64,000 nt of DNA. Source: Streptomyces ferrugineus (GTDB taxonomy: Bacteria; Actinomycetota; Actinomycetes; Streptomycetales; Streptomycetaceae). The stretch is from positions 7,787,001 through 7,851,000 of the forward strand of contig NZ_CP063373.1 of NCBI RefSeq assembly GCF_015160855.1, given 5' to 3'. Below, one piece after another: positions 1 through 64,000 of the stretch; positions within the stretch are counted from its first letter, which is position 1, and every line of letters begins with the position of its first letter. The notes below the pieces were generated by a model that was not told where the DNA came from, searched no databases, and saw only the letters and a program-made list of their open reading frames with translations. Made by a program: the position numbers and the translations under genes.

Positions 1-1056
1 GGCACCGAGGCCACCACCTCCGCCGCTGATGCCGCCGGCAGCGCTCGTGCTAGGGCCGGTGCCAGTCAGTCCGGGCGAGATGCTGTCCACCTTCGTTCGA
101 GCTGCCGGGAGTTGAGAACCTCCCGTGATACCGGCATCGCGGGGCACCGTAGGACCTGGCTTGATGCTGGACGTCGATCCTGCGCTCCAAGGCTTATTGG
201 CCGCGCGAGCTGTACCCGGTCCTCCCGCCGCAGCGCTTGGCAGCGCGATTGGAGCAGGCATCGTCACATCGCTATTGGGGGGCGCGATGCCCTTCTCTTG
301 ATCTCGACTCCCGTTGGCCCTGAGGTTCTTCGTGTAGACCTGGTAGTTGGTCGCCAGCCTCTCCATCACCGCAACGGCCTGGAGCTTTCGCTCCATGCCC
401 AGCGACAGGTTCTTCTCGTTCGCCTCGGCCACGGCGTCGGCGCTGGCACCCGTAGCCAAGTCCCTCTTCATCTGGGCGTCATCCCGGCCGCTGTCATTGA
501 GCTTGTCACCCGCGCTCTCAAGCCTCGACGGTTCCTCGATGGGCTCCATCTCGGCAATGGCAGCGTCGAGGTCCTTGCTGATCGCAAAGAGCTGCTCCGC
601 CGTGAAGTTGGCGTACGCGGCACCGTTCCGGATTTGGGCACCGACTTCGTCCGCCCTGCGCTTGAAGGCTTCGGCTGCCGCACCTTCCCAGTGTTCGAGG
701 ACGTTGTCGACAGCCGTCTGGAGTGTCCCGGCGATACTGGTCTTGGACGGTGCTGTGTCCACCGCACCGGTCTTGCCGTCTCCTTCGCCGCCGGAAAGAA
801 GCTGGTGGACGCTCTTCCAGTGATCTCCAGCCACGGAGATTTTCCCGGGGTTGGAGTTCATGATCATCTTGCGAAGGCCATTGACCGAGTACTGCATGAA
901 GTCCGTCTTGAAGGCGCCGCGATCGATGCCTTTGCCATTGCGTGCGACCGTGTCGGACTCAATACGCCGGTCGTGGTCCCTTTGCTGACCTGCCGCCCGT
1001 TCCTGCTGCTCCCGGGCCGTCCGGCCCTCCACGTTATCTACATTGTCCCCGGCCAT
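1..1056 (-). CDS. WXG-motif T7SS-associated protein, partial (C-terminus beyond left edge)
   Basis: The reading frame is open from an ATG at 1056 to the window edge, about 352 codons with no stop, so the C-terminus is missing. The start follows AGGGGAG with a 6-base spacer. The N-terminal 200 or so residues look helical and carry a Trp-Glu-Gly (WEG) motif in 'VLEHWEGAAAEAF' and an earlier Trp in 'AGDHWKSVHQLL', as in WXG100/PPE-like secretion substrates. The visible C-terminal part, after about residue 260, is rich in Pro, Ala, Ser and Gly and looks disordered. It lies 39 bases downstream of another small helical gene and behind mycP, esxB, esxA and eccB on the same strand, so it is probably a T7SS substrate or chaperone-type partner. 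The exact family cannot be named from the partial sequence. Confidence 0.75.
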   Translation of the reverse strand, partial: MAGDNVDNVEGRTAREQQERAAGQQRDHDRRIESDTVARNGKGIDRGAFKTDFMQYSVNGLRKMIMNSNPGKISVAGDHWKSVHQLLSGGEGDGKTGAVDTAPSKTSIAGTLQTAVDNVLEHWEGAAAEAFKRRADEVGAQIRNGAAYANFTAEQLFAISKDLDAAIAEMEPIEEPSRLESAGDKLNDSGRDDAQMKRDLATGASADAVAEANEKNLSLGMERKLQAVAVMERLATNYQVYTKNLRANGSRDQEKGIAPPNSDVTMPAPIALPSAAAGGPGTARAANKPWSAGSTSSIKPGPTVPRDAGITGGSQLPAARTKVDSISPGLTGTGPSTSAAGGISGGGGGLGA

Positions 1057-1095
1057 GCCCTACTCCCCTCGTCAATGCTTTCCGGAACCCGTCCG

Positions 1096-1455
1096 CTAGA
1101 CCATCGCGTCATTCGTGGAACCACCCGAGCCGCCCACGCTGCGCTTGATCTCGTGCTCCTCGTCGTTGTACCTGTCCCGGACCTTCGAGGTTTTCGTGCT
1201 GAAGTCGTCGATCAACTCGTGGAGCTTCTTGATCATCTCCTCGATCTTGATCTTCATTTCGCTCTCAGCCGCTTTCAGGTCCTGGGCTTCCAGGAATCGA
1301 CAAGAACCATCTGAAACCTGGCCGAAGGCATCCTCCGGGATGTGCGTGTCGTACTTCGAACTGTTCCCGGCCTTATCCATGTCATCCAGCAGCCGCCAGA
1401 GCCTCCGGATGACCTCATCCAGCGCGCTCAGATCAACCCGCATCCCGTTACTCAT
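1096..1455 (-). CDS. Small helical T7SS-associated hypothetical protein (119 aa)
   Basis: A 119-residue, charged, mostly helical protein. It contains a predicted amphipathic or coiled-coil stretch around residues 60-100 (many Lys, Glu, Ile and Leu at heptad-like spacing, for example 'MKIKIEEMIKKLHELIDDF') and a Gly/Ser-rich tail. It lacks a clear WXG motif, but its size and helical content match the small proteins that pair with WXG-type substrates. It lies 61 bases downstream of mycP and 39 bases upstream of the WXG-motif gene, all on the same strand. A second in-frame ATG four codons in is an alternative start. The family is not recognised; a role as secretion partner or chaperone is inferred from position. 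Confidence 0.7.
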   Translation of the reverse strand: MSNGMRVDLSALDEVIRRLWRLLDDMDKAGNSSKYDTHIPEDAFGQVSDGSCRFLEAQDLKAAESEMKIKIEEMIKKLHELIDDFSTKTSKVRDRYNDEEHEIKRSVGGSGGSTNDAMV

Positions 1456-1516
1456 ACCCCGTTGTCCTCTCCCCTGTTTCTCAAGTTGTCAGCACCCGCT
1501 CGGTGCCCGTGCCAAG

Positions 1517-2881
1517 TCATCGTCCACGTCCAGCCCCGTACGACGTAGCAGCCCGACCGGACTCCGCGGCCCGCCGGCTACGCCAGTCCCGCACAGCCAC
1601 CCCGCTCCCCGCAACCACGAGCGCGAGCACAAGTCCCGTACCCAGCACATAAATAGCTACCCGGCGCTCCCGCTCCGCCTCGCTCTCCCCCATGGTCACG
1701 GCCATCGGGACGACACCCCCCGCCCCGGCCGCAACCGGCGGATCCGGCTCCGGAGAAGTCCCCGGCGTGGAGTCGTCCGACAGCGCGGCAACCGGATCCA
1801 CGACACCCCACCCGATGAACCGGTTGGGCCCCCGCCCCGGCCGCTGAGCCGTTTCCTCGATGCGTGTGGCGATCTGGGCCGCGGTCCAGTCCGGGTTCTT
1901 CTCCTTCAGCAGGGCCGCGACTCCCGCCACGTACGGCGCCGCGAAGCTCGTGCCGTCGGCCGTGCACTGGCCGCCCTGCGGGACCGTCGAGACCATGCCG
2001 ACCCCCGGTGCGGCGACGTCCACGAAGTCGCCGGACTGGGAGAAGAAGGCGCGCTCGTCGTTGCGGTCGGAGGCGGCCACCGCCAGGACGCCGGGGTACG
2101 AGGCCGGGTAGGTGTTCGCGGACTTGCCGTCGGCTCCGTCGTTGCCGGCGGCCGCGATGATGAGGGCGCCTGCGTCCACGGCCGACTTCACCGCGCTCCG
2201 CAGGCCGGCGTTGTCTTCCTTGTTCGCGGTGTCGGAGGAGATGTTGATGATCTTCGCGCCGGCGGCCACCGCGGCGCTGATCGCCTGGGACATCGTCCCC
2301 GAGTTGCCCTGCTTCTCCTCGCCGCCCGTGTAGCGGTAGGAGAGGATCTCGGCCTCCGGCGCGATCCCCACGAAGCCCGTGCCCTTCAGCGGGCGGGCGG
2401 CGATGATGCCCGCCACCCGGGTGCCGTGGCCCTCGAGGTCGTCCGTGGCGGAGCCGCCGACGTAGGACTTGCCACCGTCCACCGCGCCACGCAGCTGCTT
2501 GTTGCTGTCGTCGACGCCCGTGTCGATCACCGCGACCTTGACGCCCTCGCCCTTCGCCTGCCCCCACAGCTGGTCCAAGAGGATCCGCTGGAGCGACCAG
2601 GGCGTGGACTTGATGACGTCGCCGCCGAAGACGCATTCCGAGGTGGCCGCAAGGCCGAAGTCCGGGCCGCCGGCGGAACCGGAGGAGTTCGCCACATGGG
2701 TGGGCGCCGCGTGCGTGGGCGCCGCGTGCGTGGGCGCCGCGTGCGTGGGCGCCGCCGACGCGGGCGGTGTCGCGGCAAGGCACACCCCGGTCACCGCGAG
2801 CACGCCGAAAACCCGCTGCAGTGCGCGGGTTCCACCAATGCGGCCGTTGCGGCTACGCGAGCGGGCTGTCCGGCCCTTCAC
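1517..2881 (-). CDS. mycP: Type VII secretion-associated serine protease mycosin
   Basis: Subtilisin-family (S8) protease of the mycosin type, a membrane-anchored extracytoplasmic component needed for T7SS function in mycobacteria. Counting from the GTG at 2881, the triad is Asp120 ('VAVIDTGVDD'), His152 ('EGHGTRVAGIIAA') and Ser312 ('GTSFAAPYVAG'). There is an N-terminal signal sequence (hydrophobic about residues 20-40, ending ASA) and a single C-terminal membrane segment ('YVLGTGLVLALVVAGSGVAV') followed by a basic tail, the usual mycosin layout. GTG 2881 was chosen because AGGAGG lies 9 bases upstream. The frame can be extended to 3088, but that would run through the hairpin at 3043-3078. 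After the signal peptide the protein has four APTHA-type repeats encoded by a 15-bp tandem repeat. Confidence 0.9.
   Translation of the reverse strand: MKGRTARSRSRNGRIGGTRALQRVFGVLAVTGVCLAATPPASAAPTHAAPTHAAPTHAAPTHVANSSGSAGGPDFGLAATSECVFGGDVIKSTPWSLQRILLDQLWGQAKGEGVKVAVIDTGVDDSNKQLRGAVDGGKSYVGGSATDDLEGHGTRVAGIIAARPLKGTGFVGIAPEAEILSYRYTGGEEKQGNSGTMSQAISAAVAAGAKIINISSDTANKEDNAGLRSAVKSAVDAGALIIAAAGNDGADGKSANTYPASYPGVLAVAASDRNDERAFFSQSGDFVDVAAPGVGMVSTVPQGGQCTADGTSFAAPYVAGVAALLKEKNPDWTAAQIATRIEETAQRPGRGPNRFIGWGVVDPVAALSDDSTPGTSPEPDPPVAAGAGGVVPMAVTMGESEAERERRVAIYVLGTGLVLALVVAGSGVAVRDWRSRRAAESGRAATSYGAGRGR
2700..2754. repeat. 15-bp tandem repeat inside mycP
   Basis: Three full copies and a partial fourth copy of a 15-base unit (gtgggcgccgcgtgc on the plus strand) encode repeated Ala-Pro-Thr-His-Ala just after the mycosin signal peptide. 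The unit is a multiple of three, so copy-number changes would not shift the frame. Confidence 0.85.
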
Positions 2882-3042
2882 GTTCAGGCCCCTCCTGTTC
2901 AGGCCCCCCAGGGCTTCATTGCTGCCTTGCTTCCTTCGAAGCTGGGTCATGTAGGTGTCACGGGTGTAGCGGTGAGTGTGAATGTTTGCGGGATTTGCTG
3001 TGCGCGGTTCCGAAGAGCGTGTGTACGGCCCCGAAGCAGAGC

Positions 3043-3078
3043 TCGGCCCAGCGGACGCCTTGGCGTCGGCTGGGCCGA
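3043..3078. terminator. Hairpin between esxB and mycP
   Basis: A 17-bp inverted repeat with one mismatch and a 2-base centre (arms 3043-3059 and 3062-3078). It lies about 40 bases after the esxB stop and upstream of mycP in the leftward direction. It may terminate or attenuate esxAB transcripts, keeping the small Esx proteins more abundant than mycP. No long U-tract follows it leftward. Confidence 0.65.
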
Positions 3079-3114
3079 TTCTCTTCATCTCATACCCTCG
3101 GAGCGCCGACGGGC

Positions 3115-3399
3115 TCAGGCCCAGGTGTTGGCGTTGCTCTTCTCAGTGGCCTGGTAGTTGTCCGCGGCGTTCTGGAGCGCCGTCGAGATCTTCAGCAGGG
3201 TGGCGTGCAGGTCCGCGGCGGTCTGGTCCCACTCGCGCTGCTTGCGCTGGTAGCCCTCCTGCGCCTCGCCCTCCCAGGACTGGGCGACGCGCTTGACCGC
3301 GGCCTCGAGGTCGTCGAGCTGCTGCTTGATGCGGCCGGCGGTCGACTTCACGTCCGTGGACGCGTTGGTGATCGTTGCGTAATTGACGAGGATCGACAT
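3115..3399 (-). CDS. esxB: WXG100 family protein EsxB
   Basis: A WXG100 protein of 94 residues from the start at 3399. It is a two-helix hairpin with the diagnostic Trp-Glu-Gly turn in 'QSWEGEAQEGYQ' near the middle. WXG100 proteins form EsxA-EsxB heterodimers exported by the T7SS; in Streptomyces the pair has been linked to sporulation and development. An in-frame ATG at 3405 is also possible, but it abuts AAAGGGA directly, whereas the ATG at 3399 has a 6-base spacer and was chosen. It lies about 120 bases downstream of esxA on the same strand. Which of the two genes is called EsxA or EsxB follows gene order and not a diagnostic residue. Confidence 0.88.
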   Translation of the reverse strand: MSILVNYATITNASTDVKSTAGRIKQQLDDLEAAVKRVAQSWEGEAQEGYQRKQREWDQTAADLHATLLKISTALQNAADNYQATEKSNANTWA

Positions 3400-3522
3400 C
3401 GTCATTCCCTTTCAGGAAGATTCGAAGGAAAGTCGGTGGAAGTGCGGAAGGAGTACAGAAGTTCAGAGAGAGCTGAGGGGGCGTCGACGAGAGCGTCGGA
3501 CCTCAGGCCCGAACAGTTCAGA

Positions 3523-3834
3523 TCAGCCGAAGTCCGACATGATCTTGCTGATCTCCGAGTTCTGCTGCTCTTCCGACGCGGAGTAGTTGCTCCGCGTGGA
3601 GTCCACGGCTTCCTTGATGTCGTTGAGGATGTCGCTCATCCGCTTTGCGTCCGCGTTCCAGCGGTCCTGGAGCTGGCGGTACGACTGGGCCGCCTGGCCC
3701 TTCCAGCCGCCGGCGATCTGGTCGATCACTCCGTTGAGACGGCGGATCTCGCCCTGCAGCTGACCGTTCGCGGTGCTGATGTCGCTGGAGAGCTTGGTGA
3801 GTTCGTCCTCTGTTACCCGGAACTGGCCGGCCAT
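3523..3834 (-). CDS. esxA: WXG100 family protein EsxA
   Basis: A 103-residue WXG100 protein with the helix-turn-helix hairpin and a Trp-Lys-Gly turn in 'IAGGWKGQAAQSY' near residue 44. The C-terminal helix ends in 'SEISKIMSDFG'. The start ATG at 3834 follows a strong purine-rich site (GGGGGAAGG) with a 6-base spacer. It is the first gene of the esxA-esxB pair, separated from eccB by about 230 bases that probably hold its own promoter. It is expected to be the heterodimer partner of the downstream WXG100 protein and a T7SS substrate. Confidence 0.9.
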   Translation of the reverse strand: MAGQFRVTEDELTKLSSDISTANGQLQGEIRRLNGVIDQIAGGWKGQAAQSYRQLQDRWNADAKRMSDILNDIKEAVDSTRSNYSASEEQQNSEISKIMSDFG

Positions 3835-4066
3835 GATGAACCTTCCCCCATGTCGTCGTTAGTCCGGGATACCTGAGCCGGTGCCCGGAGGAGCTTCGCA
3901 CGCTTGAGCGCTGAAAACACTCTGCTGCAAACACTCTATCGTCAGCCTGTCACTCAACCACAGGCACGGCCAATCAGTTACACGGCTCACACACTTGGGC
4001 GATGAACCTGTGACCCGTGCGTCCGTCTTACTCTCAAGTGCCCGTGCCGGTACGCCCGTTGACCGG
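3835..4066. other. Intergenic region upstream of esxA
   Basis: 232 bases between the eccB stop and the esxA start. No reading frame with family resemblance is visible. It has locally lower GC (for example around 3915-3990) and is a plausible site for an esxA promoter separate from that of eccB. No exact promoter hexamers are claimed. Confidence 0.4.
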
Positions 4067-5641
4067 TCACTGGCTCTGCGGCTGTGACGCGCTCGTGGTG
4101 TTCAGAGTCGGACCCTTCGGGATGAACGTCGCCCACGTCTGCGGCACGATCGCGGGGTTCGACAGGTCCTCGTATCCGAGGCGCGTACGCGCCTTGTCCG
4201 TTTCGCTCGCCTCGCCCTGCGCCGTTCCGCCCTCCGACGAGGACGAGGACGAGCCGCCGCCCTCCGCCTCGCTGTCGTTGCTCGCCGGCAGCGAGTACCG
4301 CAGGCCCGTGTCGGTCAGCAGGTACACCGCGCCGCCGCCTCCGGCCGCACCCGTGACCTCCTGGAAGAGCAGGCCCGAGCCGGACGAGACGTAGGCGCTC
4401 AGGGAGTCGGTGATGACCTTCTTGGGGTAGTTCGTTCCGGCCCAGGCGGCTAGTTGCGGCTTCTTGTCCGGGCCGAAGCCGCCCTTGTAGACGCTGCACG
4501 AGGTGACGCCGGCCTCGCTGGACGTCGTGGCCGCGGCGTTGGCCTGCCGCGGGACGGACTCGGGCCAGCCGGTGTCGGCGTAGAAGCGCGTCGCCCCGCC
4601 CTTGTTGGCAGCGACGATCTGCGGGGTGCTCACCTTGATGGGGTTGACCCCGTCCCGCGCGAACAGCAGGTTGGCGACGAACGGCGTGACCGCGGCGACC
4701 TTGTCCTTGAGGACGACGTAGAACTGCTCGCCCTGGGCGTCCTGCGCCCTGAGCACCTGGCCCACCGTGGTCACGCCGGGGAGTCCCTGGACCTCGGTCG
4801 GTGAGTCCTCCTCCGGGACCGTCGGGAAGGTGATGTCCGTGCCCTTGTTGAGGGTGTTCAGCCACTCCTGGCTCACCGGCTGCGGCACGGCCGTGGTGCT
4901 GCTGCCGATGACGGCGGAGCGCAGCTGCTCCATGGCGACGTCGTCGAGGCCCGAGTCGCCGCCCAGCTGGAAGCGGGTGCCCCGGCCGTCCACCAGGTAC
5001 CGCTTCTCGGTCCTGGTGTCCTCGACGTACAGGGCCTCACGGGAGTCGACCTTCCCGGAGTTCGTCACCGACTTGGCGTCGTCGGCGTCGAACACGAAGA
5101 CGGCGCGGTCGATGGCGCTCTGCGAGCCCGAGGCCGGGCGCTCGCACACCGCCCAGGTCTTCGCCTTCTCCGCGTCCTCCTTGGAGGGCAGGCGGTCGGG
5201 GGCGTAGGGGATGCCGATCGTCGCGCCGTGCCGGATGCCGCTCTTGTCGATCTCCTTGCCGGGGACCTCGAGGACGCTGCCCTTGCCCTTGTCGAGCAGC
5301 AGCTTGGCGGAGGCGTAGTTGAGGACGGGGTGGAGGACCTTCTCCACCTTGCTGTCCTTCGGGTTCGGGTCGAGGACGACGTAGCGGGTCGTGGAGTCGC
5401 TGTCCACGATGATGTGCTCGCCCGGGGTGTCCCAGCCCTTGGGTGCGGTGGGCTTGATGACGCCCCACGCGATGAAGCCGATCACCAGCACCACGCCCAC
5501 CGCGAGGCTGGGCATCACCGTACGGACCGGACGCGGCGCGCCTTCCTCCGAGCCGCCGGGCGACGGCGCGAGGAACGCCGCGACGGTGCGCTTGCGAGCG
5601 AAGGTGTAGGCGGCGAGCTCGTCCCGACGCTGCTTTGCCAT
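4067..5641 (-). CDS. eccB: Type VII secretion core component EccB
   Basis: EccB-type membrane protein of 524 residues. It has a cytoplasmic N-terminus with the typical opening 'MAKQRRDELAAYTFARKR', one transmembrane segment at about residues 43-64 ('SLAVGVVLVIGFIAWGVIKP'), then a large extracytoplasmic repeat domain with conserved Gly/Pro loops and two spaced Cys (in 'AVCERPASG' and 'VTSCSVYKGG'). The C-terminus is a Ser/Glu-rich linker and short tail. EccB forms part of the ESX membrane complex with EccC, EccD and EccE. It is divergent from eccE across about 300 bases. Length and layout match the family. eccC and eccD are not visible in the window. Confidence 0.92.
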   Translation of the reverse strand: MAKQRRDELAAYTFARKRTVAAFLAPSPGGSEEGAPRPVRTVMPSLAVGVVLVIGFIAWGVIKPTAPKGWDTPGEHIIVDSDSTTRYVVLDPNPKDSKVEKVLHPVLNYASAKLLLDKGKGSVLEVPGKEIDKSGIRHGATIGIPYAPDRLPSKEDAEKAKTWAVCERPASGSQSAIDRAVFVFDADDAKSVTNSGKVDSREALYVEDTRTEKRYLVDGRGTRFQLGGDSGLDDVAMEQLRSAVIGSSTTAVPQPVSQEWLNTLNKGTDITFPTVPEEDSPTEVQGLPGVTTVGQVLRAQDAQGEQFYVVLKDKVAAVTPFVANLLFARDGVNPIKVSTPQIVAANKGGATRFYADTGWPESVPRQANAAATTSSEAGVTSCSVYKGGFGPDKKPQLAAWAGTNYPKKVITDSLSAYVSSGSGLLFQEVTGAAGGGGAVYLLTDTGLRYSLPASNDSEAEGGGSSSSSSEGGTAQGEASETDKARTRLGYEDLSNPAIVPQTWATFIPKGPTLNTTSASQPQSQ

Positions 5642-5669
5642 GGTCCCCGTTTCTCCCGTTTGTCATGCT

Positions 5670-5681
5670 CAATCGCGATTG
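5670..5681. promoter_or_regulatory. 12-bp perfect palindrome in eccB/eccE divergent region
   Basis: CAATCGCGATTG is a perfect palindrome centred about 34 bases upstream of the eccB start and about 270 bases upstream of the eccE start. The surrounding 5642-5946 is a divergent promoter region without a recognisable gene. It may be an operator for a T7SS regulator, but no regulator is identified. Confidence 0.4.
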
Positions 5682-5946
5682 CGACGCTACATCCGCGCTT
5701 CGACCGTGCACCAAGGGCCACTTCGGCCGCGCAGGCATCAACCTGGCACCTACTATGCCCTGCGCCACGCGAAGGCGATTCATCAGGTGCGCGGCCGCCC
5801 CCGCATCTTCACAGAGCTTCACGACAGCGCTCCACCACGTGGGCCCCGTCCGTGAAAGGCTGGTCACCTGGGGTTTCGGTGTCCCCTGTGTCGCCTCGCG
5901 TTCCGCAGCGGGTACCGTGAGCCACTCGCATTGACGGTGACTGACG

Positions 5947-7320
5947 ATGTGGGCCCGGCGAACGGCCACTTACTTCGCGAAAGGGATGTCCCGGGGGATG
6001 AGCAGCGCTACGAGCACCCGGCGCGCACGCCGCGCACAGCAGCAACAGGGAGGTCCGGGCGGCGGCAGACGTACCTCGGGCGCTCCGGCCGCACCCGTCG
6101 CCGCATCGCCTCGCACGCTGCCCCGGCCGGGCGGTCTGGGCCCGGTGCGGCTGCAGCAGCTCATCCTGGTGGAGCTCGCGGCCGCCGTGATGCTGGTCGC
6201 CTGGGCCGCCGACGCGTCCTGGCTGCTGGCCCCGGCCGGCGCCGTGGCGGCGCTGCTGCTCCTGATGGCCGTACTGCGCCGGGGGCGTCGTCCGCTGCCC
6301 GAGTGGTACGAGACGACGCGGGCGCTCAGGCAGCGTCGGCGTGATGCCAAGACACCCGTTCCGCCCGGTACCGACGCGATGTTGGTCCCCGTGGTGGAGT
6401 GCGACCCCGCGTTGCGGACGTATTCCTTCGTCTCCCGTGACGACCGGTCGATCGGCATGATCGGCGACGGGACCTTCCTGACCGCCGTCCTCTTCGTCCA
6501 GCCCGGCGACCAGCCCCTGCGCCCCGGTGCCGCCGGGCGGCAGCTGCCGCTTCGGCTGATCCAGGACGCCCTGGAGGTCGACGGGATCCGGCTCGCCTCC
6601 GTCCAGGTGGTGCAGCACACCCAGCCGGCGCCCGCGCCGCACCTGCCGCAGCAGTCGCTCGCCGCGCGGTCGTACGGCCCCCTGCAGGCGCAGGCCGGTT
6701 CTCCCGCGCTGCGGCTCACCTGGGTCGCGCTCAAGCTCGACCCGGAGCTGTGCCCGGAGGCGGTGCAGGCTCGCGGCGACGGCGTTCCCGGTGCCCAGCG
6801 CGCGCTGCTGCGCGTGGCCGACCAGTTGGCGAGCCGGCTCGCCGGGGCGGGTTTCAAGGCGACCATCCTGGACGAGAGCGAGCTGGTGCAGGCCCTCGCC
6901 ACGTCCTCCTGTCTGAACCCGCGCGCCAACGCGCAGCACGGCCAGGACGGGCGCACCCAGCGCCGTACGGTCGAGGCGGTGCGGACCTGGCGGGTCGACG
7001 ACCGGTGGCACACCACGTACTGGGTCTCCCGCTGGCCGCAGTTGGGCAGCGGCGGCGCGGCGCTGCCCGAGCTGGTGACGCGGTTCACCTCGCTGCCGGT
7101 GCTCGCCACGACGTTCAGCATGACCCTGAGCAAGGCCGGGAACCGGGGTGTCTCGCTCACCGGCCACATCCGTGTCACCGCCCGCGGCGACAGTGAACTC
7201 GGCCAGGTGGGGCGTGAGTTGGAGCGGGCCGCGAGTGCCTCGAAGGTCGGCCTGGTCCGTCTCGACCGGGAGCAGGTCCCCGGCGCCCTCGCCACTCTGC
7301 CGCTCGGAGGTACGTACTGA
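5947..7320 (+). CDS. eccE: Type VII secretion protein EccE
   Basis: EccE-type protein of up to 457 residues. After a basic, Arg-rich cytoplasmic N-terminus there are two adjacent membrane segments at about residues 62-105 ('LILVELAAAVMLVAWAA' and 'LLAPAGAVAALLLLMAVL'), followed by a soluble domain of about 350 residues, as in actinobacterial EccE. The start is uncertain: ATG codons at 5986 and 5998 are alternatives (the one at 5998, giving 'MSSATSTRRARRAQ', is plausible), each preceded by a G-rich stretch. Its stop overlaps the next start (TGATG), implying translational coupling. EccE sits at the periphery of the ESX membrane complex. Confidence 0.82.
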   Translation: MWARRTATYFAKGMSRGMSSATSTRRARRAQQQQGGPGGGRRTSGAPAAPVAASPRTLPRPGGLGPVRLQQLILVELAAAVMLVAWAADASWLLAPAGAVAALLLLMAVLRRGRRPLPEWYETTRALRQRRRDAKTPVPPGTDAMLVPVVECDPALRTYSFVSRDDRSIGMIGDGTFLTAVLFVQPGDQPLRPGAAGRQLPLRLIQDALEVDGIRLASVQVVQHTQPAPAPHLPQQSLAARSYGPLQAQAGSPALRLTWVALKLDPELCPEAVQARGDGVPGAQRALLRVADQLASRLAGAGFKATILDESELVQALATSSCLNPRANAQHGQDGRTQRRTVEAVRTWRVDDRWHTTYWVSRWPQLGSGGAALPELVTRFTSLPVLATTFSMTLSKAGNRGVSLTGHIRVTARGDSELGQVGRELERAASASKVGLVRLDREQVPGALATLPLGGTY

Positions 7321-8162
7321 TGTCCCACCCCGCCCCGACGATGCCCCCGGGACAGCAGGGCCGCGCCCCCGGACGTACCCCGGCCCATGTGGCCTCGCCC
7401 ACCGACACCGGCATGATCCCGATCATCCGGCAGCCGGACCCCCAGCAGCAGCAACGCCGCATCTTCAGCCCCGGGTTCGGGCTGCGCGGCCCGCGCCGCA
7501 ACCGCCATGTCGTCACCGCCGACGAGCTCGCGGCGATCAGCATGCCGCTCGGTGACGACGGCGTGATCATCGGCACCGACCCGGAGTCGCAGCCGGCCGT
7601 GCTCGGGCTGGCCCGGCCGACTCCCTTCGACGTCGTGCTCGTGGGCGGTCTGTGGCTCGCCCAGGTGCTGGCGCTGCGCGCCGCGGCGACGGGAGCGCGC
7701 GTCGGCGTCGAGACCGGCCGTCCGCAGGCCTGGCAGCAGTTGGCGCAGGCGGCGGGCGGTGGCCAGCAGTGTGTGACCGTCTATCCGGTGGGACGCGTGC
7801 CCGCGCAGGGGCCGTCCGTGTCGAGTCCGGTCGTGCTGTTCCGGGACTGCGGTATCCGCCCGCCGCGCGGTCGGGTGACGTCCGTGCCGTGGCAGTCTGT
7901 GGTGACGGTGCTGCCCTTCGTCAGCGAGCACGCGCCGCGCTGGCTGGCGCAGGCCCATCTGGTGGGGATCCAGCGGATCTCGCCCTTCGAGACCGAGGCC
8001 GTACGCGACACGCTGGGCATCCCCGAGGACCAGCTCCAGCATCTGCCGACCCTGCACGACGGGGTGGCCCTGTGGTGCACCCGCAAGCACCAGAAGTTCG
8101 TGATGACCGAGCCCACCGATGCGGAGACGGGCCTGCTCGGCGTGGCCCGCCGCATGGACTGA
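7320..8162 (+). CDS. Conserved T7SS-linked protein of unknown function (280 aa)
   Basis: A 280-residue soluble protein that starts on the eccE stop (TGATG). The first 60 or so residues are Pro/Gln-rich and likely disordered. The rest looks like an alpha/beta domain: 'DDGVIIGTDPESQPAVLGLARPTPFDVVLVGGLWLAQ', then 'GARVGVETGRP' and 'SVVTVLPFVSEHAPRWLAQAHLVGIQRIS'. I see no Walker motif, signal peptide or membrane segment. Tight coupling with eccE, and an espI-like gene next, suggest a cytoplasmic accessory role in the secretion system. The family is not recognised. Confidence 0.8.
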   Translation: MSHPAPTMPPGQQGRAPGRTPAHVASPTDTGMIPIIRQPDPQQQQRRIFSPGFGLRGPRRNRHVVTADELAAISMPLGDDGVIIGTDPESQPAVLGLARPTPFDVVLVGGLWLAQVLALRAAATGARVGVETGRPQAWQQLAQAAGGGQQCVTVYPVGRVPAQGPSVSSPVVLFRDCGIRPPRGRVTSVPWQSVVTVLPFVSEHAPRWLAQAHLVGIQRISPFETEAVRDTLGIPEDQLQHLPTLHDGVALWCTRKHQKFVMTEPTDAETGLLGVARRMD

Positions 8163-8436
8163 CGCGTCGTCGTCGCCGGGTGCGGACCCGATCGGGGCCG
8201 AACGGACCTGAACAGGGCCGCGCCCAGGGGGCGTTCCGTCGCCACCCATGAGGCTCTTCCGTCACCGCACCCGGGGCTATACCGTCCGCGCCCATGGGGG
8301 CTTTTCCGTCCCGCCATGCGAGTGATTAGGCTTCTGGTGGTGCGGTGACGATCGCAGTCGCGTGGGACTCGCCACTCGGTCCGCCCGGCCGCGACGACGA
8401 CCAGCTCAGCAGCAGTGGCTGACCAGGAGGCAAGCA
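8163..8436. other. Intergenic region before the espI-like gene
   Basis: 274 bases between the 280-residue T7SS-linked gene and the espI-like start. It holds short imperfect direct repeats (ggctcttccgtca near 8254 and ggcttttccgtcc near 8298) but no supportable gene. It may carry a separate promoter for the espI-like gene. Confidence 0.35.
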
Positions 8437-11400
8437 GTGAACAGGGATCGGTCCGAGTACAACGGCGGGAGCCCTTCCTCGGACGGGGACGATCACGAGG
8501 TGGATCTCACCGGCGAGTTCGAAATCGTCTACACACCTCCCGCCTGGTACGCCCAAAGCACGCAAGGCGGACAGCAGGACTCCGGCCAGTCCTCACCACC
8601 ACCCCCGACCGGACCACCGATCGGGTCGCCCACCGGGCCACCCGGCGTTCCCGCGTCCCAGAGTCCCGCGCAGCAGCCGCCCGCACCGGCGCAGCCGCAG
8701 GCCCCTGGTGCGCCGCAGCAGCAGCCCGCACAGCCCTCCCAGCCGGTTCAGCCGCCTCAGCAGACTCCGGCCCAGGGCACGCCCACGAACCAGCAGAACC
8801 CCGCCGCGGGTGGCTACGGCTTCCCGCAGCAGCAGTCCGCGCAGGGTGGCGCCCCCACGGCCGGCGGGTACGGCTACCCGCAGCAGACGGGCGCCGGTGC
8901 CCCGCAGCCGGGCCAGGACACCTCCGGCGGGTTCGGAACACCCCAGCAGAACCAGGACACTTCGGGTGGCTACGGCTATCCGCAGCAGAACCCGGACGCC
9001 TCGGGCGGATACGGCTACCCCCAGCAGCAGACTCCGGCTCAGCACCAGACACCTGCCCAGCACCAGACACCTGCCCAGCCACCGGCCGCCGCTCCGGCCG
9101 CCCCCGCACCCGCCGCACCCGCCCAGCCGCCGTCGGCCGCACCCGCCGCGCCCGGCTTCCCCGTGCTGCGCCCGGTCGACGAGGACACACAGGCCGCCCA
9201 GGCCGCCGCCCCCGCCCCGACCGCCACCCCGCCGGCCGGTGTCCCGGCGGTGCCCGCCCCCGAACAGCCCGCCCCCGCCCAGCCGGTGGCGGAGCAGCCG
9301 GAGGCCGAGCTGAACCACGCCGCCGCCGACGCGGAGGCGGCGCGGCTTTTCGGCGGCGATGACGACGAGCCCGAGGAGGAGCTCGCCGACGAGCCGGAGC
9401 CGGGTGACGCCACCGGGTCCGTGTCCGTCGCGGAGGGCGACGAGCCGGCGCCGGCCCAGGCCGACGAGCCCGACGCCGCCGCACCGGCGACGCCGGAAGC
9501 GGAGCCGGAGGCTCAGGCGGCCCCGATGCCCGACGCACCCATGACCCCGCCCACGGCACAGGGCCAGCCGCCGCAGGCCCAGGCCCCCACCCCGCCGCAG
9601 CCGCAGCCGCAGCCCACGGGCCAGGTGCCCCCGCCGCCGCAGGCCGACCAGGCGCTCCCCCCGCTGCCCCAGGGCTTCGCGCCCGCGCACCCCGCTCAGG
9701 GTGCACCGCAGCAGGCAGGGCACCCGGACCCGCAGGCCGCGGCCGCCGCCGGTCAGGCCCCCGGCTACGGCTACCCCCAGGGCCAGGCCCCCGACCAGAC
9801 CGGTCAGCCCGCGCACCAGGCCCCGGCGCAGGGCGGGTTCGGCCCGGCCCAGCCGCAGCCCGGACACCCCGCGCAGCCCGGATACTCCGCGCAGCCCGGA
9901 CACCCCGCGCAGCCCGGCCAGCCCGCGCCGGTCGACCCGCGCCAGCCACAGCCTCCGGCGCAGCCGCAGCAGCCCGCGCAGCCGCAGCAGCCACCGGCCG
10001 CCGGGTACGGCTACCCGCAGCAGCCGGCGCAGCAGCACCCCGGCCAGCCCCAGCAGGGCCAGCCGCAGCCCCAGGCCCAGCAGCCCGGGCCGCAGCCCGG
10101 TTACGGCTACCCGCCCCAGCAGGGCGGCTACGGCTACCCCCAGGCCGCCCAGCCCCAGCAGCAGGCCCCCCATCCGCAGGCCCCCCAGCAACAGCCGCCG
10201 GCCCAGCAACAGCCGCAGCCGCAGCCGCCGCAGCAACAGCCGCAGCCGCCACAGCAACAGCCCCCGGCCCAGCAGAACCCCGCCGCCTACGGCAACCAGG
10301 GCTGGAGCGCCCCGCCCGGCCCGCAGGCCGGCCCCGGTGCGCCCCAGCAGCAGCAAGCCGCGCCCGGCACCCCGCTCGGCTACAACGCGGCCGTGGAGCT
10401 GTCCTCGGACCGACTGCTGCGCAACCAGCCGAAGGCCCGTAAGAACAACCAGGGCCCCTCGCGCTTCAAGCTCGGCGCCAAGAAGGAGCAGGCGGAGCGG
10501 GAGCGGAAGCTGGGTCTGATCCGTACGCCGGTGATGTCCTGCTACCGGATCGCGGTCATCAGCCTCAAGGGCGGCGTCGGCAAGACCACGACGACCATGT
10601 CGCTGGGCGCCACGCTCGCCACCGAGCGGCAGGACAAGATCCTGGCGATCGACGCCAACCCGGACGCCGGCACCCTCGGCCGACGGGTGCGGCGCGAGAC
10701 CGGCGCCACCATCCGTGACCTGGTGCAGGCGATCCCACAGCTCAACAGCTACATGGACATCCGCCGCTTCACCTCGCAGGCGCCCTCGGGCCTCGAGATC
10801 ATCGCCAACGACGTGGACCCGGCGGTCTCCACCACCTTCAACGACCAGGACTACCGCAGCGCGCTCGACGTGCTGGGCCGCCAGTACCCGATCATCCTCA
10901 CGGACTCCGGTACCGGTCTGCTCTACAGCGCGATGCGCGGTGTGCTGGACCTCGCCGACCAGCTGATCATCATCTCCACCCCGTCGGTGGACGGTGCGAG
11001 CAGCGCCTCGACGACGCTCGACTGGCTGTCGGCGAACGGCTTCGCCGATCTCGTCCAGCGGTCGGTCACCGTGATCTCCGGTGTCCGTGAGACGGGCAAG
11101 ATGATCAAGGTGGAGGACATCGTCGCGCACTTCGAGACCCGTTGCCGCGGTGTCGTCGTGATCCCCTTCGACGAGCACCTCGCGGCGGGCGCCGAGGTCG
11201 ACCTCGACATGATGCGTCCCAAGACCCGCGAGGCCTACTTCGACCTCGCGGCGCTCATCGCCGAGGACATCGCCCGTACCCAGCAGGGCTTCGGCAACCC
11301 GAACATGCAGTACCCGCAGCAGCAGGCGCCGCAGCAGGGCTACCCGGCCCCGCAGCAGCAGGCCCAGCAGCAGCCCTACGCCCAGCCGCAGCCGGGTCAG

Positions 11401-11529
11401 GGCTGGGGCCAGCAGGCGCCGCAGCAGCCCGCACCGGGCCAGGGCTGGCAGCAGCCGGCGCCACCGCAGGATCCGCAGCAGGGCCAGCAGGGCCAGCAGG
11501 GCTCCGTACCGCCCGGCTGGACCCAGTAG
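8437..11529 (+). CDS. EspI-like protein: Pro/Gln-rich regions flanking a ParA/MinD-type ATPase
   Basis: 1030 residues from the GTG at 8437, chosen because AGGAGG lies 6 bases upstream. Residues about 45-670 are low-complexity Pro, Gln, Ala and Gly with at least eight 'GYGYPQ'-like motifs and one acidic patch ('[17 protein letters not shown]'). From about residue 700 comes a deviant Walker A ParA/MinD/SRP-type ATPase: '[17 protein letters not shown]', '[13 protein letters not shown]', then a switch region with '[11 protein letters not shown]'. The C-terminal 80 or so residues are again Gln/Pro-rich. Architecture and position match mycobacterial EspI, a Pro/Ala-rich ESX-1 protein with a C-terminal MinD-like domain reported to restrain secretion when ATP is low. 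A regulatory or positioning role for this T7SS is inferred. Confidence 0.82.
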
Positions 11530-11549
11530 CGGACGGGCGGGCAAGACGA

Positions 11550-11580
11550 AAGGGCCGGCACCCTCACGGTGCCGGCCCTT
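11550..11580. terminator. Bidirectional terminator between espI-like gene and ribF
   Basis: Perfect 13-bp stem (arms 11550-11562 and 11568-11580) with a 5-base loop, 20 bases after the rightward espI-like stop and 32 bases from the leftward ribF stop. The stem can extend by four more pairs across a bulged A. Confidence 0.9.
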
Positions 11581-11611
11581 CGTCGCGGTGGGTCCCGAGT
11601 CGCCGTACGCC

Positions 11612-12559
11612 TCAGCCCGCGTCCTCGATCAGCTCACGGCAGCGCCGCACGTCCCGCGCCATCTCCTCCAGCAGCGCGTCCAGCGACTCGAACTTCTCCT
11701 GCCCGCGGACGTAGGCGAGGAAGTCGACGGCCACATGCAGCCCGTACAGATCGAGCCCGACCCGGTCGATGGCGTACGCCTCCACCGTGCGCTCCGTGCC
11801 GTCGAACTGCGGGTTGGTGCCGACGGAGATCGCGGCCGGCATCGCCTCGCCCTGGGCGTGCAGCCAGCCGGCGTAGACGCCGTCGGCGGGGATGGCGGTG
11901 TGCGGCAGCGTCTCGACGTTGGCGGTCGGGAAGCCGAGCTCCCGACCGCGCTGCGCGCCCCGTACGACGACGCCCTCGACGCGGTGCGGGCGGCCCAGGA
12001 TCTCGGCGGCGCCCCTGACGTCGCCCTCGGCGACCAGGCGCCGGGTCAGCGTGGAGGAGAACGGCTCGCCGCCGCCCGCCTCTCCGGTCACGTACAGGTC
12101 GACGACCTCGACCTCGAAGTCGTAGATCTTGCCCTGCTCGGCGAGGAACTCGACGTCGCCCGCGGCGCGGTGTCCGAAGCGGAAGTTCGGGCCCTCGACG
12201 ACCGCCTTGGCGTGCAGCTTGTCGACCAGGACCTTGACCACGAACTCGGCCGGCGACAGCTTCGAGAACTCGGTGGTGAAGGGGAGGATCAGCACCGCGT
12301 CCACGCCCAGGTCGGCCATCAGGTCGGCGCGGCGGTGGTGCGGGGCGAGCAGGGGCGGATGGCTGCCGGGGCGGACGACCTCGCTGGGGTGCGGGTCGAA
12401 GGTGACGACGACCGCGGGGACGCCCAGCTCCCGGGCCCGGTCCACGGCGTGCCGGATGATCAGCTGGTGTCCGCGGTGCACTCCGTCGTAGGAGCCGATG
12501 GTGACGACGCTGCGCCCCCAGTCCTGGGGGATGTCCTCCAAGCCACGCCAGCGCTGCAC
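11612..12559 (-). CDS. ribF: Bifunctional riboflavin kinase / FAD synthetase
   Basis: Makes FMN from riboflavin and ATP, then FAD from FMN and ATP. The N-terminal FAD synthetase half (about residues 10-180) has the nucleotidyltransferase signature 'GSYDGVHRGHQ' and 'FDPHP'. The C-terminal riboflavin kinase half (about residues 180-310) has 'GFPTANV' and 'DGVYAGW'. The total of 315 residues is typical. The GTG at 12559 was chosen because AAGGAG lies 8 bases upstream; a TTG at 12580 is in frame but lies upstream of that site. It is convergent with the espI-like gene across a shared terminator and downstream of the trypsin/NTPase and truB genes. Confidence 0.96.
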   Translation of the reverse strand: MQRWRGLEDIPQDWGRSVVTIGSYDGVHRGHQLIIRHAVDRARELGVPAVVVTFDPHPSEVVRPGSHPPLLAPHHRRADLMADLGVDAVLILPFTTEFSKLSPAEFVVKVLVDKLHAKAVVEGPNFRFGHRAAGDVEFLAEQGKIYDFEVEVVDLYVTGEAGGGEPFSSTLTRRLVAEGDVRGAAEILGRPHRVEGVVVRGAQRGRELGFPTANVETLPHTAIPADGVYAGWLHAQGEAMPAAISVGTNPQFDGTERTVEAYAIDRVGLDLYGLHVAVDFLAYVRGQEKFESLDALLEEMARDVRRCRELIEDAG

Positions 12560-12733
12560 TGTGCCTGCTCCTTGTCGCAAACTCGTCGAGTCGAATCGAA
12601 CCCGCGTCCGTCTGTCCGTGTGTGCCTCAGACGCCCTTAACGCTCATACGCAAGGTCTAAGGGTGCCATGCCGGGCGCCCCCGTCCCGCATCGGCATCGG
12701 CGCTGTGACCGGGTGCACGTACCAAAGCGCTGC

Positions 12734-15700
12734 TCAGGCGGGAACTCGTACGCCGGCCAGGTTCTCGATCATCCGGCGGGTGCTCGGGCCCACCACGGCC
12801 GACCACTCCTGCGGGGTGTCGGTGAGCCAGCCGGCGACCCGTGCGGCGAAGCCGGGGACGTGGCGGCCCAGGTCGACCAGGCCGCGGTCGAAGCGGGCCG
12901 CGCCGTCCGGGGTGCGCACGAGCAGCAGCCCGGTGTGGTGGACGAGGCCGCGCAGGTCGTCGTCCGCCCGGTCGCCGCCTTCCCGCACGGTGGCGTGCAG
13001 GAAGGCGTCCAGGACGGCGGGGGCGTGTTCGTGGGCGAGCAGGAACTCGCGGAGTTCGCGGCGCAGGGGGCGGGAGGCGGGCGTTCCGGGCGTGGCGAGT
13101 ACGGCGGCGAGGGCGGCCCGCACATGGTCCGTGCCGCCGTCCAGCAGGCCGGTGACCAGCGGGAGGAGTACGGCTCGGGCGCTCGGTCCCTGGTCGAGGC
13201 GCCGGTCGACGTAGGCGGCCAGGTCGGCCGCGGTCTCCGGTTGGCGCCGCGCCGCCTCCTGGACGAGGGCGGCGACGCGGCGGGCGAGCGCGGGCGTGGT
13301 GACGTCGGCGAGGGTGCGCAGCGCGTCCGAGGCGCCGGGTCGGCTCAGCCGGGCGCGGAAGGCCTCGAGGACCGGTTCGGTGTGGGTGGCCAGGGCGGCG
13401 ACCAGGGCACTGGCCGGGAGCTGCGGGTCGGCGGCCGCGAAGTGGGCCAGCGCCTGCGGGAGATGGAGGGCCCGCGTGCGGGGATCGCGTACGAGGAGGG
13501 CGAGCGCGCCGCCGTGCAGGGTGCGGTCGTCCGGGCGGGCGAGCAGGGCGAGGGCGGCGTAGCGCAGCAGCTCGCGGTCGGCCTCGGTACGGACGTGCGC
13601 CGCGACGCGCAGCCCGTAGGCCATCGCGGCGACGCGTCGCCCGGGCCGTTCGTCGTGCGCCCAGCGGTCGACGGCCCGGCAGATGGCGGACGTCTCCTCC
13701 TCGGCCAGCACGGCGAGGAGTTCGTCGGCCTTGCGGTGCGCGCTGTCGACGAGCGTCTCGGTGAGGTCGTCGAGGGCGCGGTGGCGATGCGTGTGCAGCA
13801 GGGCCTGGGCGGCGCGGGCGACGGTCGCGTGCGGGGTGGCGGGCAGCGGGCGGTCGTCGTCGAACCAGCGGGTGAGGTGGCGTTGTACGGCGGTGGGGTC
13901 GTCGGCGAGGAGGCGGGCGACGGCGTCCAGGTACCGGGGGTGGGCGGGTTCGTCGGCGTCGGTCGGCGGGCCGTCGGCCAGGACGAGGCGGCGGAGCAGG
14001 TCGAGGCGCTCGGCGTCCGGCAGCGGCAGCGTGGTCCAGAAGCCGGGGCCGAACTCGGGGGGCACGGAGCGCCGGTGCCGGCGCCAGGCCACGATCCGGT
14101 CGGTGAGGACGTGCAGCACGTCCTGGTACGGCGTCGCGTCGGGGACCCGCAGCAGGGTCTCGGCGAGCAGCCGGCCGGCCCACCAGGAGTGCCGGTCGGC
14201 GTCCAGCGCGTGGACCAACTCCTCCAGCCGACGGGTGAGTTGGCAGGTGCCGTGGTGCCGTGGGAGGAGCAGGAGCGCCTGGACGACGGGGCCGATGCGG
14301 TGGTGCGGCACGGGCAGGGGGTGCGCGGCGTCGGGGTGGGTGCGGCGGCGGTGGACCAGGGCGTGCAGGGCCTCGTCGAGGTCTAGGTGCATGCCCTGGA
14401 TCCAGTCGGCGAGCTCCTCGTGGGCGAAGCGGTAGCCGTTGCCGGCGGGGACGAGGAGGCCCTCGGTGAGGACGGCGGACGCCCAGCCGGTGCCGCCGCC
14501 GAGCGTCGCGGGCGCGGGGCCCCAGGGGAACACGGCCTCGAAGGACGCGCGGTCCAGCTCGCCCTGGCCCGGTCCGAGGCTGCGGCGGGCGGCTTCGTGG
14601 ACCTGGCCGGAGACCTTGGCGGCGAGACGGCGTACGGCGGTGCCGCGCAGGCCGTTCTCGGCGGCGAGGCGGACGGCGATGCGCAGGCACATCAGGTCGA
14701 GGTGGGCGGAGAGGACGTCGTCGCGGTCGACCCGGCCGGGGGCCGGCGTGGCGGGGAGGGCGGCGCGCACCTCGGAGAGGAGGCGGAGGGTGAGCGGATG
14801 CCGGGCGTCGGGGTCGGCGAGGGCGCCTTCCGGGATGCCGTAGCGGGCGCGGGCCTGGTGGGCCTCGTCGGGGGTGAGGTCGTCGAGCGGTACGCAGGGC
14901 GGCAGCCGCCGGAACTCGCCACCGTCGGCCTGGACGGCCTCGTCCTCGAACTCCCCCAGACCGGCCGGGGCGCTGTACAGCACGTCCTCCGGAAACTCCG
15001 CCCCCGCCCCCTCCCAGTACTCCGCGCGGCACGCCACCACCAACCGCGCCCCCGTCTCCCGCAGCCACTGCGCCGTGCCGTCCGTCCACTCGGTGAGTCG
15101 GTGGGCCAGTACGGGAGGCATCTCCTCGGGGCCGTCCAGGAGGAGCAGGAGGGGGCGGCCGGTGCGGTGGGCGAGGTGGGCCAGTCGCTCGGGGGTCGTG
15201 TCGCCCAGGGTGGTGAGGCCGGACGAGGCCGCCACGATCCGGGCGGCCCTCGCCAGCGCACGGCGCGCCGCGTCCGCGACCGAGGCGTCGCCGTCCTTCA
15301 GGTCGGCGCCGCGCAGCCACAGCGTGGGGGCCGGCGTCGGGCCGCGGTTGCGGCGGGCGGCGAGGGCCGCGAGTTCCGTCGTACGGCCGCTGCCCGGTGG
15401 CCCGACGAGGGCGAGCACCGAGGCCCCGCTGTCGGTGAAGCTGTCGAACTCCCTTGCCGTGGCGGCCCGTTCGACCGGAGCCACGGCCCCCGTCCCCGCA
15501 TCCCCCGCCAGCGCCCCCGGCGGACCGTCCTGCCCCACCGAGGTGGCCGTCAGCTCCAGGACGCCCGCCGGGTTCAGGTCGGCGCCGTACGCGGGCACCG
15601 TGGCCGCGTTCTCGGCGAGCAGCTCGGCCAGCGGCCCGTCCGTCAGCGGTAGGGGGTGCGTTGACTCTCGATGGGGGTCTTCGCCCCGCTCGGGCGAAGC

Positions 15701-16450
15701 CGAGAGTGGGGGCGGAGCTACTTGGGCCTCTGGCCGGTGCGGCGAGGGTGCCTGCTGAGCGCTACGGGTGCGGTGCGGGACTTTCAACGCACCCCCCAGC
15801 GGCACGGCGAACGCGGCGTCGCGTCGGCCGGACTGCAGTGCGGTGCCCAGGACGCCGACGACGGTGCCGGTCCCGGCGTCGAGCACGGGTCCCCCGGCGG
15901 CCCCTCCGCCGAGCCGCAGCGCGTCCCGGCCGGTCGTACCGACGGCCAGCTCCAGGGCGTCGTCGAGCACGTGGACGCGGTCGGTCGCCGTGTACGGCAC
16001 GGACGCCGGGCCGAGCACCCGCGCCTCCCGCCAGCCACCGGCGGGGATCCGCACATACGCACCGGTCTCGATCCGCTCCCGCACGGTCACCGGCAAGGGG
16101 TCCACGCCCAGTCCCTCGGTGCGTACGAGGGCCAGGTCCAGCCCGGGCAAGGGGGTCACCGCACTCGCCGGCACCACACAGCTCCGGTCGCCCGCCGCCG
16201 CGAGCAGGACCAGTTGGGGCAGTCCGTCGACGACCTCGTGGCAGGTGACGACGGTGCCGTGGTGATCGGCGACGAAGCCGAGGCCGCGGGGGCGACCGGC
16301 CGGATCGTGGATGCGGACCAGGGCCGCGTCGTGTGGCTCCGAGCGGCGTGCGTCCTGTGGGCCGGGGTCCGTCCCGGGCCGGTCACCGTCGTACCGCGTC
16401 CCCTCCGGCGTCCGTCGGACGCCGCCCGCCCGCGGGCCCCGTCCCGCCAT
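12734..16450 (-). CDS. Degenerate trypsin-fold domain fused to STAND/NACHT-like P-loop NTPase
   Basis: 1238 residues from the ATG at 16450 (GGGGAGG 7 bases upstream). Residues about 40-225 have a trypsin-like fold: 'GLGFVADHHGTVVTCHEVVDG', 'PLPGLDLALVRTEG', 'GGGAAGGPVLD'. The usual serine before GGP is Ala185, and the usual His position in the TxxH-type motif holds Glu72 with His71 one place early; Asp105 is kept. The protease is therefore probably inactive. A Pro-rich linker follows, then a P-loop NTPase: Walker A 'GPPGSGRTT' at about 350-358, Walker B 'LLLLLDG' at about 434-440 and a sensor-like 'VVACRAEYW' at 471-479. The C-terminal 650 or so residues are Leu/Ala/Arg-rich helical repeats. 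This resembles the signal-transducing STAND ATPases that pair trypsin-like domains with NTPases. No membrane segment is seen. Confidence 0.82.
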   Translation of the reverse strand: MAGRGPRAGGVRRTPEGTRYDGDRPGTDPGPQDARRSEPHDAALVRIHDPAGRPRGLGFVADHHGTVVTCHEVVDGLPQLVLLAAAGDRSCVVPASAVTPLPGLDLALVRTEGLGVDPLPVTVRERIETGAYVRIPAGGWREARVLGPASVPYTATDRVHVLDDALELAVGTTGRDALRLGGGAAGGPVLDAGTGTVVGVLGTALQSGRRDAAFAVPLGGALKVPHRTRSAQQAPSPHRPEAQVAPPPLSASPERGEDPHRESTHPLPLTDGPLAELLAENAATVPAYGADLNPAGVLELTATSVGQDGPPGALAGDAGTGAVAPVERAATAREFDSFTDSGASVLALVGPPGSGRTTELAALAARRNRGPTPAPTLWLRGADLKDGDASVADAARRALARAARIVAASSGLTTLGDTTPERLAHLAHRTGRPLLLLLDGPEEMPPVLAHRLTEWTDGTAQWLRETGARLVVACRAEYWEGAGAEFPEDVLYSAPAGLGEFEDEAVQADGGEFRRLPPCVPLDDLTPDEAHQARARYGIPEGALADPDARHPLTLRLLSEVRAALPATPAPGRVDRDDVLSAHLDLMCLRIAVRLAAENGLRGTAVRRLAAKVSGQVHEAARRSLGPGQGELDRASFEAVFPWGPAPATLGGGTGWASAVLTEGLLVPAGNGYRFAHEELADWIQGMHLDLDEALHALVHRRRTHPDAAHPLPVPHHRIGPVVQALLLLPRHHGTCQLTRRLEELVHALDADRHSWWAGRLLAETLLRVPDATPYQDVLHVLTDRIVAWRRHRRSVPPEFGPGFWTTLPLPDAERLDLLRRLVLADGPPTDADEPAHPRYLDAVARLLADDPTAVQRHLTRWFDDDRPLPATPHATVARAAQALLHTHRHRALDDLTETLVDSAHRKADELLAVLAEEETSAICRAVDRWAHDERPGRRVAAMAYGLRVAAHVRTEADRELLRYAALALLARPDDRTLHGGALALLVRDPRTRALHLPQALAHFAAADPQLPASALVAALATHTEPVLEAFRARLSRPGASDALRTLADVTTPALARRVAALVQEAARRQPETAADLAAYVDRRLDQGPSARAVLLPLVTGLLDGGTDHVRAALAAVLATPGTPASRPLRRELREFLLAHEHAPAVLDAFLHATVREGGDRADDDLRGLVHHTGLLLVRTPDGAARFDRGLVDLGRHVPGFAARVAGWLTDTPQEWSAVVGPSTRRMIENLAGVRVPA

Positions 16451-16652
16451 TGTCGAACCTCCCCGCCATGCGCCCGTACGCCCATTCGCCCGTGCCCTTT
16501 GTCCGACGGTAGGCGTGATGTGATCAGCGGGACAGATCGCTTGGCGAACGCGCCCCCTTCCGCTCCCTCGGTTCACTCCGAGCGCCTGCCCGGACGGGTG
16601 AACAGGCGGGGGTCGTTGGATACACCCTAGAGGTGGGGGAACCGAGGGGGGA

Positions 16653-16700
16653 CCGTGGAGCGGCGGGCACAAGGACGACCCCGTGACCGCCGCTCCACGG
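16653..16700. terminator. Terminator downstream of truB
   Basis: Perfect 14-bp inverted repeat (arms 16653-16666 and 16687-16700) with a 20-base loop, 24 bases past the leftward truB stop. It marks the end of the rimP-to-truB operon and separates it from the trypsin/NTPase gene. Confidence 0.85.
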
Positions 16701-16724
16701 GCAGGCCCCCGGAAGAAGCCGGCC

Positions 16725-17630
16725 TCAGCCGAACACGGCCAGGCTCTTGGCCTTGCCCTTGTGCTGCTCCACGAGCGCCAGGAAGCGGCCCTCGGGGTCG
16801 AAGACGGCGACGGGACCGGATCCGGCGTACTCGTCGGGCATGTCGAGCCGCACCCCGTTGGTGAGCAACCGGGCCCGCCGGGCGTCGATGTCCCAGCGCG
16901 GGAACGCGGCCGCGGCGGCCTCGGCGATCGGCATCACCGTCAGCTCCTGCTGGAGCTGGTCCAGCGTCTTCGCCGAGTCCAGCTTGTACGGCCCGACGCG
17001 GGTGCGGCGCAGCGCCGTGAGGTGGCCGCCGACGCCGAGGTCGGCACCGAGGTCACGGGCGAGGGCGCGGATGTAGGTGCCGGAGGAGCAGACCACCGAC
17101 ACCACCAGGTCCAGCACCGCGGTGCCGTCGTCGGCGACGGCCTCCCGGACGTCGTAGACGGTGAAGGAGGAGACGGTGACGGGCCGGGCCGGGATCTCGA
17201 ACTCCTCGCCCTCCCGCGCCCGCTTGTAGGAGCGCACCCCGTCGATCTTGATGGCGCTGACCTTGGACGGCACCTGCATGATGTCGCCGCTCAGCTTGGC
17301 GATCCCGGCGTCGACGGCTTCGCGGGTGACCTTCGAGGCGTCGGTGGACCCCGTGATCTCGCCCTCGGCGTCGTCGGTGATCGTGGTCTGGCCCAGGCGG
17401 ATGGTGCCCAGGTACTCCTTCTCGGTCAGGGCCAGATGACCGAGGAGCTTGGTCGCCTTCTCGACGCCGAGGACGAGGACGCCCGTCGCCATGGGGTCGA
17501 GGGTTCCGGCGTGCCCGACGCGGCGGGTGCGGGCGATGCCGCGCATCTTGGCGACCACGTCGTGCGAAGTGAAGCCCGACGGCTTGTCGACGATGACAAG
17601 GCCGTCGGGCGTGGTGTGCTTCTGCGTCAT
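16725..17630 (-). CDS. truB: tRNA pseudouridine(55) synthase
   Basis: Converts U55 to pseudouridine in the T-loop of tRNA. The catalytic Asp lies in 'GHAGTLDPMATGVL' at about residue 45, and other TruB motifs are present ('IVDKPSGFTSHDVV' at the start, 'KVSAIKIDGVRSYKRAREG', 'SGTYIRALARDLG'). The 301 residues include the C-terminal RNA-binding region. Its ATG overlaps the rbfA stop in ATGA, showing translational coupling. It is the last gene of the rimP-nusA-ylxR-infB-ylxP-rbfA cluster and is followed by a strong hairpin. Confidence 0.97.
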   Translation of the reverse strand: MTQKHTTPDGLVIVDKPSGFTSHDVVAKMRGIARTRRVGHAGTLDPMATGVLVLGVEKATKLLGHLALTEKEYLGTIRLGQTTITDDAEGEITGSTDASKVTREAVDAGIAKLSGDIMQVPSKVSAIKIDGVRSYKRAREGEEFEIPARPVTVSSFTVYDVREAVADDGTAVLDLVVSVVCSSGTYIRALARDLGADLGVGGHLTALRRTRVGPYKLDSAKTLDQLQQELTVMPIAEAAAAAFPRWDIDARRARLLTNGVRLDMPDEYAGSGPVAVFDPEGRFLALVEQHKGKAKSLAVFG

Positions 17631-18082
17631 TCCGCGGTGTCGCCGTCCGTCTCGTCCTCGGAGCCCGGCTTGCGGTACGGGTCCGCCTCACCGGCGTACT
17701 TCGCGCCCGCGGACACCTCGCGCACCTTCTCGTCGGACTGGCGCGCCTTGTCGAGGAGGTCCTCGATGGTGCGCGCCGTGTCGGGCAGGGCGTCGGCGAC
17801 GAAGGTGAGGGTCGGCGTGAACTTCACGCCCGCGGCCGCACCGACGGCGGAGCGGAGCACGCCCTTGGCGCTCTCCAGTCCGGCCGCCGCGGCCGCGCGC
17901 TCCTCGTCGTCGCCGTACACCGTGTAGAAGACGGTCGCCTCCCGGAGGTCACCCGTGACGCGGGTGTCCGTGATGGTGACGTGCGAGCCGAGCCGCGGGT
18001 CCTTGATCCCGCGCTGCAGCTTCTGGGCCACCACCTCTCGGATGAGGTCCGCCAGCCTTTTCGCCCGCGCGTTGTCGGCCAC
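17627..18082 (-). CDS. rbfA: 30S ribosome-binding factor A
   Basis: Late 30S assembly factor that binds the 16S 5' region. The 151 residues open with 'ADNARAKRLADLIREVVAQKL', typical of RbfA, followed by 'KDPRLGSHVTITDTRVTGDL' and the KH-like core ending 'FTPTLTFVADALPDTARTIEDLL'. The acidic C-terminal tail after about residue 125 is common in actinobacteria. It sits 47 bases downstream of ylxP and overlaps truB by 4 bases. Confidence 0.97.
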   Translation of the reverse strand: MADNARAKRLADLIREVVAQKLQRGIKDPRLGSHVTITDTRVTGDLREATVFYTVYGDDEERAAAAAGLESAKGVLRSAVGAAAGVKFTPTLTFVADALPDTARTIEDLLDKARQSDEKVREVSAGAKYAGEADPYRKPGSEDETDGDTAE

Positions 18083-18129
18083 TGGTCCGTCTCCCGTTCT
18101 TTCTTCTTCTCGTTCTTGGCTGTGGGTCG

Positions 18130-18426
18130 TCAGTCGTCGTGGTCACCGTGGAAACGCCGCCGCACCGACAGCAGTTCCACTTCGGGACGCCCGGCGACCA
18201 GCCGTTCGCACCGGTCCAGTACGTCGGTGAGGTGCCCGGCGTCGCCGGACACCACGGCGAGCCCGATCTCGGCCCGCCGGTAGAGGTCCATGTGGTCCAC
18301 CTCGGCCGCGCTCACCGCGTACTTGCGCTGGAGCTCGGCGACGATCGGGCGGACGACGGAGCGCTTCTCCTTCAGCGACCGTACGTCGCCGAGGAGGAGG
18401 TCGAAGGACAGCGTCCCCACATACAT
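18130..18426 (-). CDS. ylxP: DUF503 / YlxP-like protein
   Basis: A 98-residue DUF503 protein from the ATG at 18426, with the family core 'LLLGDVRSLKEKRSVVRPIV', 'DLYRRAEIGLAVVSGD' and 'VELLSVRRRF'. The frame stays open upstream to 18504, but family length argues for the internal start. YlxP proteins are small and conserved between infB and rbfA in many Gram-positives; a role in ribosome maturation has been suggested but is not well defined. A strong hairpin separates it from infB. Confidence 0.9.
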   Translation of the reverse strand: MYVGTLSFDLLLGDVRSLKEKRSVVRPIVAELQRKYAVSAAEVDHMDLYRRAEIGLAVVSGDAGHLTDVLDRCERLVAGRPEVELLSVRRRFHGDHDD

Positions 18427-18636
18427 GTGTGTAACCGGTTCACCCGCCGGTACGGGATCGATGGCCCCGCCGGTCTGCGTGGGCGGGACATCAGAACCGT
18501 ACAACGAAGGGGGCGGGACGATCGACGGATATTACGCTCCGTAGACCTTCACGCGCCTGCCTCGAATACCGGTGGGCAAACGGCGTGCCGGCCGACGGGA
18601 CCGAAGCCCCATCGGCCGGCACGAACCGTCGGCTGC
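18427..18636. other. infB-ylxP intergenic region
   Basis: 210 bases downstream of infB holding the hairpin at 18584-18623. A promoter for ylxP-rbfA-truB is likely in 18430-18560, where GC dips near 18525-18540. No gene was seen. Confidence 0.4.
18584..18623. terminator. Hairpin downstream of infB
   Basis: Perfect 12-bp stem (arms 18584-18595 and 18612-18623) with a 16-base loop, 14 bases past the infB stop. It should terminate or attenuate the infB transcript before ylxP-rbfA-truB. Confidence 0.82.
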
Positions 18637-21714
<3,078 letters not shown>

Positions 21715-21860
21715 TTCGCTCCTTTTAGGTCCGGGTTGCGGCCGGACCGTCGCTACTTCATGGGCGTACTCATCGCGTACTCATCGAGTGCTCATCGCAA
21801 TCTCGACCTACTTCCGACTCGCGAGGTACCAGGGCCGCACGGGGTTCCGTACGACGCTTC

Positions 21861-22157
21861 TTACGGTGTTGCCTGCTCAGCAACTGTTGTCTGCTCGACG
21901 TACCGGCGCAACGCCTTTGTGTCGAGCGCTCCCGGGGCGCGCAACGCCCGCGTGAACGCCCGGCGGCGTACCGCCTGGTCGAAACAGACCAGAACGGGGT
22001 GTACATACGCACCCCGGCCGGGCAGCGTACCGCTTGGATCAGGGACGCACTCGTCCTTGATCGCCACGATCCGCAGCAGTTCAGCCTTGGCCGCTCGCTC
22101 CCGGCACCCCACACAGGTACGTTCAGGGCAGGCGCGGGCGCGTGTCCGGCCAGACAC
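21861..22157 (-). CDS. ylxR: YlxR-family (DUF448) RNA-binding protein
   Basis: 98 residues from GTG 22157 with the DUF448 signature 'RTCVGCRERAAKAELLRIV' and 'LPGRGAYVHP', ending in the basic 'AVRRRAFTRALR' segment. YlxR is a small RNA-binding or nucleoid-associated protein encoded between nusA and infB in many bacteria, and the same order is kept here. There are 102 bases between the nusA stop and this start, in which I see no other element. Confidence 0.93.
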   Translation of the reverse strand: MSGRTRARACPERTCVGCRERAAKAELLRIVAIKDECVPDPSGTLPGRGAYVHPVLVCFDQAVRRRAFTRALRAPGALDTKALRRYVEQTTVAEQATP

Positions 22158-22259
22158 CTTTAAGTCTACCTCCCCGTACCGACCTCACCCCTTTGGGGCA
22201 GGATTCGAACAGTTGCAGCTCAGTAACCTGACGTGATCTAAGCGCCCTGCGGCTTGGAT

Positions 22260-23246
22260 CTATTCCCCGGCCTGCTCGGTATCCGGACGGATGTCGATCC
22301 GCCAGCCGGTGAGCCGGGCCGCGAGCCGGGCATTCTGCCCTTCCTTGCCGATCGCCAGTGACAGCTGGTAGTCGGGCACGGTCACGCGCGCGGAGCGGGC
22401 CGCCAGGTCCACGACCTCGACCTTGGAGACCCGGGCCGGGGACAGCGCGTTCGCCACCATCTCGGCCGGGTCGTCCGACCAGTCGACGATGTCGATCTTC
22501 TCACCGTTCAGCTCGCCCATGACATTGCGCACCCGGCCGCCCATGGGGCCGATGCAGGCGCCCTTGGCGTTCAGACCGCTGCGGGTGGACCGTACGGCGA
22601 TCTTGGTGCGGTGACCTGCCTCACGGGCGATGGCGGCGATCTCCACCGAACCGTCGGCGATCTCCGGCACCTCCAGCGCGAAGAGCTTCTTCACCAGATT
22701 GGGGTGGGTGCGCGAGAGGGTGACGGACGGACCGCGGACCCCCTTCGCCACTCGTACGACGTACGACCGCAGCCGCATCCCGTGCGGATAGGTCTCGCCC
22801 GGGACCTGCTCCTGCACCGGCAGGATGGCCTCCAGCCTGCCGATGTCCACGAGCACGTTCTTCGGGTCGCGGCCCTGCTGGACCACGCCGGTGACGATGT
22901 CGCCCTCGCGGCCGGCGTACTCGCCGAGCGTCGCGTCGTCCTCGGCGTCGCGCAGCCGCTGCAGGATGACCTGCTTGGCGGTGGTGGCGGCGATACGGCC
23001 GAAGCCGGACGGGGTGTCGTCGAACTCGCGGGCCTCCTGGCCCTCCTGAAGGTCCTCGGGGTCCTCCTTCGCCCACACGGTCACATGGCCGGTCTCCCGG
23101 TTCAGCTCCACGCGCGCGTGGCGGCGGCTTCCCTCGGTGCGGTGGTAGGCGATGAGGAGGGCCGACTCGATCGCCTCGACCAGCAGGTCGAAGGAGATCT
23201 CCTTCTCCCGTACCAAGCCCCGCAGGGCACTCATGTCGATGTCCAC
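22260..23246 (-). CDS. nusA: Transcription termination/antitermination factor NusA
   Basis: Binds RNA polymerase and nascent RNA to control pausing, termination and antitermination. From GTG 23246 the 328 residues hold the N-terminal RNAP-binding domain ('[27 protein letters not shown]'), an S1 domain (about 110-180) and two KH domains (about 190-328) with '[22 protein letters not shown]' and '[17 protein letters not shown]'. It lacks the C-terminal acidic repeats of enterobacterial NusA, as usual in actinobacteria. It starts 2 bases after the rimP stop. Confidence 0.97.
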
Positions 23247-23248
23247 GG

Positions 23249-23764
23249 CTACGCCTCCTCTTCCTTCTCGTTCTTGCTGTCCTTGCCGTCCTTGCGGCCG
23301 AACTCGACCTGCACGCGCGCCTTGGCGATGTCGGGGAAGCCGAGTCTGCGGCTGGTGGCCTTGCGGCCCTTCACTCCGGGCACTTCGAGGTCGAGGCCTT
23401 CGTCGTCGACCTTCAGGATTCGGGCCACCAGCTCACCGCCCTCGGCCAGCTGGAACCTGACCAGCCGGTCGACGGCGCGCAGATAGTGCCGGTGCTCCGT
23501 GAGGAGGCGTTCCGCACCCGGGGTGCCGACCTCGAGGGTGTACTCGCCCTCGCCCATCGCGTCCGTCTCGTCGAGCTTCGCCGAGAGCGCACGGCTCACA
23601 TCGGCGATTCTGTCCAGGTCCGCCCCGGTGTCGGAGTCGACGACGACGCGCAGCACGCGCTTGCGTCCGACGGAGTCCACTGCGATCTCTTCGAGATCGA
23701 GGCCCTGTGAGCTGACGAGCGGTTCCAGAAGTTCTCGCAGCCTCTCGCTCTGGGTGGTGCTCAT
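23249..23764 (-). CDS. rimP: Ribosome maturation factor RimP
   Basis: 30S maturation factor. 171 residues from the ATG at 23764, chosen because GAGGAG lies 8 bases upstream; the frame is open further but without a site. Family features are '[19 protein letters not shown]', '[23 protein letters not shown]' and '[14 protein letters not shown]' (the conserved SPG-like turn reads TPG here). The C-terminal SH3-like domain ends in a Lys/Glu tail. It is the first gene of the rimP-nusA-infB operon. The upstream region, shared with the divergent lipoprotein gene, contains a TTGACC that could be a -35 element. Confidence 0.95.
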
Positions 23765-23984
23765 CCGGGTGACTCCTCGGCCGCGTGTGCTGTTGTGGGA
23801 TGGGTCGCGTGTCTGGTCAAAGGGTATCGGGTCGCGGGGGGTGTTGCCGTCCACCTGCGCGTGAGCGGTGCCGATGAGTGGTACGGGTCGTGGGCGCGGG
23901 TACGGTGATCACAGGTCTGCGGTCCGCCGATTGCGTACCCGCTTTCGCAACTGCTTTCGTACGAGCCCTCCGAGGACGTCTGCC

Positions 23985-24545
23985 GTGCCGTTCCCCTCGC
24001 CACCGCGCTCCCCCTCGGGGCCGCGCAGAAGAACCCTGCTCGCCTCGGCCGCCGGAGCGGCCCTGCTGGCGGGCTGCACCTCCACGTCCGACGACTCGGG
24101 CGGCGCCACGAGCGGCAGCCCGTCGCTCACCGAGCGGGCACTCGCGCGTGCGGCCCGGGACAGCGCGGGCCTGATCGAGCGCTACGACGCCGTGCTCGCC
24201 GCCCATCCCGCGCTGGCGGAGCTGCTGGGGCCGCTGCGCTCGGCGGCCGCACGGCACGCGGAGGCGTTCGGCGAGGGCGCCCCCGGGCCGGCTGCCGGCT
24301 CTCCCACGACGTCCGGGGCGCCGAAGGCCGGCAAGGCGTCGCCCTCGGCCTCCTCGTCGGCCACGCCGCCCGTTCCCGCGGACGAGCGGGACGCCCTGGC
24401 CGAGCTCGCGGCGGCCGAGCGAGCGCTCGCGGACCGGCGTGCGAAGACGCTTCTCGACCTGCCCGGCGAGCCGGCCCGGCTGCTGGCCTCCGTGGCGGCG
24501 GCCGGGGCGGTGCACGCGTATCTGCTGACGGAGGGGGCCAAATGA
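23985..24545 (+). CDS. Tat-type lipoprotein of unknown function
   Basis: 186 residues from the GTG at 23985 (GAGGA about 8 bases upstream; an ATG at 23868 is in frame but gives an unlikely Arg-rich extension). The N-terminus has a twin-arginine motif ('RRRTLLASAAG') and a lipobox 'LLAGC', so it is probably a Tat-exported lipoprotein. The mature part is Ala-rich and helical ('TERALARAARDSAGLIERYDAVLAAHPAL', then 'RDALAELAAAERALADRRAK') with a disordered Ser/Ala/Pro segment in the middle. Its stop overlaps the start of the ferritin-like gene (ATGA), so the two are translated together and may act together. The family is not recognised. Confidence 0.85.
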   Translation: MPFPSPPRSPSGPRRRTLLASAAGAALLAGCTSTSDDSGGATSGSPSLTERALARAARDSAGLIERYDAVLAAHPALAELLGPLRSAAARHAEAFGEGAPGPAAGSPTTSGAPKAGKASPSASSSATPPVPADERDALAELAAAERALADRRAKTLLDLPGEPARLLASVAAAGAVHAYLLTEGAK

Positions 24546-25009
24546 GCGGCGCGGCGAGGAAGGCGACGGTGACGGCGCTCCAGGCGGCGCTCTCCGCCGA
24601 GCACGCGGCGGTGTACGGCTACGGCGTGGTCGGCGGCCGGATCGGCGAGAAACAGCGCTCGGAGGCGCGTGCGGCGTACCAGGCGCACCGGGCGCGGCGG
24701 GACACGCTGGCGCGCGAGGTACGCGATCTGGGCGCGGAGCCGGTCGCCGCGAGCGCCGCGTACGCGCTGCCGTTCCCGGTGCCGGACTCGGCCGCGGCCG
24801 TCCGGCTCGCCGCCGAACTGGAGGACCGGGTGGCCGGGGTGTACTCGGATTTGGTGCGGGCGGCCGAGGGTGGGCTACGGGGTACGGCGGCTGAGGCCTT
24901 GCGGGAGGCCGCGGTGCGGGCGGTGCGCTGGCGGGGCGAGAGCGTAGCCTTCCCTGGGCTCGCCGAGCGGTCGGCCACCGCGTCGGCCTCGGCGGCGCCC
25001 ACCGCTTGA
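24542..25009 (+). CDS. Ferritin-like domain protein (DUF4439 type)
   Basis: A 155-residue all-helical protein resembling the DUF4439 ferritin-like family: 'LQAALSAEHAAVYGYGVVGGRI' with the early Glu-His pair, 'YQAHRARRDTLAREVRDLGAEP', 'YALPFPVPDSAAAVRLAAELEDRVAGVYSDLV'. In ferritin-like proteins such Glu/His positions bind metals, but whether iron is bound here is unknown. It overlaps the preceding lipoprotein gene by 4 bases and is followed 49 bases later by an APH-like pseudokinase gene. Confidence 0.85.
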   Translation: MSGAARKATVTALQAALSAEHAAVYGYGVVGGRIGEKQRSEARAAYQAHRARRDTLAREVRDLGAEPVAASAAYALPFPVPDSAAAVRLAAELEDRVAGVYSDLVRAAEGGLRGTAAEALREAAVRAVRWRGESVAFPGLAERSATASASAAPTA

Positions 25010-25058
25010 GGCGGGCAGGAGGACACGTACCGCAGTACGGGAAGGGAACGACTCGCGC

Positions 25059-25958
25059 ATGGCTTTCGAACCGCCGCGGCGTCTGGTCAGGGCGCTCGGT
25101 GAGACGGCACCTGAAGGTGACGACTGGTTGGAGAAGCTGCCGGAGGCGGCCCGCCGGGCCGTCGCGCTACGCGAGTTGACCGTTGAGCGGGTGCAGGTGC
25201 CGGGCGGCCGCAGCAGCATGGTCGTGCTCGTCCGGCGCGCCGACGGAACCCCGGCCGTACTGAAGCTGGCCCCGCCCCGGGCCCGTCCGGAGAGCGAGCG
25301 GGCGGCGCTGGCGCACTGGGGTGGGGTGGGCGCCGTACAGCTGCTGGAACCCGTCGTGACCGAGGGTGTGCTGCTGCTGGAGCGGCTGCATCCGGATCTG
25401 TCGGTGCGGTCGTTGCCGGAGGCGAAGGCGCTGCTGGAGGCGGCGGGGACGTTGCGGCGGCTGTGGGTGGAGCCACCTGCCGATCATCGTTTCGAGAGCG
25501 TGGCCGAGCGGACCGGGCGGCAGGCCGCGGCGATGCGGGCGACGGCGTCGGCGGATGCCGAGCTGGTCCCGCTGGTGGACGCCGCCCTCGCGGCCCGTGC
25601 GGAGCTGCTGGCCGCACCGCCCGAGCACCGGCTGCTGCACGGCACGTTCCGGCAGAGCAAGGTGCTCTCCGGGGAGCGGATGCCGTGGCTGGCGGTGGGG
25701 CCGGATCCGGTGGTCGGTGAGTGCGCGTTCGACCTGGCGCGGCTGGTGCGGGACCGGGTGGAGGATCTGATCGCCCAGCCCTCGGGCGCGGCGACGACCC
25801 GGCGGCGGGTGAAGCGGCTCGCGGAGTCGCTGGACGTCGACCAGGAGCGGCTGCGGGGCTGGACGCTGTTCCGGGCCGTGGAGTCCGGAGTCAGGGCGCG
25901 CAGGGTCGGGCGGCCGCAGGACGCCGAGCTGTTGCTGGAGTTCGCGGGCTGGCTCTGA
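25059..25958 (+). CDS. APH(6)-family aminoglycoside phosphotransferase-like pseudokinase
   Basis: 299 residues with the overall pattern of the APH(6)/hydroxyurea phosphotransferase family: 'MVVLVRRADGTPAVLKLAPP' with the nucleotide-site Lys69, 'LLHG' in the catalytic loop and 'ECAFDLARLV' after the metal site. The catalytic loop reads 'LLHGTFRQSKVL', so the base Asp of HGDxxxxN is Thr196 and the Asn is Lys201. The metal-binding Asp of the usual 'AIDPK' is Gly214 ('AVGPDP'). The protein is therefore unlikely to phosphorylate drugs and is better seen as a pseudokinase. It follows the lipoprotein/ferritin-like pair on the same strand and is convergent with proS. Confidence 0.82.
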   Translation: MAFEPPRRLVRALGETAPEGDDWLEKLPEAARRAVALRELTVERVQVPGGRSSMVVLVRRADGTPAVLKLAPPRARPESERAALAHWGGVGAVQLLEPVVTEGVLLLERLHPDLSVRSLPEAKALLEAAGTLRRLWVEPPADHRFESVAERTGRQAAAMRATASADAELVPLVDAALAARAELLAAPPEHRLLHGTFRQSKVLSGERMPWLAVGPDPVVGECAFDLARLVRDRVEDLIAQPSGAATTRRRVKRLAESLDVDQERLRGWTLFRAVESGVRARRVGRPQDAELLLEFAGWL

Positions 25959-25964
25959 GCACGC

Positions 25965-25999
25965 CGGTGCGGGCTCCGGCGGAACCGGAACCCGCACCG
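25965..25999. terminator. Bidirectional terminator between pseudokinase gene and proS
   Basis: 15-bp stem with one mismatch (arms 25965-25979 and 25985-25999) and a 5-base loop, lying in the 51 bases between two convergent stop codons. Confidence 0.85.
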
Positions 26000-26009
26000 T
26001 GGGGCCGTC

Positions 26010-27713
26010 CTATGCGGTGAGGCGCGCGATCGCCTCGTCGACCGTGAGCTCCTCGCGCTCGCCGGTCCTGCGGTCCTTCAGCTCGACGACGCCCTCGGCC
26101 GCGCGCCGCCCGGCCACCAGGATCTGCGGTACGCCGATCAGCTCGGAGTCGGTGAACTTCACGCCCGGCGAGACGCCCGCACGGTCGTCGCACAGGACGC
26201 GCAGGCCGGCCGCGGACAGCTTCTCGGAGACGTCGAGGGCGAGTTCGGTCTGCAGGGCCTTGCCCGCGGCGACCACGTGGACGTCGGCCGGGGCGACCTC
26301 GGCCGGCCAGCACAGGCCCTTGTCGTCGGCGGTCTGCTCGGCGAGGGCGGCGACGGCGCGGGAGACGCCGATGCCGTAGGAGCCCATGGTGACGCGGACC
26401 GGCTTGCCGTTCTGGCCGAGGACGTCGAGCTTGAGGGCGTCGGCGTACTTGCGGCCGAGCTGGAAGATGTGGCCGATCTCGATGGCGCGGTCCAGCTTGA
26501 GGCCGGTGCCGCAGTTCGGGCAGGGGTCGCCCTCCTGCACGACCACGACGTCGACGTACGCGCCGACCTCGAAGTCACGGCCCGCGACGACGTTCTTCGC
26601 GTGCATGCCCTCCTTGTTCGCGCCGGTGATCCAGGAGGTGCCGGGGGCCACGCGCGGGTCGGCGAGGTACTTGACCTTCTCGCCCAGGCCCTGCGGGCCG
26701 ACGTAGCCGCGGACCAGGTCCGGGCGGCCCGCGAAGTCCGCCTCGGTGACCATCTCGACGACCGCCGGGGCGAAGTGCGCCTCGACCTTGCCCATGTCGA
26801 CCTCGCGGTCACCGGGGACACCGACGGCGACGATCTCGCCGTCGACCTTGACCAGGAGGTTCTTCAGGGTGGCGGAGGCCGGGACGCCGAGGGAGGCGGC
26901 GAGGGTCTCGATGGTGGGGGTGTCGGGGGTCGGGATGTCCTCGAGGGCGGGCACGCCCTCGGCGTCCACCGGCTTCAGCTCGTAGGAGATCGCCTCGGTG
27001 TTGGCCGCGAAGTCGCAGTTCGGGCAGTCCGCGAAGGTGTCCTCGCCGGCGCCGGCCGGGGCGAGGAACTCCTCCGACTTGGAGCCGCCCATCGCGCCGG
27101 CGGTCGCGGCGCAGATGCGGTAGTCGAGGCCGAGGCGGGCGAAGACGCGCTGGTAGGCCTGGCGGTGCAGGGCGTAGGACCGGTCGAGGCCCTCGTCGTC
27201 CAGGTCGAAGGAGTAGGAGTCCTTCATCAGGAACTCGCGGCCGCGCAGGATGCCGGCCCGCGGGCGGGCCTCGTCGCGGTACTTGTGCTGGATCTGGTAG
27301 AGGATGACCGGCATGTCCTTGTAGGAGGACGCCTGGTCCTTCACCAGCAGGGTGAAGATCTCCTCGTGGGTGGGGCCGAGCAGGTAGTCGCCGCCCTTGC
27401 GGTCCTTGAGGCGGAACAGCTCCTGGCCGTACTCGTCCCAGCGGCCCGTCGCGTCGTACGGCTCGCGCGGCAGCAGCGCGGGGAGCAGCACCTCCTGGGC
27501 GCCGATGGCGTCCATCTCCTCGCGGACGATGCGCTCCACGTTGGCGAGGACCCGCTTGCCGAGGGGCAGCCACGACCAGATGCCGGCCGCGGTGCGGCGG
27601 ACGTAGCCGGCCCGGACGAGCAATTTGTGGCTGAGGACCTCGGCGTCCGCCGGGTCGTCGCGCAGCGTCTTCGCCATCAACTGGGACATGCGCTGGACCG
27701 GTGCGTTCGCCAT
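26010..27713 (-). CDS. proS: Prolyl-tRNA synthetase (bacterial type, with editing domain)
   Basis: Class II synthetase that charges tRNA-Pro. 567 residues: class II core from the start with motif 1 around '[21 protein letters not shown]', motif 2 '[22 protein letters not shown]', an inserted editing domain (about residues 230-390) and motif 3 '[17 protein letters not shown]', then the anticodon-binding domain. It has the full bacterial ProS length. A zinc-like 'CPNCDFAAN' and 'CPNCGTGLK' pair lies around the insertion. ATG 27713 has AGGAG about 10 bases upstream. It is convergent with the pseudokinase gene. Confidence 0.97.
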
Positions 27714-27784
27714 GGTTCTCGTACTCCTGCTGGTTTGGGTTATGGCAGGAGGTTAGCCGGGGGGAACGGGGCGGTGGAAATCGG

Positions 27785-28351
27785 TTAGCGGCGGCGGAGC
27801 GGCAAGGGGGCGCCCATCACGGCATACGGCTTCGGGGCGCTGGGGAAGAGGACCTGGCGGGCGAGGTCCACGTAGCCGAGCGAACGATAGAGGCCGCGGG
27901 CGGGGCTCTCGACGTCGATCGCGGAGAGGATCGAGCGGGGTTCGGCGGCGCTGTCGGTGATCGTGGTGATCAGGGAGCGGCCGATGCCCCGGTTCTGGTA
28001 GCGGGGGTGGACGTGGAGCTCCGTGATGACGAAGGAGTCGTCGAGCCAGTCGTCGTGGCCCTGGGACCGGAGGTAGGGCTCCACGACGGTGGACCACCAG
28101 TGGGTACGGTCGTTGGGCATGCCGTAGACGAATCCGACGAGCATGCCCGCGGCGGTCGCCCCGAGGGCCCTGGCTCCCGGGTAGGTCATGTGGCGCAGCA
28201 CGATCTGACGGCGTACGGCGACCTCGTCGGGGCCGAGTCCGAAGGCCACGGCCTGGACGGCGAGCGCCTCGTCGACGTGGGCCGGGAGGTCGAGGGGGCC
28301 GATCACGATGTCGTCGGGGGTGCGGCGGTGTGCGTGACCGGGAAGGCGCAT
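27785..28351 (-). CDS. GNAT-family N-acetyltransferase
   Basis: 188 residues with the GNAT acetyl-CoA signature 'VHPRYQNRGIGRSLITTI' (the Q/RxxGxG/A pattern) preceded by 'DSFVITELHVHP' and followed by the 'ARGLYRSLGYVDL' motif. The first 90 residues hold the substrate side. No signal peptide. The substrate cannot be told. It lies between proS and a second, longer GNAT gene on the same strand (34 bases apart). Confidence 0.9.
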   Translation of the reverse strand: MRLPGHAHRRTPDDIVIGPLDLPAHVDEALAVQAVAFGLGPDEVAVRRQIVLRHMTYPGARALGATAAGMLVGFVYGMPNDRTHWWSTVVEPYLRSQGHDDWLDDSFVITELHVHPRYQNRGIGRSLITTITDSAAEPRSILSAIDVESPARGLYRSLGYVDLARQVLFPSAPKPYAVMGAPLPLRRR

Positions 28352-28385
28352 GTGGGGAGCGTACAGGGGACCACAGGGTGTCAGG

Positions 28386-29234
28386 TCAGAACAGAATGCT
28401 CATGAACGAGCCCACCTCTTGGAAGCCCACCCTGCGGTACGCCCGCCTCGCCGCCGTGTTGAAGTCGTTCACGTACAGGCTCACCACGGGAGCCACGTCG
28501 GCCAGGGCGTAGCGCAGTACCGCCGCCATGCCGGGTGCGGCCAGTCCCTGCCCCCGGTACTCGGGGGCCACCCAGACGCCCTGGATCTGGCAGGCGCGGT
28601 CGGTGGCGGCGCCGATCTCGGCCTTGAAGACGACCTTGCCGTCCTGGTCGAGGCGGGCGAAGGAGCGGCCGGAGCCGACGAGTTCGGCGACCCGGGCCTG
28701 GTAGAGGAGGCCGCCGTCCCCCGCGAGGGGCGATACGCCGACCTCCTCGGTGAACATCGCCACGCACGCCGGCATGATCGTCTCCATCTCGTCCTTGCGG
28801 ATGCGGCGGACGTAGGGATCCGGGGCGATGTCGGCGGGCATGTGGTCGGTGACCATGAGGGGCTGGTGGGGGCGGACCTCACGGGCCGGGCCCCAGCTGG
28901 GTTCCAGCAGGCGCCAGAGCGGGGCGGTGGCGTCGGCGGGGCCGACGATGGAGGAGCAGCGGCGGCCCGCGCGCCGGGCGCGGTCGGCGAAGGCACGGAT
29001 CGCTCGGGGGGTCGCACAGATCGGGACGAGGTTGGCGCCCGCGTAGCACAGGGACGTCAGCATGCCGTCCTCGTACCAGCCCCACATCTCGCCGCCCAGG
29101 CGCCAGGGGTCGAGGCCGGCGACCTGGACGCGGGACGTCACGAAGGCGTTCGCGACCGGCTCGCGGTCGAGCACGGCGAGCGCGGCGTCCAGGTCACTCG
29201 GTTCGAGGACCCGTGAGGTGGTCTGGGTCAACAC
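28386..29234 (-). CDS. GNAT-family acetyltransferase with N-terminal DUF4081-type domain
   Basis: 282 residues from the GTG at 29234 (GGAGGG 9 bases upstream). The N-terminal half ('LEPSDLDAALAVLDREPVANAFVTSRVQVAG' region) resembles DUF4081 domains fused to acetyltransferases. The C-terminal half is GNAT with 'IQGVWVAPEYRGQGLAAPGMAAVL' and 'VVSLYVNDFNTAARRAYRRVGF'. It probably acetylates an amine or protein N-terminus; the substrate is unknown. It lies downstream of ispG, separated by a Streptomyces-type intergenic repeat. Confidence 0.9.
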   Translation of the reverse strand: MLTQTTSRVLEPSDLDAALAVLDREPVANAFVTSRVQVAGLDPWRLGGEMWGWYEDGMLTSLCYAGANLVPICATPRAIRAFADRARRAGRRCSSIVGPADATAPLWRLLEPSWGPAREVRPHQPLMVTDHMPADIAPDPYVRRIRKDEMETIMPACVAMFTEEVGVSPLAGDGGLLYQARVAELVGSGRSFARLDQDGKVVFKAEIGAATDRACQIQGVWVAPEYRGQGLAAPGMAAVLRYALADVAPVVSLYVNDFNTAARRAYRRVGFQEVGSFMSILF

Positions 29235-29340
29235 GTGCGGGGGCCCTCCGGGGGAACTGCTGGTTTCCGCACTGTACCTGCGGATGCGGAGGCCTGCCGC
29301 CCTGCGCCTACTAGCTCGGGGAGTTCTGTATGAGTGCGAG

Positions 29341-29410
29341 TGCGGGTTGTGTGGGGCTGGTCGCGCCCACGCGGCGGAGCCGCATATCGATACAGCCCCG
29401 CCCCTTTGGG
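29341..29410. repeat. Intergenic GC-rich repeat, copy A
   Basis: About 70 bases between ispG and the GNAT gene match, in inverted orientation and at roughly 85 percent by eye, the element at 47320-47388. Both share the core ggctggtcgcgcccacgcgg. I recall this type of short element as common between Streptomyces genes. It contains small internal palindromes and may act on the mRNA 3' end of ispG. Confidence 0.75.
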
Positions 29411-29416
29411 GCGCTG

Positions 29417-30574
<1,158 letters not shown>

Positions 30575-30697
30575 CTGCTGTGCAACCCCAAGTCGTGGAT
30601 CAAGGTCCGGTCCCGTCAGCAGCGGGCTCCAGGCTTCGAGATTACGGCACGGGCGCGGGCCCCAACACATCACCGTCCGTAAACCCACTCAATGGAA

Positions 30698-30728
30698 GGC
30701 GGCCCGGGACATACGATCCCGGGCCGCC
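30698..30728. terminator. Terminator downstream of rseP
   Basis: Perfect 12-bp stem (arms 30698-30709 and 30717-30728) with a 7-base loop, 15 bases past the leftward rseP stop. It separates rseP from ispG. Confidence 0.88.
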
Positions 30729-30743
30729 ACGAACTCCGTGTGA

Positions 30744-32048
30744 CTAGGAGATTCTCACCGGGTTAACGACGTCCGCGACCAGCACCAGCAGCGTGAAGCA
30801 GATGAAGATCCCGGCGACCACGTACGCCACCGGCATCAGCTTCGCCACGTCGAACGGACCGGGGTCCGGACGGCGCAGCACCTTCGCCACGTTCCTGCGC
30901 AGCGCCTCCCACAGCGCGCCCGCGATATGGCCGCCGTCGAGCGGCAGCAGCGGGAGCATGTTGAACAGGAAGAGCGAGAGGTTGAAGCCCGCCAGCAGGA
31001 ACACGAACGTCGCCAGCTGCTGCGAGGCCGGAATGTCCAGCGTCGCGATCTCACCGCTCACCCGCGCCGCTCCGACGATGCCCATCGGGGAGTCCGGCTC
31101 GCGCGGGCCGTCGCCGAAGGCCGCGTCCCACAGGGCGGGGACCTTGGAGGGCAGGGCCACGAGGGCGTCGACGGCGTCGCCGACCCGGTCGGTCATCCAG
31201 GTCACCGAGTCGCCGAAGTCCTGTTTGACGACGCCGGTGGCCGCGCTGAAGCCGAGGAAGCCGGCCTTGACGTACTCGCCCTCGACATACGCCCCGCTCG
31301 CGTCCTTCTTCACGACCCGGTTGGTGGCGATCTTCGCCTCCAGGGTCACCTGCTCACCCTTGCGGTCGACGACGATCGGCACCTCCTTGCCGGCGCTGTC
31401 ACGGATCAGGTCGGAGAGGGTGCCCCACTCCTCGGTCCGCACCCCGTCGAAGGAGACGATCTTGTCGCCGTTCTTCATGCCCGCGGCCGCGGCCGGGGAC
31501 TTCGGGTCGGACGCCCTGCACTCGTCGCGGTTCTCGGTCTGGGCGATCACGCACTGGGAGACCGAGCTGACGGTGGTGGTCTGCTGCTGGATGCCGAAGC
31601 CCATCAGCACGGTGAGGAACAGGCCGAAGGCGAGGACCAGGTTCATGAACGGGCCCGCGAACATCACGATGACCCGCTTCCACGGCTTGCGCGTGTAGAA
31701 GAGGCGGGTCTCGTCGCCCGGCTTGAGCTCCTCGAACGCGGCCGAGCGGGCGTCCTCGATCATGCCGCGCCAGGGCGAGGTGGAGCGGGCCTCCAGGCGG
31801 CCGTCGGGGCCGGGCGGGAACATGCCGATCATGCGGATGTAGCCGCCGAACGGGATCGCCTTGATGCCGTACTCGGTGTCGCCCTTCTTCCGTGACCAGA
31901 TGGTCGGGCCGAAGCCCACCATGTACTGCGGCACGCGGATGCCGAACAGCTTGGCCGTGGACAGGTGGCCCAGCTCGTGCCATCCGATCGAGAAGAGCAG
32001 CCCGACCGCGAACAGCACTATGCCGAGGATGAACATCAGGGTCGTCAT
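30744..32048 (-). CDS. rseP: RseP-like membrane zinc metalloprotease (site-2 protease)
   Basis: 434 residues from the ATG at 32048, which overlaps the dxr stop (ATGA). The first membrane helix carries the zinc motif 'HELGH' at residues 24-28. A PDZ domain lies mid-protein ('[20 protein letters not shown]'), and the second half has the conserved '[20 protein letters not shown]' with the third zinc ligand Asp in LDGG, followed by two more membrane helices near the C-terminus. Site-2 proteases cut membrane anti-sigma factors or clear signal-peptide remnants; the substrate here is not known. Translational coupling to dxr is typical of actinobacteria. Confidence 0.95.
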
Positions 32049-33301
32049 GCACGGGCCTCCGCCGTGTGTGCCGCCAGTTCCCGGGCCCGCCTGCGCGCCC
32101 AGGTCTCCGCTTCGAGGACGTCCGCGACGGTGAGGGAAGTTCCCGCGCTCGGGGTGCCGTGCTCCTCCACCACCCGCGTCACGGTCTCCATGATCCCGTT
32201 GAACGGCAGCGCGCCGGCCCGGAAGGCCTCCACGCACTCCTCGTTCGCCGCATTGAACACCGCCGGCGCCGTGCCCGCGAGCCCGCCCACGTGGCGGGCC
32301 AGGTTGACGGACGGGAACGCGTCGTTGTCGAGCGGGAAGAACTCCCAGGTCGACGCCTTGCTCCAGTCGAACGTGGGCGCGGCGTCGGGGACGCGCTCCG
32401 GCCAGCCGAGGCCGATGGCGATCGGGCCGCGCATGTCGGGCGGGGTCGCCTGGGCGATCGTGGATCCGTCGGTGAACTCAACCATCGAGTGAACATACGA
32501 CTGGGGATGCACGACCACCTCAATGCGGTCGAAGGAAATGTCGTAGAGCAGATGCGCCTCGATGACCTCCAGGCCCTTGTTGACGAGGGTCGCGGAGTTG
32601 ATCGTGATGACCGGGCCCATGGCCCAGGTGGGGTGCGCGAGGGCGTCCTCGACGGTCACGTTCGCCAGCTCGGCCTTCGTACGGCCGCGGAAGGGCCCGC
32701 CGGAGGCGGTCACCACGAGCTTGCGTACGTCCGCGCGCGTGCCGGACGCCAGCGCCTGGAACAGGGCCGCGTGCTCGGAGTCGACGGGGATGATCTGACC
32801 GGGCTTGGCCAGGGCCTTGACCAGCGGGCCGCCGACGATCAGGGACTCCTTGTTGGCGAGCGCGAGGGTGCGGCCCGCCTCCAGGGCGGCGAGGGTCGGG
32901 GCGAGGCCGATGGAGCCGGTGATGCCGTTGAGGACGGTGTGGCAGTCGGAGGCGGCGACCTGAGTGGCCGCGTCCGGGCCCGCGAGGATCTCGGGGAGCG
33001 GCTCGCCCGTGCCGTACTGCGCCTGGAGGGCCTCCCGCAGCGCCGGTACGACGTCCTCCTGGGCGACCGCGACGGTCCGCGCCCTGAGCCGGTACGCCTG
33101 CTCGGCGAGAAGGGCGACCCGGCCGCCGTTGGCGGACAGGGCGGTGACCCGGAACCGCTCGGGGTTGCGCAGCACGAGGTCGATGGCCTGGGTGCCGATG
33201 GACCCGGTGGAGCCGAGGATCACCACGTCCTTGGGGCCGTCGCCCGCAACCGGGTCGTAGACGAGATGCGGGTCGGCGAGAGGGGCTGGACTGTCGCTCA
33301 T
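32045..33301 (-). CDS. dxr: 1-deoxy-D-xylulose 5-phosphate reductoisomerase
   Basis: First committed MEP-pathway enzyme, making 2-C-methyl-D-erythritol 4-phosphate with NADPH. 418 residues from the ATG at 33301. The NADPH-binding start is '[20 protein letters not shown]', and substrate/metal motifs are '[12 protein letters not shown]', '[12 protein letters not shown]' and 'SGGPFRGRT'. The C-terminal domain contains '[12 protein letters not shown]'. The stop overlaps the rseP start by 4 bases. Confidence 0.97.
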
Positions 33302-33367
33302 CCCCCCATTGTGGCCGGAAGGATCGATGGGAAGGACAGGGCGTCCCCGTCCGGGAGGTAACAGGAT

Positions 33368-33401
33368 GGTGAGGGATCGCTGCGGGCAGTGATCCCTCAC
33401 C
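33368..33401. terminator. Terminator downstream of the acyl-CoA dehydrogenase gene
   Basis: Perfect 11-bp stem (arms 33368-33378 and 33391-33401) with a 12-base loop, 29 bases past the acyl-CoA dehydrogenase stop and before dxr. Confidence 0.82.
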
Positions 33402-33429
33402 GGCCCTCACCGGCCCCTCACCCCATCGG

Positions 33430-35364
33430 TCACCTGATCGGGCGGTGCACGTTCTCCTGGGCGCTGGGGCCCGGTGTCGCGTCCGCGATCCACACGCCGC
33501 CGTCGTCCGACGGGTCGACGATGCCCGACTCCAGCCACTCGTACGTGCCCGACATCACGCCCTTGACCACCTTGCGGTCGAGGTCGTCGGTGTTGGACCA
33601 CAGGCGGCCGAAGAGTTCCTCGACACGCAGCCGGGACTGGCGGCAGAAGGCGTCGGCGAGCTGGTAGGCCTCGCGGCCGTGCTCGCCCCGGGCGCGCAGG
33701 TGCTCGGCGCGGACGCAGGTCGCGCTCATGGCGAACAGCTCGGCGCCGATGTCGACGACCCGGCCGAGGAAGCCCTGCTTGGTCTCCATGCGGCCCTGCC
33801 AGCGGGACATGCCGTAGAAGGTGGAGCGGGCGAGCTTGCGGGAGGTGCGCTCGACGTAGCGCAGGTGCGCGGAGAGGTCGATGCCGTGCTTGAACTCGCC
33901 GTAGGTGTACGGCAGTTGCCCCTGGCCCGCGACCAGCTTGGGCAGCCACTTGGCGTAGAAGACACCGGCGTTCGCGCCCGCCTTGGCCTTGTCCTGGAGG
34001 GACTTGTCGGGGTCGATGAGGTCGCCGGCGACCGAGAGGTGGGCGTCGACGGCCTCGCGGGCGATCAGGAGGTGCATGATCTCCGTCGAGCCCTCGAAGA
34101 TGCGGTTGATGCGCAGGTCGCGCAGGACCTGTTCGGCGGGGACGCCGCGCTCGCCCCGGGCCCTGAGGGAGTCGGCGGTCTCGAAGCCGCGGCCGCCGCG
34201 GATCTGGACGAGTTCGTCGGCGATCGTCCAGGCCATCTCGGAGGCGTACAGCTTGGCGAGGGCGCCTTCGATGCGGATGTCGTTGCGGTCCTCGTCGGCC
34301 ATCTGGGAGGCGAGGTCGGTGACGGCCTCCAGGGCGAAGGTGGTGGCCGCGATGAAGGAGATCTTCGAGCCGACGGCCTCGTGGTGGGCGATCGGCTTGC
34401 CCCACTGCTCGCGCGCCGCCGACCACTCGCGGGCGATCTTCAGGCACCACTTGCCGGCCGCGACGCAGGACGCGGGGAGCGAGAGCCGACCGGTGTTGAG
34501 CGTGGTCAGGGCGATCTTCAGGCCGGCGCCCTCCGGGCCGATCCGGTTCGCCGCGGGGACGCGGACCTGGTGGAAGCGGGTGACGCCGTTCTCGATGCCG
34601 CGCAGACCCATGAAGGCGTTGCGGTTCTCGACGGTGATGCCGGGTGAGTTGGTCTCCACGACGAAGGCGGTGATGCCGCCCTTGTGCCCCTCGGACTTGG
34701 GCACGCGGGCCATGACGACGAGGAGGTCGGCGACCACGCCGTTGGTCGTCCAGAGCTTCACGCCGTCGAGGATGTAGTCGTCACCGTCCGGCACCGCGGA
34801 AGTGGCGAGGCGGGCCGGGTCGGAGCCGACGTCCGGCTCGGTCAGCAGGAAGGCGCTGATGTCGGTGCGGGCGCAGCGCGGGAGGAAGGTCTCCTTCTGC
34901 TCGGGGGTGCCGAACAGCTTCAGCGGCTGCGGTACGCCGATCGACTGATGGGCCGAGAGCAGCACGCCGATCGCGGGGCTGGCCGAGCCGGCCAGGGTCA
35001 GCGCCTTGTTGTAGTACACCTGCGTGAGGCCGAGGCCGCCGTACTTGGTGTCGATCTTCATGCCGAGGGCGCCGAGTTCCTTGAGCCCGTTGATCACCTC
35101 GTCGGGGATCCGGGACTCGCGCTCGATCAGGGCGCCGTCGACCTTCGACTCGATGAAGTCCCGCAGCTTGGCGAGGAACTCCTCGCCGCGCTGGGCGGCC
35201 TCGTCGGTGGGCATCGGGTGCGGGTGGATGAGGTCGAGGCGGAAGCGGCCGAGGAACAGTTCCTTGGCGAAGCTGGGCTTGCGCCACTCCTGCTGCCGGG
35301 CCGCCTCCGCCACCTCGCGTGCCTCACGTTCGGTGACGGTGGGTTTGGTGGGTGCTGCGGACAT
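33430..35364 (-). CDS. Acyl-CoA dehydrogenase (long form)
   Basis: FAD-dependent acyl-CoA alpha,beta-dehydrogenase of 644 residues from the ATG at 35364 (GAGG 8 bases upstream; a GTG nine bases further up is in frame). Core motifs are 'TKYGGLGLTQVYYNKALTLAG', 'LLTEPDVGSDPARL', 'FMGLRGIENGVTRFHQVRVP' and 'QIRGGRGFETADSLRARGERG', with the active-site loop 'RINRIFEGSTEIMHLLIARE'. About 200 residues extend beyond the usual 400-residue core, as in very-long-chain/ACAD9-like enzymes. Chain-length preference cannot be read. It is divergent from the lacI-family gene and marks the edge of conserved chromosome before the accessory locus. Confidence 0.93.
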   Translation of the reverse strand: MSAAPTKPTVTEREAREVAEAARQQEWRKPSFAKELFLGRFRLDLIHPHPMPTDEAAQRGEEFLAKLRDFIESKVDGALIERESRIPDEVINGLKELGALGMKIDTKYGGLGLTQVYYNKALTLAGSASPAIGVLLSAHQSIGVPQPLKLFGTPEQKETFLPRCARTDISAFLLTEPDVGSDPARLATSAVPDGDDYILDGVKLWTTNGVVADLLVVMARVPKSEGHKGGITAFVVETNSPGITVENRNAFMGLRGIENGVTRFHQVRVPAANRIGPEGAGLKIALTTLNTGRLSLPASCVAAGKWCLKIAREWSAAREQWGKPIAHHEAVGSKISFIAATTFALEAVTDLASQMADEDRNDIRIEGALAKLYASEMAWTIADELVQIRGGRGFETADSLRARGERGVPAEQVLRDLRINRIFEGSTEIMHLLIAREAVDAHLSVAGDLIDPDKSLQDKAKAGANAGVFYAKWLPKLVAGQGQLPYTYGEFKHGIDLSAHLRYVERTSRKLARSTFYGMSRWQGRMETKQGFLGRVVDIGAELFAMSATCVRAEHLRARGEHGREAYQLADAFCRQSRLRVEELFGRLWSNTDDLDRKVVKGVMSGTYEWLESGIVDPSDDGGVWIADATPGPSAQENVHRPIR

Positions 35365-35489
35365 GAGGCTCACCTCGCCGCGAATCGGGATCTTGGGCCG
35401 TTTGGTTACCGACGGGTGCTACTCGATCGTATGTACCCGATTCAGGGCGACCCCACCACCCCGCGTGCAGCCGTTCGGCCGATGTTGAC

Positions 35490-35610
35490 GGAGTACGCCT
35501 TGGTGTCAAGGCGGCCCGTGCCGTGCCGGTGTAGTTTCCCTCGTTCCAGAGGTTGTTGTTCCGGTAGTACTTGCCGAGCGTGATCGTGTCGAAGGCCTCC
35601 GTCGTAGAAG
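35490..35610 (-). pseudogene. Possible relic of a secreted GH12-like N-terminus
   Basis: One minus-strand frame reads 'FDTITLGKYYRNNNLWNEG' followed by 'NYTGTARAA', with no good start and an early loss of sense. The G-Y-x(3)-NN-x-W pattern matches the N-terminal strands of GH12 enzymes, including 'LNGYTLYNNIWGSG' of the GH12 gene at 40127-40843. It is short, so it may be chance. Confidence 0.3.
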
Positions 35611-35617
35611 AAAGCTG

Positions 35618-35631
35618 TCGAAGCGCTTCGA
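35618..35631. promoter_or_regulatory. LacI-family operator, site 1
   Basis: Exact palindrome TCGAAGCGCTTCGA, 108 bases upstream of the lacI start. The same 14 bases occur at 51251 and 51411. The central CG and dyad are typical of LacI-family operators. Confidence 0.82.
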
Positions 35632-35708
35632 TAACCTATGGACACCCACGCGCGCCAGAGCTAGTGTCGAACCACCCTCACAGCCAGCCCTGTTCACACC
35701 GCGCACTG

Positions 35709-35722
35709 TCGAAGCGCTTCAC
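35709..35722. promoter_or_regulatory. LacI-family operator, site 2 (variant)
   Basis: TCGAAGCGCTTCAC keeps the 10-base core GAAGCGCTTC and one full half-site. It lies 17-30 bases upstream of the lacI start, where binding would block transcription, so autoregulation of the lacI-GH31 unit is likely. Confidence 0.75.
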
Positions 35723-35738
35723 AAAGCTTGGAGAGCGG

Positions 35739-36752
35739 ATGGTCACCCTCGCCGAGGTCGCCCAGCACGCCGGAGTCTCGGCGAGCACGGTGAGCTATGT
35801 CCTCAGCGGCAAGCGGTCCATCTCCACGACCACCCGGCAGCGGGTCGAGCAGAGCATCCGCGAACTCGGCTACCACCCGAACGCCGGTGCCCGCGCCCTG
35901 GCCAGCAGCAGGTCGAACATCATCGCGCTGATGATCCCGCTGCGCACCGACATGTATGTGCCGGTGATGATGGAGATCGCCATCGCGGTGGCCACCACGG
36001 CCCGTACGCACGGCTACGACGTCCTGCTGCTGACCGGCGAGGAGGGTCCCGACGCCGTGCGCCGCGTCACCGGCAGCGGGCTGGCCGACGCGATGATCCT
36101 GATGGACGTCCAGCTCGACGACGAGCGGCTGCCGCTGCTGCGCGGCACCGACCAGCCGTCCGTACTGATCGGGCTGCCCTCCGACACCACCGGGCTGACC
36201 TGCGTCGACCTCGACTTCAAGGCGACCGGGGCGCTGTGCGTGGAGCATCTGGCGACGCTGGGGCACCGCGACATCGCTGTCATAGGAGAGGCCCCGGCCG
36301 TCTACGAGCGGCACACCGGGTTCGCGGAGCGCACGCTCGACGGACTGCGGCTGCGGTCCCAGGAGCTGGGGATCCGGCTGCTGCACCGGCCCTGCGAGGG
36401 CGGCTACGACGCGATGGCCGTCACCCTCGCCCGCATCCTCGACGAGCGCCCGGGCACCACGGGGTTCGTCGTGCAGAACGAGTCGGCGGTCGAGCCGCTG
36501 CTCGCCCTGCTGCGCCAGCAGGGCCGCGCCGTGCCCGAGGACGTGTCGGTGGTCGCCATCTGCCCCGACCAGGTCGCCACCCAGGCCTCGGTGCGGCTGA
36601 CGTCGGTCTCCATCCCCGCGCAGGAGATGGGCCGGCATGCGGTCGAACAGCTGGTCGCCAAGCTCGACGGGCGCGGAAGTGACGAAGTCCTGCTGATCGC
36701 ACCCGAGTTGACGGTCCGGGCGAGTTCGGGTCCGGCGCCGTCGGCGAACTGA
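35739..36752 (+). CDS. LacI-family transcriptional regulator of the xyloglucan locus
   Basis: 337 residues from the ATG at 35739. The DNA-binding domain opens 'VTLAEVAQHAGVSASTVSYVLSG' with the hinge helix near 'GARALASSRSN'. The periplasmic-binding-protein-like sensor domain follows ('IIALMIPLRTDMYVPVMMEIAIAV', ending 'DEVLLIAPELTVRASSG'). The frame extends to 35571, but that would place both operators inside the gene. It sits directly upstream of the GH31 gene (62 bases) and next to two copies of TCGAAGCGCTTCGA-type sites, and matching sites stand before the importer operon and GH3. It is expected to repress the locus and to release when a xyloglucan-derived sugar binds. The effector cannot be read from the sequence. 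Confidence 0.93.
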   Translation: MVTLAEVAQHAGVSASTVSYVLSGKRSISTTTRQRVEQSIRELGYHPNAGARALASSRSNIIALMIPLRTDMYVPVMMEIAIAVATTARTHGYDVLLLTGEEGPDAVRRVTGSGLADAMILMDVQLDDERLPLLRGTDQPSVLIGLPSDTTGLTCVDLDFKATGALCVEHLATLGHRDIAVIGEAPAVYERHTGFAERTLDGLRLRSQELGIRLLHRPCEGGYDAMAVTLARILDERPGTTGFVVQNESAVEPLLALLRQQGRAVPEDVSVVAICPDQVATQASVRLTSVSIPAQEMGRHAVEQLVAKLDGRGSDEVLLIAPELTVRASSGPAPSAN

Positions 36753-36814
36753 CGCCCCTTGCCTCACGTGCCTGTACGCACGTCCCTGTCTGCTTTCCTC
36801 CAGGAGCACGCCTC

Positions 36815-38857
36815 GTGTATCAGCCTGCCGAAAACCAGCCCAAGGTCAGTCTCGCGCAGTCGTCCCCCACCGTCGGCACGTTCCGCGAGCGGGACGGTGC
36901 GCTGGAGTGGAGCGGCCGCCAGGAGACCGTTCGCGTCGAGCCGTGGGGACCGGACGCGGTCCGGGTGCGCACCCGCCTCGGTGGACCGATCCTCGACGGA
37001 CTGCCCGGTGCCCTCCTCGACGGGCCCGAGGCCACCGAGAGCTCGGTCAAGATCGGTGACGGCGAGGCGCAGTTGACCGTGGGCGCGCTGACCGTCCACG
37101 TCGACGCCGAGGGCCTGATCCGCTTCCTGCGCACCGAGGACTCCGCCGAGCTCCTCGCAGAGGCCCGCGCCCACTTCTGGTGGCCCGGCGCGCGCCTCTA
37201 CACGGCCGTCGGCAACGGCTACCACCGTCTTGAGCAGCGCTTCGCCGCCTACGACGACGAGAAGCTGTACGGACTCGGCCAGCACCAGCACGGCCGGTTC
37301 GACCAGAAGGGCCTGGTCCTGGACCTGGTCCAGCGCAATGCCGAGGTCGGCATCCCGGTCCTGTCGTCCAGCCGTGGCTACACCCTCCTGTGGAACAACC
37401 CGGCGATCGGCCGCGTGGAGCTCGCGCACAACGGCACGCGGTGGGTCGCCGACTCCGCCCGGCAGATCGACTACTGGATCGCCGCGGGCACCCCGGCCGA
37501 CGGCCAGCGCCGCTACAGCGCGGTGACGGGCCGTACGCCCATGCTGCCGGAGTGGGCGGCGGGCTTCTGGCAGTGCAAGCTGCGCTACCGCACCCAGGAC
37601 GAACTCCTCGCCGTGGCACGGGAGTACAAGCGCCGGGGCCTGCCGCTCTCGGCGATCGTCTGCGACTTCTTCCACTGGACCCACCTCGGCGACTGGAAGT
37701 TCGACCCGGCCGAGTGGCCCGACCCGGCGGCGATGGTGCGCGAGCTGGACGAGATGGGCGTCAAGCTCGTCGTGTCCGTGTGGCCGTCGGTCTCCCCGCT
37801 CTCCGAGAACCACCCGGTCATGGAGCAGCGCGGCCACTTCATCGGCACCCAGTACGGCCCGATGGCACACGCCGACTGGCCGGACAAGGAGGTCGCCTCC
37901 ACCGTCCAGGTCGCCTTCTACGACGCCACCAACCCCGACGCCCGTGAGTTCCTGTGGTCGAGGATCAAGCAGAACTACCTCGACCCGTACGGCATCACCG
38001 CCTTCTGGCTGGACGCGTGCGAGCCCGAGCTGAAGCCGGGCTTCCAGGAGAACCTGCGCTACTGGACGGGCCCCGGCCTGGAGGTCGGCAACAGCTACCC
38101 CGCCGAGAACTCCCGCACCTTCTACGAGGGCCTGCGCGCGTCCGGCGAGGAGGAGGTCGTCACCCTCAACCGCTCGGCCTGGGCGGGCAGCCAGCGCTAC
38201 GGCGCCGCCCTGTGGTCCGGCGACATCGGCACCGACTTCCCGACCCTGCGCCGCCAGATCGCGGCCGGCCTGAACACCGCGCTGTCCGGCATCCCCTGGT
38301 GGAACACCGACATCGGCGGCTTCCACGGCGGCGACCCGGACGACCCGGCCTACCGCGAGGTGATGGTCCGCTGGTTCCAGTTCGGCGCCCTGTCCCCGCT
38401 GATGCGCCTGCACGGCTTCCGCGACCCGGGCATGCCGCTCGGCCCGGAGATGACCGGCGGTCCGAACGAGGTGTGGTCGTACGGCGAGGAGGCCGGCGCG
38501 ATCATGGAGAAGTACCTGCGGCTGCGCGAGCGCCTGAAGCCGTATGTGCTGGACGTCATGCGCGAGGCCCATGAGGAGGGCCTGCCGGTGATGCGGCCGC
38601 TGTTCCTGGAGTTCCCCGACGACCAGACGGCCTGGTCGGTCGACGACGCCTATCTCCTCGGCCGCGATCTGCTGGTCGCCCCGGTGCTGACGGCGGGCGC
38701 GACGGCCCGCACGACGTACCTTCCGGCGGGCGCGGGCTGGACGGACGCGTGGACGGGTGAGACGTACGAGGGCGGTAGGACCGTGACGGTGGACGCCCCA
38801 CTGGACCGCATCCCGCTGTTCCTGCGGGACGGGGTGCGGCTGCCGGTGGCGGACTAG
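36815..38857 (+). CDS. GH31 alpha-glycosidase, probable alpha-xylosidase
   Basis: Retaining alpha-glycosidase of 680 residues from the GTG at 36815 (AGGAG 8 bases upstream). GH31 motifs: catalytic nucleophile Asp400 in 'YGITAFWLDACEPELKPG' and acid/base Asp470 in 'RYGAALWSGDIGTDF', with 'DFFHWTHLGDWKFDPAEWPDP' in the barrel. The 'WLDACEPE' form resembles alpha-xylosidases more than alpha-glucosidases, but this is inference. No signal peptide, so cytoplasmic. In the locus it would remove the alpha-1,6-xylose from the non-reducing end of imported xyloglucan oligosaccharides. It follows lacI and is probably co-transcribed with it. Confidence 0.9.
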   Translation: MYQPAENQPKVSLAQSSPTVGTFRERDGALEWSGRQETVRVEPWGPDAVRVRTRLGGPILDGLPGALLDGPEATESSVKIGDGEAQLTVGALTVHVDAEGLIRFLRTEDSAELLAEARAHFWWPGARLYTAVGNGYHRLEQRFAAYDDEKLYGLGQHQHGRFDQKGLVLDLVQRNAEVGIPVLSSSRGYTLLWNNPAIGRVELAHNGTRWVADSARQIDYWIAAGTPADGQRRYSAVTGRTPMLPEWAAGFWQCKLRYRTQDELLAVAREYKRRGLPLSAIVCDFFHWTHLGDWKFDPAEWPDPAAMVRELDEMGVKLVVSVWPSVSPLSENHPVMEQRGHFIGTQYGPMAHADWPDKEVASTVQVAFYDATNPDAREFLWSRIKQNYLDPYGITAFWLDACEPELKPGFQENLRYWTGPGLEVGNSYPAENSRTFYEGLRASGEEEVVTLNRSAWAGSQRYGAALWSGDIGTDFPTLRRQIAAGLNTALSGIPWWNTDIGGFHGGDPDDPAYREVMVRWFQFGALSPLMRLHGFRDPGMPLGPEMTGGPNEVWSYGEEAGAIMEKYLRLRERLKPYVLDVMREAHEEGLPVMRPLFLEFPDDQTAWSVDDAYLLGRDLLVAPVLTAGATARTTYLPAGAGWTDAWTGETYEGGRTVTVDAPLDRIPLFLRDGVRLPVAD

Positions 38858-38914
38858 GCGCGCCCGTCCAACTTCCGTTCACCACAAGTCAGTTCGACGA
38901 GATAGGTTCCCTAC

Positions 38915-40102
38915 GTGTCCTCGTCTCCGCTCGCCCTCACCCTCGCCAATCTGCTCCTGCGCCCGGCCCTCGGCTCCCGCCGCAGTCCGGACCGGGTCTT
39001 CGACCGGATCGCCGTGGAGGCCGGGGAGGCACCCGGTGACCGGCAGTTCGTCGACGACTTCCGGTCCCTGCTGGGCTGGTGGGCGAAGGCCGACAACCTC
39101 ACGCCGGTCGGCTGGCAGTCCGCGCAGGCGCATGTGCGCCGGCATCTGACCAACCGGGCCCGCGTCCGGCGGCTGATCGCCGAGCACCCCGAGATCGAGC
39201 GCGAGCCGATCGAGAAGCCGGTGTTCGTCGTGGGCCTGCCGCGCACGGCGACCACCGTCACGCACGCCGTCCTGTCGATCTCGGACGAGCACCGCTGCCC
39301 GCTGCTGTGGGAACTGCTCGCCCCCGACCTGGAGTTGCCGCCCCGGCAGCGCAGGAAGGCGATCACGACCGGCCGCCGGATGGTCCAGGGCACCGATCTC
39401 TTCGCGCCGCGCTTCCGTGACATCCACGCGATGGTGGCCGAGGGCCCGGAGGAGTGCACGTTCGCGCTCCCGCACGCCTCGATGCCGTTCTCCCAGGCCC
39501 GGATACCCGAGTACCAGGCGTGGCACCGCGAGCGGGACTTCGTCGACGACTACCGGTACCTCAAACAGGTCTACCAGGTCCTCCAGTACGGCCGTCCGCG
39601 CCGCCGCTGGATGCTGAAGTCCCCCATGCACCTGGAGAACCTGGAGGCGCTGCGCACGGTGTTCCCCGACGCCACCATCGTGTGGTGCCACCGGGACCCG
39701 GTCACCGTCGTGGCGTCCTTCTGCAGTCTGATCGAGCATGGCATGGCCATCAGCGTCCGTCCGCTCGATCTGGCCGGCATCGGCGCCACCTGGCTCGACC
39801 TGCTGAGCCGGGCCATGGCGCGCGGCCTGGCAGCCCGTGCCGCCATCCCCGCGGAACAGTTGGTGGACGCCCCGTACTCCTGGCTCGGCTCCGACCCGGC
39901 CACCGGCGCCCCCAAGCTCTACGCCGCTGTCGGCGCCCGCTGGACCGAGTCCGACGCCGCCCGCCTCCCGGGGGTCGTCGCCCGACCCAGGGGAACTCGG
40001 CGCCACACCTACGACCTGGCGCGCTACGGCCTGACCCGCGCCGAGGTCGAGGCCGCGTTCGCGGACTACAACGCGCTGCGGGCCGAGGTCGACCCCACCT
40101 GA
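38915..40102 (+). CDS. Sulfotransferase-family protein
   Basis: 395 residues with the PAPS-binding pattern of sulfotransferases: 5'-phosphosulfate loop 'PVFVVGLPRTATTVTH' (PRTATT in place of the usual PRSGTT) and 3'-phosphate loop 'IVWCHRDPVTVVASFCSL'. The N-terminal 90 residues are helical. No signal peptide is clear. The GTG at 38915 starts 57 bases after the GH31 stop and the gene is convergent with GH12. Its acceptor is unknown; none of the standard xyloglucan steps needs sulfation, so it may be a bystander in the locus or act on a lipid or small molecule. Confidence 0.82.
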   Translation: MSSSPLALTLANLLLRPALGSRRSPDRVFDRIAVEAGEAPGDRQFVDDFRSLLGWWAKADNLTPVGWQSAQAHVRRHLTNRARVRRLIAEHPEIEREPIEKPVFVVGLPRTATTVTHAVLSISDEHRCPLLWELLAPDLELPPRQRRKAITTGRRMVQGTDLFAPRFRDIHAMVAEGPEECTFALPHASMPFSQARIPEYQAWHRERDFVDDYRYLKQVYQVLQYGRPRRRWMLKSPMHLENLEALRTVFPDATIVWCHRDPVTVVASFCSLIEHGMAISVRPLDLAGIGATWLDLLSRAMARGLAARAAIPAEQLVDAPYSWLGSDPATGAPKLYAAVGARWTESDAARLPGVVARPRGTRRHTYDLARYGLTRAEVEAAFADYNALRAEVDPT

Positions 40103-40126
40103 GGCGACCCCGGCCCTGATGGCACG

Positions 40127-40843
40127 TCAGCTGCTGCTGACGGTCAGGTTGTTGGTGCGGAAGTCGAGGCCGCCGGACGACGAGGTGATCTCGTAGCCGA
40201 ACTGCACGTCACCGATCGTCTCGTTGCTGGACATCCAGCCCTTGGTGCCCGCTATCCAGCTCAGGATCGGCTTCATGTTCACGGAGCCGGAGTTGGAGTC
40301 GGACGTCCGCAGGAACGAGAACACCTCGTTGTGGCCGTTGCTGCCCTTGTACACGTTCCAGGTGTGACCGCCGAGGGTGACGGAGCCCTGGGAGGTGCCG
40401 ATCGGGCCGACGGCTCCGTTGTAGTTCATCCAGAGCATGATCTCGTAGTCGTAGTCCGTGTCCCAGATGTCGTACGACGTGTTGTACGCGCCGGATGACG
40501 GGACCGTGACGTTGTAGTCGCTGGTGAGCGAGGAGAGCGAGGCGATCGTCTTGTTGATCACCTTCTTGGAGTTGGGGTAGGACTTGATGCCGCCGGTGTT
40601 GGGGTGGTTGGCCCAGACTCCCCAGTTGGTGCCGGAGTTGGCCCAGACGCACTGGCTGCCGGCGCCGGAGCCCCAGATGTTGTTGTAGAGCGTGTAGCCG
40701 TTCAGGCTGGTGTTGCCCCACTGGTCGCAGGAGTTCCAGACGGCGGCCGAGGCGGGGGCGGAGGCGAGGCCGACGGTGGCGCCGAGGGCCATCGCCGGGG
40801 CCAGCACGGCCGTCGTGATCTTGCGCAGTGCGCTCTTTGCCAT
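40127..40843 (-). CDS. Secreted GH12 endo-glucanase / xyloglucanase
   Basis: 238 residues from the ATG at 40843 (AAAGGG 5 bases upstream). Signal peptide of about 33 residues ending ASA, then a GH12 beta-jelly-roll with no binding module. The nucleophile is probably Glu134 in 'DYDYEIMLWMNY', and the acid/base Glu218 in 'IGDVQFGYEITSS', both in the expected GH12 contexts. GH12 includes endo-beta-1,4-glucanases and xyloglucan-specific endoglucanases; the neighbours favour the latter. It is last in the leftward run, 39 bases after GH95. It is convergent with the sulfotransferase gene. Confidence 0.92.
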   Translation of the reverse strand: MAKSALRKITTAVLAPAMALGATVGLASAPASAAVWNSCDQWGNTSLNGYTLYNNIWGSGAGSQCVWANSGTNWGVWANHPNTGGIKSYPNSKKVINKTIASLSSLTSDYNVTVPSSGAYNTSYDIWDTDYDYEIMLWMNYNGAVGPIGTSQGSVTLGGHTWNVYKGSNGHNEVFSFLRTSDSNSGSVNMKPILSWIAGTKGWMSSNETIGDVQFGYEITSSSGGLDFRTNNLTVSSS

Positions 40844-40882
40844 GGTGTCCCTTTCCATGGGTGGGGGGAATTGCGGTGGGGG

Positions 40883-43096
40883 TTACCACGTCCCCGGACG
40901 GAGGACGTGGTCTTCTCCGGCGACGAGGTCGAGCGGTCGTGTGCCGCCGGTGGAAGTCCGGAGTTCGATGCGGACGGTGCGGGACGGTCTGAGGACGGCG
41001 GTCGCGCCGTCCCGCGTCCAGGACAGGTCGACCTCGGCGCCGAACCGTGTGCGCACGCCCCGCAGGCGGCCCTGCGGGAGGGTGGGGGGCAGCGCGGGCA
41101 GCAGGACCAGCCGGTCCGGGGTCGAGTGGACGAGCATCTCGATCAGTACGGCGGGCAGGGTGTGCGCGGCGTCCGCGTTGTAGACGTCGCGGTTCGGGTA
41201 GTGCGCGCTCATCAGGGAGGCGTGGAAGAAGTCGCCGCCCAGGACCTGGTCGAGGGCGTGGGCGACCCGCTCGCCGTCCCGGAGCCGGGCCGCGATCAGG
41301 GCGTGGTGGAGATGGCCGTGCGCCGAGTCGTTCTCGGCGCCGCGCAGTTCGAGGGCGCGATGGGCGGCCGCCGCGAGGCCGGGGGTGTCGTACGGGGTGA
41401 TCTCCTCCAGCGGCCAGACGCCGTAGAGGTGGCTGAGGTGGCGGTGGTCGTAGGAGTCCTGGAGTCCGGGCCAGGCCCATTCGGCGAGGGCGCCGTCGTC
41501 GTTGATCCGGTGCGGCGGGAGTCGGTCGGCGAGGGCGTGCCAGCGGTCGGCTTCAGGGGTGCCCTGGTGGTAGCGGGCGGCCGTGCGCAGCGCGTGTCGG
41601 GCCGCCGAGAGGTCCATGGCCGCGTTGACGGTGCCCCAGCTCGCGTTCGCGGGGCGGTTCTCCGGCGAGTAGGAGGGGACGACGATCAGGTGGCCGTCGT
41701 CGTCGGTGCGGGTGAGGAAGTCCTCGTAGAACCGGGCCACTTCGGCGAGGACGGCGGCGGTGCGCGGATCGTGGGCGCCCCGGGTCTCGTCGTGGTCGAC
41801 GAGGGGCTTGAGCAGCCAGTCGGCGCCCGCCGTCCACAGGTGCAGCGGGTACTCGCGGCTGAAGTGGTGGATGTGCCCGGACTCCCCGTCGGTGTGGGCG
41901 GGCGCCACCACGCCGCGGGTGCCGTAGACGGTGCGGGCGTTGTCGCGCCAGTGCTCCAACTGTCCCTGGATGAGCGCGGCGTGCGCCTCGGTCACCTCCG
42001 GGAGCGCGGCCGCCGCCGCGGAGGCGGTCTGGAGGTTGAGGTTGGCGTCGGTGGTGAACGCCCCCGACCAGGCGGTGTTCCAGTCGCCGGTCCACAGGCC
42101 GGTCAGCCGGGGCGGCAGCATGCCGGAGGCGGAGAGCAGGTGGTAGCGGCCGGCGGCGAAGAGGCGCTCCAGCAGTGCGGGGCTCTTCGTGCGGCGGACC
42201 AGCTCCGATCCGGGCAGGGCCCGCTCGTCCTCGTCGCCGTCGAGGTCGAGGCCGGCGCGGAGGTAGGCGGGGCGGTGCAGGGCGGTGTGCCGGGCGAGGA
42301 GAGGGGCGTACGGGTCGTCGTCGGCGCCCTCGGGCAGCAGGGCGCGCAGGGCCTGTGCCTCGGCGAGGACGTCCAGTTCGCCGGTGTGGCGGCGGACGCG
42401 GGTGAGGAGGAGCAGGGAGCGGGCGCCCTCGATCCGGATGCCGGGCAGGGAGGTGTGGGTGCGGCCGCCGGTGACGAGGGCGAGGGTGACGCCCGTGTAG
42501 GCGCGGTCGCTGCCGGGGTAGCGGACGCGGAGGTTGAGCAGGGCGCCCTCGGGGGTGCGGAGGGCGCCGTGGCCGACCGCCAAGTCGTTGGGTACGCCGG
42601 GGAGTTGGTGGTTCAGGAGCACGTCGGCGGTGAGGCCGGGCTCGGTGACGCGGTGGACGATGACGTCGTCGGCGCGGGAGACGAAGGCCTCGCTGAGCAA
42701 GCCGTCGCGCCGGGCGGTGATGACACCGGTGGTGAAGTCGACCTCGCGGCGGTAGGCCCCGGGCTGCTCGCCGCCCGGCCGCCGCAGCCGTATCTCGAAG
42801 GCCGGATGGAAGGGCTGTACCCAGTGCAGTCCCCGCCCGTCGGTGAAGCCCTCGGCGGCGGTGACGTCCCCGGCCAGCAGCCGGTCCTGGAGGTGCGGGA
42901 GGTCGGCGGCGAGGGCGGGGGGACGGGTGTGGGCGTCGCCGCCCGGGCGGACCAGGGTGTGATGGTTGACGATGACCCGGTCGAGGTTCGGATCGCCGAA
43001 CACCATGATGCCGTGCCGGCCGTTGCCGCTCAGGAAGGCGTCCTCCCAGCGGGCGGCGGGCGCCGGCTCCCAGGTGCCGTGCACCGGCCCGCTCAT
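40883..43096 (-). CDS. GH95 alpha-L-fucosidase-type enzyme
   Basis: Inverting alpha-L-fucosidase or alpha-L-galactosidase family, 737 residues. It starts on an ATG that overlaps the GH42 stop (ATGA). Diagnostic motifs are 'GLWTGDWNTAWSGAFTTDAN' leading to 'LNLQTASAA' (the Asn pair that activates water in GH95), 'EYPLHLWTAGADWLLKPLVD' and 'WPGLQDSYDHRHLSHLYGVW'. No signal peptide, so cytoplasmic. In this locus it would remove alpha-1,2-fucose from fucosylated xyloglucan oligosaccharides (or alpha-L-galactose from some seeds' xyloglucan). Substrate is inferred from family and context. Confidence 0.9.
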   Translation of the reverse strand: MSGPVHGTWEPAPAARWEDAFLSGNGRHGIMVFGDPNLDRVIVNHHTLVRPGGDAHTRPPALAADLPHLQDRLLAGDVTAAEGFTDGRGLHWVQPFHPAFEIRLRRPGGEQPGAYRREVDFTTGVITARRDGLLSEAFVSRADDVIVHRVTEPGLTADVLLNHQLPGVPNDLAVGHGALRTPEGALLNLRVRYPGSDRAYTGVTLALVTGGRTHTSLPGIRIEGARSLLLLTRVRRHTGELDVLAEAQALRALLPEGADDDPYAPLLARHTALHRPAYLRAGLDLDGDEDERALPGSELVRRTKSPALLERLFAAGRYHLLSASGMLPPRLTGLWTGDWNTAWSGAFTTDANLNLQTASAAAAALPEVTEAHAALIQGQLEHWRDNARTVYGTRGVVAPAHTDGESGHIHHFSREYPLHLWTAGADWLLKPLVDHDETRGAHDPRTAAVLAEVARFYEDFLTRTDDDGHLIVVPSYSPENRPANASWGTVNAAMDLSAARHALRTAARYHQGTPEADRWHALADRLPPHRINDDGALAEWAWPGLQDSYDHRHLSHLYGVWPLEEITPYDTPGLAAAAHRALELRGAENDSAHGHLHHALIAARLRDGERVAHALDQVLGGDFFHASLMSAHYPNRDVYNADAAHTLPAVLIEMLVHSTPDRLVLLPALPPTLPQGRLRGVRTRFGAEVDLSWTRDGATAVLRPSRTVRIELRTSTGGTRPLDLVAGEDHVLRPGTW

Positions 43097-45072
43097 GCGG
43101 CGGCCTCCAGCACGGCGACGCCGTACCGCTCCAGCTCCACCCCGTCGGTGACCGTCGCGCCGGTCAGCAGCTCGCGATGGCGGCCGGGCACGGGCACGGT
43201 GACCCCGTCGCGCCCGTGGTTGAGCAGGAACAGCAGTCCACCGCGCCGTACGGCCTCCACCCCGGCGGGAAGCCCGGCGAGGGTCGGTCGTACACCCGCT
43301 TCGCCGGCGATGTCGGCGAGCAGCGTGCGCAGCGCGTGCGGCTCGGGGAGGGTGGAGACGTACCAGGCGCGGCCCTTGCGCAGGACGGCCGGGAGCCCGT
43401 CCAGCTCGCCGCCCTTGTAGGGGACTACGGCGTCCACGTCGTCCGCCGCCTCGATCTCCTCGGACCACAGGGTGCCGTGGAAGCCCTCGGCGTCGGCCGT
43501 CTCGCCGGCGTCCAGCGGCCACCACTCGTGCAGCACCCGGATGCCGAACAGATCGCGCAGCCGGACGTCCATGCCGCCCTCGCGCACCCGGTCGTCCTCG
43601 TCGGCGATGCCGGTCTGGAAGCCGCAGACGAGGGTGCCGCCGCGCTCGACGTAGCCGACGAGGTTGTCGATCGCGGCGTCCGTCATCAGGTAGAGGTGCG
43701 GGACGACGACCAGCTTGTAGGCGGACAGGTCGTGCTCGGGGTGGGCGAAGTCGGCGACGGTGTGCGCCTCCCACAGCGCACGGTGCCAGGCGCGGACGAT
43801 CTGCGGCCAGTCGGCCTCGGAGGAGAGCCGCCCGTCCTGTTGCCCCGCCCACCAGGCGTTCCAGTCGAGGAGTACGGCGACTTCGGCGGCGTCGACCCGA
43901 GTACCCGTCACCTTTTCGCTCAGCAGGGCGAGTTCGGCGCCGATCCGCTTGACCTCCTGGAAGGTGCGGCCCCGCTCCCCCGCGTGGCTGACCATCCCGG
44001 AGTGGAACTTCTCCGAGCCCTGCCGGGACTGCCGCCACTGGAAGTAGCAGACGGCGTCGGCGCCGCGGGCCACGGCCTGGAGGGACCACAGGCGGTTGAG
44101 ACCGGCGGGTTTGGGGTGGTTGACCCCGCGCCAGTTGACCGGTCCCGCGGCCTGCTCCATCACCATCCAGGGACCGCCGCGCGCCTGCGAACGGGTCATG
44201 TCGTGCACCAGGGCCCCGTACTGCCCGCCGGACGGATCCCGCGGATCCGGATACACGTCGATCGAGACGACGTCCTCCTGCCGCGCCCACCGCCAGGCGT
44301 CCAGGCCCGGCCACACCGCCATGAAGTTGGTGGTCACCGGGATGTGCGGGCTGTGCCGGGCGACGATGTCCCGTTCGGCGAGGTAGCACTCCATGAGCGC
44401 GTCGGACGTGAACCGCTTGAAGTCCAGGACCTGCGTCGGGTTCTTCATGTAGTGCGCCCGGCGCGGCGGCAGCACCTCGTACCAGTCGCCGTAGCCCTGG
44501 CTCCAGAAGGCCGTTCCCCAGGCCGAGTTGAGGGCGTCCAGCGTGCCGTACCTCGCCTGGAGCCAGCCGCGGAAGGCGTCCTCGGCCTCGTCGCCCCAGT
44601 CGTAGGTGCAGTACTCGTTGTTGATGTGCCACATCCGCAGGGCGGGGTGGCCGCCGTAGCGGGCGGCGAGGTCCTCGGTGATGGCGGCGGCGTGGCGGCG
44701 GTAGGTCGCGCTGGAGTGGGAGAAGTGCTGGCGCGAGCCCCACCACTCGGTGCGGCCGTCCTCGTCGCGCGGCAGCGTCTCGGGGTGGAGCCGCCCCATC
44801 CAGGGTGGTGGCGAGGAGGTGGGCGTGGCCAGGACGACACCGATGCCGTTCTCGTCCATCAGGTCCATCAGCCGGTCCAGCCAGCCGAACTCCCGCTCCC
44901 CCGGCCGGGGTTCGAGCTTCGCCCAGGAGAAGACGCCGAGGGTGACCGAGTTGACGCCGGCCTCCTTCATCAGCCGGACGTCCTCGGGCCAGGTCTCCTC
45001 GGGCCACTGCTCGGGGTTGTAGTCGCCGCCGAAGAGGAGGCGGCCGCGGGTGGCGTCACCCATGCCCGCCAT
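43093..45072 (-). CDS. GH42 beta-galactosidase
   Basis: 659 residues from the ATG at 45072 (GGGGAG 8 bases upstream), starting on the GH74 stop (TGATG). It opens with the GH42 signature 'LLFGGDYNPEQWPEETW'. Acid/base Glu153 lies in 'MWHINNEYCTYDWG' and the nucleophile Glu306 in 'PWMVMEQAAGPVNW'. A trimerisation/GATase-like domain follows ('AEVAVLLDWNAWWA' onward), then a short beta domain. No signal peptide. Expected job here is to remove beta-1,2-galactose from xyloglucan side chains after defucosylation. GH42 is a less usual choice than GH2 or GH35 for this step. Confidence 0.92.
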   Translation of the reverse strand: MAGMGDATRGRLLFGGDYNPEQWPEETWPEDVRLMKEAGVNSVTLGVFSWAKLEPRPGEREFGWLDRLMDLMDENGIGVVLATPTSSPPPWMGRLHPETLPRDEDGRTEWWGSRQHFSHSSATYRRHAAAITEDLAARYGGHPALRMWHINNEYCTYDWGDEAEDAFRGWLQARYGTLDALNSAWGTAFWSQGYGDWYEVLPPRRAHYMKNPTQVLDFKRFTSDALMECYLAERDIVARHSPHIPVTTNFMAVWPGLDAWRWARQEDVVSIDVYPDPRDPSGGQYGALVHDMTRSQARGGPWMVMEQAAGPVNWRGVNHPKPAGLNRLWSLQAVARGADAVCYFQWRQSRQGSEKFHSGMVSHAGERGRTFQEVKRIGAELALLSEKVTGTRVDAAEVAVLLDWNAWWAGQQDGRLSSEADWPQIVRAWHRALWEAHTVADFAHPEHDLSAYKLVVVPHLYLMTDAAIDNLVGYVERGGTLVCGFQTGIADEDDRVREGGMDVRLRDLFGIRVLHEWWPLDAGETADAEGFHGTLWSEEIEAADDVDAVVPYKGGELDGLPAVLRKGRAWYVSTLPEPHALRTLLADIAGEAGVRPTLAGLPAGVEAVRRGGLLFLLNHGRDGVTVPVPGRHRELLTGATVTDGVELERYGVAVLEAAA

Positions 45073-47279
45073 CAGGCCGGCTCCCCGTACTGCACGCCCC
45101 GCCCGTTGGTGGCGACGTAGACGCGGCCGTACACGCGCGGGTCGCCGGTGACGGCCGCGCCGATCCAGCCCCACTGGTGCCGGTCGTCGTTGATCCGCAC
45201 CCAGGTCCCGGCCTCGTCGTCGGAGCGGTACACGGCGGTGATGGTCTCGGTGGAGCCGACCATGTAGACCGCCGGGTAGGAGGCGCCCCGGGCGGCCCTG
45301 CCGAAGCCGAGGGTGTACGAGGCCCGGCAGCTCGAGACCTTGGTGAAGGTGGCGCCGCCGTCGGTGGAGCGGTACAGCCCGTTCCCCTTGAGGCTCAGCC
45401 ACAGGTCGCCGGACCGGCCCGGTGCCACGGCGAGCTGGAACTCCTTGTCGCCGGAGTTCAGCCCCGTGGCCCGCGCGGTGAAGGTCAGGCCGCCGTCGGT
45501 GCTGGCGTGGAGGGTGCCGGTGGCGGTGTCGAAGGCGTAGAAGGTGCCCGGGTCGACGGGGTCCGCGACCGGGGTGGCGCCCTTCGGGAAGGAGGTGACC
45601 TCGGCCCAGGTGGCGCCGTTGTCGGCGGAGCGCTGGGCCGGGTGGGGGGTGCCGTCCCAGTGCACGAAGGACCACAGCAGCACGCTGCCGTCGGCGTTGG
45701 TGGCGATCGGCCCCGGCGCGTCCTGGGCGAGGGCGGGCTGTGCCTCGAACGGCGCCCAGGTCTGCCCGCCGTCGTTCGAGTAGGCCCCGTTGCCGTTCTC
45801 GCCCCACCCCGCACGGACCACGTACGCCGGCTTCGCCGCGGCCTGGGCGAGCCCGGTGGCGGTCCCGAACACGGGGTTGGCCGCCATGCCGCCCGACGGG
45901 GACGCGGTGAGCGACTCGTGGTACATCACGCCGATGTCCCCGTTGCCGCTGATCAGATGGGCCTTGCCGGCCGGCGGCGAGATCAGCTGACGGACGGACG
46001 TCTCCTCCAGTCCGCGGATCCGCGGGGCCCAGTGCTTCAGGTCGCGGGTGCCGTAGATGGTCGCGCCGGTGCCGTAGAGGACATGCCGGGAGTCGTACGG
46101 GTCGAGGGCGAGGGCCTGGATCCACCAGCCGAACTTGGGCTGGTCCGCGCCCCACTTGAGGAAGGGTGTCTCGGAGACGTCGAAGACGGCCGTGTCCTTC
46201 AGGGACGTCCAGGTACGGCCGCCGTCGGTGCTGCGGAACACCGTGTCGACCGCCGCCCAGCGGTTGTTGGTGGAGACGACGAGGGTGCCGGGGCGGCGGG
46301 CGTCGACCGCGACACCGCCGTACCCGAAGCTGTCGTCGGAGCCGTCGCTCGTCGTACCCCCCGGCTTCACGGGCGTGACCTCGGTCCACTTCCCGTTGAG
46401 GGTGCACAGCTTGTGCACGCTGCCGTCGGACTGGCCGTTGGGGCCGGGTGCGTTGGCGTACGTGACGTACAGGTGGCGGGTGTACCTGTCGTACGCGGCC
46501 CGGATCGGCACCTTGGCGGCGGTGCCGGAGGGCCGGCCCGGGACGGCTTCCCAGGTCCGGCCGTCGGAGGTGCGGAACAGGTTGGCCGTGGTGCCGTCGC
46601 CGTCACCCCAGCCGGCGTACAGGCTGCGCCCGGCGGCGACGAGCAGGGTGACGCCCTGGCCACTCGCGCTGGGGGTGGCCGGGAAACCGGAGGCGGGGGC
46701 CCAGGTGGCACCCCGGTCGGTCGACTTGAGCAGTCCGTCGTGCCGGGTGCCGAGCCACAGGGTGTCACTGTCCCGCGGGTCGACGAGCAGCCGCTCCCCC
46801 GCGCCCCGCCCGTCCTCGTTGGCCCCGAGCTTCACGGTGAGGTCGGTGCGGGCCCAGGTGGCGCCGCGGTCGTCGGAGCGCAGCACGGCGCCGTTGCCGG
46901 CCCAGGACTGGGCGTAGGTGCCGAGGGCGAGGTACAGCCGGTTCGGGTGCGCCGGGTCGACGGCCATGGCCTCCACGCCGAGCAGGTTCCAGTCGTCCCA
47001 GCCGAGGTGGTCGGTCAGCGGGGTCCAGCGGCGGGTGCTGTCGTCCCAGCGGTAGGCGCCGCCGATGTCGGTACGGGCGTAGGCGAGGCCGCGGACGGAG
47101 GGGTGGAAGAGGACGCCGGTGACGAAACCGGTGCCGCCCATGACGGCGGTGCGCCAGCGGTACGCCTGGCCGGCGGGGACAGCGGTGGCCCGTCCAGCGG
47201 GCAACGGAACGGTGGTCAGCGCGGCAGCGGCAGCCGTTCCGGCAAGAACAGAGCGTCTGCTGGGTCGGGACGTACGCAT
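45072..47279 (-). CDS. Secreted GH74 xyloglucanase
   Basis: 735 residues. Tat signal peptide with 'RRSVLAG' at residues 8-14, then tandem seven-bladed beta-propellers with many 'RSTDGGATW'-like repeats, the GH74 fold. The catalytic base is probably Asp71 ('YARTDIGGAYRWD') and the acid Asp393 ('ALDPYDSRHVLYGTG'). No binding module follows. GH74 enzymes are almost all xyloglucan-specific endo- or exo-glucanases, making this the most telling gene of the locus. It lies 149 bases downstream of the permease gene and is coupled to GH42. Confidence 0.93.
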   Translation of the reverse strand: MRTSRPSRRSVLAGTAAAAALTTVPLPAGRATAVPAGQAYRWRTAVMGGTGFVTGVLFHPSVRGLAYARTDIGGAYRWDDSTRRWTPLTDHLGWDDWNLLGVEAMAVDPAHPNRLYLALGTYAQSWAGNGAVLRSDDRGATWARTDLTVKLGANEDGRGAGERLLVDPRDSDTLWLGTRHDGLLKSTDRGATWAPASGFPATPSASGQGVTLLVAAGRSLYAGWGDGDGTTANLFRTSDGRTWEAVPGRPSGTAAKVPIRAAYDRYTRHLYVTYANAPGPNGQSDGSVHKLCTLNGKWTEVTPVKPGGTTSDGSDDSFGYGGVAVDARRPGTLVVSTNNRWAAVDTVFRSTDGGRTWTSLKDTAVFDVSETPFLKWGADQPKFGWWIQALALDPYDSRHVLYGTGATIYGTRDLKHWAPRIRGLEETSVRQLISPPAGKAHLISGNGDIGVMYHESLTASPSGGMAANPVFGTATGLAQAAAKPAYVVRAGWGENGNGAYSNDGGQTWAPFEAQPALAQDAPGPIATNADGSVLLWSFVHWDGTPHPAQRSADNGATWAEVTSFPKGATPVADPVDPGTFYAFDTATGTLHASTDGGLTFTARATGLNSGDKEFQLAVAPGRSGDLWLSLKGNGLYRSTDGGATFTKVSSCRASYTLGFGRAARGASYPAVYMVGSTETITAVYRSDDEAGTWVRINDDRHQWGWIGAAVTGDPRVYGRVYVATNGRGVQYGEPA

Positions 47280-47319
47280 GACATACCTCGTCTAATGCAA
47301 GAGGGGAGTGGAGAACCTA

Positions 47320-47388
47320 AAGGGGCGCGGGGCTGTTTCGATTTGCGGCTACCGCCGCGTGGGCGCGACCAGCCACAAACAACCCGCA
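47320..47388. repeat. Intergenic GC-rich repeat, copy B
   Basis: About 70 bases between the permease stop and the GH74 start, a near copy of 29341-29410 in opposite orientation. It could form hairpins in the long locus transcript and tune the amount of message between importer and glycosidases. Confidence 0.72.
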
Positions 47389-47428
47389 GCCGCCACACAG
47401 CCGAAGCACCCCATTGAGTGGGCGCCAA

Positions 47429-48364
47429 TCAGCCCTTGACGGCGCCCGTGAGCATGCCCTTCTTGAAATGCTTCTGGACGAAGGGAGAAAGGACGGCAAC
47501 CGGCAGCAAAGCCATGACCATGACGGCCATTTGGACGGCCAGTCCCGACAGTTGCCCCGTCTTGATGGCCTGTCCCAGCCCCACCGGCGCCTCCTGCTTC
47601 TGCACCAGCTGGATCATGACGTTCTGCAGCGGCATCATGTCCTGGTCGTTCAGATACAGCGAGGCGTTGAACCACGCACTCCAGTACCCGACCGCGTAGA
47701 ACAGCGTGATCACCGCGATGACGGCCCGCGACAGCGGCATGACGATCTGCCAGAGAATCCGGAAGTCCCCGGCGCCGTCGATGCGCGCGCTGTCGATGAG
47801 TTCCTGCGATATCCCTTGGAAGAACCCGCGCAGCACGAGGATGTTGAACACGCTCACCGCGCTCGGCAGGATCAGCGCCAGATAGGAATCCGTCAGCCCG
47901 AGGGTCTGCACCAGCAGATACGTCGGAATGAGCCCGGCGCTGAAGAACATCGTCGCCAGCAGCGTCATCAGGATCCAGCGATGCCCGAGCGACCCGGTCC
48001 GCGACAGCCCGTACGCGCACAGCACCGAGACGGTCATGGAGAACGCCGTACCGACGAGCGTGACCAGCACGCTGATGATGGCCGCCCGGGTCACCTGCCC
48101 CCCGCTGAGCAGTTCCTGATAGGCGATGAAGGTGATGTCCTTCGGCACCATCACCAGTCCGCCGGCCTCGTCGATGGTCTTGCGCGTGGAGAGGCTGGTG
48201 ACGATGACGATCCACAGCGGGAACAGGATCGCGAGGCAGGCGATGCCGAGGACGAGTCCCTTGCTCGCGAGGCCGACCTTGCTGGGCTCCTCCTCCCACA
48301 CCGGCCTCGGCGGCGCGGCCCAGGGGCCGGGCTTGCGCACGGGTTTGTCGATCACGGCGGTCAC
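47429..48364 (-). CDS. Sugar ABC transporter permease (MalG/CUT1-type)
   Basis: 311 residues from a GTG overlapping the upstream permease stop (GTGA). It has a cytoplasmic Pro-rich start and six predicted membrane segments beginning 'GLVLGIACLAILFPLWIVIV'. The EAA-like loop that contacts the ATPase is 'ELIDSARIDGAGDFRILWQI', and the gene ends with the usual 'FVQKHFKKGMLTGAVKG'. It is a CUT1-type inner component for oligosaccharide import. No ATPase gene lies nearby. Confidence 0.93.
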   Translation of the reverse strand: MTAVIDKPVRKPGPWAAPPRPVWEEEPSKVGLASKGLVLGIACLAILFPLWIVIVTSLSTRKTIDEAGGLVMVPKDITFIAYQELLSGGQVTRAAIISVLVTLVGTAFSMTVSVLCAYGLSRTGSLGHRWILMTLLATMFFSAGLIPTYLLVQTLGLTDSYLALILPSAVSVFNILVLRGFFQGISQELIDSARIDGAGDFRILWQIVMPLSRAVIAVITLFYAVGYWSAWFNASLYLNDQDMMPLQNVMIQLVQKQEAPVGLGQAIKTGQLSGLAVQMAVMVMALLPVAVLSPFVQKHFKKGMLTGAVKG

Positions 48365-49404
48365 TTCTTGTACACCCCCTGCTCGCCCATGAGATGGGCC
48401 ACTTTGTTCGCGGCCAGGACGAGGCCGATGCTGACGACTCCCTTGACGAGTCCGGCGGCGGCCGCGTAGCCGAAGTCCTGGTTGCGCACGCCGTTCCACC
48501 ACACGAAGGTGTCGAGCACTTCCGCCGCGCCCGGTCCCACCGCGTCTCGTTGCAACAGGATCTGTTCGAATCCGACGGTGAGGGCGTCACCGACGCGCAG
48601 CACCAGCAGCAGGGCGATCACCGGCCGCAGCGCGGGCAGGGTGACATGCCAGATCCGGCGCCAGCGGGAGGCGCCGTCCATCGCGGCGGCCTCGTACAGG
48701 TCGGGGCTCACCGAGGCCAGCGCGGCGAGGAACACGATGATCCCCCAGCCGGCGTCCTTCCACACGGTCTCCGCGGTGACCAGGAACTTGAAGGTGCTCG
48801 GGTCGGTCATGAGGTCGAGGCCGTCGTACCCGTGGCTGCGCAGCAACTGGGAGAGCAGCCCGGCGCCGCCGAGCAGTTGCTGGAAGACCGCGATCACCAG
48901 CACCCACGAGAAGAAGTGCGGCAGGTAGAGGACGGCCTGCGCGATCGCCCGCACCCGGGGCCTGACCACACTGTTGATGAGCAGCGCGAGCAGGATCGGG
49001 ATCGGGAAGAACAGCACGAGCTGGAGGAAGAACAGCACCAGTGTGTTCTGCACGGCCTGCCAGAAGGCGGAGTCCGCGAAGATGCGCTGGAAGTTCTCCA
49101 GGCCCACCCAGGGGCTGTTCAACATGGACACGACGCCGTTGTCGCTGATGTACGGGTCGTACTCCTGGAAGGCGACGACGTTGCCGAGGATCGGCACGTA
49201 GTTGAAGAGCAGAACCAGCACGAGGGCCGGCAGGGTCATCAGGAGCAGCAGCCGGTCGCGTCTGAACCTGACCTTGAGGCTCAGTCTCCCCGATGGACGC
49301 TTGTCCTCGGACCCGGTGACGTCGCCGGATGCCACCGGGGTCTTCTCACCAGGGGTCTTCCTCTTCGCCTCGGCCCTGCTCCGAGGCACCGTGCTGTGGG
49401 ACAC
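48361..49404 (-). CDS. Sugar ABC transporter permease (MalF/LplB-type)
   Basis: 347 residues from GTG 49404 (GAGGAGAAGG upstream). A charged N-terminus is followed by six membrane segments ('LLLLMTLPALVLVLLFNYVP' first) and the ATPase-contact loop 'DLYEAAAMDGASRWRRIWHV'. It pairs with the downstream permease and the binding protein as an oligosaccharide importer. It lies 27 bases after the binding-protein gene. Confidence 0.93.
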   Translation of the reverse strand: MSHSTVPRSRAEAKRKTPGEKTPVASGDVTGSEDKRPSGRLSLKVRFRRDRLLLLMTLPALVLVLLFNYVPILGNVVAFQEYDPYISDNGVVSMLNSPWVGLENFQRIFADSAFWQAVQNTLVLFFLQLVLFFPIPILLALLINSVVRPRVRAIAQAVLYLPHFFSWVLVIAVFQQLLGGAGLLSQLLRSHGYDGLDLMTDPSTFKFLVTAETVWKDAGWGIIVFLAALASVSPDLYEAAAMDGASRWRRIWHVTLPALRPVIALLLVLRVGDALTVGFEQILLQRDAVGPGAAEVLDTFVWWNGVRNQDFGYAAAAGLVKGVVSIGLVLAANKVAHLMGEQGVYKK

Positions 49405-49431
49405 GGCCTTCTCCTCGCCTCGAACCCCGGA

Positions 49432-51123
49432 TCAGTTGCCCGCGCTGCCGTTCTCGTCGAGGATCTTCTGGTACCAGTCGCGCAGCTTGTCGCCGCCCTT
49501 GCTCTTCCAGTCGGAGACGAACTGCTGCATGTCGCTGATCTTCTTGCGGCCGCGGACGATGTCGTCCTCGAGCTGCTCGACGTCGTTGGAGAGGTTGGTG
49601 TACCGGGTGGGCTCGGTGATCTGCATGCCCCAGAAGGAGGACTTCTTGGCGAAGGCGCCCATCCGCTGCTCCCACTCGACCTGGCCCCTGGCGACCTCGG
49701 GGAAGTCGGGGTGCGCGAGGGTCGCGGCGGGGCTCGCGACCATGACGTACGCGTTCAGCACGTCGATGTTGCCCTGGTCGGTCTTGGTGGGGACGCCGTC
49801 CTTGACGGTGTAGTGGGTGCCCTCCACGCCGTAGTTGGTCATCATGTACTCCTTGGTGCCGTACGGCGCCGCGGTGACGTTGGCGACGGCCAGCACGTCG
49901 CGGATGACCGACTCGGAGGCCTTCTTGTTGACGAAGGCGAAGATGCCGGCGGGCTGTTCGGCCCACAGGGTGGGGGCGCCGCCGTCGTGGCCCCAGACGT
50001 CCATGCCCCAGATCTTGAAGTCCGGGTTCTGGGCGGCCTGTTCGGCGGTGCGGCTCCACCACTGGGAGATGTTGTTGGGGTAGATCAGGAACTCGCCCGC
50101 CGCGAACTTGGGGCCCGGGTCGGGGGCGTTCTTGCCCAGACCGGAGTCGGGGTGGACGACCCCGGCGGCGAAGAGCTTGCGGGACCACTCCAGCGCTTCG
50201 AGGAACTCCTCGGTCTCGATGCGGTAGACCAGCTTGCCGTCGACCAGGTTCCAGCCGAGCGGCTTCTCGCTGCCGGAGAGCACGCCGAACGCCTGGAAGG
50301 CGGTCCACTTCATGTCCAGGCAGGCCCACCGCTTGGCCTTGGCGTTGGTGATGTCCTTGGCCAGGGCCATGAACTCGTCGCAGGACTTCGGGACTTCGTA
50401 GCCCTCCTCGTCGAAGATGTCCTGCCGGTACAGGGGCACCATGCTGGGGGCGGACGGCGCCGGCATCGGCAGGCCTCGCAGCTTTCCGCCGAAGATGGAG
50501 CGCCGCCAGGCGTCGGTCGGGATCGCGGCGAGGTTCGGGTACTCCTTGACCGCGTCCCCGGAGAGGTAGGGCCCGAGGTCGACGAACTTGCTGATGATGG
50601 CGCTGGGTATCTTGCCGCCCATGTTCCAGCCGGGGACGACCACCACGTCCGGGACGTCGCTGGAGGCGAGGACCGCGCCGAGCTTCTGGTCGTAGGTGTT
50701 GCCGTCCTGGTTCTGCCACCGGACGTCGACGCCGATCAGGTCGTTCATCGCCGTGTAGTAGGCGTTGTTCTGCTTGGGCGGCGATCCCCAGAACGGCGAC
50801 ATGATGGTGACCTTGCCGCCCTTGCCGAGCTTCTCGGGCACCGAGGTCTTCAGGTCCGCCAGGTCCAGCTTGCTGGTGAAGCCGATCGCCGAGCCGTTCT
50901 TGGCCGGGATGTCCGGCGTCACCACGTTGCTGGCCACATACGCCGGCAGGATCTTCTTCGCGTCCTTGCCCGAGGTCGTACCGTCCCGCGACCCGCTCTC
51001 CGACCCGCCGCACGCGGCGAGCAAGGGCATCCCACCGGCCACCGCTGCGGTGGCGGCCGCTGTGGAGGCGAGGAAGCTTCTCCGGCTGGGTCCGGAGGAG
51101 GCGGAGGCGGCGTTCGGCGTCAT
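49432..51123 (-). CDS. Extracellular sugar-binding lipoprotein of the ABC importer
   Basis: 563 residues, a large cluster-D-type solute-binding protein. The N-terminus combines a twin-arginine motif ('SRRSFLAST') with a lipobox 'LLAAC', so it is probably a Tat-exported lipoprotein. Conserved features include 'GGKVTIMSPFWGSPPKQNN' at the start of the mature fold and many surface aromatic residues suited to long oligosaccharides. It is first in the leftward operon of two permeases and GH74, GH42, GH95 and GH12, controlled from the operator at 51251. The likely ligand is a xyloglucan oligosaccharide, inferred from context. Confidence 0.92.
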   Translation of the reverse strand: MTPNAASASSGPSRRSFLASTAAATAAVAGGMPLLAACGGSESGSRDGTTSGKDAKKILPAYVASNVVTPDIPAKNGSAIGFTSKLDLADLKTSVPEKLGKGGKVTIMSPFWGSPPKQNNAYYTAMNDLIGVDVRWQNQDGNTYDQKLGAVLASSDVPDVVVVPGWNMGGKIPSAIISKFVDLGPYLSGDAVKEYPNLAAIPTDAWRRSIFGGKLRGLPMPAPSAPSMVPLYRQDIFDEEGYEVPKSCDEFMALAKDITNAKAKRWACLDMKWTAFQAFGVLSGSEKPLGWNLVDGKLVYRIETEEFLEALEWSRKLFAAGVVHPDSGLGKNAPDPGPKFAAGEFLIYPNNISQWWSRTAEQAAQNPDFKIWGMDVWGHDGGAPTLWAEQPAGIFAFVNKKASESVIRDVLAVANVTAAPYGTKEYMMTNYGVEGTHYTVKDGVPTKTDQGNIDVLNAYVMVASPAATLAHPDFPEVARGQVEWEQRMGAFAKKSSFWGMQITEPTRYTNLSNDVEQLEDDIVRGRKKISDMQQFVSDWKSKGGDKLRDWYQKILDENGSAGN

Positions 51124-51250
51124 TGCGTCAACCCTTCATGGCGCACCTGGACACCCGGCGGGGGCCGTCGGCTGCGGTGTCTTGAGCGGAACTGGCTGAG
51201 CTGAAGCGGTCCTCCGACCACTACGACGAATTCCGGAGTCGAATCCGCAG

Positions 51251-51264
51251 TCGAAGCGCTTCGA
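51251..51264. promoter_or_regulatory. LacI-family operator, site 3 (importer/GH74 operon)
   Basis: Exact TCGAAGCGCTTCGA, 127 bases upstream of the binding-protein start. On the minus strand a TTGTGT-N17-TAACCT promoter-like pair lies just upstream, placing the operator at about the transcription start, a normal repression position. Confidence 0.82.
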
Positions 51265-51381
51265 TGTTGCTGTGAGGTTAAGTGAACACCCATGGGTACA
51301 CAAGGGTCACCTCCAAGATTCCTCCGAGGTGTAGTAAGGGACCTTTCCTTATGCACCGCTTGAAGTAACGGCGCTGATCCC

Positions 51382-51411
51382 TTGACACTCGCCCTTGAGT
51401 CGAATGAGCAT
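51382..51411 (+). promoter_or_regulatory. Promoter-like element before GH3
   Basis: TTGACA, an 18-base spacer, then GAGCAT, directly followed by the operator at 51411. The -35 match is perfect and the -10 weak. Confidence 0.5.
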
Positions 51412-51424
51412 CGAAGCGCTTCGA
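51411..51424. promoter_or_regulatory. LacI-family operator, site 4 (GH3)
   Basis: Exact TCGAAGCGCTTCGA, 36 bases before the GH3 start and overlapping the end of a TTGACA promoter-like element. It places GH3 in the same regulon as the divergent importer operon. Confidence 0.85.
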
Positions 51425-51460
51425 AAGCACCAAGCCGATCCATCGCAAGGGGATCCCCAC

Positions 51461-54298
51461 GTGACCGCACCCACGCCGCACACGCCGCCGTTCCGTGATC
51501 GGCGACTGCCGTTCGCGAAGCGCATCGACGATCTGCTGTCGCGACTCACCCTCGACGAGAAGATCGGATTCCTGCACCAGTTCACGCCCGCCGTCGAGCG
51601 CCTCGGCATCGCGGCGTTCCGCACCGGCCAGGAAGCCCTGCACGGTGTCGCCTGGATGGGCCCGGCCACCGTCTTCCCCCAGGCCGTCGGCCTCGGCGCG
51701 ACCTGGAACACGGATCTCGTACGACGCGTCGGCGAGGCCGTCTCCAAGGAGACCCGCGCGATGCGCGCCCGCGACGAGCGCGTCGGCCTCAACGTCTGGT
51801 CCCCCACCGTCAACCTGCTGCGCCACCCCCTGTGGGGCCGCGGCGAGGAAGGCTACTCCGAGGACCCGAAGCTCACCTCGGCCATCGCCGTCGCGTACAC
51901 CCGTGGCCTGCGCGGCGACCATCCGACGTACTGGCGCACCGCGCCCGTCCTCAAGCACTGGCTGGCGCACAACAACGAGACGGGCCGCGACGTCACATCG
52001 TCCTCGGTCCGCCCGCGCGTCCTGCACGAGTACGACCTGCGCGCCTTCCGCGAGACGGTCGAGGCGGGCGCGACGGCCGGGGTGATGCCGGCCTACAACC
52101 TGGTCAACGGCCGCCCCAACCACGTCTCGCCGTATCTGAACGAGCACCTGCGCACCTGGACCGACGACGACCTGCTGGTCTGCTCGGACGCGGGCGCGCC
52201 GTCCAACCTGGTCGACTCCGAGCACTACTTCGACACCCACGAGGAGGCCACGGCCGCCGCGCTGCTGGCCGGCGTCGACAGTTTCACCGACCACGGCACC
52301 GACAGCTCGAAGATCACCGCACGGGTCCGCGGGGCCCTGGACAAGGGGCTGCTGGCCGAATCGGACCTCGACACGGCGGTGCGCCGTCAGCTCTCGGTCC
52401 GCTTCCGCCTGGGCGAGTTCGACCCGGAGTACGACCCGCACGCGCCCACCAAGGACTTCGACACCCCGGCGCACCGCGCCCTCGCCCAGGAGGCCGCCGA
52501 GCAGGCGGTGGTCCTGCTCAAGAACAGTGCCGGCCTGCTGCCGCTCGCGCCGGACACCCGGCTCGCCGTGGTCGGACTGCTCGCCGACGAGTGCAAGCTC
52601 GACTGGTACAGCGGCACGCTCATCCACCGCTCGACCCCGCTGGAGGGCCTGTACGAGCGGTTCGGTGCGGAGCGGGTGGAGTTCGCGGAGGGCGTGGACC
52701 GGGTCCTGCTCAAGACACGGGCCGGAACCTTCCTGCACGTCCCCGAGGCGGACGCCGCCGACGAGGTGCGCGGCGCGGAGGGCGCTCTCGACCCGGCGCT
52801 GCTGGCCGGCCGTACGGACCTGCCCGCGCTGACCACCGACCCGGCCGGCACCGAACTCGCCCTCATCGACTGGGGCGAGGGCGTGCTGACCCTGCGCGCG
52901 CCCGACGGCCGCTACCTCTCGGTCGCCGAGGACGGCCGGGTCCGCGCCTCCGCCGACCAGCCCGGCGGCTGGGTCGTCCAGGAGACGTTCCGCCTGGAAC
53001 CACACGAGAACGGACACCTCCTGAAGCACATCGGTACGGGTCGCCCCGTCTCAGTCGCCGCCGACGGCGTCAGGGTTGCCGATGAGGACCCGGAAATCTT
53101 CGAGCTGATCATCGTCGAACGCGGCGAGGACGCAGTGACCCGTGTCACCTCGCAGGCGGATGTGGTCCTGGTCGTCGCGGGCAACGACCCGCACATCAAC
53201 GGCCGCGAGACCGAGGACCGCACGACGCTGGCCCTCCCCACCCACCAGGAGCGCCTGCTGCGCGCGGCCTGCGCCGCCAACCCGAACACGGTGCTGGCCC
53301 TGATCTCGGCGTATCCGTACGCCGTCGATCACTCGGCCCTGCCCGCGCTGCTGTGGACCTCCCACGGCGGCCAGGCGACCGGCACCGCGCTGGCCCGCGT
53401 CCTGGCCGGCGACGTCTCCCCCGCCGGCCGCCTTCCGCAGACCTGGTACGCCGACGACAGCGACCTGCCCGACCTCCTCGACTACGACGTGATCGGCAGC
53501 CGCCAGACGTACCTCTACTTCGAGGGCACCCCGCTGTTCCCGTTCGGCCACGGCCTGTCGTACGCGACGTTCTCGTACGCCGACCTCGAGACCCGTACGA
53601 CGGACGACTCGCTGCACGTCTCCTTCACCGTCACCAACACCGGCGACATGACGGCCGACGAGGTCGCCCAGCTCTACGGCCGCGCCGTGGACCCGGCGGT
53701 GCCGCGCCCGCGCCGCGAGCTGCTGGCGCACAGCCGGGTGACGCTGGCCCCCGGCGAGCGGAAGGAGCTGACCTTCGACATCCCCTTGTCCGCCTTCGAC
53801 TTCTGGGACGTCTCACGCCCCGGCTGGCGCCGCGAGCCCGGCCCGTACGAACTGCTGGCCGGCGCCTCCAGCGAGGACGTCCGGCTGCGTACGACGGTGA
53901 TCCTGGACGGCGAGGAGGCCGCGCCGCGCCCGGTCCTCCGGCGCGGTCTGGCGGCGGCCGACTTCGACGAGCAGAGCGGCATCGCGATCGTCGACCGCAC
54001 GAAGACGTCGGGCGACGCGGTGACGCCGGCCCAGGGCACGTCGGGGGAACTGGTCTACCGGGACTGCGACTTCGGGGACGGCATCAGCGAGGTGTCCGTG
54101 ACGGTGGCGGGTGAGGGCGTGGTCGACGTGTCGTTGGACGGGGGTGCCGTGCTCGCGTCCCTGACGCCACAGACGCCCACCTCAGGACCGTACGACTACA
54201 CCACGGTCACCGCCGGGATGCTCGCCGAGGGCGTCCGCGATGTCCATGTCAGACTGCGCGGCCCACTGCGGCTGGCGCACGTCGGCTTCTCCGGTTGA
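51461..54298 (+). CDS. GH3 beta-glucosidase with beta-trefoil-like insertion
   Basis: 945 residues from the GTG at 51461 (AAGGGGA about 7 bases upstream). The upstream frame to 51395 would contain the operator and is not used. The GH3 barrel holds the nucleophile Asp243 in 'DDLLVCSDAGAPSNLVDSEH', with 'APVLKHWLAHNN' upstream. The second domain is interrupted at about residues 411-555 by a fascin/beta-trefoil-like segment ('VLTLRAPDGRYLSVAEDGRV') where many GH3 enzymes carry PA14. Next come the rest of the sandwich, an FnIII domain and a C-terminal CBM6-like module. No signal peptide. It is expected to release glucose from de-xylosylated xyloglucan oligosaccharides. Confidence 0.9.
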   Translation: MTAPTPHTPPFRDRRLPFAKRIDDLLSRLTLDEKIGFLHQFTPAVERLGIAAFRTGQEALHGVAWMGPATVFPQAVGLGATWNTDLVRRVGEAVSKETRAMRARDERVGLNVWSPTVNLLRHPLWGRGEEGYSEDPKLTSAIAVAYTRGLRGDHPTYWRTAPVLKHWLAHNNETGRDVTSSSVRPRVLHEYDLRAFRETVEAGATAGVMPAYNLVNGRPNHVSPYLNEHLRTWTDDDLLVCSDAGAPSNLVDSEHYFDTHEEATAAALLAGVDSFTDHGTDSSKITARVRGALDKGLLAESDLDTAVRRQLSVRFRLGEFDPEYDPHAPTKDFDTPAHRALAQEAAEQAVVLLKNSAGLLPLAPDTRLAVVGLLADECKLDWYSGTLIHRSTPLEGLYERFGAERVEFAEGVDRVLLKTRAGTFLHVPEADAADEVRGAEGALDPALLAGRTDLPALTTDPAGTELALIDWGEGVLTLRAPDGRYLSVAEDGRVRASADQPGGWVVQETFRLEPHENGHLLKHIGTGRPVSVAADGVRVADEDPEIFELIIVERGEDAVTRVTSQADVVLVVAGNDPHINGRETEDRTTLALPTHQERLLRAACAANPNTVLALISAYPYAVDHSALPALLWTSHGGQATGTALARVLAGDVSPAGRLPQTWYADDSDLPDLLDYDVIGSRQTYLYFEGTPLFPFGHGLSYATFSYADLETRTTDDSLHVSFTVTNTGDMTADEVAQLYGRAVDPAVPRPRRELLAHSRVTLAPGERKELTFDIPLSAFDFWDVSRPGWRREPGPYELLAGASSEDVRLRTTVILDGEEAAPRPVLRRGLAAADFDEQSGIAIVDRTKTSGDAVTPAQGTSGELVYRDCDFGDGISEVSVTVAGEGVVDVSLDGGAVLASLTPQTPTSGPYDYTTVTAGMLAEGVRDVHVRLRGPLRLAHVGFSG

Positions 54299-54323
54299 GG
54301 GTCCGGAGGAAGCCGGCACAAGG

Positions 54324-54363
54324 AAGGGGTCCGGCACCGGAAGGCATCGGTGCCGGGCCCCTT
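54324..54363. terminator. Bidirectional terminator between GH3 and aldehyde dehydrogenase
   Basis: 16-bp stem with one G-U-type pair (arms 54324-54339 and 54348-54363) and an 8-base loop between convergent genes. It marks the right end of the xyloglucan locus. Confidence 0.85.
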
Positions 54364-54400
54364 CAGGAAGCCCAGACTAGCTGAAAATGGTTCCCATTTA

Positions 54401-55861
54401 CTAGAGAGCGAGGCCCGTGAGGACCATCACCCGCTCGTAGGTGTAGTCGTCCATCGCGAACTTCACGCCCTCCCGGCCGACGCCGGACTGCTTGGCGCCG
54501 CCGTACGGCATCTGGTCGGCGCGGTAGGACGGCACGTCGCCGATGACGACACCGCCGACCTCCAGCGCCCGGTGGGCACGGAACGCGGCCTGGAGGTCAT
54601 GGGTGAACACACCCGCCTGGAGGCCGTACTTGGAGTCGTTGACGGCGGCGAAGGCGGCGGCCTCCCCGTCGGCCTTCTGCACGGTGAGGACCGGCCCGAA
54701 GACCTCCTCGCAGGCGAGCGTGACGTCGGCCGGTACGTCGGTGAGGACGGTCGGCGCGTAGGAGGCGCCGTCGCGCTTGCCGCCGGCGAGAAGGGTGGCC
54801 CCGGCGGCGACGGCTTCGTCCACCCACGTCTCCACGCGCTTGGCGGCGTCCTCGCTGACCAGCGGCCCGACGTCGGTCGCGTCGTCGCTCGGGTCGCCGG
54901 TGACCTGGGCCTCGACGGCGGCGACGATGCGCGGCAGGAGGCGGTCGTAGACGGACGCGTCCGCGATCACCCGCTGCACGGAGATGCAGGACTGGCCGCC
55001 CTGGTAGTTGGAGAAGGCGGCGATGCGGCCGGCGGCCCGGTCCAGGTCCTCGTCGGAGGCGAAGTCGGCGAGCACGACCGCCGCGCCGTTGCCGCCGAGC
55101 TCCAGGGTGCAGTGCTTGCGCGGCACGGAGTCCATGATCGCGTAGCCGACCTTCTCGGAGCCGGTGAAGGAGATCACGGGCAGCCGCGGGTCCTGCACCA
55201 GCGCGGGCATCCGGTCGTTCGGCACCGGGAGGATGCTCCAGGAGCCGGCCGGAAGCTCGCTCTCGGCGAGCAGCTCACCGATGAGGAGCCCGGAGAGCGG
55301 GGTGGCCGGGGCGGGCTTCAGGACGATCGGGACGCCGGCGGCGATGGCCGGGGCGATCTTGTGGGCGCACAGGTTGAGCGGGAAGTTGAAGGGCGCGATG
55401 CCGAGGACGACGCCCTTGGGGAAGCGCCGGGTGAGGGCGAGCCGCCCCTGGCCGCCGAGGTCGGTGTCGAGCCGCTGGGCCTCGCCGCCGTTGAACCGCC
55501 GGGCCTCCTCGGCCGCGAAGCGGAACACGGACACGGCGCGGCCGACCTCGCCGCGGGCCCACTTCATGGGCTTGCCGTTCTCGGCGGAGATCAGCCGGGC
55601 GATCTCCTCGGTCCGCTCGACGAGCCGCCTGCTGACGTGGTCGAGGGCGGCGGCACGCACATGGGACGGGGTCGCCGCGAACTCGTCCCGGACGGCGTAC
55701 GCGGTGGCCACGGCCTCCTCGATCTGCGCGTCGCTGGGCACGCTCACGGTGCCGACGACCCGCCCGTCCCACGGAGAGGTCACATCGAAGCTGTCCTCGC
55801 CGCTGACCTGGCGGCCGGCGAGCCAGAAGGCGTGGGTGGCTGTCACCTTCTCTTTTGGCAT
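54401..55861 (-). CDS. NAD(P)-dependent aldehyde dehydrogenase (possible succinic semialdehyde dehydrogenase)
   Basis: 486 residues from the ATG at 55861. ALDH-superfamily motifs are the catalytic Cys in 'NYQGGQSCISVQRV', the general-base Glu in 'HCTLELGGNGAAVV' and the cofactor region 'GIAPFNFPLNLCAHKI'. The nearby GABA aminotransferase (57040-58374) makes succinic semialdehyde, so a GabD-like role is plausible, but the order is broken by a PAP2 gene and other aldehydes are possible. Not part of the LacI regulon as judged by operator positions. Confidence 0.88.
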   Translation of the reverse strand: MPKEKVTATHAFWLAGRQVSGEDSFDVTSPWDGRVVGTVSVPSDAQIEEAVATAYAVRDEFAATPSHVRAAALDHVSRRLVERTEEIARLISAENGKPMKWARGEVGRAVSVFRFAAEEARRFNGGEAQRLDTDLGGQGRLALTRRFPKGVVLGIAPFNFPLNLCAHKIAPAIAAGVPIVLKPAPATPLSGLLIGELLAESELPAGSWSILPVPNDRMPALVQDPRLPVISFTGSEKVGYAIMDSVPRKHCTLELGGNGAAVVLADFASDEDLDRAAGRIAAFSNYQGGQSCISVQRVIADASVYDRLLPRIVAAVEAQVTGDPSDDATDVGPLVSEDAAKRVETWVDEAVAAGATLLAGGKRDGASYAPTVLTDVPADVTLACEEVFGPVLTVQKADGEAAAFAAVNDSKYGLQAGVFTHDLQAAFRAHRALEVGGVVIGDVPSYRADQMPYGGAKQSGVGREGVKFAMDDYTYERVMVLTGLAL

Positions 55862-56007
55862 GGTGAGTCCCGGCCCTTCCGCGTTTGGGGATGTCCTGGT
55901 GTTTCGTGGTCCACGGTAGGGCGGTGCGGGCCCAGCGGTGTTTGTCCGGGGTGTAGTGGTGGCGGCGAGGGGTGCGCCGTATTGGCGGAATCGGACCTGG
56001 GCCCGGC

Positions 56008-56847
56008 TTACGGCTGGGGCCTCGAACTCCGGCCCAGGAACAGCCACAGCCCGACGAGCAGCACCGTGCACAGAGACCAGCTGCCCACCACGTCCAACGG
56101 CCAGTGGTAGCCGCGCCGGACGAGCCCGAAGCCGACGCCGAGGTTGAGGACGGCGCAGAGGGCGAGCAGCGCCCGGCGGGCGGGGGCTGAACTCAGCCAC
56201 GGCAGGAGCAGCAGCGTCGCGGCACCGTAGGCGATGGCGGCCGTGGCGGTGTGGCCGGACGGGTAGTAGCCGGTGGCGGGCGGCACAGCCGGGGTGCCGG
56301 GGCGGTCGGTGAGTTCCTTGAGGGGGACGATCAGCGCCGGGACCAGGGCCATGAGGGCGGCGGCCGCGGTGGCCGGCCACCACCAGTGGTGTGTACCAAT
56401 GCGGTGATGCCGCCAGGTGACGTACGCCAGGGCGACGGCCAGCACGGGCACGGCGACCGGCACATTGCCCAGGTCGGCGAGGAACTCGGAGACGCGGTCG
56501 GGATGGATGAGGGCCCGGCCGGCCGCCTCGTCGAGGTCGGCCAGCGGGCCGTCGGCCACGACCTGCCAGGTGATGAGCGTGAAGAGAAGGGCGGGAAGCC
56601 CGAGAAGCCCGAGAAGGAGAAAGAGGGAGGTCGGCCGCCCCGGAACAGGGGGGGTGGTTCCGGGGCGGCCGTCCGGATCGGATGGTCGCGCGCCCCGGGG
56701 GGTTTGGGGCGGGCGACTGTCCGATCGGTGAGGAGATCCGGAGCCGGAAGCTCCGGGTGTGTGCGCGAGGGCACGACCAGGTCGAAGCTGGGGAGGCCTC
56801 GGCCCGAAGTCGCCCAGAGTCCCCTCTGGGCGGGGTGTATCTCTCAT
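56008..56847 (-). CDS. PAP2-family membrane phosphatase
   Basis: 279 residues with about 70 Pro/Arg-rich N-terminal residues, then five or six membrane helices. The PAP2 active-site motifs are in order: 'LKELTDRPGTP' (KxxxxxxRP), 'YYPSGHTATA' (PSGH) and 'LVRRGYHWPLDVVG' (SRxxxxxHxxxD-type). Such enzymes remove phosphate from lipid phosphates such as phosphatidic acid or undecaprenyl diphosphate; the substrate is not readable. The start is uncertain because the long N-terminus has only a weak ribosome binding site. Confidence 0.88.
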   Translation of the reverse strand: MRDTPRPEGTLGDFGPRPPQLRPGRALAHTPGASGSGSPHRSDSRPPQTPRGARPSDPDGRPGTTPPVPGRPTSLFLLLGLLGLPALLFTLITWQVVADGPLADLDEAAGRALIHPDRVSEFLADLGNVPVAVPVLAVALAYVTWRHHRIGTHHWWWPATAAAALMALVPALIVPLKELTDRPGTPAVPPATGYYPSGHTATAAIAYGAATLLLLPWLSSAPARRALLALCAVLNLGVGFGLVRRGYHWPLDVVGSWSLCTVLLVGLWLFLGRSSRPQP

Positions 56848-56990
56848 CTGCTTAGAACCTACGACAGGGCGATGGGGTTAGACAGACGGAATCGCGTCCT
56901 GCCATCCACCTCGCACACCTTCTTCACACGCTCTGACGGTAGCCGCCCCAGCCCCGGAACCACGGATGGCGCCGGGACCGGGGCGCAAGG

Positions 56991-57010
56991 GGTTCCCGGG
57001 GCCGGGAACC
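56991..57010. terminator. Hairpin downstream of gabT
   Basis: Perfect 8-bp stem with a 4-base loop, 30 bases after the leftward gabT stop. Confidence 0.6.
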
Positions 57011-57039
57011 TGGTGCTCACCAGTGGTTTTGCCGTGACC

Positions 57040-58374
57040 TCAGATGCGGGTGAAGGCCTGCTCGATGATGTCGAGGCCCTCGTTCAGCAGGTCCTCGCCG
57101 ATGACCAGCGGGGGCAGGAAGCGCAGCACGTTGCCGTAAGTGCCACAGGTCAGGACCAGCAGGCCCTCGGCGTGGCAGGCCTTGGCGAGCGCGGCGGTCG
57201 CCTCCGGGTTCGGCTCCTTGGTGGTGCGGTCCTTGACCAGCTCGATGGCGATCATGGCGCCACGGCCGCGGAGGTCGCCGATGATGTCGAACTTCTCGGC
57301 CATGGCGGCGAGGCGGGCCTTCATGACCGCCTCGATGTTCTTCGCCCTGGCGTTGAGGTCGAGCTCCTTCATGGTCTCGATCGCCCCCAGCGCACCGGCG
57401 CAGGCGACCGGGTTGCCGCCGTAGGTGCCGCCCAGGCCGCCCGCGTGCGCGGCGTCCATGATCTCGGCGCGACCGGTCACGGCGGCGAGCGGAAGACCAC
57501 CGGCGATGCCCTTGGCCGTGGTGATCAGATCAGGAACGACGCCCTCGTCCTCACACGCGAACCACTGCCCCGTACGGCAGAAGCCGGACTGGATCTCATC
57601 CGCGACGAAGACGATCCCGTTGTCGGCGGCGAACTTGCTGATCGCCGGGAGGAAGCCCTTGGCCGGCTCGATGAACCCGCCCTCGCCGAGGACCGGCTCG
57701 ATGACGATCGCGGCGACGTTCTCCGCGCCGACCTGCTTGCTGATCTGGTCGATGGCCTGCGCGGCGGCCTCCGGGCCCGCGTTCTCGGCACCGGTCGGCC
57801 AGCGGTAGCCGTACGCCACCGGCACCCGGTACACCTCGGGCGCGAACGGCCCGAAGCCGTGCTTGTACGGCATGTTCTTGGCGGTCAGCGCCATGGTCAG
57901 GTTGGTACGCCCGTGGTAGCCGTGGTCGAAGACGACGACGGCCTGGCGCTTGGTGTACGACCGCGCGATCTTGACGGCGTTCTCGACGGCCTCGGCGCCG
58001 GAGTTGAACAGCGCCGACTTCTTGGCGTGGTCACCGGGCGTCAGCTCGGCCAGCGCCTCGGCGACGGCGACGTAGCCCTCGTAGGGCGTGACCATGAAAC
58101 AGGTGTGGGTGAAGTCGGCGAGCTGCGCGGTCGCGTTGCGTACGACGGCCTCGGCGGAGGCGCCGACGGACGTCACTGCGATGCCGGAACCGAAGTCGAT
58201 GAGCCGGTTGCCGTCGACGTCCTCGATGATGCCGCCGCCCGCGCGCGCGGTGAACACGGGCAGCACGGAGCCCACGCCCTGCGCGACCGCGGCGGTACGG
58301 CGGGCCTGCAGCTCCTGCGACTTCGGACCGGGGATGGCGGTGACGACGCGGCGCTCCTGAGGAAGGTCGCTCAT
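57040..58374 (-). CDS. gabT: 4-aminobutyrate aminotransferase
   Basis: PLP enzyme moving the amino group of GABA to 2-oxoglutarate, giving succinic semialdehyde. 444 residues, class-III aminotransferase. The PLP Lys lies in 'PDLITTAKGIAGGLPLAAV', the cofactor Asp in 'IVFVADEIQSGFCRTGQWFA' and the phosphate-binding start in 'SALFNSGAEAVENAVKIA'. It is divergent from an ATPase gene followed by a PucR-type regulator, a known regulator family for gab genes in Gram-positive bacteria. ATG 58374 has GAGG upstream. Confidence 0.94.
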   Translation of the reverse strand: MSDLPQERRVVTAIPGPKSQELQARRTAAVAQGVGSVLPVFTARAGGGIIEDVDGNRLIDFGSGIAVTSVGASAEAVVRNATAQLADFTHTCFMVTPYEGYVAVAEALAELTPGDHAKKSALFNSGAEAVENAVKIARSYTKRQAVVVFDHGYHGRTNLTMALTAKNMPYKHGFGPFAPEVYRVPVAYGYRWPTGAENAGPEAAAQAIDQISKQVGAENVAAIVIEPVLGEGGFIEPAKGFLPAISKFAADNGIVFVADEIQSGFCRTGQWFACEDEGVVPDLITTAKGIAGGLPLAAVTGRAEIMDAAHAGGLGGTYGGNPVACAGALGAIETMKELDLNARAKNIEAVMKARLAAMAEKFDIIGDLRGRGAMIAIELVKDRTTKEPNPEATAALAKACHAEGLLVLTCGTYGNVLRFLPPLVIGEDLLNEGLDIIEQAFTRI

Positions 58375-58614
58375 GAGGGGCTCCTGGGGGTTTTGCGGAC
58401 GCTTGTCTTGTTCTTTTCTCGCAGGCTAGGGGCGGGAGCGGGGGGTGGGCATGCTCCATGTGGGCGTTGTCGGGAGGGCATGTTGTCCGTGGTGGACATG
58501 GCGTTCGCGAAGACACCCGGCCGTGTAAGCGGTGAACTCCCCAGGGGAGGGCGTTAGATTGACTCGCTGATGGTGGATGCCACGGATGGAACGGCTGGTC
58601 AGGGGGCAAGGGCG

Positions 58615-60711
58615 ATGGACAGCGACGGGACGCAGGACGCGCGGGGCACGCATGCGACGCCTGTGCCGCGATCACGCTCCGCCGTGCCACCGATGCCGTC
58701 GGCGCCGCCGGTTTCGGGTGGTTCGGCGTTTTTGGCTTGGCTACGGACGCCCCGACCGGAGGCGGCACCCGGTGTATGGCGGTTCGGGCATGTCCCTCGG
58801 CCGGATCAGGAGCCGGAAGAGATTCCGACCCGGCAGTTGCTGAGCGGGGCTCTGGTCGCGTTTCTCGTGGGGTGGCTGATCTGGTCTCTGTTGTCGAACG
58901 GCTACCTCGGAGGCTGGTGGTTCATTCCGTTCGACCTGATCGTCCCCGACTCCTGGCGCGGTAGCGACAGCAGGGTCGGCAACCTGTTGCTCTACGACGG
59001 CTACGACCTGCTCGTCGTCCTGATCATCATGATGGCCGCGGGCAAACTCGGCCGCTGGGGAGAGGTCTGGCGGCGGTTCGTCGCGCCTCGTCTGAAGCGG
59101 CCCGAGCGCCAGCAGGAGCCCGCGATTCCTCCGGAGGACCCCTCGTCCTGGCCGGCGATGCGGGCCGCCGGGGCCGTCGATGCTGCTGAGCGGCTTGCCG
59201 GTGATGCGCGGTCGGGGGTGATGCGGGACGTCGACTACGCCCGGATCGCCCGTGCCTGGCAGGGCGTGCGCAGTGGGCGGCACGACCTGGCGACCTTCAG
59301 GGGTGCCGTGCTCAAGGACGGCGCCGCCGCCTGTCTGCACCCCTCCGGCGAGCGCGACCTGCCCTCCCGCGTCGCCCGGCACGACCTCGTCAGCGGCCAG
59401 GTGCGGCTCGGCACGACCGCCGACGACCCGCGCAATCCGTACGCCTATCGCGGCACCGGCCTGGGCCTGGGCCCCGATCTGCTCGGCACCTCCCTGCTCG
59501 CGGTCGGCCCGGCCGGGTCCGGCAAGACCGGTACCGTGGTGCGGCCGCTCGCCGAGTCGCTGTGTCTGCACGCGCTGGCCGGGCGGGCCTCGGTGGTCGT
59601 GGTCGGCGCGGCGGGCGCGGGGCTGGGACCGGCCGACGGGTATGACGTCGTCGTACAGATCGGGAACCCGGACTCGGTCTACGACCTGGACCTGTACGGC
59701 GGCACCAGCGATCCCGACGAGGCGGCGGCTGTGCTCGCCGAGGCACTCGTCGGGGATCTCGCCGATCCGCATCCGGGCAGCGACAGCCGCCGCTCCACGA
59801 CCGTGCTGGCCCAGCTCCTCGGGCCGTTCCGGGCCGTGCACGACCGCTTCCCGTCCGTGCCCGAGCTACGTCAGCTCCTGGACGGCTCGACCGACGCGCT
59901 CGGTGCGCTGCGCACGGCGCTGCAGGGCTCCGGACAGGAGTCGCTCATTCGCGAACTGGACGCCCGGGAGCGGCAGTTGGGGCACCCGGGCGATGTGGCG
60001 GCCGCGCTCGCGGACCGGGTGGCGCTGCTCGACCGGCCGGCGTTCGCCGGGTTCTTCGACACGTCCGGGCAGTCGCGGCCGTTCACGCTGAAGTCCCTCG
60101 ACCACCCTGTCCGGGTCCGTATCGACCTGCCTGCGCGCGGGCACGCCGAGGCCTCCCGGATGCTGGCGCGGCTGGTGCTGGCCCAGTTCACGGCGAGTGT
60201 GGCGGTACGGGAGGACCGGTCGCTGTTCGCGTGCCTGGTGCTGGACGACGCCACCGGGGCCGTGACGCCCGAAGCCGTGCGGGGCATCCAGCGGCTGCGG
60301 TCGGGCAACGCCGGCGCCGTGCTGACGCTGCGCACCCTGGACGACGTACCGAGGCCGCTGCGCGGGCCGCTGCTCGGGGCCGCCGGGTGCCGGATGGCGC
60401 TGGCCGGGGTGACGCCCTGGGACGGTCAGGACTTCGCCGAGGTCTGGGGCAAGGAGTGGACCGAGGCGCGGGACGTCACCGACCGGCAGATCATCGCGGA
60501 GACACCGGCCGGCAAGGCGGTGCACGCGCTGCGGCGGGTGATCACCGGAAAGGCGCCGACCGCGCGTGCGGTGACGGTCCGCCAGGTCGAGCGGGAGCGC
60601 TGGTCGGCGTCCGAGCTGGCGCACGGGGTGCCGCCGGGGCACGCCGTGCTGTCGCTCACCAATGTCCAGGGCGAGCACGCGCCGCCGCTGCTGGTGGATC
60701 TGCGCGGATGA
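58615..60711 (+). CDS. Membrane-anchored P-loop ATPase of unknown role (VirD4/FtsK-like fold)
   Basis: 698 residues from the ATG at 58615 (AGGGGG 8 bases upstream; an ATG at 58570 is in frame). The N-terminus is Pro-rich, followed by two membrane segments ('LLSGALVAFLVGWLIWSLL' and 'GYDLLVVLIIMMAAG'), then a cytoplasmic ATPase with Walker A 'GPAGSGKTGTVV' and Walker B-like 'LFACLVLDDATGAV'. The 'RSGNAGAVLTLRTLDDVPRPL' segment resembles the sensor region of VirD4/TraG-type coupling proteins. No secretion or conjugation genes are adjacent. It lies between gabT and the pucR-type gene and shares their direction only with the latter. Confidence 0.8.
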   Translation: MDSDGTQDARGTHATPVPRSRSAVPPMPSAPPVSGGSAFLAWLRTPRPEAAPGVWRFGHVPRPDQEPEEIPTRQLLSGALVAFLVGWLIWSLLSNGYLGGWWFIPFDLIVPDSWRGSDSRVGNLLLYDGYDLLVVLIIMMAAGKLGRWGEVWRRFVAPRLKRPERQQEPAIPPEDPSSWPAMRAAGAVDAAERLAGDARSGVMRDVDYARIARAWQGVRSGRHDLATFRGAVLKDGAAACLHPSGERDLPSRVARHDLVSGQVRLGTTADDPRNPYAYRGTGLGLGPDLLGTSLLAVGPAGSGKTGTVVRPLAESLCLHALAGRASVVVVGAAGAGLGPADGYDVVVQIGNPDSVYDLDLYGGTSDPDEAAAVLAEALVGDLADPHPGSDSRRSTTVLAQLLGPFRAVHDRFPSVPELRQLLDGSTDALGALRTALQGSGQESLIRELDARERQLGHPGDVAAALADRVALLDRPAFAGFFDTSGQSRPFTLKSLDHPVRVRIDLPARGHAEASRMLARLVLAQFTASVAVREDRSLFACLVLDDATGAVTPEAVRGIQRLRSGNAGAVLTLRTLDDVPRPLRGPLLGAAGCRMALAGVTPWDGQDFAEVWGKEWTEARDVTDRQIIAETPAGKAVHALRRVITGKAPTARAVTVRQVERERWSASELAHGVPPGHAVLSLTNVQGEHAPPLLVDLRG

Positions 60712-60807
60712 AGTGACGAGGTGACCGTACGGTGAGGCAGAATCGTCACAGGCCGTTCATACACGGCGGCCAAAAGATCACGACGATCACATCCCTCTGA
60801 AGGTCTC

Positions 60808-62487
60808 ATGCCCCCGACCCTCGCCTCGCTGGTCCACCACTCCGCGCTCAAGCTGACCGTGCGGGCGGGCGAGGACCGTCTGGACGTCCCCGTCCGCTGG
60901 GCGCACGCGAGCGAGCTGGCCGACCCCGTCCCTTATATGGAGGGCGGCGAGCTGCTGCTGATCACCGCGCTGAAGCTGGACGCGGAGAACCCCGAGGCGA
61001 TGCGGCGCTATGTGCGGCGCCTGGTGGGCGCGGGCGTGGTGGGGCTCGGCTTCGCGGTGGGCGTCCACTACGAGGACGTCCCCAAGGCCCTGGTCGACGC
61101 GGCGGCGCAGGAGGACCTGCCGCTGCTGGAGGTGCCGCGCCGCACCCCCTTCCTCGCCATCAGCAAGGCGGTGTCGGCGGCCATCGCGGCGGAGCAGTAC
61201 CGGGCGGTGACGGCGGGCTTCGCGGCCCAACGGGAGCTGACCAAGCAGGCGTTGACCGACGGCCCGGAGGGGCTGCTGACCGCGCTGGCCTCGCAGGTGG
61301 ACGGCTGGGCGGCGCTGTACGACGCCTCCGGTGCCGTCGTCGCGACGGCACCGGAGTGGGCGGGCCGGCGGGCGGCGCGGCTCACGGCGGACGTGGAGCG
61401 GCTGCGGGAGCGGCCCGCGCCGGCGTCGTCCGTGGTGGGCGGCCCGGAGAACGAGGACCGGGTCGAGCTGCACACCCTGGGCACGGGCCGTCGGCCACGG
61501 GCGGCGCTGGCCGTCGGTACGGCGGCCGCGCTGGGCACGGCGGAGCGCTACGCCGTGCACTCGGCGATCGCCCTGCTGACCCTGACGACCGAGCGTTCAC
61601 GCTCCCTCCAGGCGGCCGAGCAGCGGGTCGGCGCGGCCGTGCTGCGCATGCTGCTCGCCGGCGAGCCCGACCATGCGCGGGCGGTGGCGGGGAATCTGTA
61701 CGGCGACCTGTTGGACACCCCCTTCCGGGTGATCGTCGCGGACGCGGGGTCGGTGTCGGCGGCCCGGGTGGTGGACTCCGGGTCCCGGGTGACGCTCACC
61801 GAGCCGACCGCCCAGCCGCTGGTCGCCGTGTCCGACACCAACGGCGATCCCCTGGGCGCCCTCACCGAGATCGTCGAGTCCGCGGCGGCCCGGGCCGGCG
61901 AGGCGGTGCTGGTGGTGCCGGAGGGTGAGGGAGAGACGGCGCGGCTGGTGGTGCTCGCGGCGGACGAGGGCGCGGCGGTGTCGGAGTGCGCGCGGTACGC
62001 GGCGGCGTTGGAGGCGGCGCGGTCGGGGGCCGTACCGGAACAGGCCGCGGGCACCGCCGAGGACGAACTGGTCGTCGGGCTCTCGGCACCGGCCGGGCCC
62101 ATCGCCGCGGCGGCGGCGTACAAGCAGGCCGAGCAGGCGCTGTCGGTGGCGCGGCGGCGGGGGCGCGTCTTCGTGGAGCACGAGCAGCTGGCGGCGGGGT
62201 CCGTGCTGCCGCTGCTCGCGGACGACGCGGTGAAGGCGTTCGCGGACGGGCTGCTGCGGGCGCTGCACGAGCACGACGCGACCGGGCGGGGGGATCTGGT
62301 GGCCTCGCTGCGGGCGTGGCTGTCGCGGCACGGGCAGTGGGACGCGGCGGCCGCCGATCTGGGTGTGCATCGGCATACCCTGCGGTACCGGATGCGGCGG
62401 GTGGAGGAGATTCTGGGGCGGTCGCTGGACGACGCGGATGTGCGGATGGAGCTGTGGCTGGCGTTGAAGGCGACGTCGTCGGAGTAG
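60808..62487 (+). CDS. PucR-family transcriptional regulator
   Basis: 559 residues with the N-terminal PucR domain ('LASLVHHSALKLTVRAGEDRL' through 'EDLPLLEVPRRTPFLAISKAV'), a central GGDEF-like/CdaR region and the C-terminal helix-turn-helix of the PucR/HTH_30 type ('LGVHRHTLRYRMRRVEEILG'). It is a probable activator of GABA use given gabT close by, by analogy with PucR-type GabR proteins in actinobacteria. It lies 96 bases after the ATPase gene. No signal or membrane segment. Confidence 0.92.
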   Translation: MPPTLASLVHHSALKLTVRAGEDRLDVPVRWAHASELADPVPYMEGGELLLITALKLDAENPEAMRRYVRRLVGAGVVGLGFAVGVHYEDVPKALVDAAAQEDLPLLEVPRRTPFLAISKAVSAAIAAEQYRAVTAGFAAQRELTKQALTDGPEGLLTALASQVDGWAALYDASGAVVATAPEWAGRRAARLTADVERLRERPAPASSVVGGPENEDRVELHTLGTGRRPRAALAVGTAAALGTAERYAVHSAIALLTLTTERSRSLQAAEQRVGAAVLRMLLAGEPDHARAVAGNLYGDLLDTPFRVIVADAGSVSAARVVDSGSRVTLTEPTAQPLVAVSDTNGDPLGALTEIVESAAARAGEAVLVVPEGEGETARLVVLAADEGAAVSECARYAAALEAARSGAVPEQAAGTAEDELVVGLSAPAGPIAAAAAYKQAEQALSVARRRGRVFVEHEQLAAGSVLPLLADDAVKAFADGLLRALHEHDATGRGDLVASLRAWLSRHGQWDAAAADLGVHRHTLRYRMRRVEEILGRSLDDADVRMELWLALKATSSE

Positions 62488-62532
62488 GCGTCGAGGCGCC
62501 TGCTCCGTCAACGCGAGCATGCCGGGCCGCCG

Positions 62533-64000
62533 TCAGCCGAAGTAGCCGTCGAACGTCCGCTGGAACTCCCAGCCCCCGTACCGGTCCCAGTTGATCGACC
62601 ACGTCATCAGCCCGCGCAGGCCCGGCCAGGTGCCGTGGGTCGCGTAGGAACCGCAGTCGGTCTTCTTCGTCAGGCAGTCGAGGGTCCTGGTGACCTCGGC
62701 CGGCGGGACGTGACCGTTGCCCGCGTTGGCCGAGGCCGGCATGCCGATCGCGATCTGGTCGGGGCGCAGGGGCGGGAAGACGTTGCTAGCGTCGCCCGCG
62801 ACCGGGAAGCCGGTGAGGAGCATGTCGGTCATGGCGATGTGGAAGTCGGCGCCGCCCATGGAGTGGTACTGGTTGTCGAGGCCCATGATCGGGCCCGAGT
62901 TGTAGTCCTGGACGTGCAGGAGCGTCAGGTCGTCGCGCAGGGCGTGGATGACCGGGAGGTACGCCCCCGCCCTCGGGTCCTGGCCGCCCCAGGGGCCGGT
63001 GCCGTAGTACTGGTAGCCGAGCTGGACGAAGAAGGTCTCGGGGGCCATCGTCAGCACGAAGGCGTCGCCGTAGCGGGCCTTGAGGGTCTTCAGCGCCGAG
63101 ATGAGGTTGACGATCACCGGGGTCCTGGGGTTCTTGAAGTCGGTGTCGTCGGCGTTCAGGGCGAGGGAGTGGCCCTCGAAGTCGATGTCCAGACCGTCGA
63201 GGCCGTACTCGTCGATGATCTTGGAGACCGAGGTGACGAAGGTGTCCCGCGCCGCCGTGGTCGTCAGCTGCACCTGGCCGTTCTGACCGCCGATGGAGAT
63301 CAGCACCTTCTTGCCGGCCGCCTGCTTGGCCTTGATCGCCGCCTTGAAGTCGGCGTCGGACTCGACGTTCGGGCACTCGGTGGCCGGGCAGCGCTCGAAG
63401 CGTATGTCGCCCGAGGTGACCGAGGTGGGTTCGCCGAAGGCCAGGTCGATGACGTCCCAGCTGTCGGGGACGTCGGCGAGTCGGGTGTAGCCGGAGCCGT
63501 TGGCGAAGCTCGCGTGGAGGTAGCCGACCAGGGCGTGCGCCGGGAGGTCGGTGCCGCCGCCGTCCGGTCCCTCGGTGGTCGTGGCCGTCACCGTGGCCGA
63601 CCTCGCCGACTCGCCCGCCTCGTTCTCCGCGGCGACCTGGAAGCGGTACGCCGTGGCGGGCGAGAGGCCGCCGATTGTCGCCGAAGTGCCGGTCACCGTC
63701 TGAGCCTTGGCGCCGTCGCGGTAGACCGCGTAGCCCGTCGCGCCGGGCACCGGCGACCAGGACAGGGCGACGGTGGATGCGGTGACCGCGCCCGTCTTCA
63801 GGCCGGTCGGCGCCGCGGGCGGTTGGGCGGTGTCGCCGCCCGGGCCGACGAGGGTGATGTCGTCGGCGTGGTAGGCGCCGGTGCCGTACCAGCCGTGGGT
63901 GTAGATGGTGACGCGGGTGGTGGCGGGGCCCGTGCGGAAGGCCGTCGTGAGCTGTTGCCAACCGGGGGCCGACTGGGTCCAGGTGGAGACGTCGGTGGTG
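62533..64000 (-). CDS. Secreted GH18 chitinase, partial (N-terminus beyond right edge)
   Basis: The frame is open from the stop at 62533 to the window edge, at least 489 codons. In protein order: the end of a carbohydrate-binding beta-sandwich ('WQQLTTAFRTGPATTRVTIY', 'GWYGTGAYHADDITLVG'), a fibronectin type III domain ('APTGLKTGAVTASTVALSW' to 'ARSATVTATTTEGP') and a GH18 barrel with the catalytic DxxDxDxE in 'YGLDGLDIDFEGHSLAL'. It ends 'WEFQRTFDGYFG'. Streptomyces chitinases of this layout are secreted; the signal peptide is outside the window. Convergent with the pucR-type gene. Confidence 0.93.
   Translation of the reverse strand, partial: TTDVSTWTQSAPGWQQLTTAFRTGPATTRVTIYTHGWYGTGAYHADDITLVGPGGDTAQPPAAPTGLKTGAVTASTVALSWSPVPGATGYAVYRDGAKAQTVTGTSATIGGLSPATAYRFQVAAENEAGESARSATVTATTTEGPDGGGTDLPAHALVGYLHASFANGSGYTRLADVPDSWDVIDLAFGEPTSVTSGDIRFERCPATECPNVESDADFKAAIKAKQAAGKKVLISIGGQNGQVQLTTTAARDTFVTSVSKIIDEYGLDGLDIDFEGHSLALNADDTDFKNPRTPVIVNLISALKTLKARYGDAFVLTMAPETFFVQLGYQYYGTGPWGGQDPRAGAYLPVIHALRDDLTLLHVQDYNSGPIMGLDNQYHSMGGADFHIAMTDMLLTGFPVAGDASNVFPPLRPDQIAIGMPASANAGNGHVPPAEVTRTLDCLTKKTDCGSYATHGTWPGLRGLMTWSINWDRYGGWEFQRTFDGYFG

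Follow-up and report, generated by a model that had tools for sequence, protein, structure and literature searches.

In Ruminiclostridium cellulolyticum, a scheme of xyloglucan utilization has been shown experimentally for the Ccel_2451-2458 cluster (PMC4780118; PMC8576529). There, extracellular xyloglucanases are combined with a binding protein and two permeases whose ATPase gene is not nearby, and the binding protein takes XXXG at nanomolar affinity (PMC4780118). The locus studied here, at 35.6-54.3 kb of a 64-kb stretch of Streptomyces DNA (the window), has a comparable set of putative xyloglucanases, binding protein and permeases, and its cytoplasmic GH42, GH31 and GH3 enzymes would probably act in order as their R. 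cellulolyticum counterparts do. On the other hand, the R. cellulolyticum cluster is described in the same sources as being under positive control by the two-component system XygS/XygR, with cellulosomal xyloglucanases, whereas the Streptomyces locus carries a LacI protein with palindromes and has GH74 and GH12 within the cluster. A GH95 inside the Streptomyces cluster is a further difference from the R. cellulolyticum one; in other organisms, clusters of this kind include alpha-fucosidase genes, as the Figure 12 legend of that work shows (PMC4780118).

The CebR/CelR cellulose regulons likewise combine a LacI repressor and a 14-bp palindrome having an AGCGCT centre with an importer, a beta-glucosidase and secreted hydrolases, but their operator is TGGGAGCGCTCCCA in place of TCGAAGCGCTTCGA and their target sugar is cellobiose, whereas a xyloglucan fragment would be the target here (PMC4898821, PMC3377646). 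BoGH31A and BoGH3B of Bacteroides ovatus are among the PDB matches of the Streptomyces GH31 and GH3 proteins. The xyloglucan locus of B. ovatus reportedly clusters xyloglucan enzymes with transport. Bacteroidetes xyloglucan loci use SusC/SusD for import through the outer membrane, whereas the Streptomyces locus has a Gram-positive ABC importer, and the Pfam scan of the locus proteins gave no SusC/SusD pair. The Xanthomonas xyloglucan enzymes 7kmp, 7kmq and 7kn8, which we take to be tied to a xyloglucan locus, are solved relatives as well, 7kmp being the second for GH31, 7kmq the first for GH95 and 7kn8 one of several for GH74; Xanthomonas is Gram-negative, and its transport and regulation differ.

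We consider, at a probability of about 0.88, that the Streptomyces genes form a LacI-regulated xyloglucan utilization locus in which the polymer would be cut outside, imported and disassembled inside the cell. Backbone cleavage would be the task of GH74 and GH12, both predicted to be secreted, and the branched oligosaccharides would enter through the lipoprotein and two permeases with the power of an ATPase encoded elsewhere. Stepwise removal in the cytoplasm would follow, of fucose (where present) by GH95, then of galactose by GH42, xylose by GH31 and glucose by GH3. By binding TCGAAGCGCTTCGA at the promoters, LacI would repress its own gene and the two divergent transcripts until it is released by an imported fragment. 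This proposal is based on sequence, namely on families, catalytic motifs, operator positions, conservation and co-occurrence, whereas secretion, the substrate, the order in which the enzymes act, the repression and its inducer are predictions. Xyloglucan as the substrate, already put forward in an earlier note on this DNA, is supported by the enzyme subfamilies and their catalytic motifs, by the common operator and some of its remote copies, and by co-occurrence across whole genomes.

Gene content and enzyme relationships

The features of the locus are collected in Table 1. The families were called by Pfam with scores above the cut-off, except GH74, for which Pfam gave only BNR/sortilin repeats and which was identified by comparison with the PDB. 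All the families named in the earlier note were thereby found where it had placed them, and its coupling of stops and starts from GH74 through GH42 to GH95 was likewise borne out, as the GH74 stop and the GH42 start have one base in common (TGATG at 45072) and a 4-base overlap (ATGA, 43093-43096) links GH42 to GH95. The inventory had, however, omitted a sulfotransferase-family gene, which is probably a passenger, and position 35618, given as the beginning of the locus, is where an exact operator begins and not a gene; the ATG at 35739 is the most likely start of lacI. For GH3, the GTG at 51461, downstream of another operator, is the most likely start and the TTG of the long reading frame is disfavoured. 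Neither an importer ATPase nor a two-component protein was recognized when the locus proteins were scanned with Pfam, the regulator being the LacI protein; four matches to an OB_MalK-type ATPase are present elsewhere in the genome.

Table 1. Predicted genes and regulatory sites of the locus (positions in the window)
Feature	Position	Strand	Basis
Exact operator TCGAAGCGCTTCGA, upstream of lacI	35618..35631	.	exact match
Second site, operator-like with 2 mismatches, 17 bases ahead of lacI	35709..35722	+	
LacI-family repressor, 337 aa, ATG start	35739..36752	+	Pfam LacI and Peripla_BP_3
GH31 putative alpha-xylosidase, signal peptide not seen	36815..38857	+	PF01055; MeXyl31 (5zn6); catalytic motifs
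Sulfotransferase-family gene, between GH31 and GH12	38915..40102	+	PF13469; nearest solved 2zq5, 2z6v
GH12 putative secreted endo-glucanase/xyloglucanase	40127..40843	-	PF01670; NopAA 6sdu; Sec-like signal by eye
GH95 putative cytoplasmic alpha-L-fucosidase, 737 aa	40883..43096	-	PF22124, PF14498; 7kmq
GH42 putative cytoplasmic beta-galactosidase	43093..45072	-	PF02449, 498 bits; both catalytic Glu motifs
GH74 putative secreted xyloglucanase, twin-arginine-like signal	45072..47279	-	solved relatives; two catalytic Asp motifs
ABC permease C	47429..48364	-	PF00528; GTG start read from frame, overlaps permease B stop
ABC permease B	48361..49404	-	PF00528
Putative oligosaccharide-binding lipoprotein, 563 aa	49432..51123	-	PF13416; RR motif and LLAAC lipobox
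Exact operator, binding-protein promoter region	51251..51264	.	
TTGACA, likely -35 of GH3 promoter	51382..51387	+	invariant in 42 aligned intergenic regions
Exact operator over inferred -10/start of GH3 promoter	51411..51424	.	
GH3 putative beta-glucosidase, C-terminal CBM6, signal peptide not seen	51461..54298	+	PF00933, PF01915, PF14310, PF03422

The best PDB match of GH31 is MeXyl31 (5zn6; 669 bits, residues 30-674, near full-length), and three of its next four solved relatives are named alpha-xylosidase (7kmp, 2xvg, 5jou). With this near full-length similarity and the catalytic Asp pair present by motif reading, the protein is assigned as an alpha-xylosidase of MeXyl31 type. GH74 is similar over its full length to solved relatives, of which the best two (6p2m, 509 bits; 4lgn, 503 bits) are named after cellulose-binding domains and further ones (6p2o, 2cn2 and others) are named xyloglucanase or xyloglucan hydrolase. 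GH12 is closest to NopAA 6sdu (149 bits, the next relative having 94 bits). The catalytic motifs of these families are present in GH31, GH42, GH74 and GH12. In GH95, which matches 7kmq best (202 bits), the expected catalytic residues are Glu, an Asn pair and Asp; the Glu, one Asn and the Asp align, while the first Asn is replaced by Asp, a substitution shared with 8zbv, and the MNYW stretch is missing. Judged by this alignment, GH95 is divergent around the catalytic asparagines and departs from most solved relatives at one of them. Signal peptides were judged by eye, giving a twin-arginine-like signal for GH74 and a Sec-like signal for GH12; none was seen in GH42, GH31 and GH3, which are thus read as cytoplasmic.

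The predicted palindromic operator and its conservation

Two exact copies of the 14-bp palindrome TCGAAGCGCTTCGA lie between the binding protein and GH3 and one lies before lacI. The 9.96-Mb genome holds 6 exact copies, 3 of them in the locus, and none of the reversed control. When one mismatch was allowed, 8 sites were found against 5 for the reversed control, and so weight is placed on exact copies only. In most relatives that were read, the second operator-like site before lacI recurs at a similar position. Position at promoters and conservation across species suggest that TCGAAGCGCTTCGA is the operator of a LacI-controlled regulon. The operator conservation in the 42 aligned intergenic regions (the window and 41 of 53 neighbourhoods) is partly a product of selection, because a region was included only if it had one or more operators and a start codon where one was expected; the 64 loci and 53 neighbourhoods counted below were not selected in this way.

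Named relatives were taken from the best 80 of 522 confirmed, and the counts cover those 64 whose sequence extends over 21.6 kb or more, the 16 shorter ones being left out. In these 64 long loci (of the best 80 of 522), the binding protein, both permeases and GH3 are always present, as are two exact copies of TCGAAGCGCTTCGA in the 1 kb upstream of the binding-protein gene, followed by GH42 (63), GH12 (62), GH95 (59) and GH74 (45, hence absent from the locus in 19). The suggestion that one enzyme is present for every bond holds, by family membership, for this genome, but GH95, GH74 and GH31 are missing from the loci of some relatives. Genes of the relatives were called by a simple G+C-based script. 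In 51 other genomes, 53 neighbourhoods were read, and in 52 of them two exact copies lie beside or between the genes for the binding protein and GH3, although in L081 a GH31 stands there; these 51, two having a second copy, come from the 73 genomes with the binding protein, short contigs being passed over.

Among 150 Streptomyces genomes, at least two exact copies of TCGAAGCGCTTCGA were found in 73/73 with the binding protein versus 4/77 without it, an alpha-xylosidase-type GH31 in 73/73 versus 20/77 and GH74 in 69/73 versus 8/77, related species not being independent, so that P values overstate the significance of these counts. The reversed palindrome occurred at most once per genome, in 22 of the 150. 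In 31 genomes the binding protein is present and the MeXyl31-type GH31 is absent; the idea that such loci serve another sugar was set aside because all 31 have a YicI-type GH31. In a phylum-wide search at E 1e-80, 10 of 396 genomes matched. Two of these do not belong to Streptomyces and have importer homologues, but the 20 kb read from them contained no palindrome at up to 2 mismatches and no match to other locus proteins except a LacI-family gene at 30%.

Alternative readings

Members of GH12, GH74 and GH3 can act on unbranched glucans, and the genes may instead form a general beta-glucan or cello-oligosaccharide locus in which GH12 and GH74 are endoglucanases, GH3 is a beta-glucosidase and the side-chain enzymes are incidental. 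Moreover, actinobacterial cello-oligosaccharide importers are also under LacI control at palindromes with the AGCGCT centre (PMC4898821, PMC3377646). However, the window has no CebR site at up to 2 mismatches (0.6 expected by chance), and the side-chain enzymes are conserved, namely the alpha-xylosidase-type GH31 in all 73 genomes with the binding protein and GH42 and GH95 at the counts given above. Control by CebR is hence rejected, and we regard the beta-glucan reading as improbable.

Still less likely is an importer of aldouronate, a glucuronoxylan fragment, with the neighbouring enzymes as a mixed hemicellulose set. JGI and some NCBI records do name close relatives of the binding protein "putative aldouronate transport system substrate-binding protein", and one remote operator precedes a gene of GH43, a family with xylan enzymes. 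Against this, no alpha-glucuronidase or xylanase family is present among the locus proteins scanned with Pfam, and importer and operators co-occur with the alpha-xylosidase-type GH31 and GH74. The aldouronate name has probably been transferred from a broad family. Sequence comparison found no solved relative of the binding protein; this counts against the xyloglucan reading, as do the database naming, the departure of GH95 at one catalytic asparagine, the 19 long loci lacking GH74 and the remote operators with no link described below. A chance neighbourhood of unrelated carbohydrate genes, conceivable as Streptomyces genomes are rich in glycoside hydrolases, is contradicted by order and operators conserved in all 64 long named loci (of the best 80 of 522) and 52 of the 53 other neighbourhoods, and is hardly credible.

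Remote operators and meaning of the locus

The xyloglucan reading draws part of its support from remote exact copies of the palindrome, 24 of which were read in 14 genomes. Of these, 14 lie at genes for a YicI-type GH31, a LacI paralogue, GH74, GH43 or GH5-CBM46 (those in L123 and L125 resting on gene remnants), 2 are uncertain, and 8 have no such link, 6 of the 8 falling within predicted coding sequences. It can be speculated, rather doubtfully, that one palindrome governs a genus-wide two-level xyloglucan regulon, made up of the degrader locus and of a second operon that would handle isoprimeverose and other short xylosylated sugars. The second operon would comprise a binding protein, two permeases, a YicI-type GH31, a LacI paralogue and, in some species, a GH3. 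A YicI-type enzyme without the binding protein of the locus is present in 18 of the 150 genomes, and 12 of these 18 have the palindrome, 11 of the 12 having no GH74. Since GH74 is equally absent from the 6 without the palindrome, its absence is not special to the palindrome, which counts against two levels. Moreover, only L234, L236 and L238 among the 12 were seen to combine palindrome, two permease-like genes and YicI-type gene, with the LacI paralogue found in two of the three. If the proposal is true, species having only the second operon would scavenge the fragments released by degraders.

Streptomyces are important decomposers of plant litter. Some of them are reported to grow on tamarind xyloglucan (strains Mut1, Alt1, Alt2 and Alt4 do, Mut2 and Alt3 do not), and the enzyme families thought to act have been listed (PMC11475409). 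In the open papers searched, we found no description of this gene set, importer or regulator in Streptomyces, nor of LacI/palindrome control or a genus-wide regulon there. The overall scheme is already known from R. cellulolyticum (PMC4780118), which makes the novelty smaller than the earlier note suggested. What is new here is the exact palindrome TCGAAGCGCTTCGA at the locus and its recurrence at related genes in many Streptomyces species. With a common operator, the members of the regulon could be predicted from sequence and an inducible promoter might be obtained, and the "aldouronate" label of the importer would be put right.

Layout of the locus and its predicted enzymes

The earlier note had described a complete xyloglucan utilisation locus, and its coordinates and enzyme families were found to be correct, except that an operator, and not lacI, begins at 35618. 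The genome is a single contig of 9.96 Mb, in which the window lies at 7,787,001-7,851,000. In the gene models, the members of the minus-strand set are spaced by -1, -4, 20, 27, 39 and 149 bases; a GTG start at 48364 would give permease C a 4-base overlap with permease B instead of the 20-base gap.

Features of the locus and exact operator copies at remote sites (positions refer to the named stretch)
Feature	Stretch	Position	Strand	Remark
lacI, GH31	window		+	left side
Sulfotransferase-family gene (PF13469)	window	38915-40102	+	left side, 57 bases past GH31
Binding lipoprotein, permease B, permease C, GH74, GH42, GH95, GH12	window	51.1 to 40.1 kb	-	in this order
Binding lipoprotein alone	window	49432-51123	-	
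GH3	window	51461-54298	+	right side, divergent from binding-protein gene
Operator, exact	window	35618; 51251; 51411		
Operator, two mismatches	window	35709		
Small RNA Scr5676 of Streptomyces (Rfam RF02832, 138 bits)	window	56720-56849		adjoins aminotransferase and aldehyde dehydrogenase genes
Remote operator	L098 (own genome)			before YicI-type GH31 and LacI paralogue
Second GH74 with GH36 behind, divergent from GH3 remnant	L100 (own genome)	3623-7303		remote operators between GH74 and GH3 remnant
GH5-CBM_X2-CBM46 gene	L138 (relative)	4231-5961		palindrome 46 bases upstream
Remote operator	L135			uncertain link: sugar importer
Remote operator	L136			uncertain link: CE2 esterase 330 bases off
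Remote operator	L099, L122, L130, L131, L137, L140			no link: within predicted coding sequence
Remote operator	L132			no link: before short ORF
Remote operator	L139, first site			no link: before penicillin-binding-protein gene

In comparison with solved structures, the locus GH31 matched the alpha-xylosidase MeXyl31 with 669 bits over residues 30-674, and its second relative, 7kmp (353 bits), is likewise named alpha-xylosidase. The top relatives of GH74, 6p2m (509 bits) and 4lgn (503 bits), are both named after cellulose-binding domains, and below them many solved relatives bear the name xyloglucanase. GH12 matched NopAA best (149 bits; runner-up 94 bits) and the solved matches of GH42 are beta-galactosidases. 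These four enzymes carry the catalytic motifs of their families. The GH95 match, with 202 bits to 7kmq, was judged the weakest among the enzymes; of its catalytic residues, Glu, Asp and one Asn line up, but the other Asn is replaced by Asp and the MNYW stretch is lost. Asp at the same position is also present in 8zbv, named alpha-L-fucosidase. Since the GH3 matches are spread over beta-glucosidases (the top ones, 261 bits), one beta-xylosidase (230 bits) and lower-ranking isoprimeverose-producing enzymes (150-158 bits), the exact bond cleaved by GH3 is not readable from them.

Signals read by eye were twin-arginine-like on GH74 and the binding lipoprotein and Sec-like on GH12, and by the same reading no signal peptide was seen on GH31, GH42, GH95 or GH3. 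The GH3_C match of GH3 covers 352 residues against a 200-position profile, so that about 150 residues are inserted; this insertion, together with a C-terminal CBM6, is unusual among proteins that lack a signal peptide. Many relatives of the binding protein are labelled aldouronate transport proteins in public databases, which is probably a transferred name.

Conservation and co-occurrence in the genus

Among the best 80 of 522 relatives, 64 long loci offered at least 21.6 kb of sequence. The binding protein, the permeases and GH3 were present in all 64, GH42 in 63, GH12 in 62, GH95 and the flanking aldehyde dehydrogenase in 59 each, and GH74 in 45. LacI, GH31 and the sulfotransferase gene were counted in 22, 26 and at least 17 of them; these genes often lie past the end of the available stretch, so their lower counts mean little. 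A second count over 52 neighbourhoods, each of at most 20 kb and at 55% identity or more, gave GH42 in 48, LacI in 44, GH12 in 41, GH95 in 38, GH74 in 31, GH31 in 26 and the sulfotransferase gene, which has no obvious part in xyloglucan use, in 14. The importer is rare outside the genus: a phylum-wide search of 396 genomes matched it in 10, two of them not of the genus, and in these two the palindrome and the other locus enzymes were absent within the 20 kb examined. Its best named relatives are nearly all labelled Streptomyces, with one Kitasatospora; on this ground, and on that of the Scr5676 RNA in the window, the genome is assigned to Streptomyces.

Co-occurrence was analysed in 150 genomes of the genus, own genome included. 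The binding protein, called present at about 48% identity or more (next-best matches fell below 40%), was found in 73 of them; G098, G119 and G143 hold only partial or interrupted copies. At least two exact operators occurred in all 73 genomes with the binding protein versus 4 of the 77 without it, and the reversed control, seen in 22 of the 150 genomes, never exceeded one copy per genome. Any type of GH74 (E up to 1e-50) was found in 69/73 versus 8/77, MeXyl31-type GH31 (E up to 1e-100) in 42/73 versus 5/77 and YicI-type GH31 (E up to 1e-150) in 65/73 versus 18/77. One or both GH31 types occurred in 73/73 versus 20/77, the YicI type being present in all 31 genomes which have the binding protein without the MeXyl31-type enzyme; in G051 it directly adjoins the GH3 gene (L240). 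As the species of the set are related, the co-occurrence P values are too small and the pattern itself is taken as the evidence.

The candidate operator and its remote sites

The operator, TCGAAGCGCTTCGA, was weighed by its exact copies only, in view of the mismatch-tolerant counts: with up to three mismatches its six matches were reached in 22 of 100 shuffles, and when one mismatch was allowed the own genome gave 8 sites versus 5 for the reversed control. The exact copies there number six versus none for the control. Two exact operators lie on the upstream side of the binding protein in 52 of 53 neighbourhoods (51 other genomes of the genus), the exception being L097, a distant homologue with a single copy carrying one mismatch, and exactly two lie within 1 kb upstream in 64/64 long loci. 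In 42 aligned intergenic regions, all picked because they contain one operator or more, TTGACA at 51382-51387, bases 51407-51424 and both operators are invariant; other stretches, such as most of 51272-51282, are equally conserved. The operator overlaps the putative -10 element and start of the GH3 promoter, a layout which fits a repressor blocking this promoter. The LacI paralogue that neighbours the YicI-type gene and the locus LacI have near-identical recognition helices (STVSYVLSG versus STVSYALSG), and thus one or both proteins may use the operator.

Outside the importer loci, 24 exact sites among the matches listed were examined, 3 in the own genome and 21 in 13 relatives. Fourteen stand at a YicI-type GH31, LacI paralogue, GH74, GH43 or GH5-CBM46 gene, those of L123 and L125 depending on remnants of GH74 and the YicI-type gene, and eight showed no link. 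The GH3 remnant of L100 keeps only the first part and the CBM6 end. In L099, L131, L137 and L140, from four genomes, the palindrome falls in apparently one common region, and is probably a coding coincidence.

The palindrome also accompanies another type of operon, comprising a binding protein (confirmed by Pfam for L121 and L133 only), two permeases, a YicI-type GH31 and the LacI paralogue. The full set is present in L121 and L126 and parts of it in L124, L133, L234, L236 and L238; in L098 and L139 there are GH31 and LacI only. The importer and GH31 genes diverge in L133, and in L234, L236 and L238 GH3 is present as well.

Relation to known xyloglucan systems

In R. cellulolyticum, outside cutting, import of large oligosaccharides and ordered cytoplasmic action of GH42, GH31 and GH3 were experimentally shown, and the binding protein, with a KD of 3.65 nM for XXXG, is required for growth on xyloglucan (PMC4780118). 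That cluster and the present locus have in common an importer that lacks an ATPase gene of its own (PMC4780118), and the same logic is predicted here from sequence, with GH42, GH31 and GH3 proposed to act in this order inside the cell. The R. cellulolyticum system is described as being under two-component control (PMC8576529). In actinobacteria, LacI proteins acting on related palindromes are reported to control cellulose genes, in one case including a xyloglucanase (PMC4898821, PMC3377646). Four of six Streptomyces isolates grew on tamarind xyloglucan in a study which names GH29, GH31_3, GH74 and GH95 as xyloglucan families (PMC11475409), and a GH74 xyloglucanase and an alpha-xylosidase were among the bacterial root microbiome genes tied to tomato loci (PMC9203511). 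No description of the locus, its regulator or the palindrome in Streptomyces was found in the openly licensed literature, a scope that makes this weak evidence of absence.

The proposed xyloglucan locus is of a kind known in principle, and its basis in the sequence is well founded. A split of Streptomyces into degraders and scavengers is possible. What is new is the step from a single cluster to a regulon that is likely genus-wide and whose operator can be tested.
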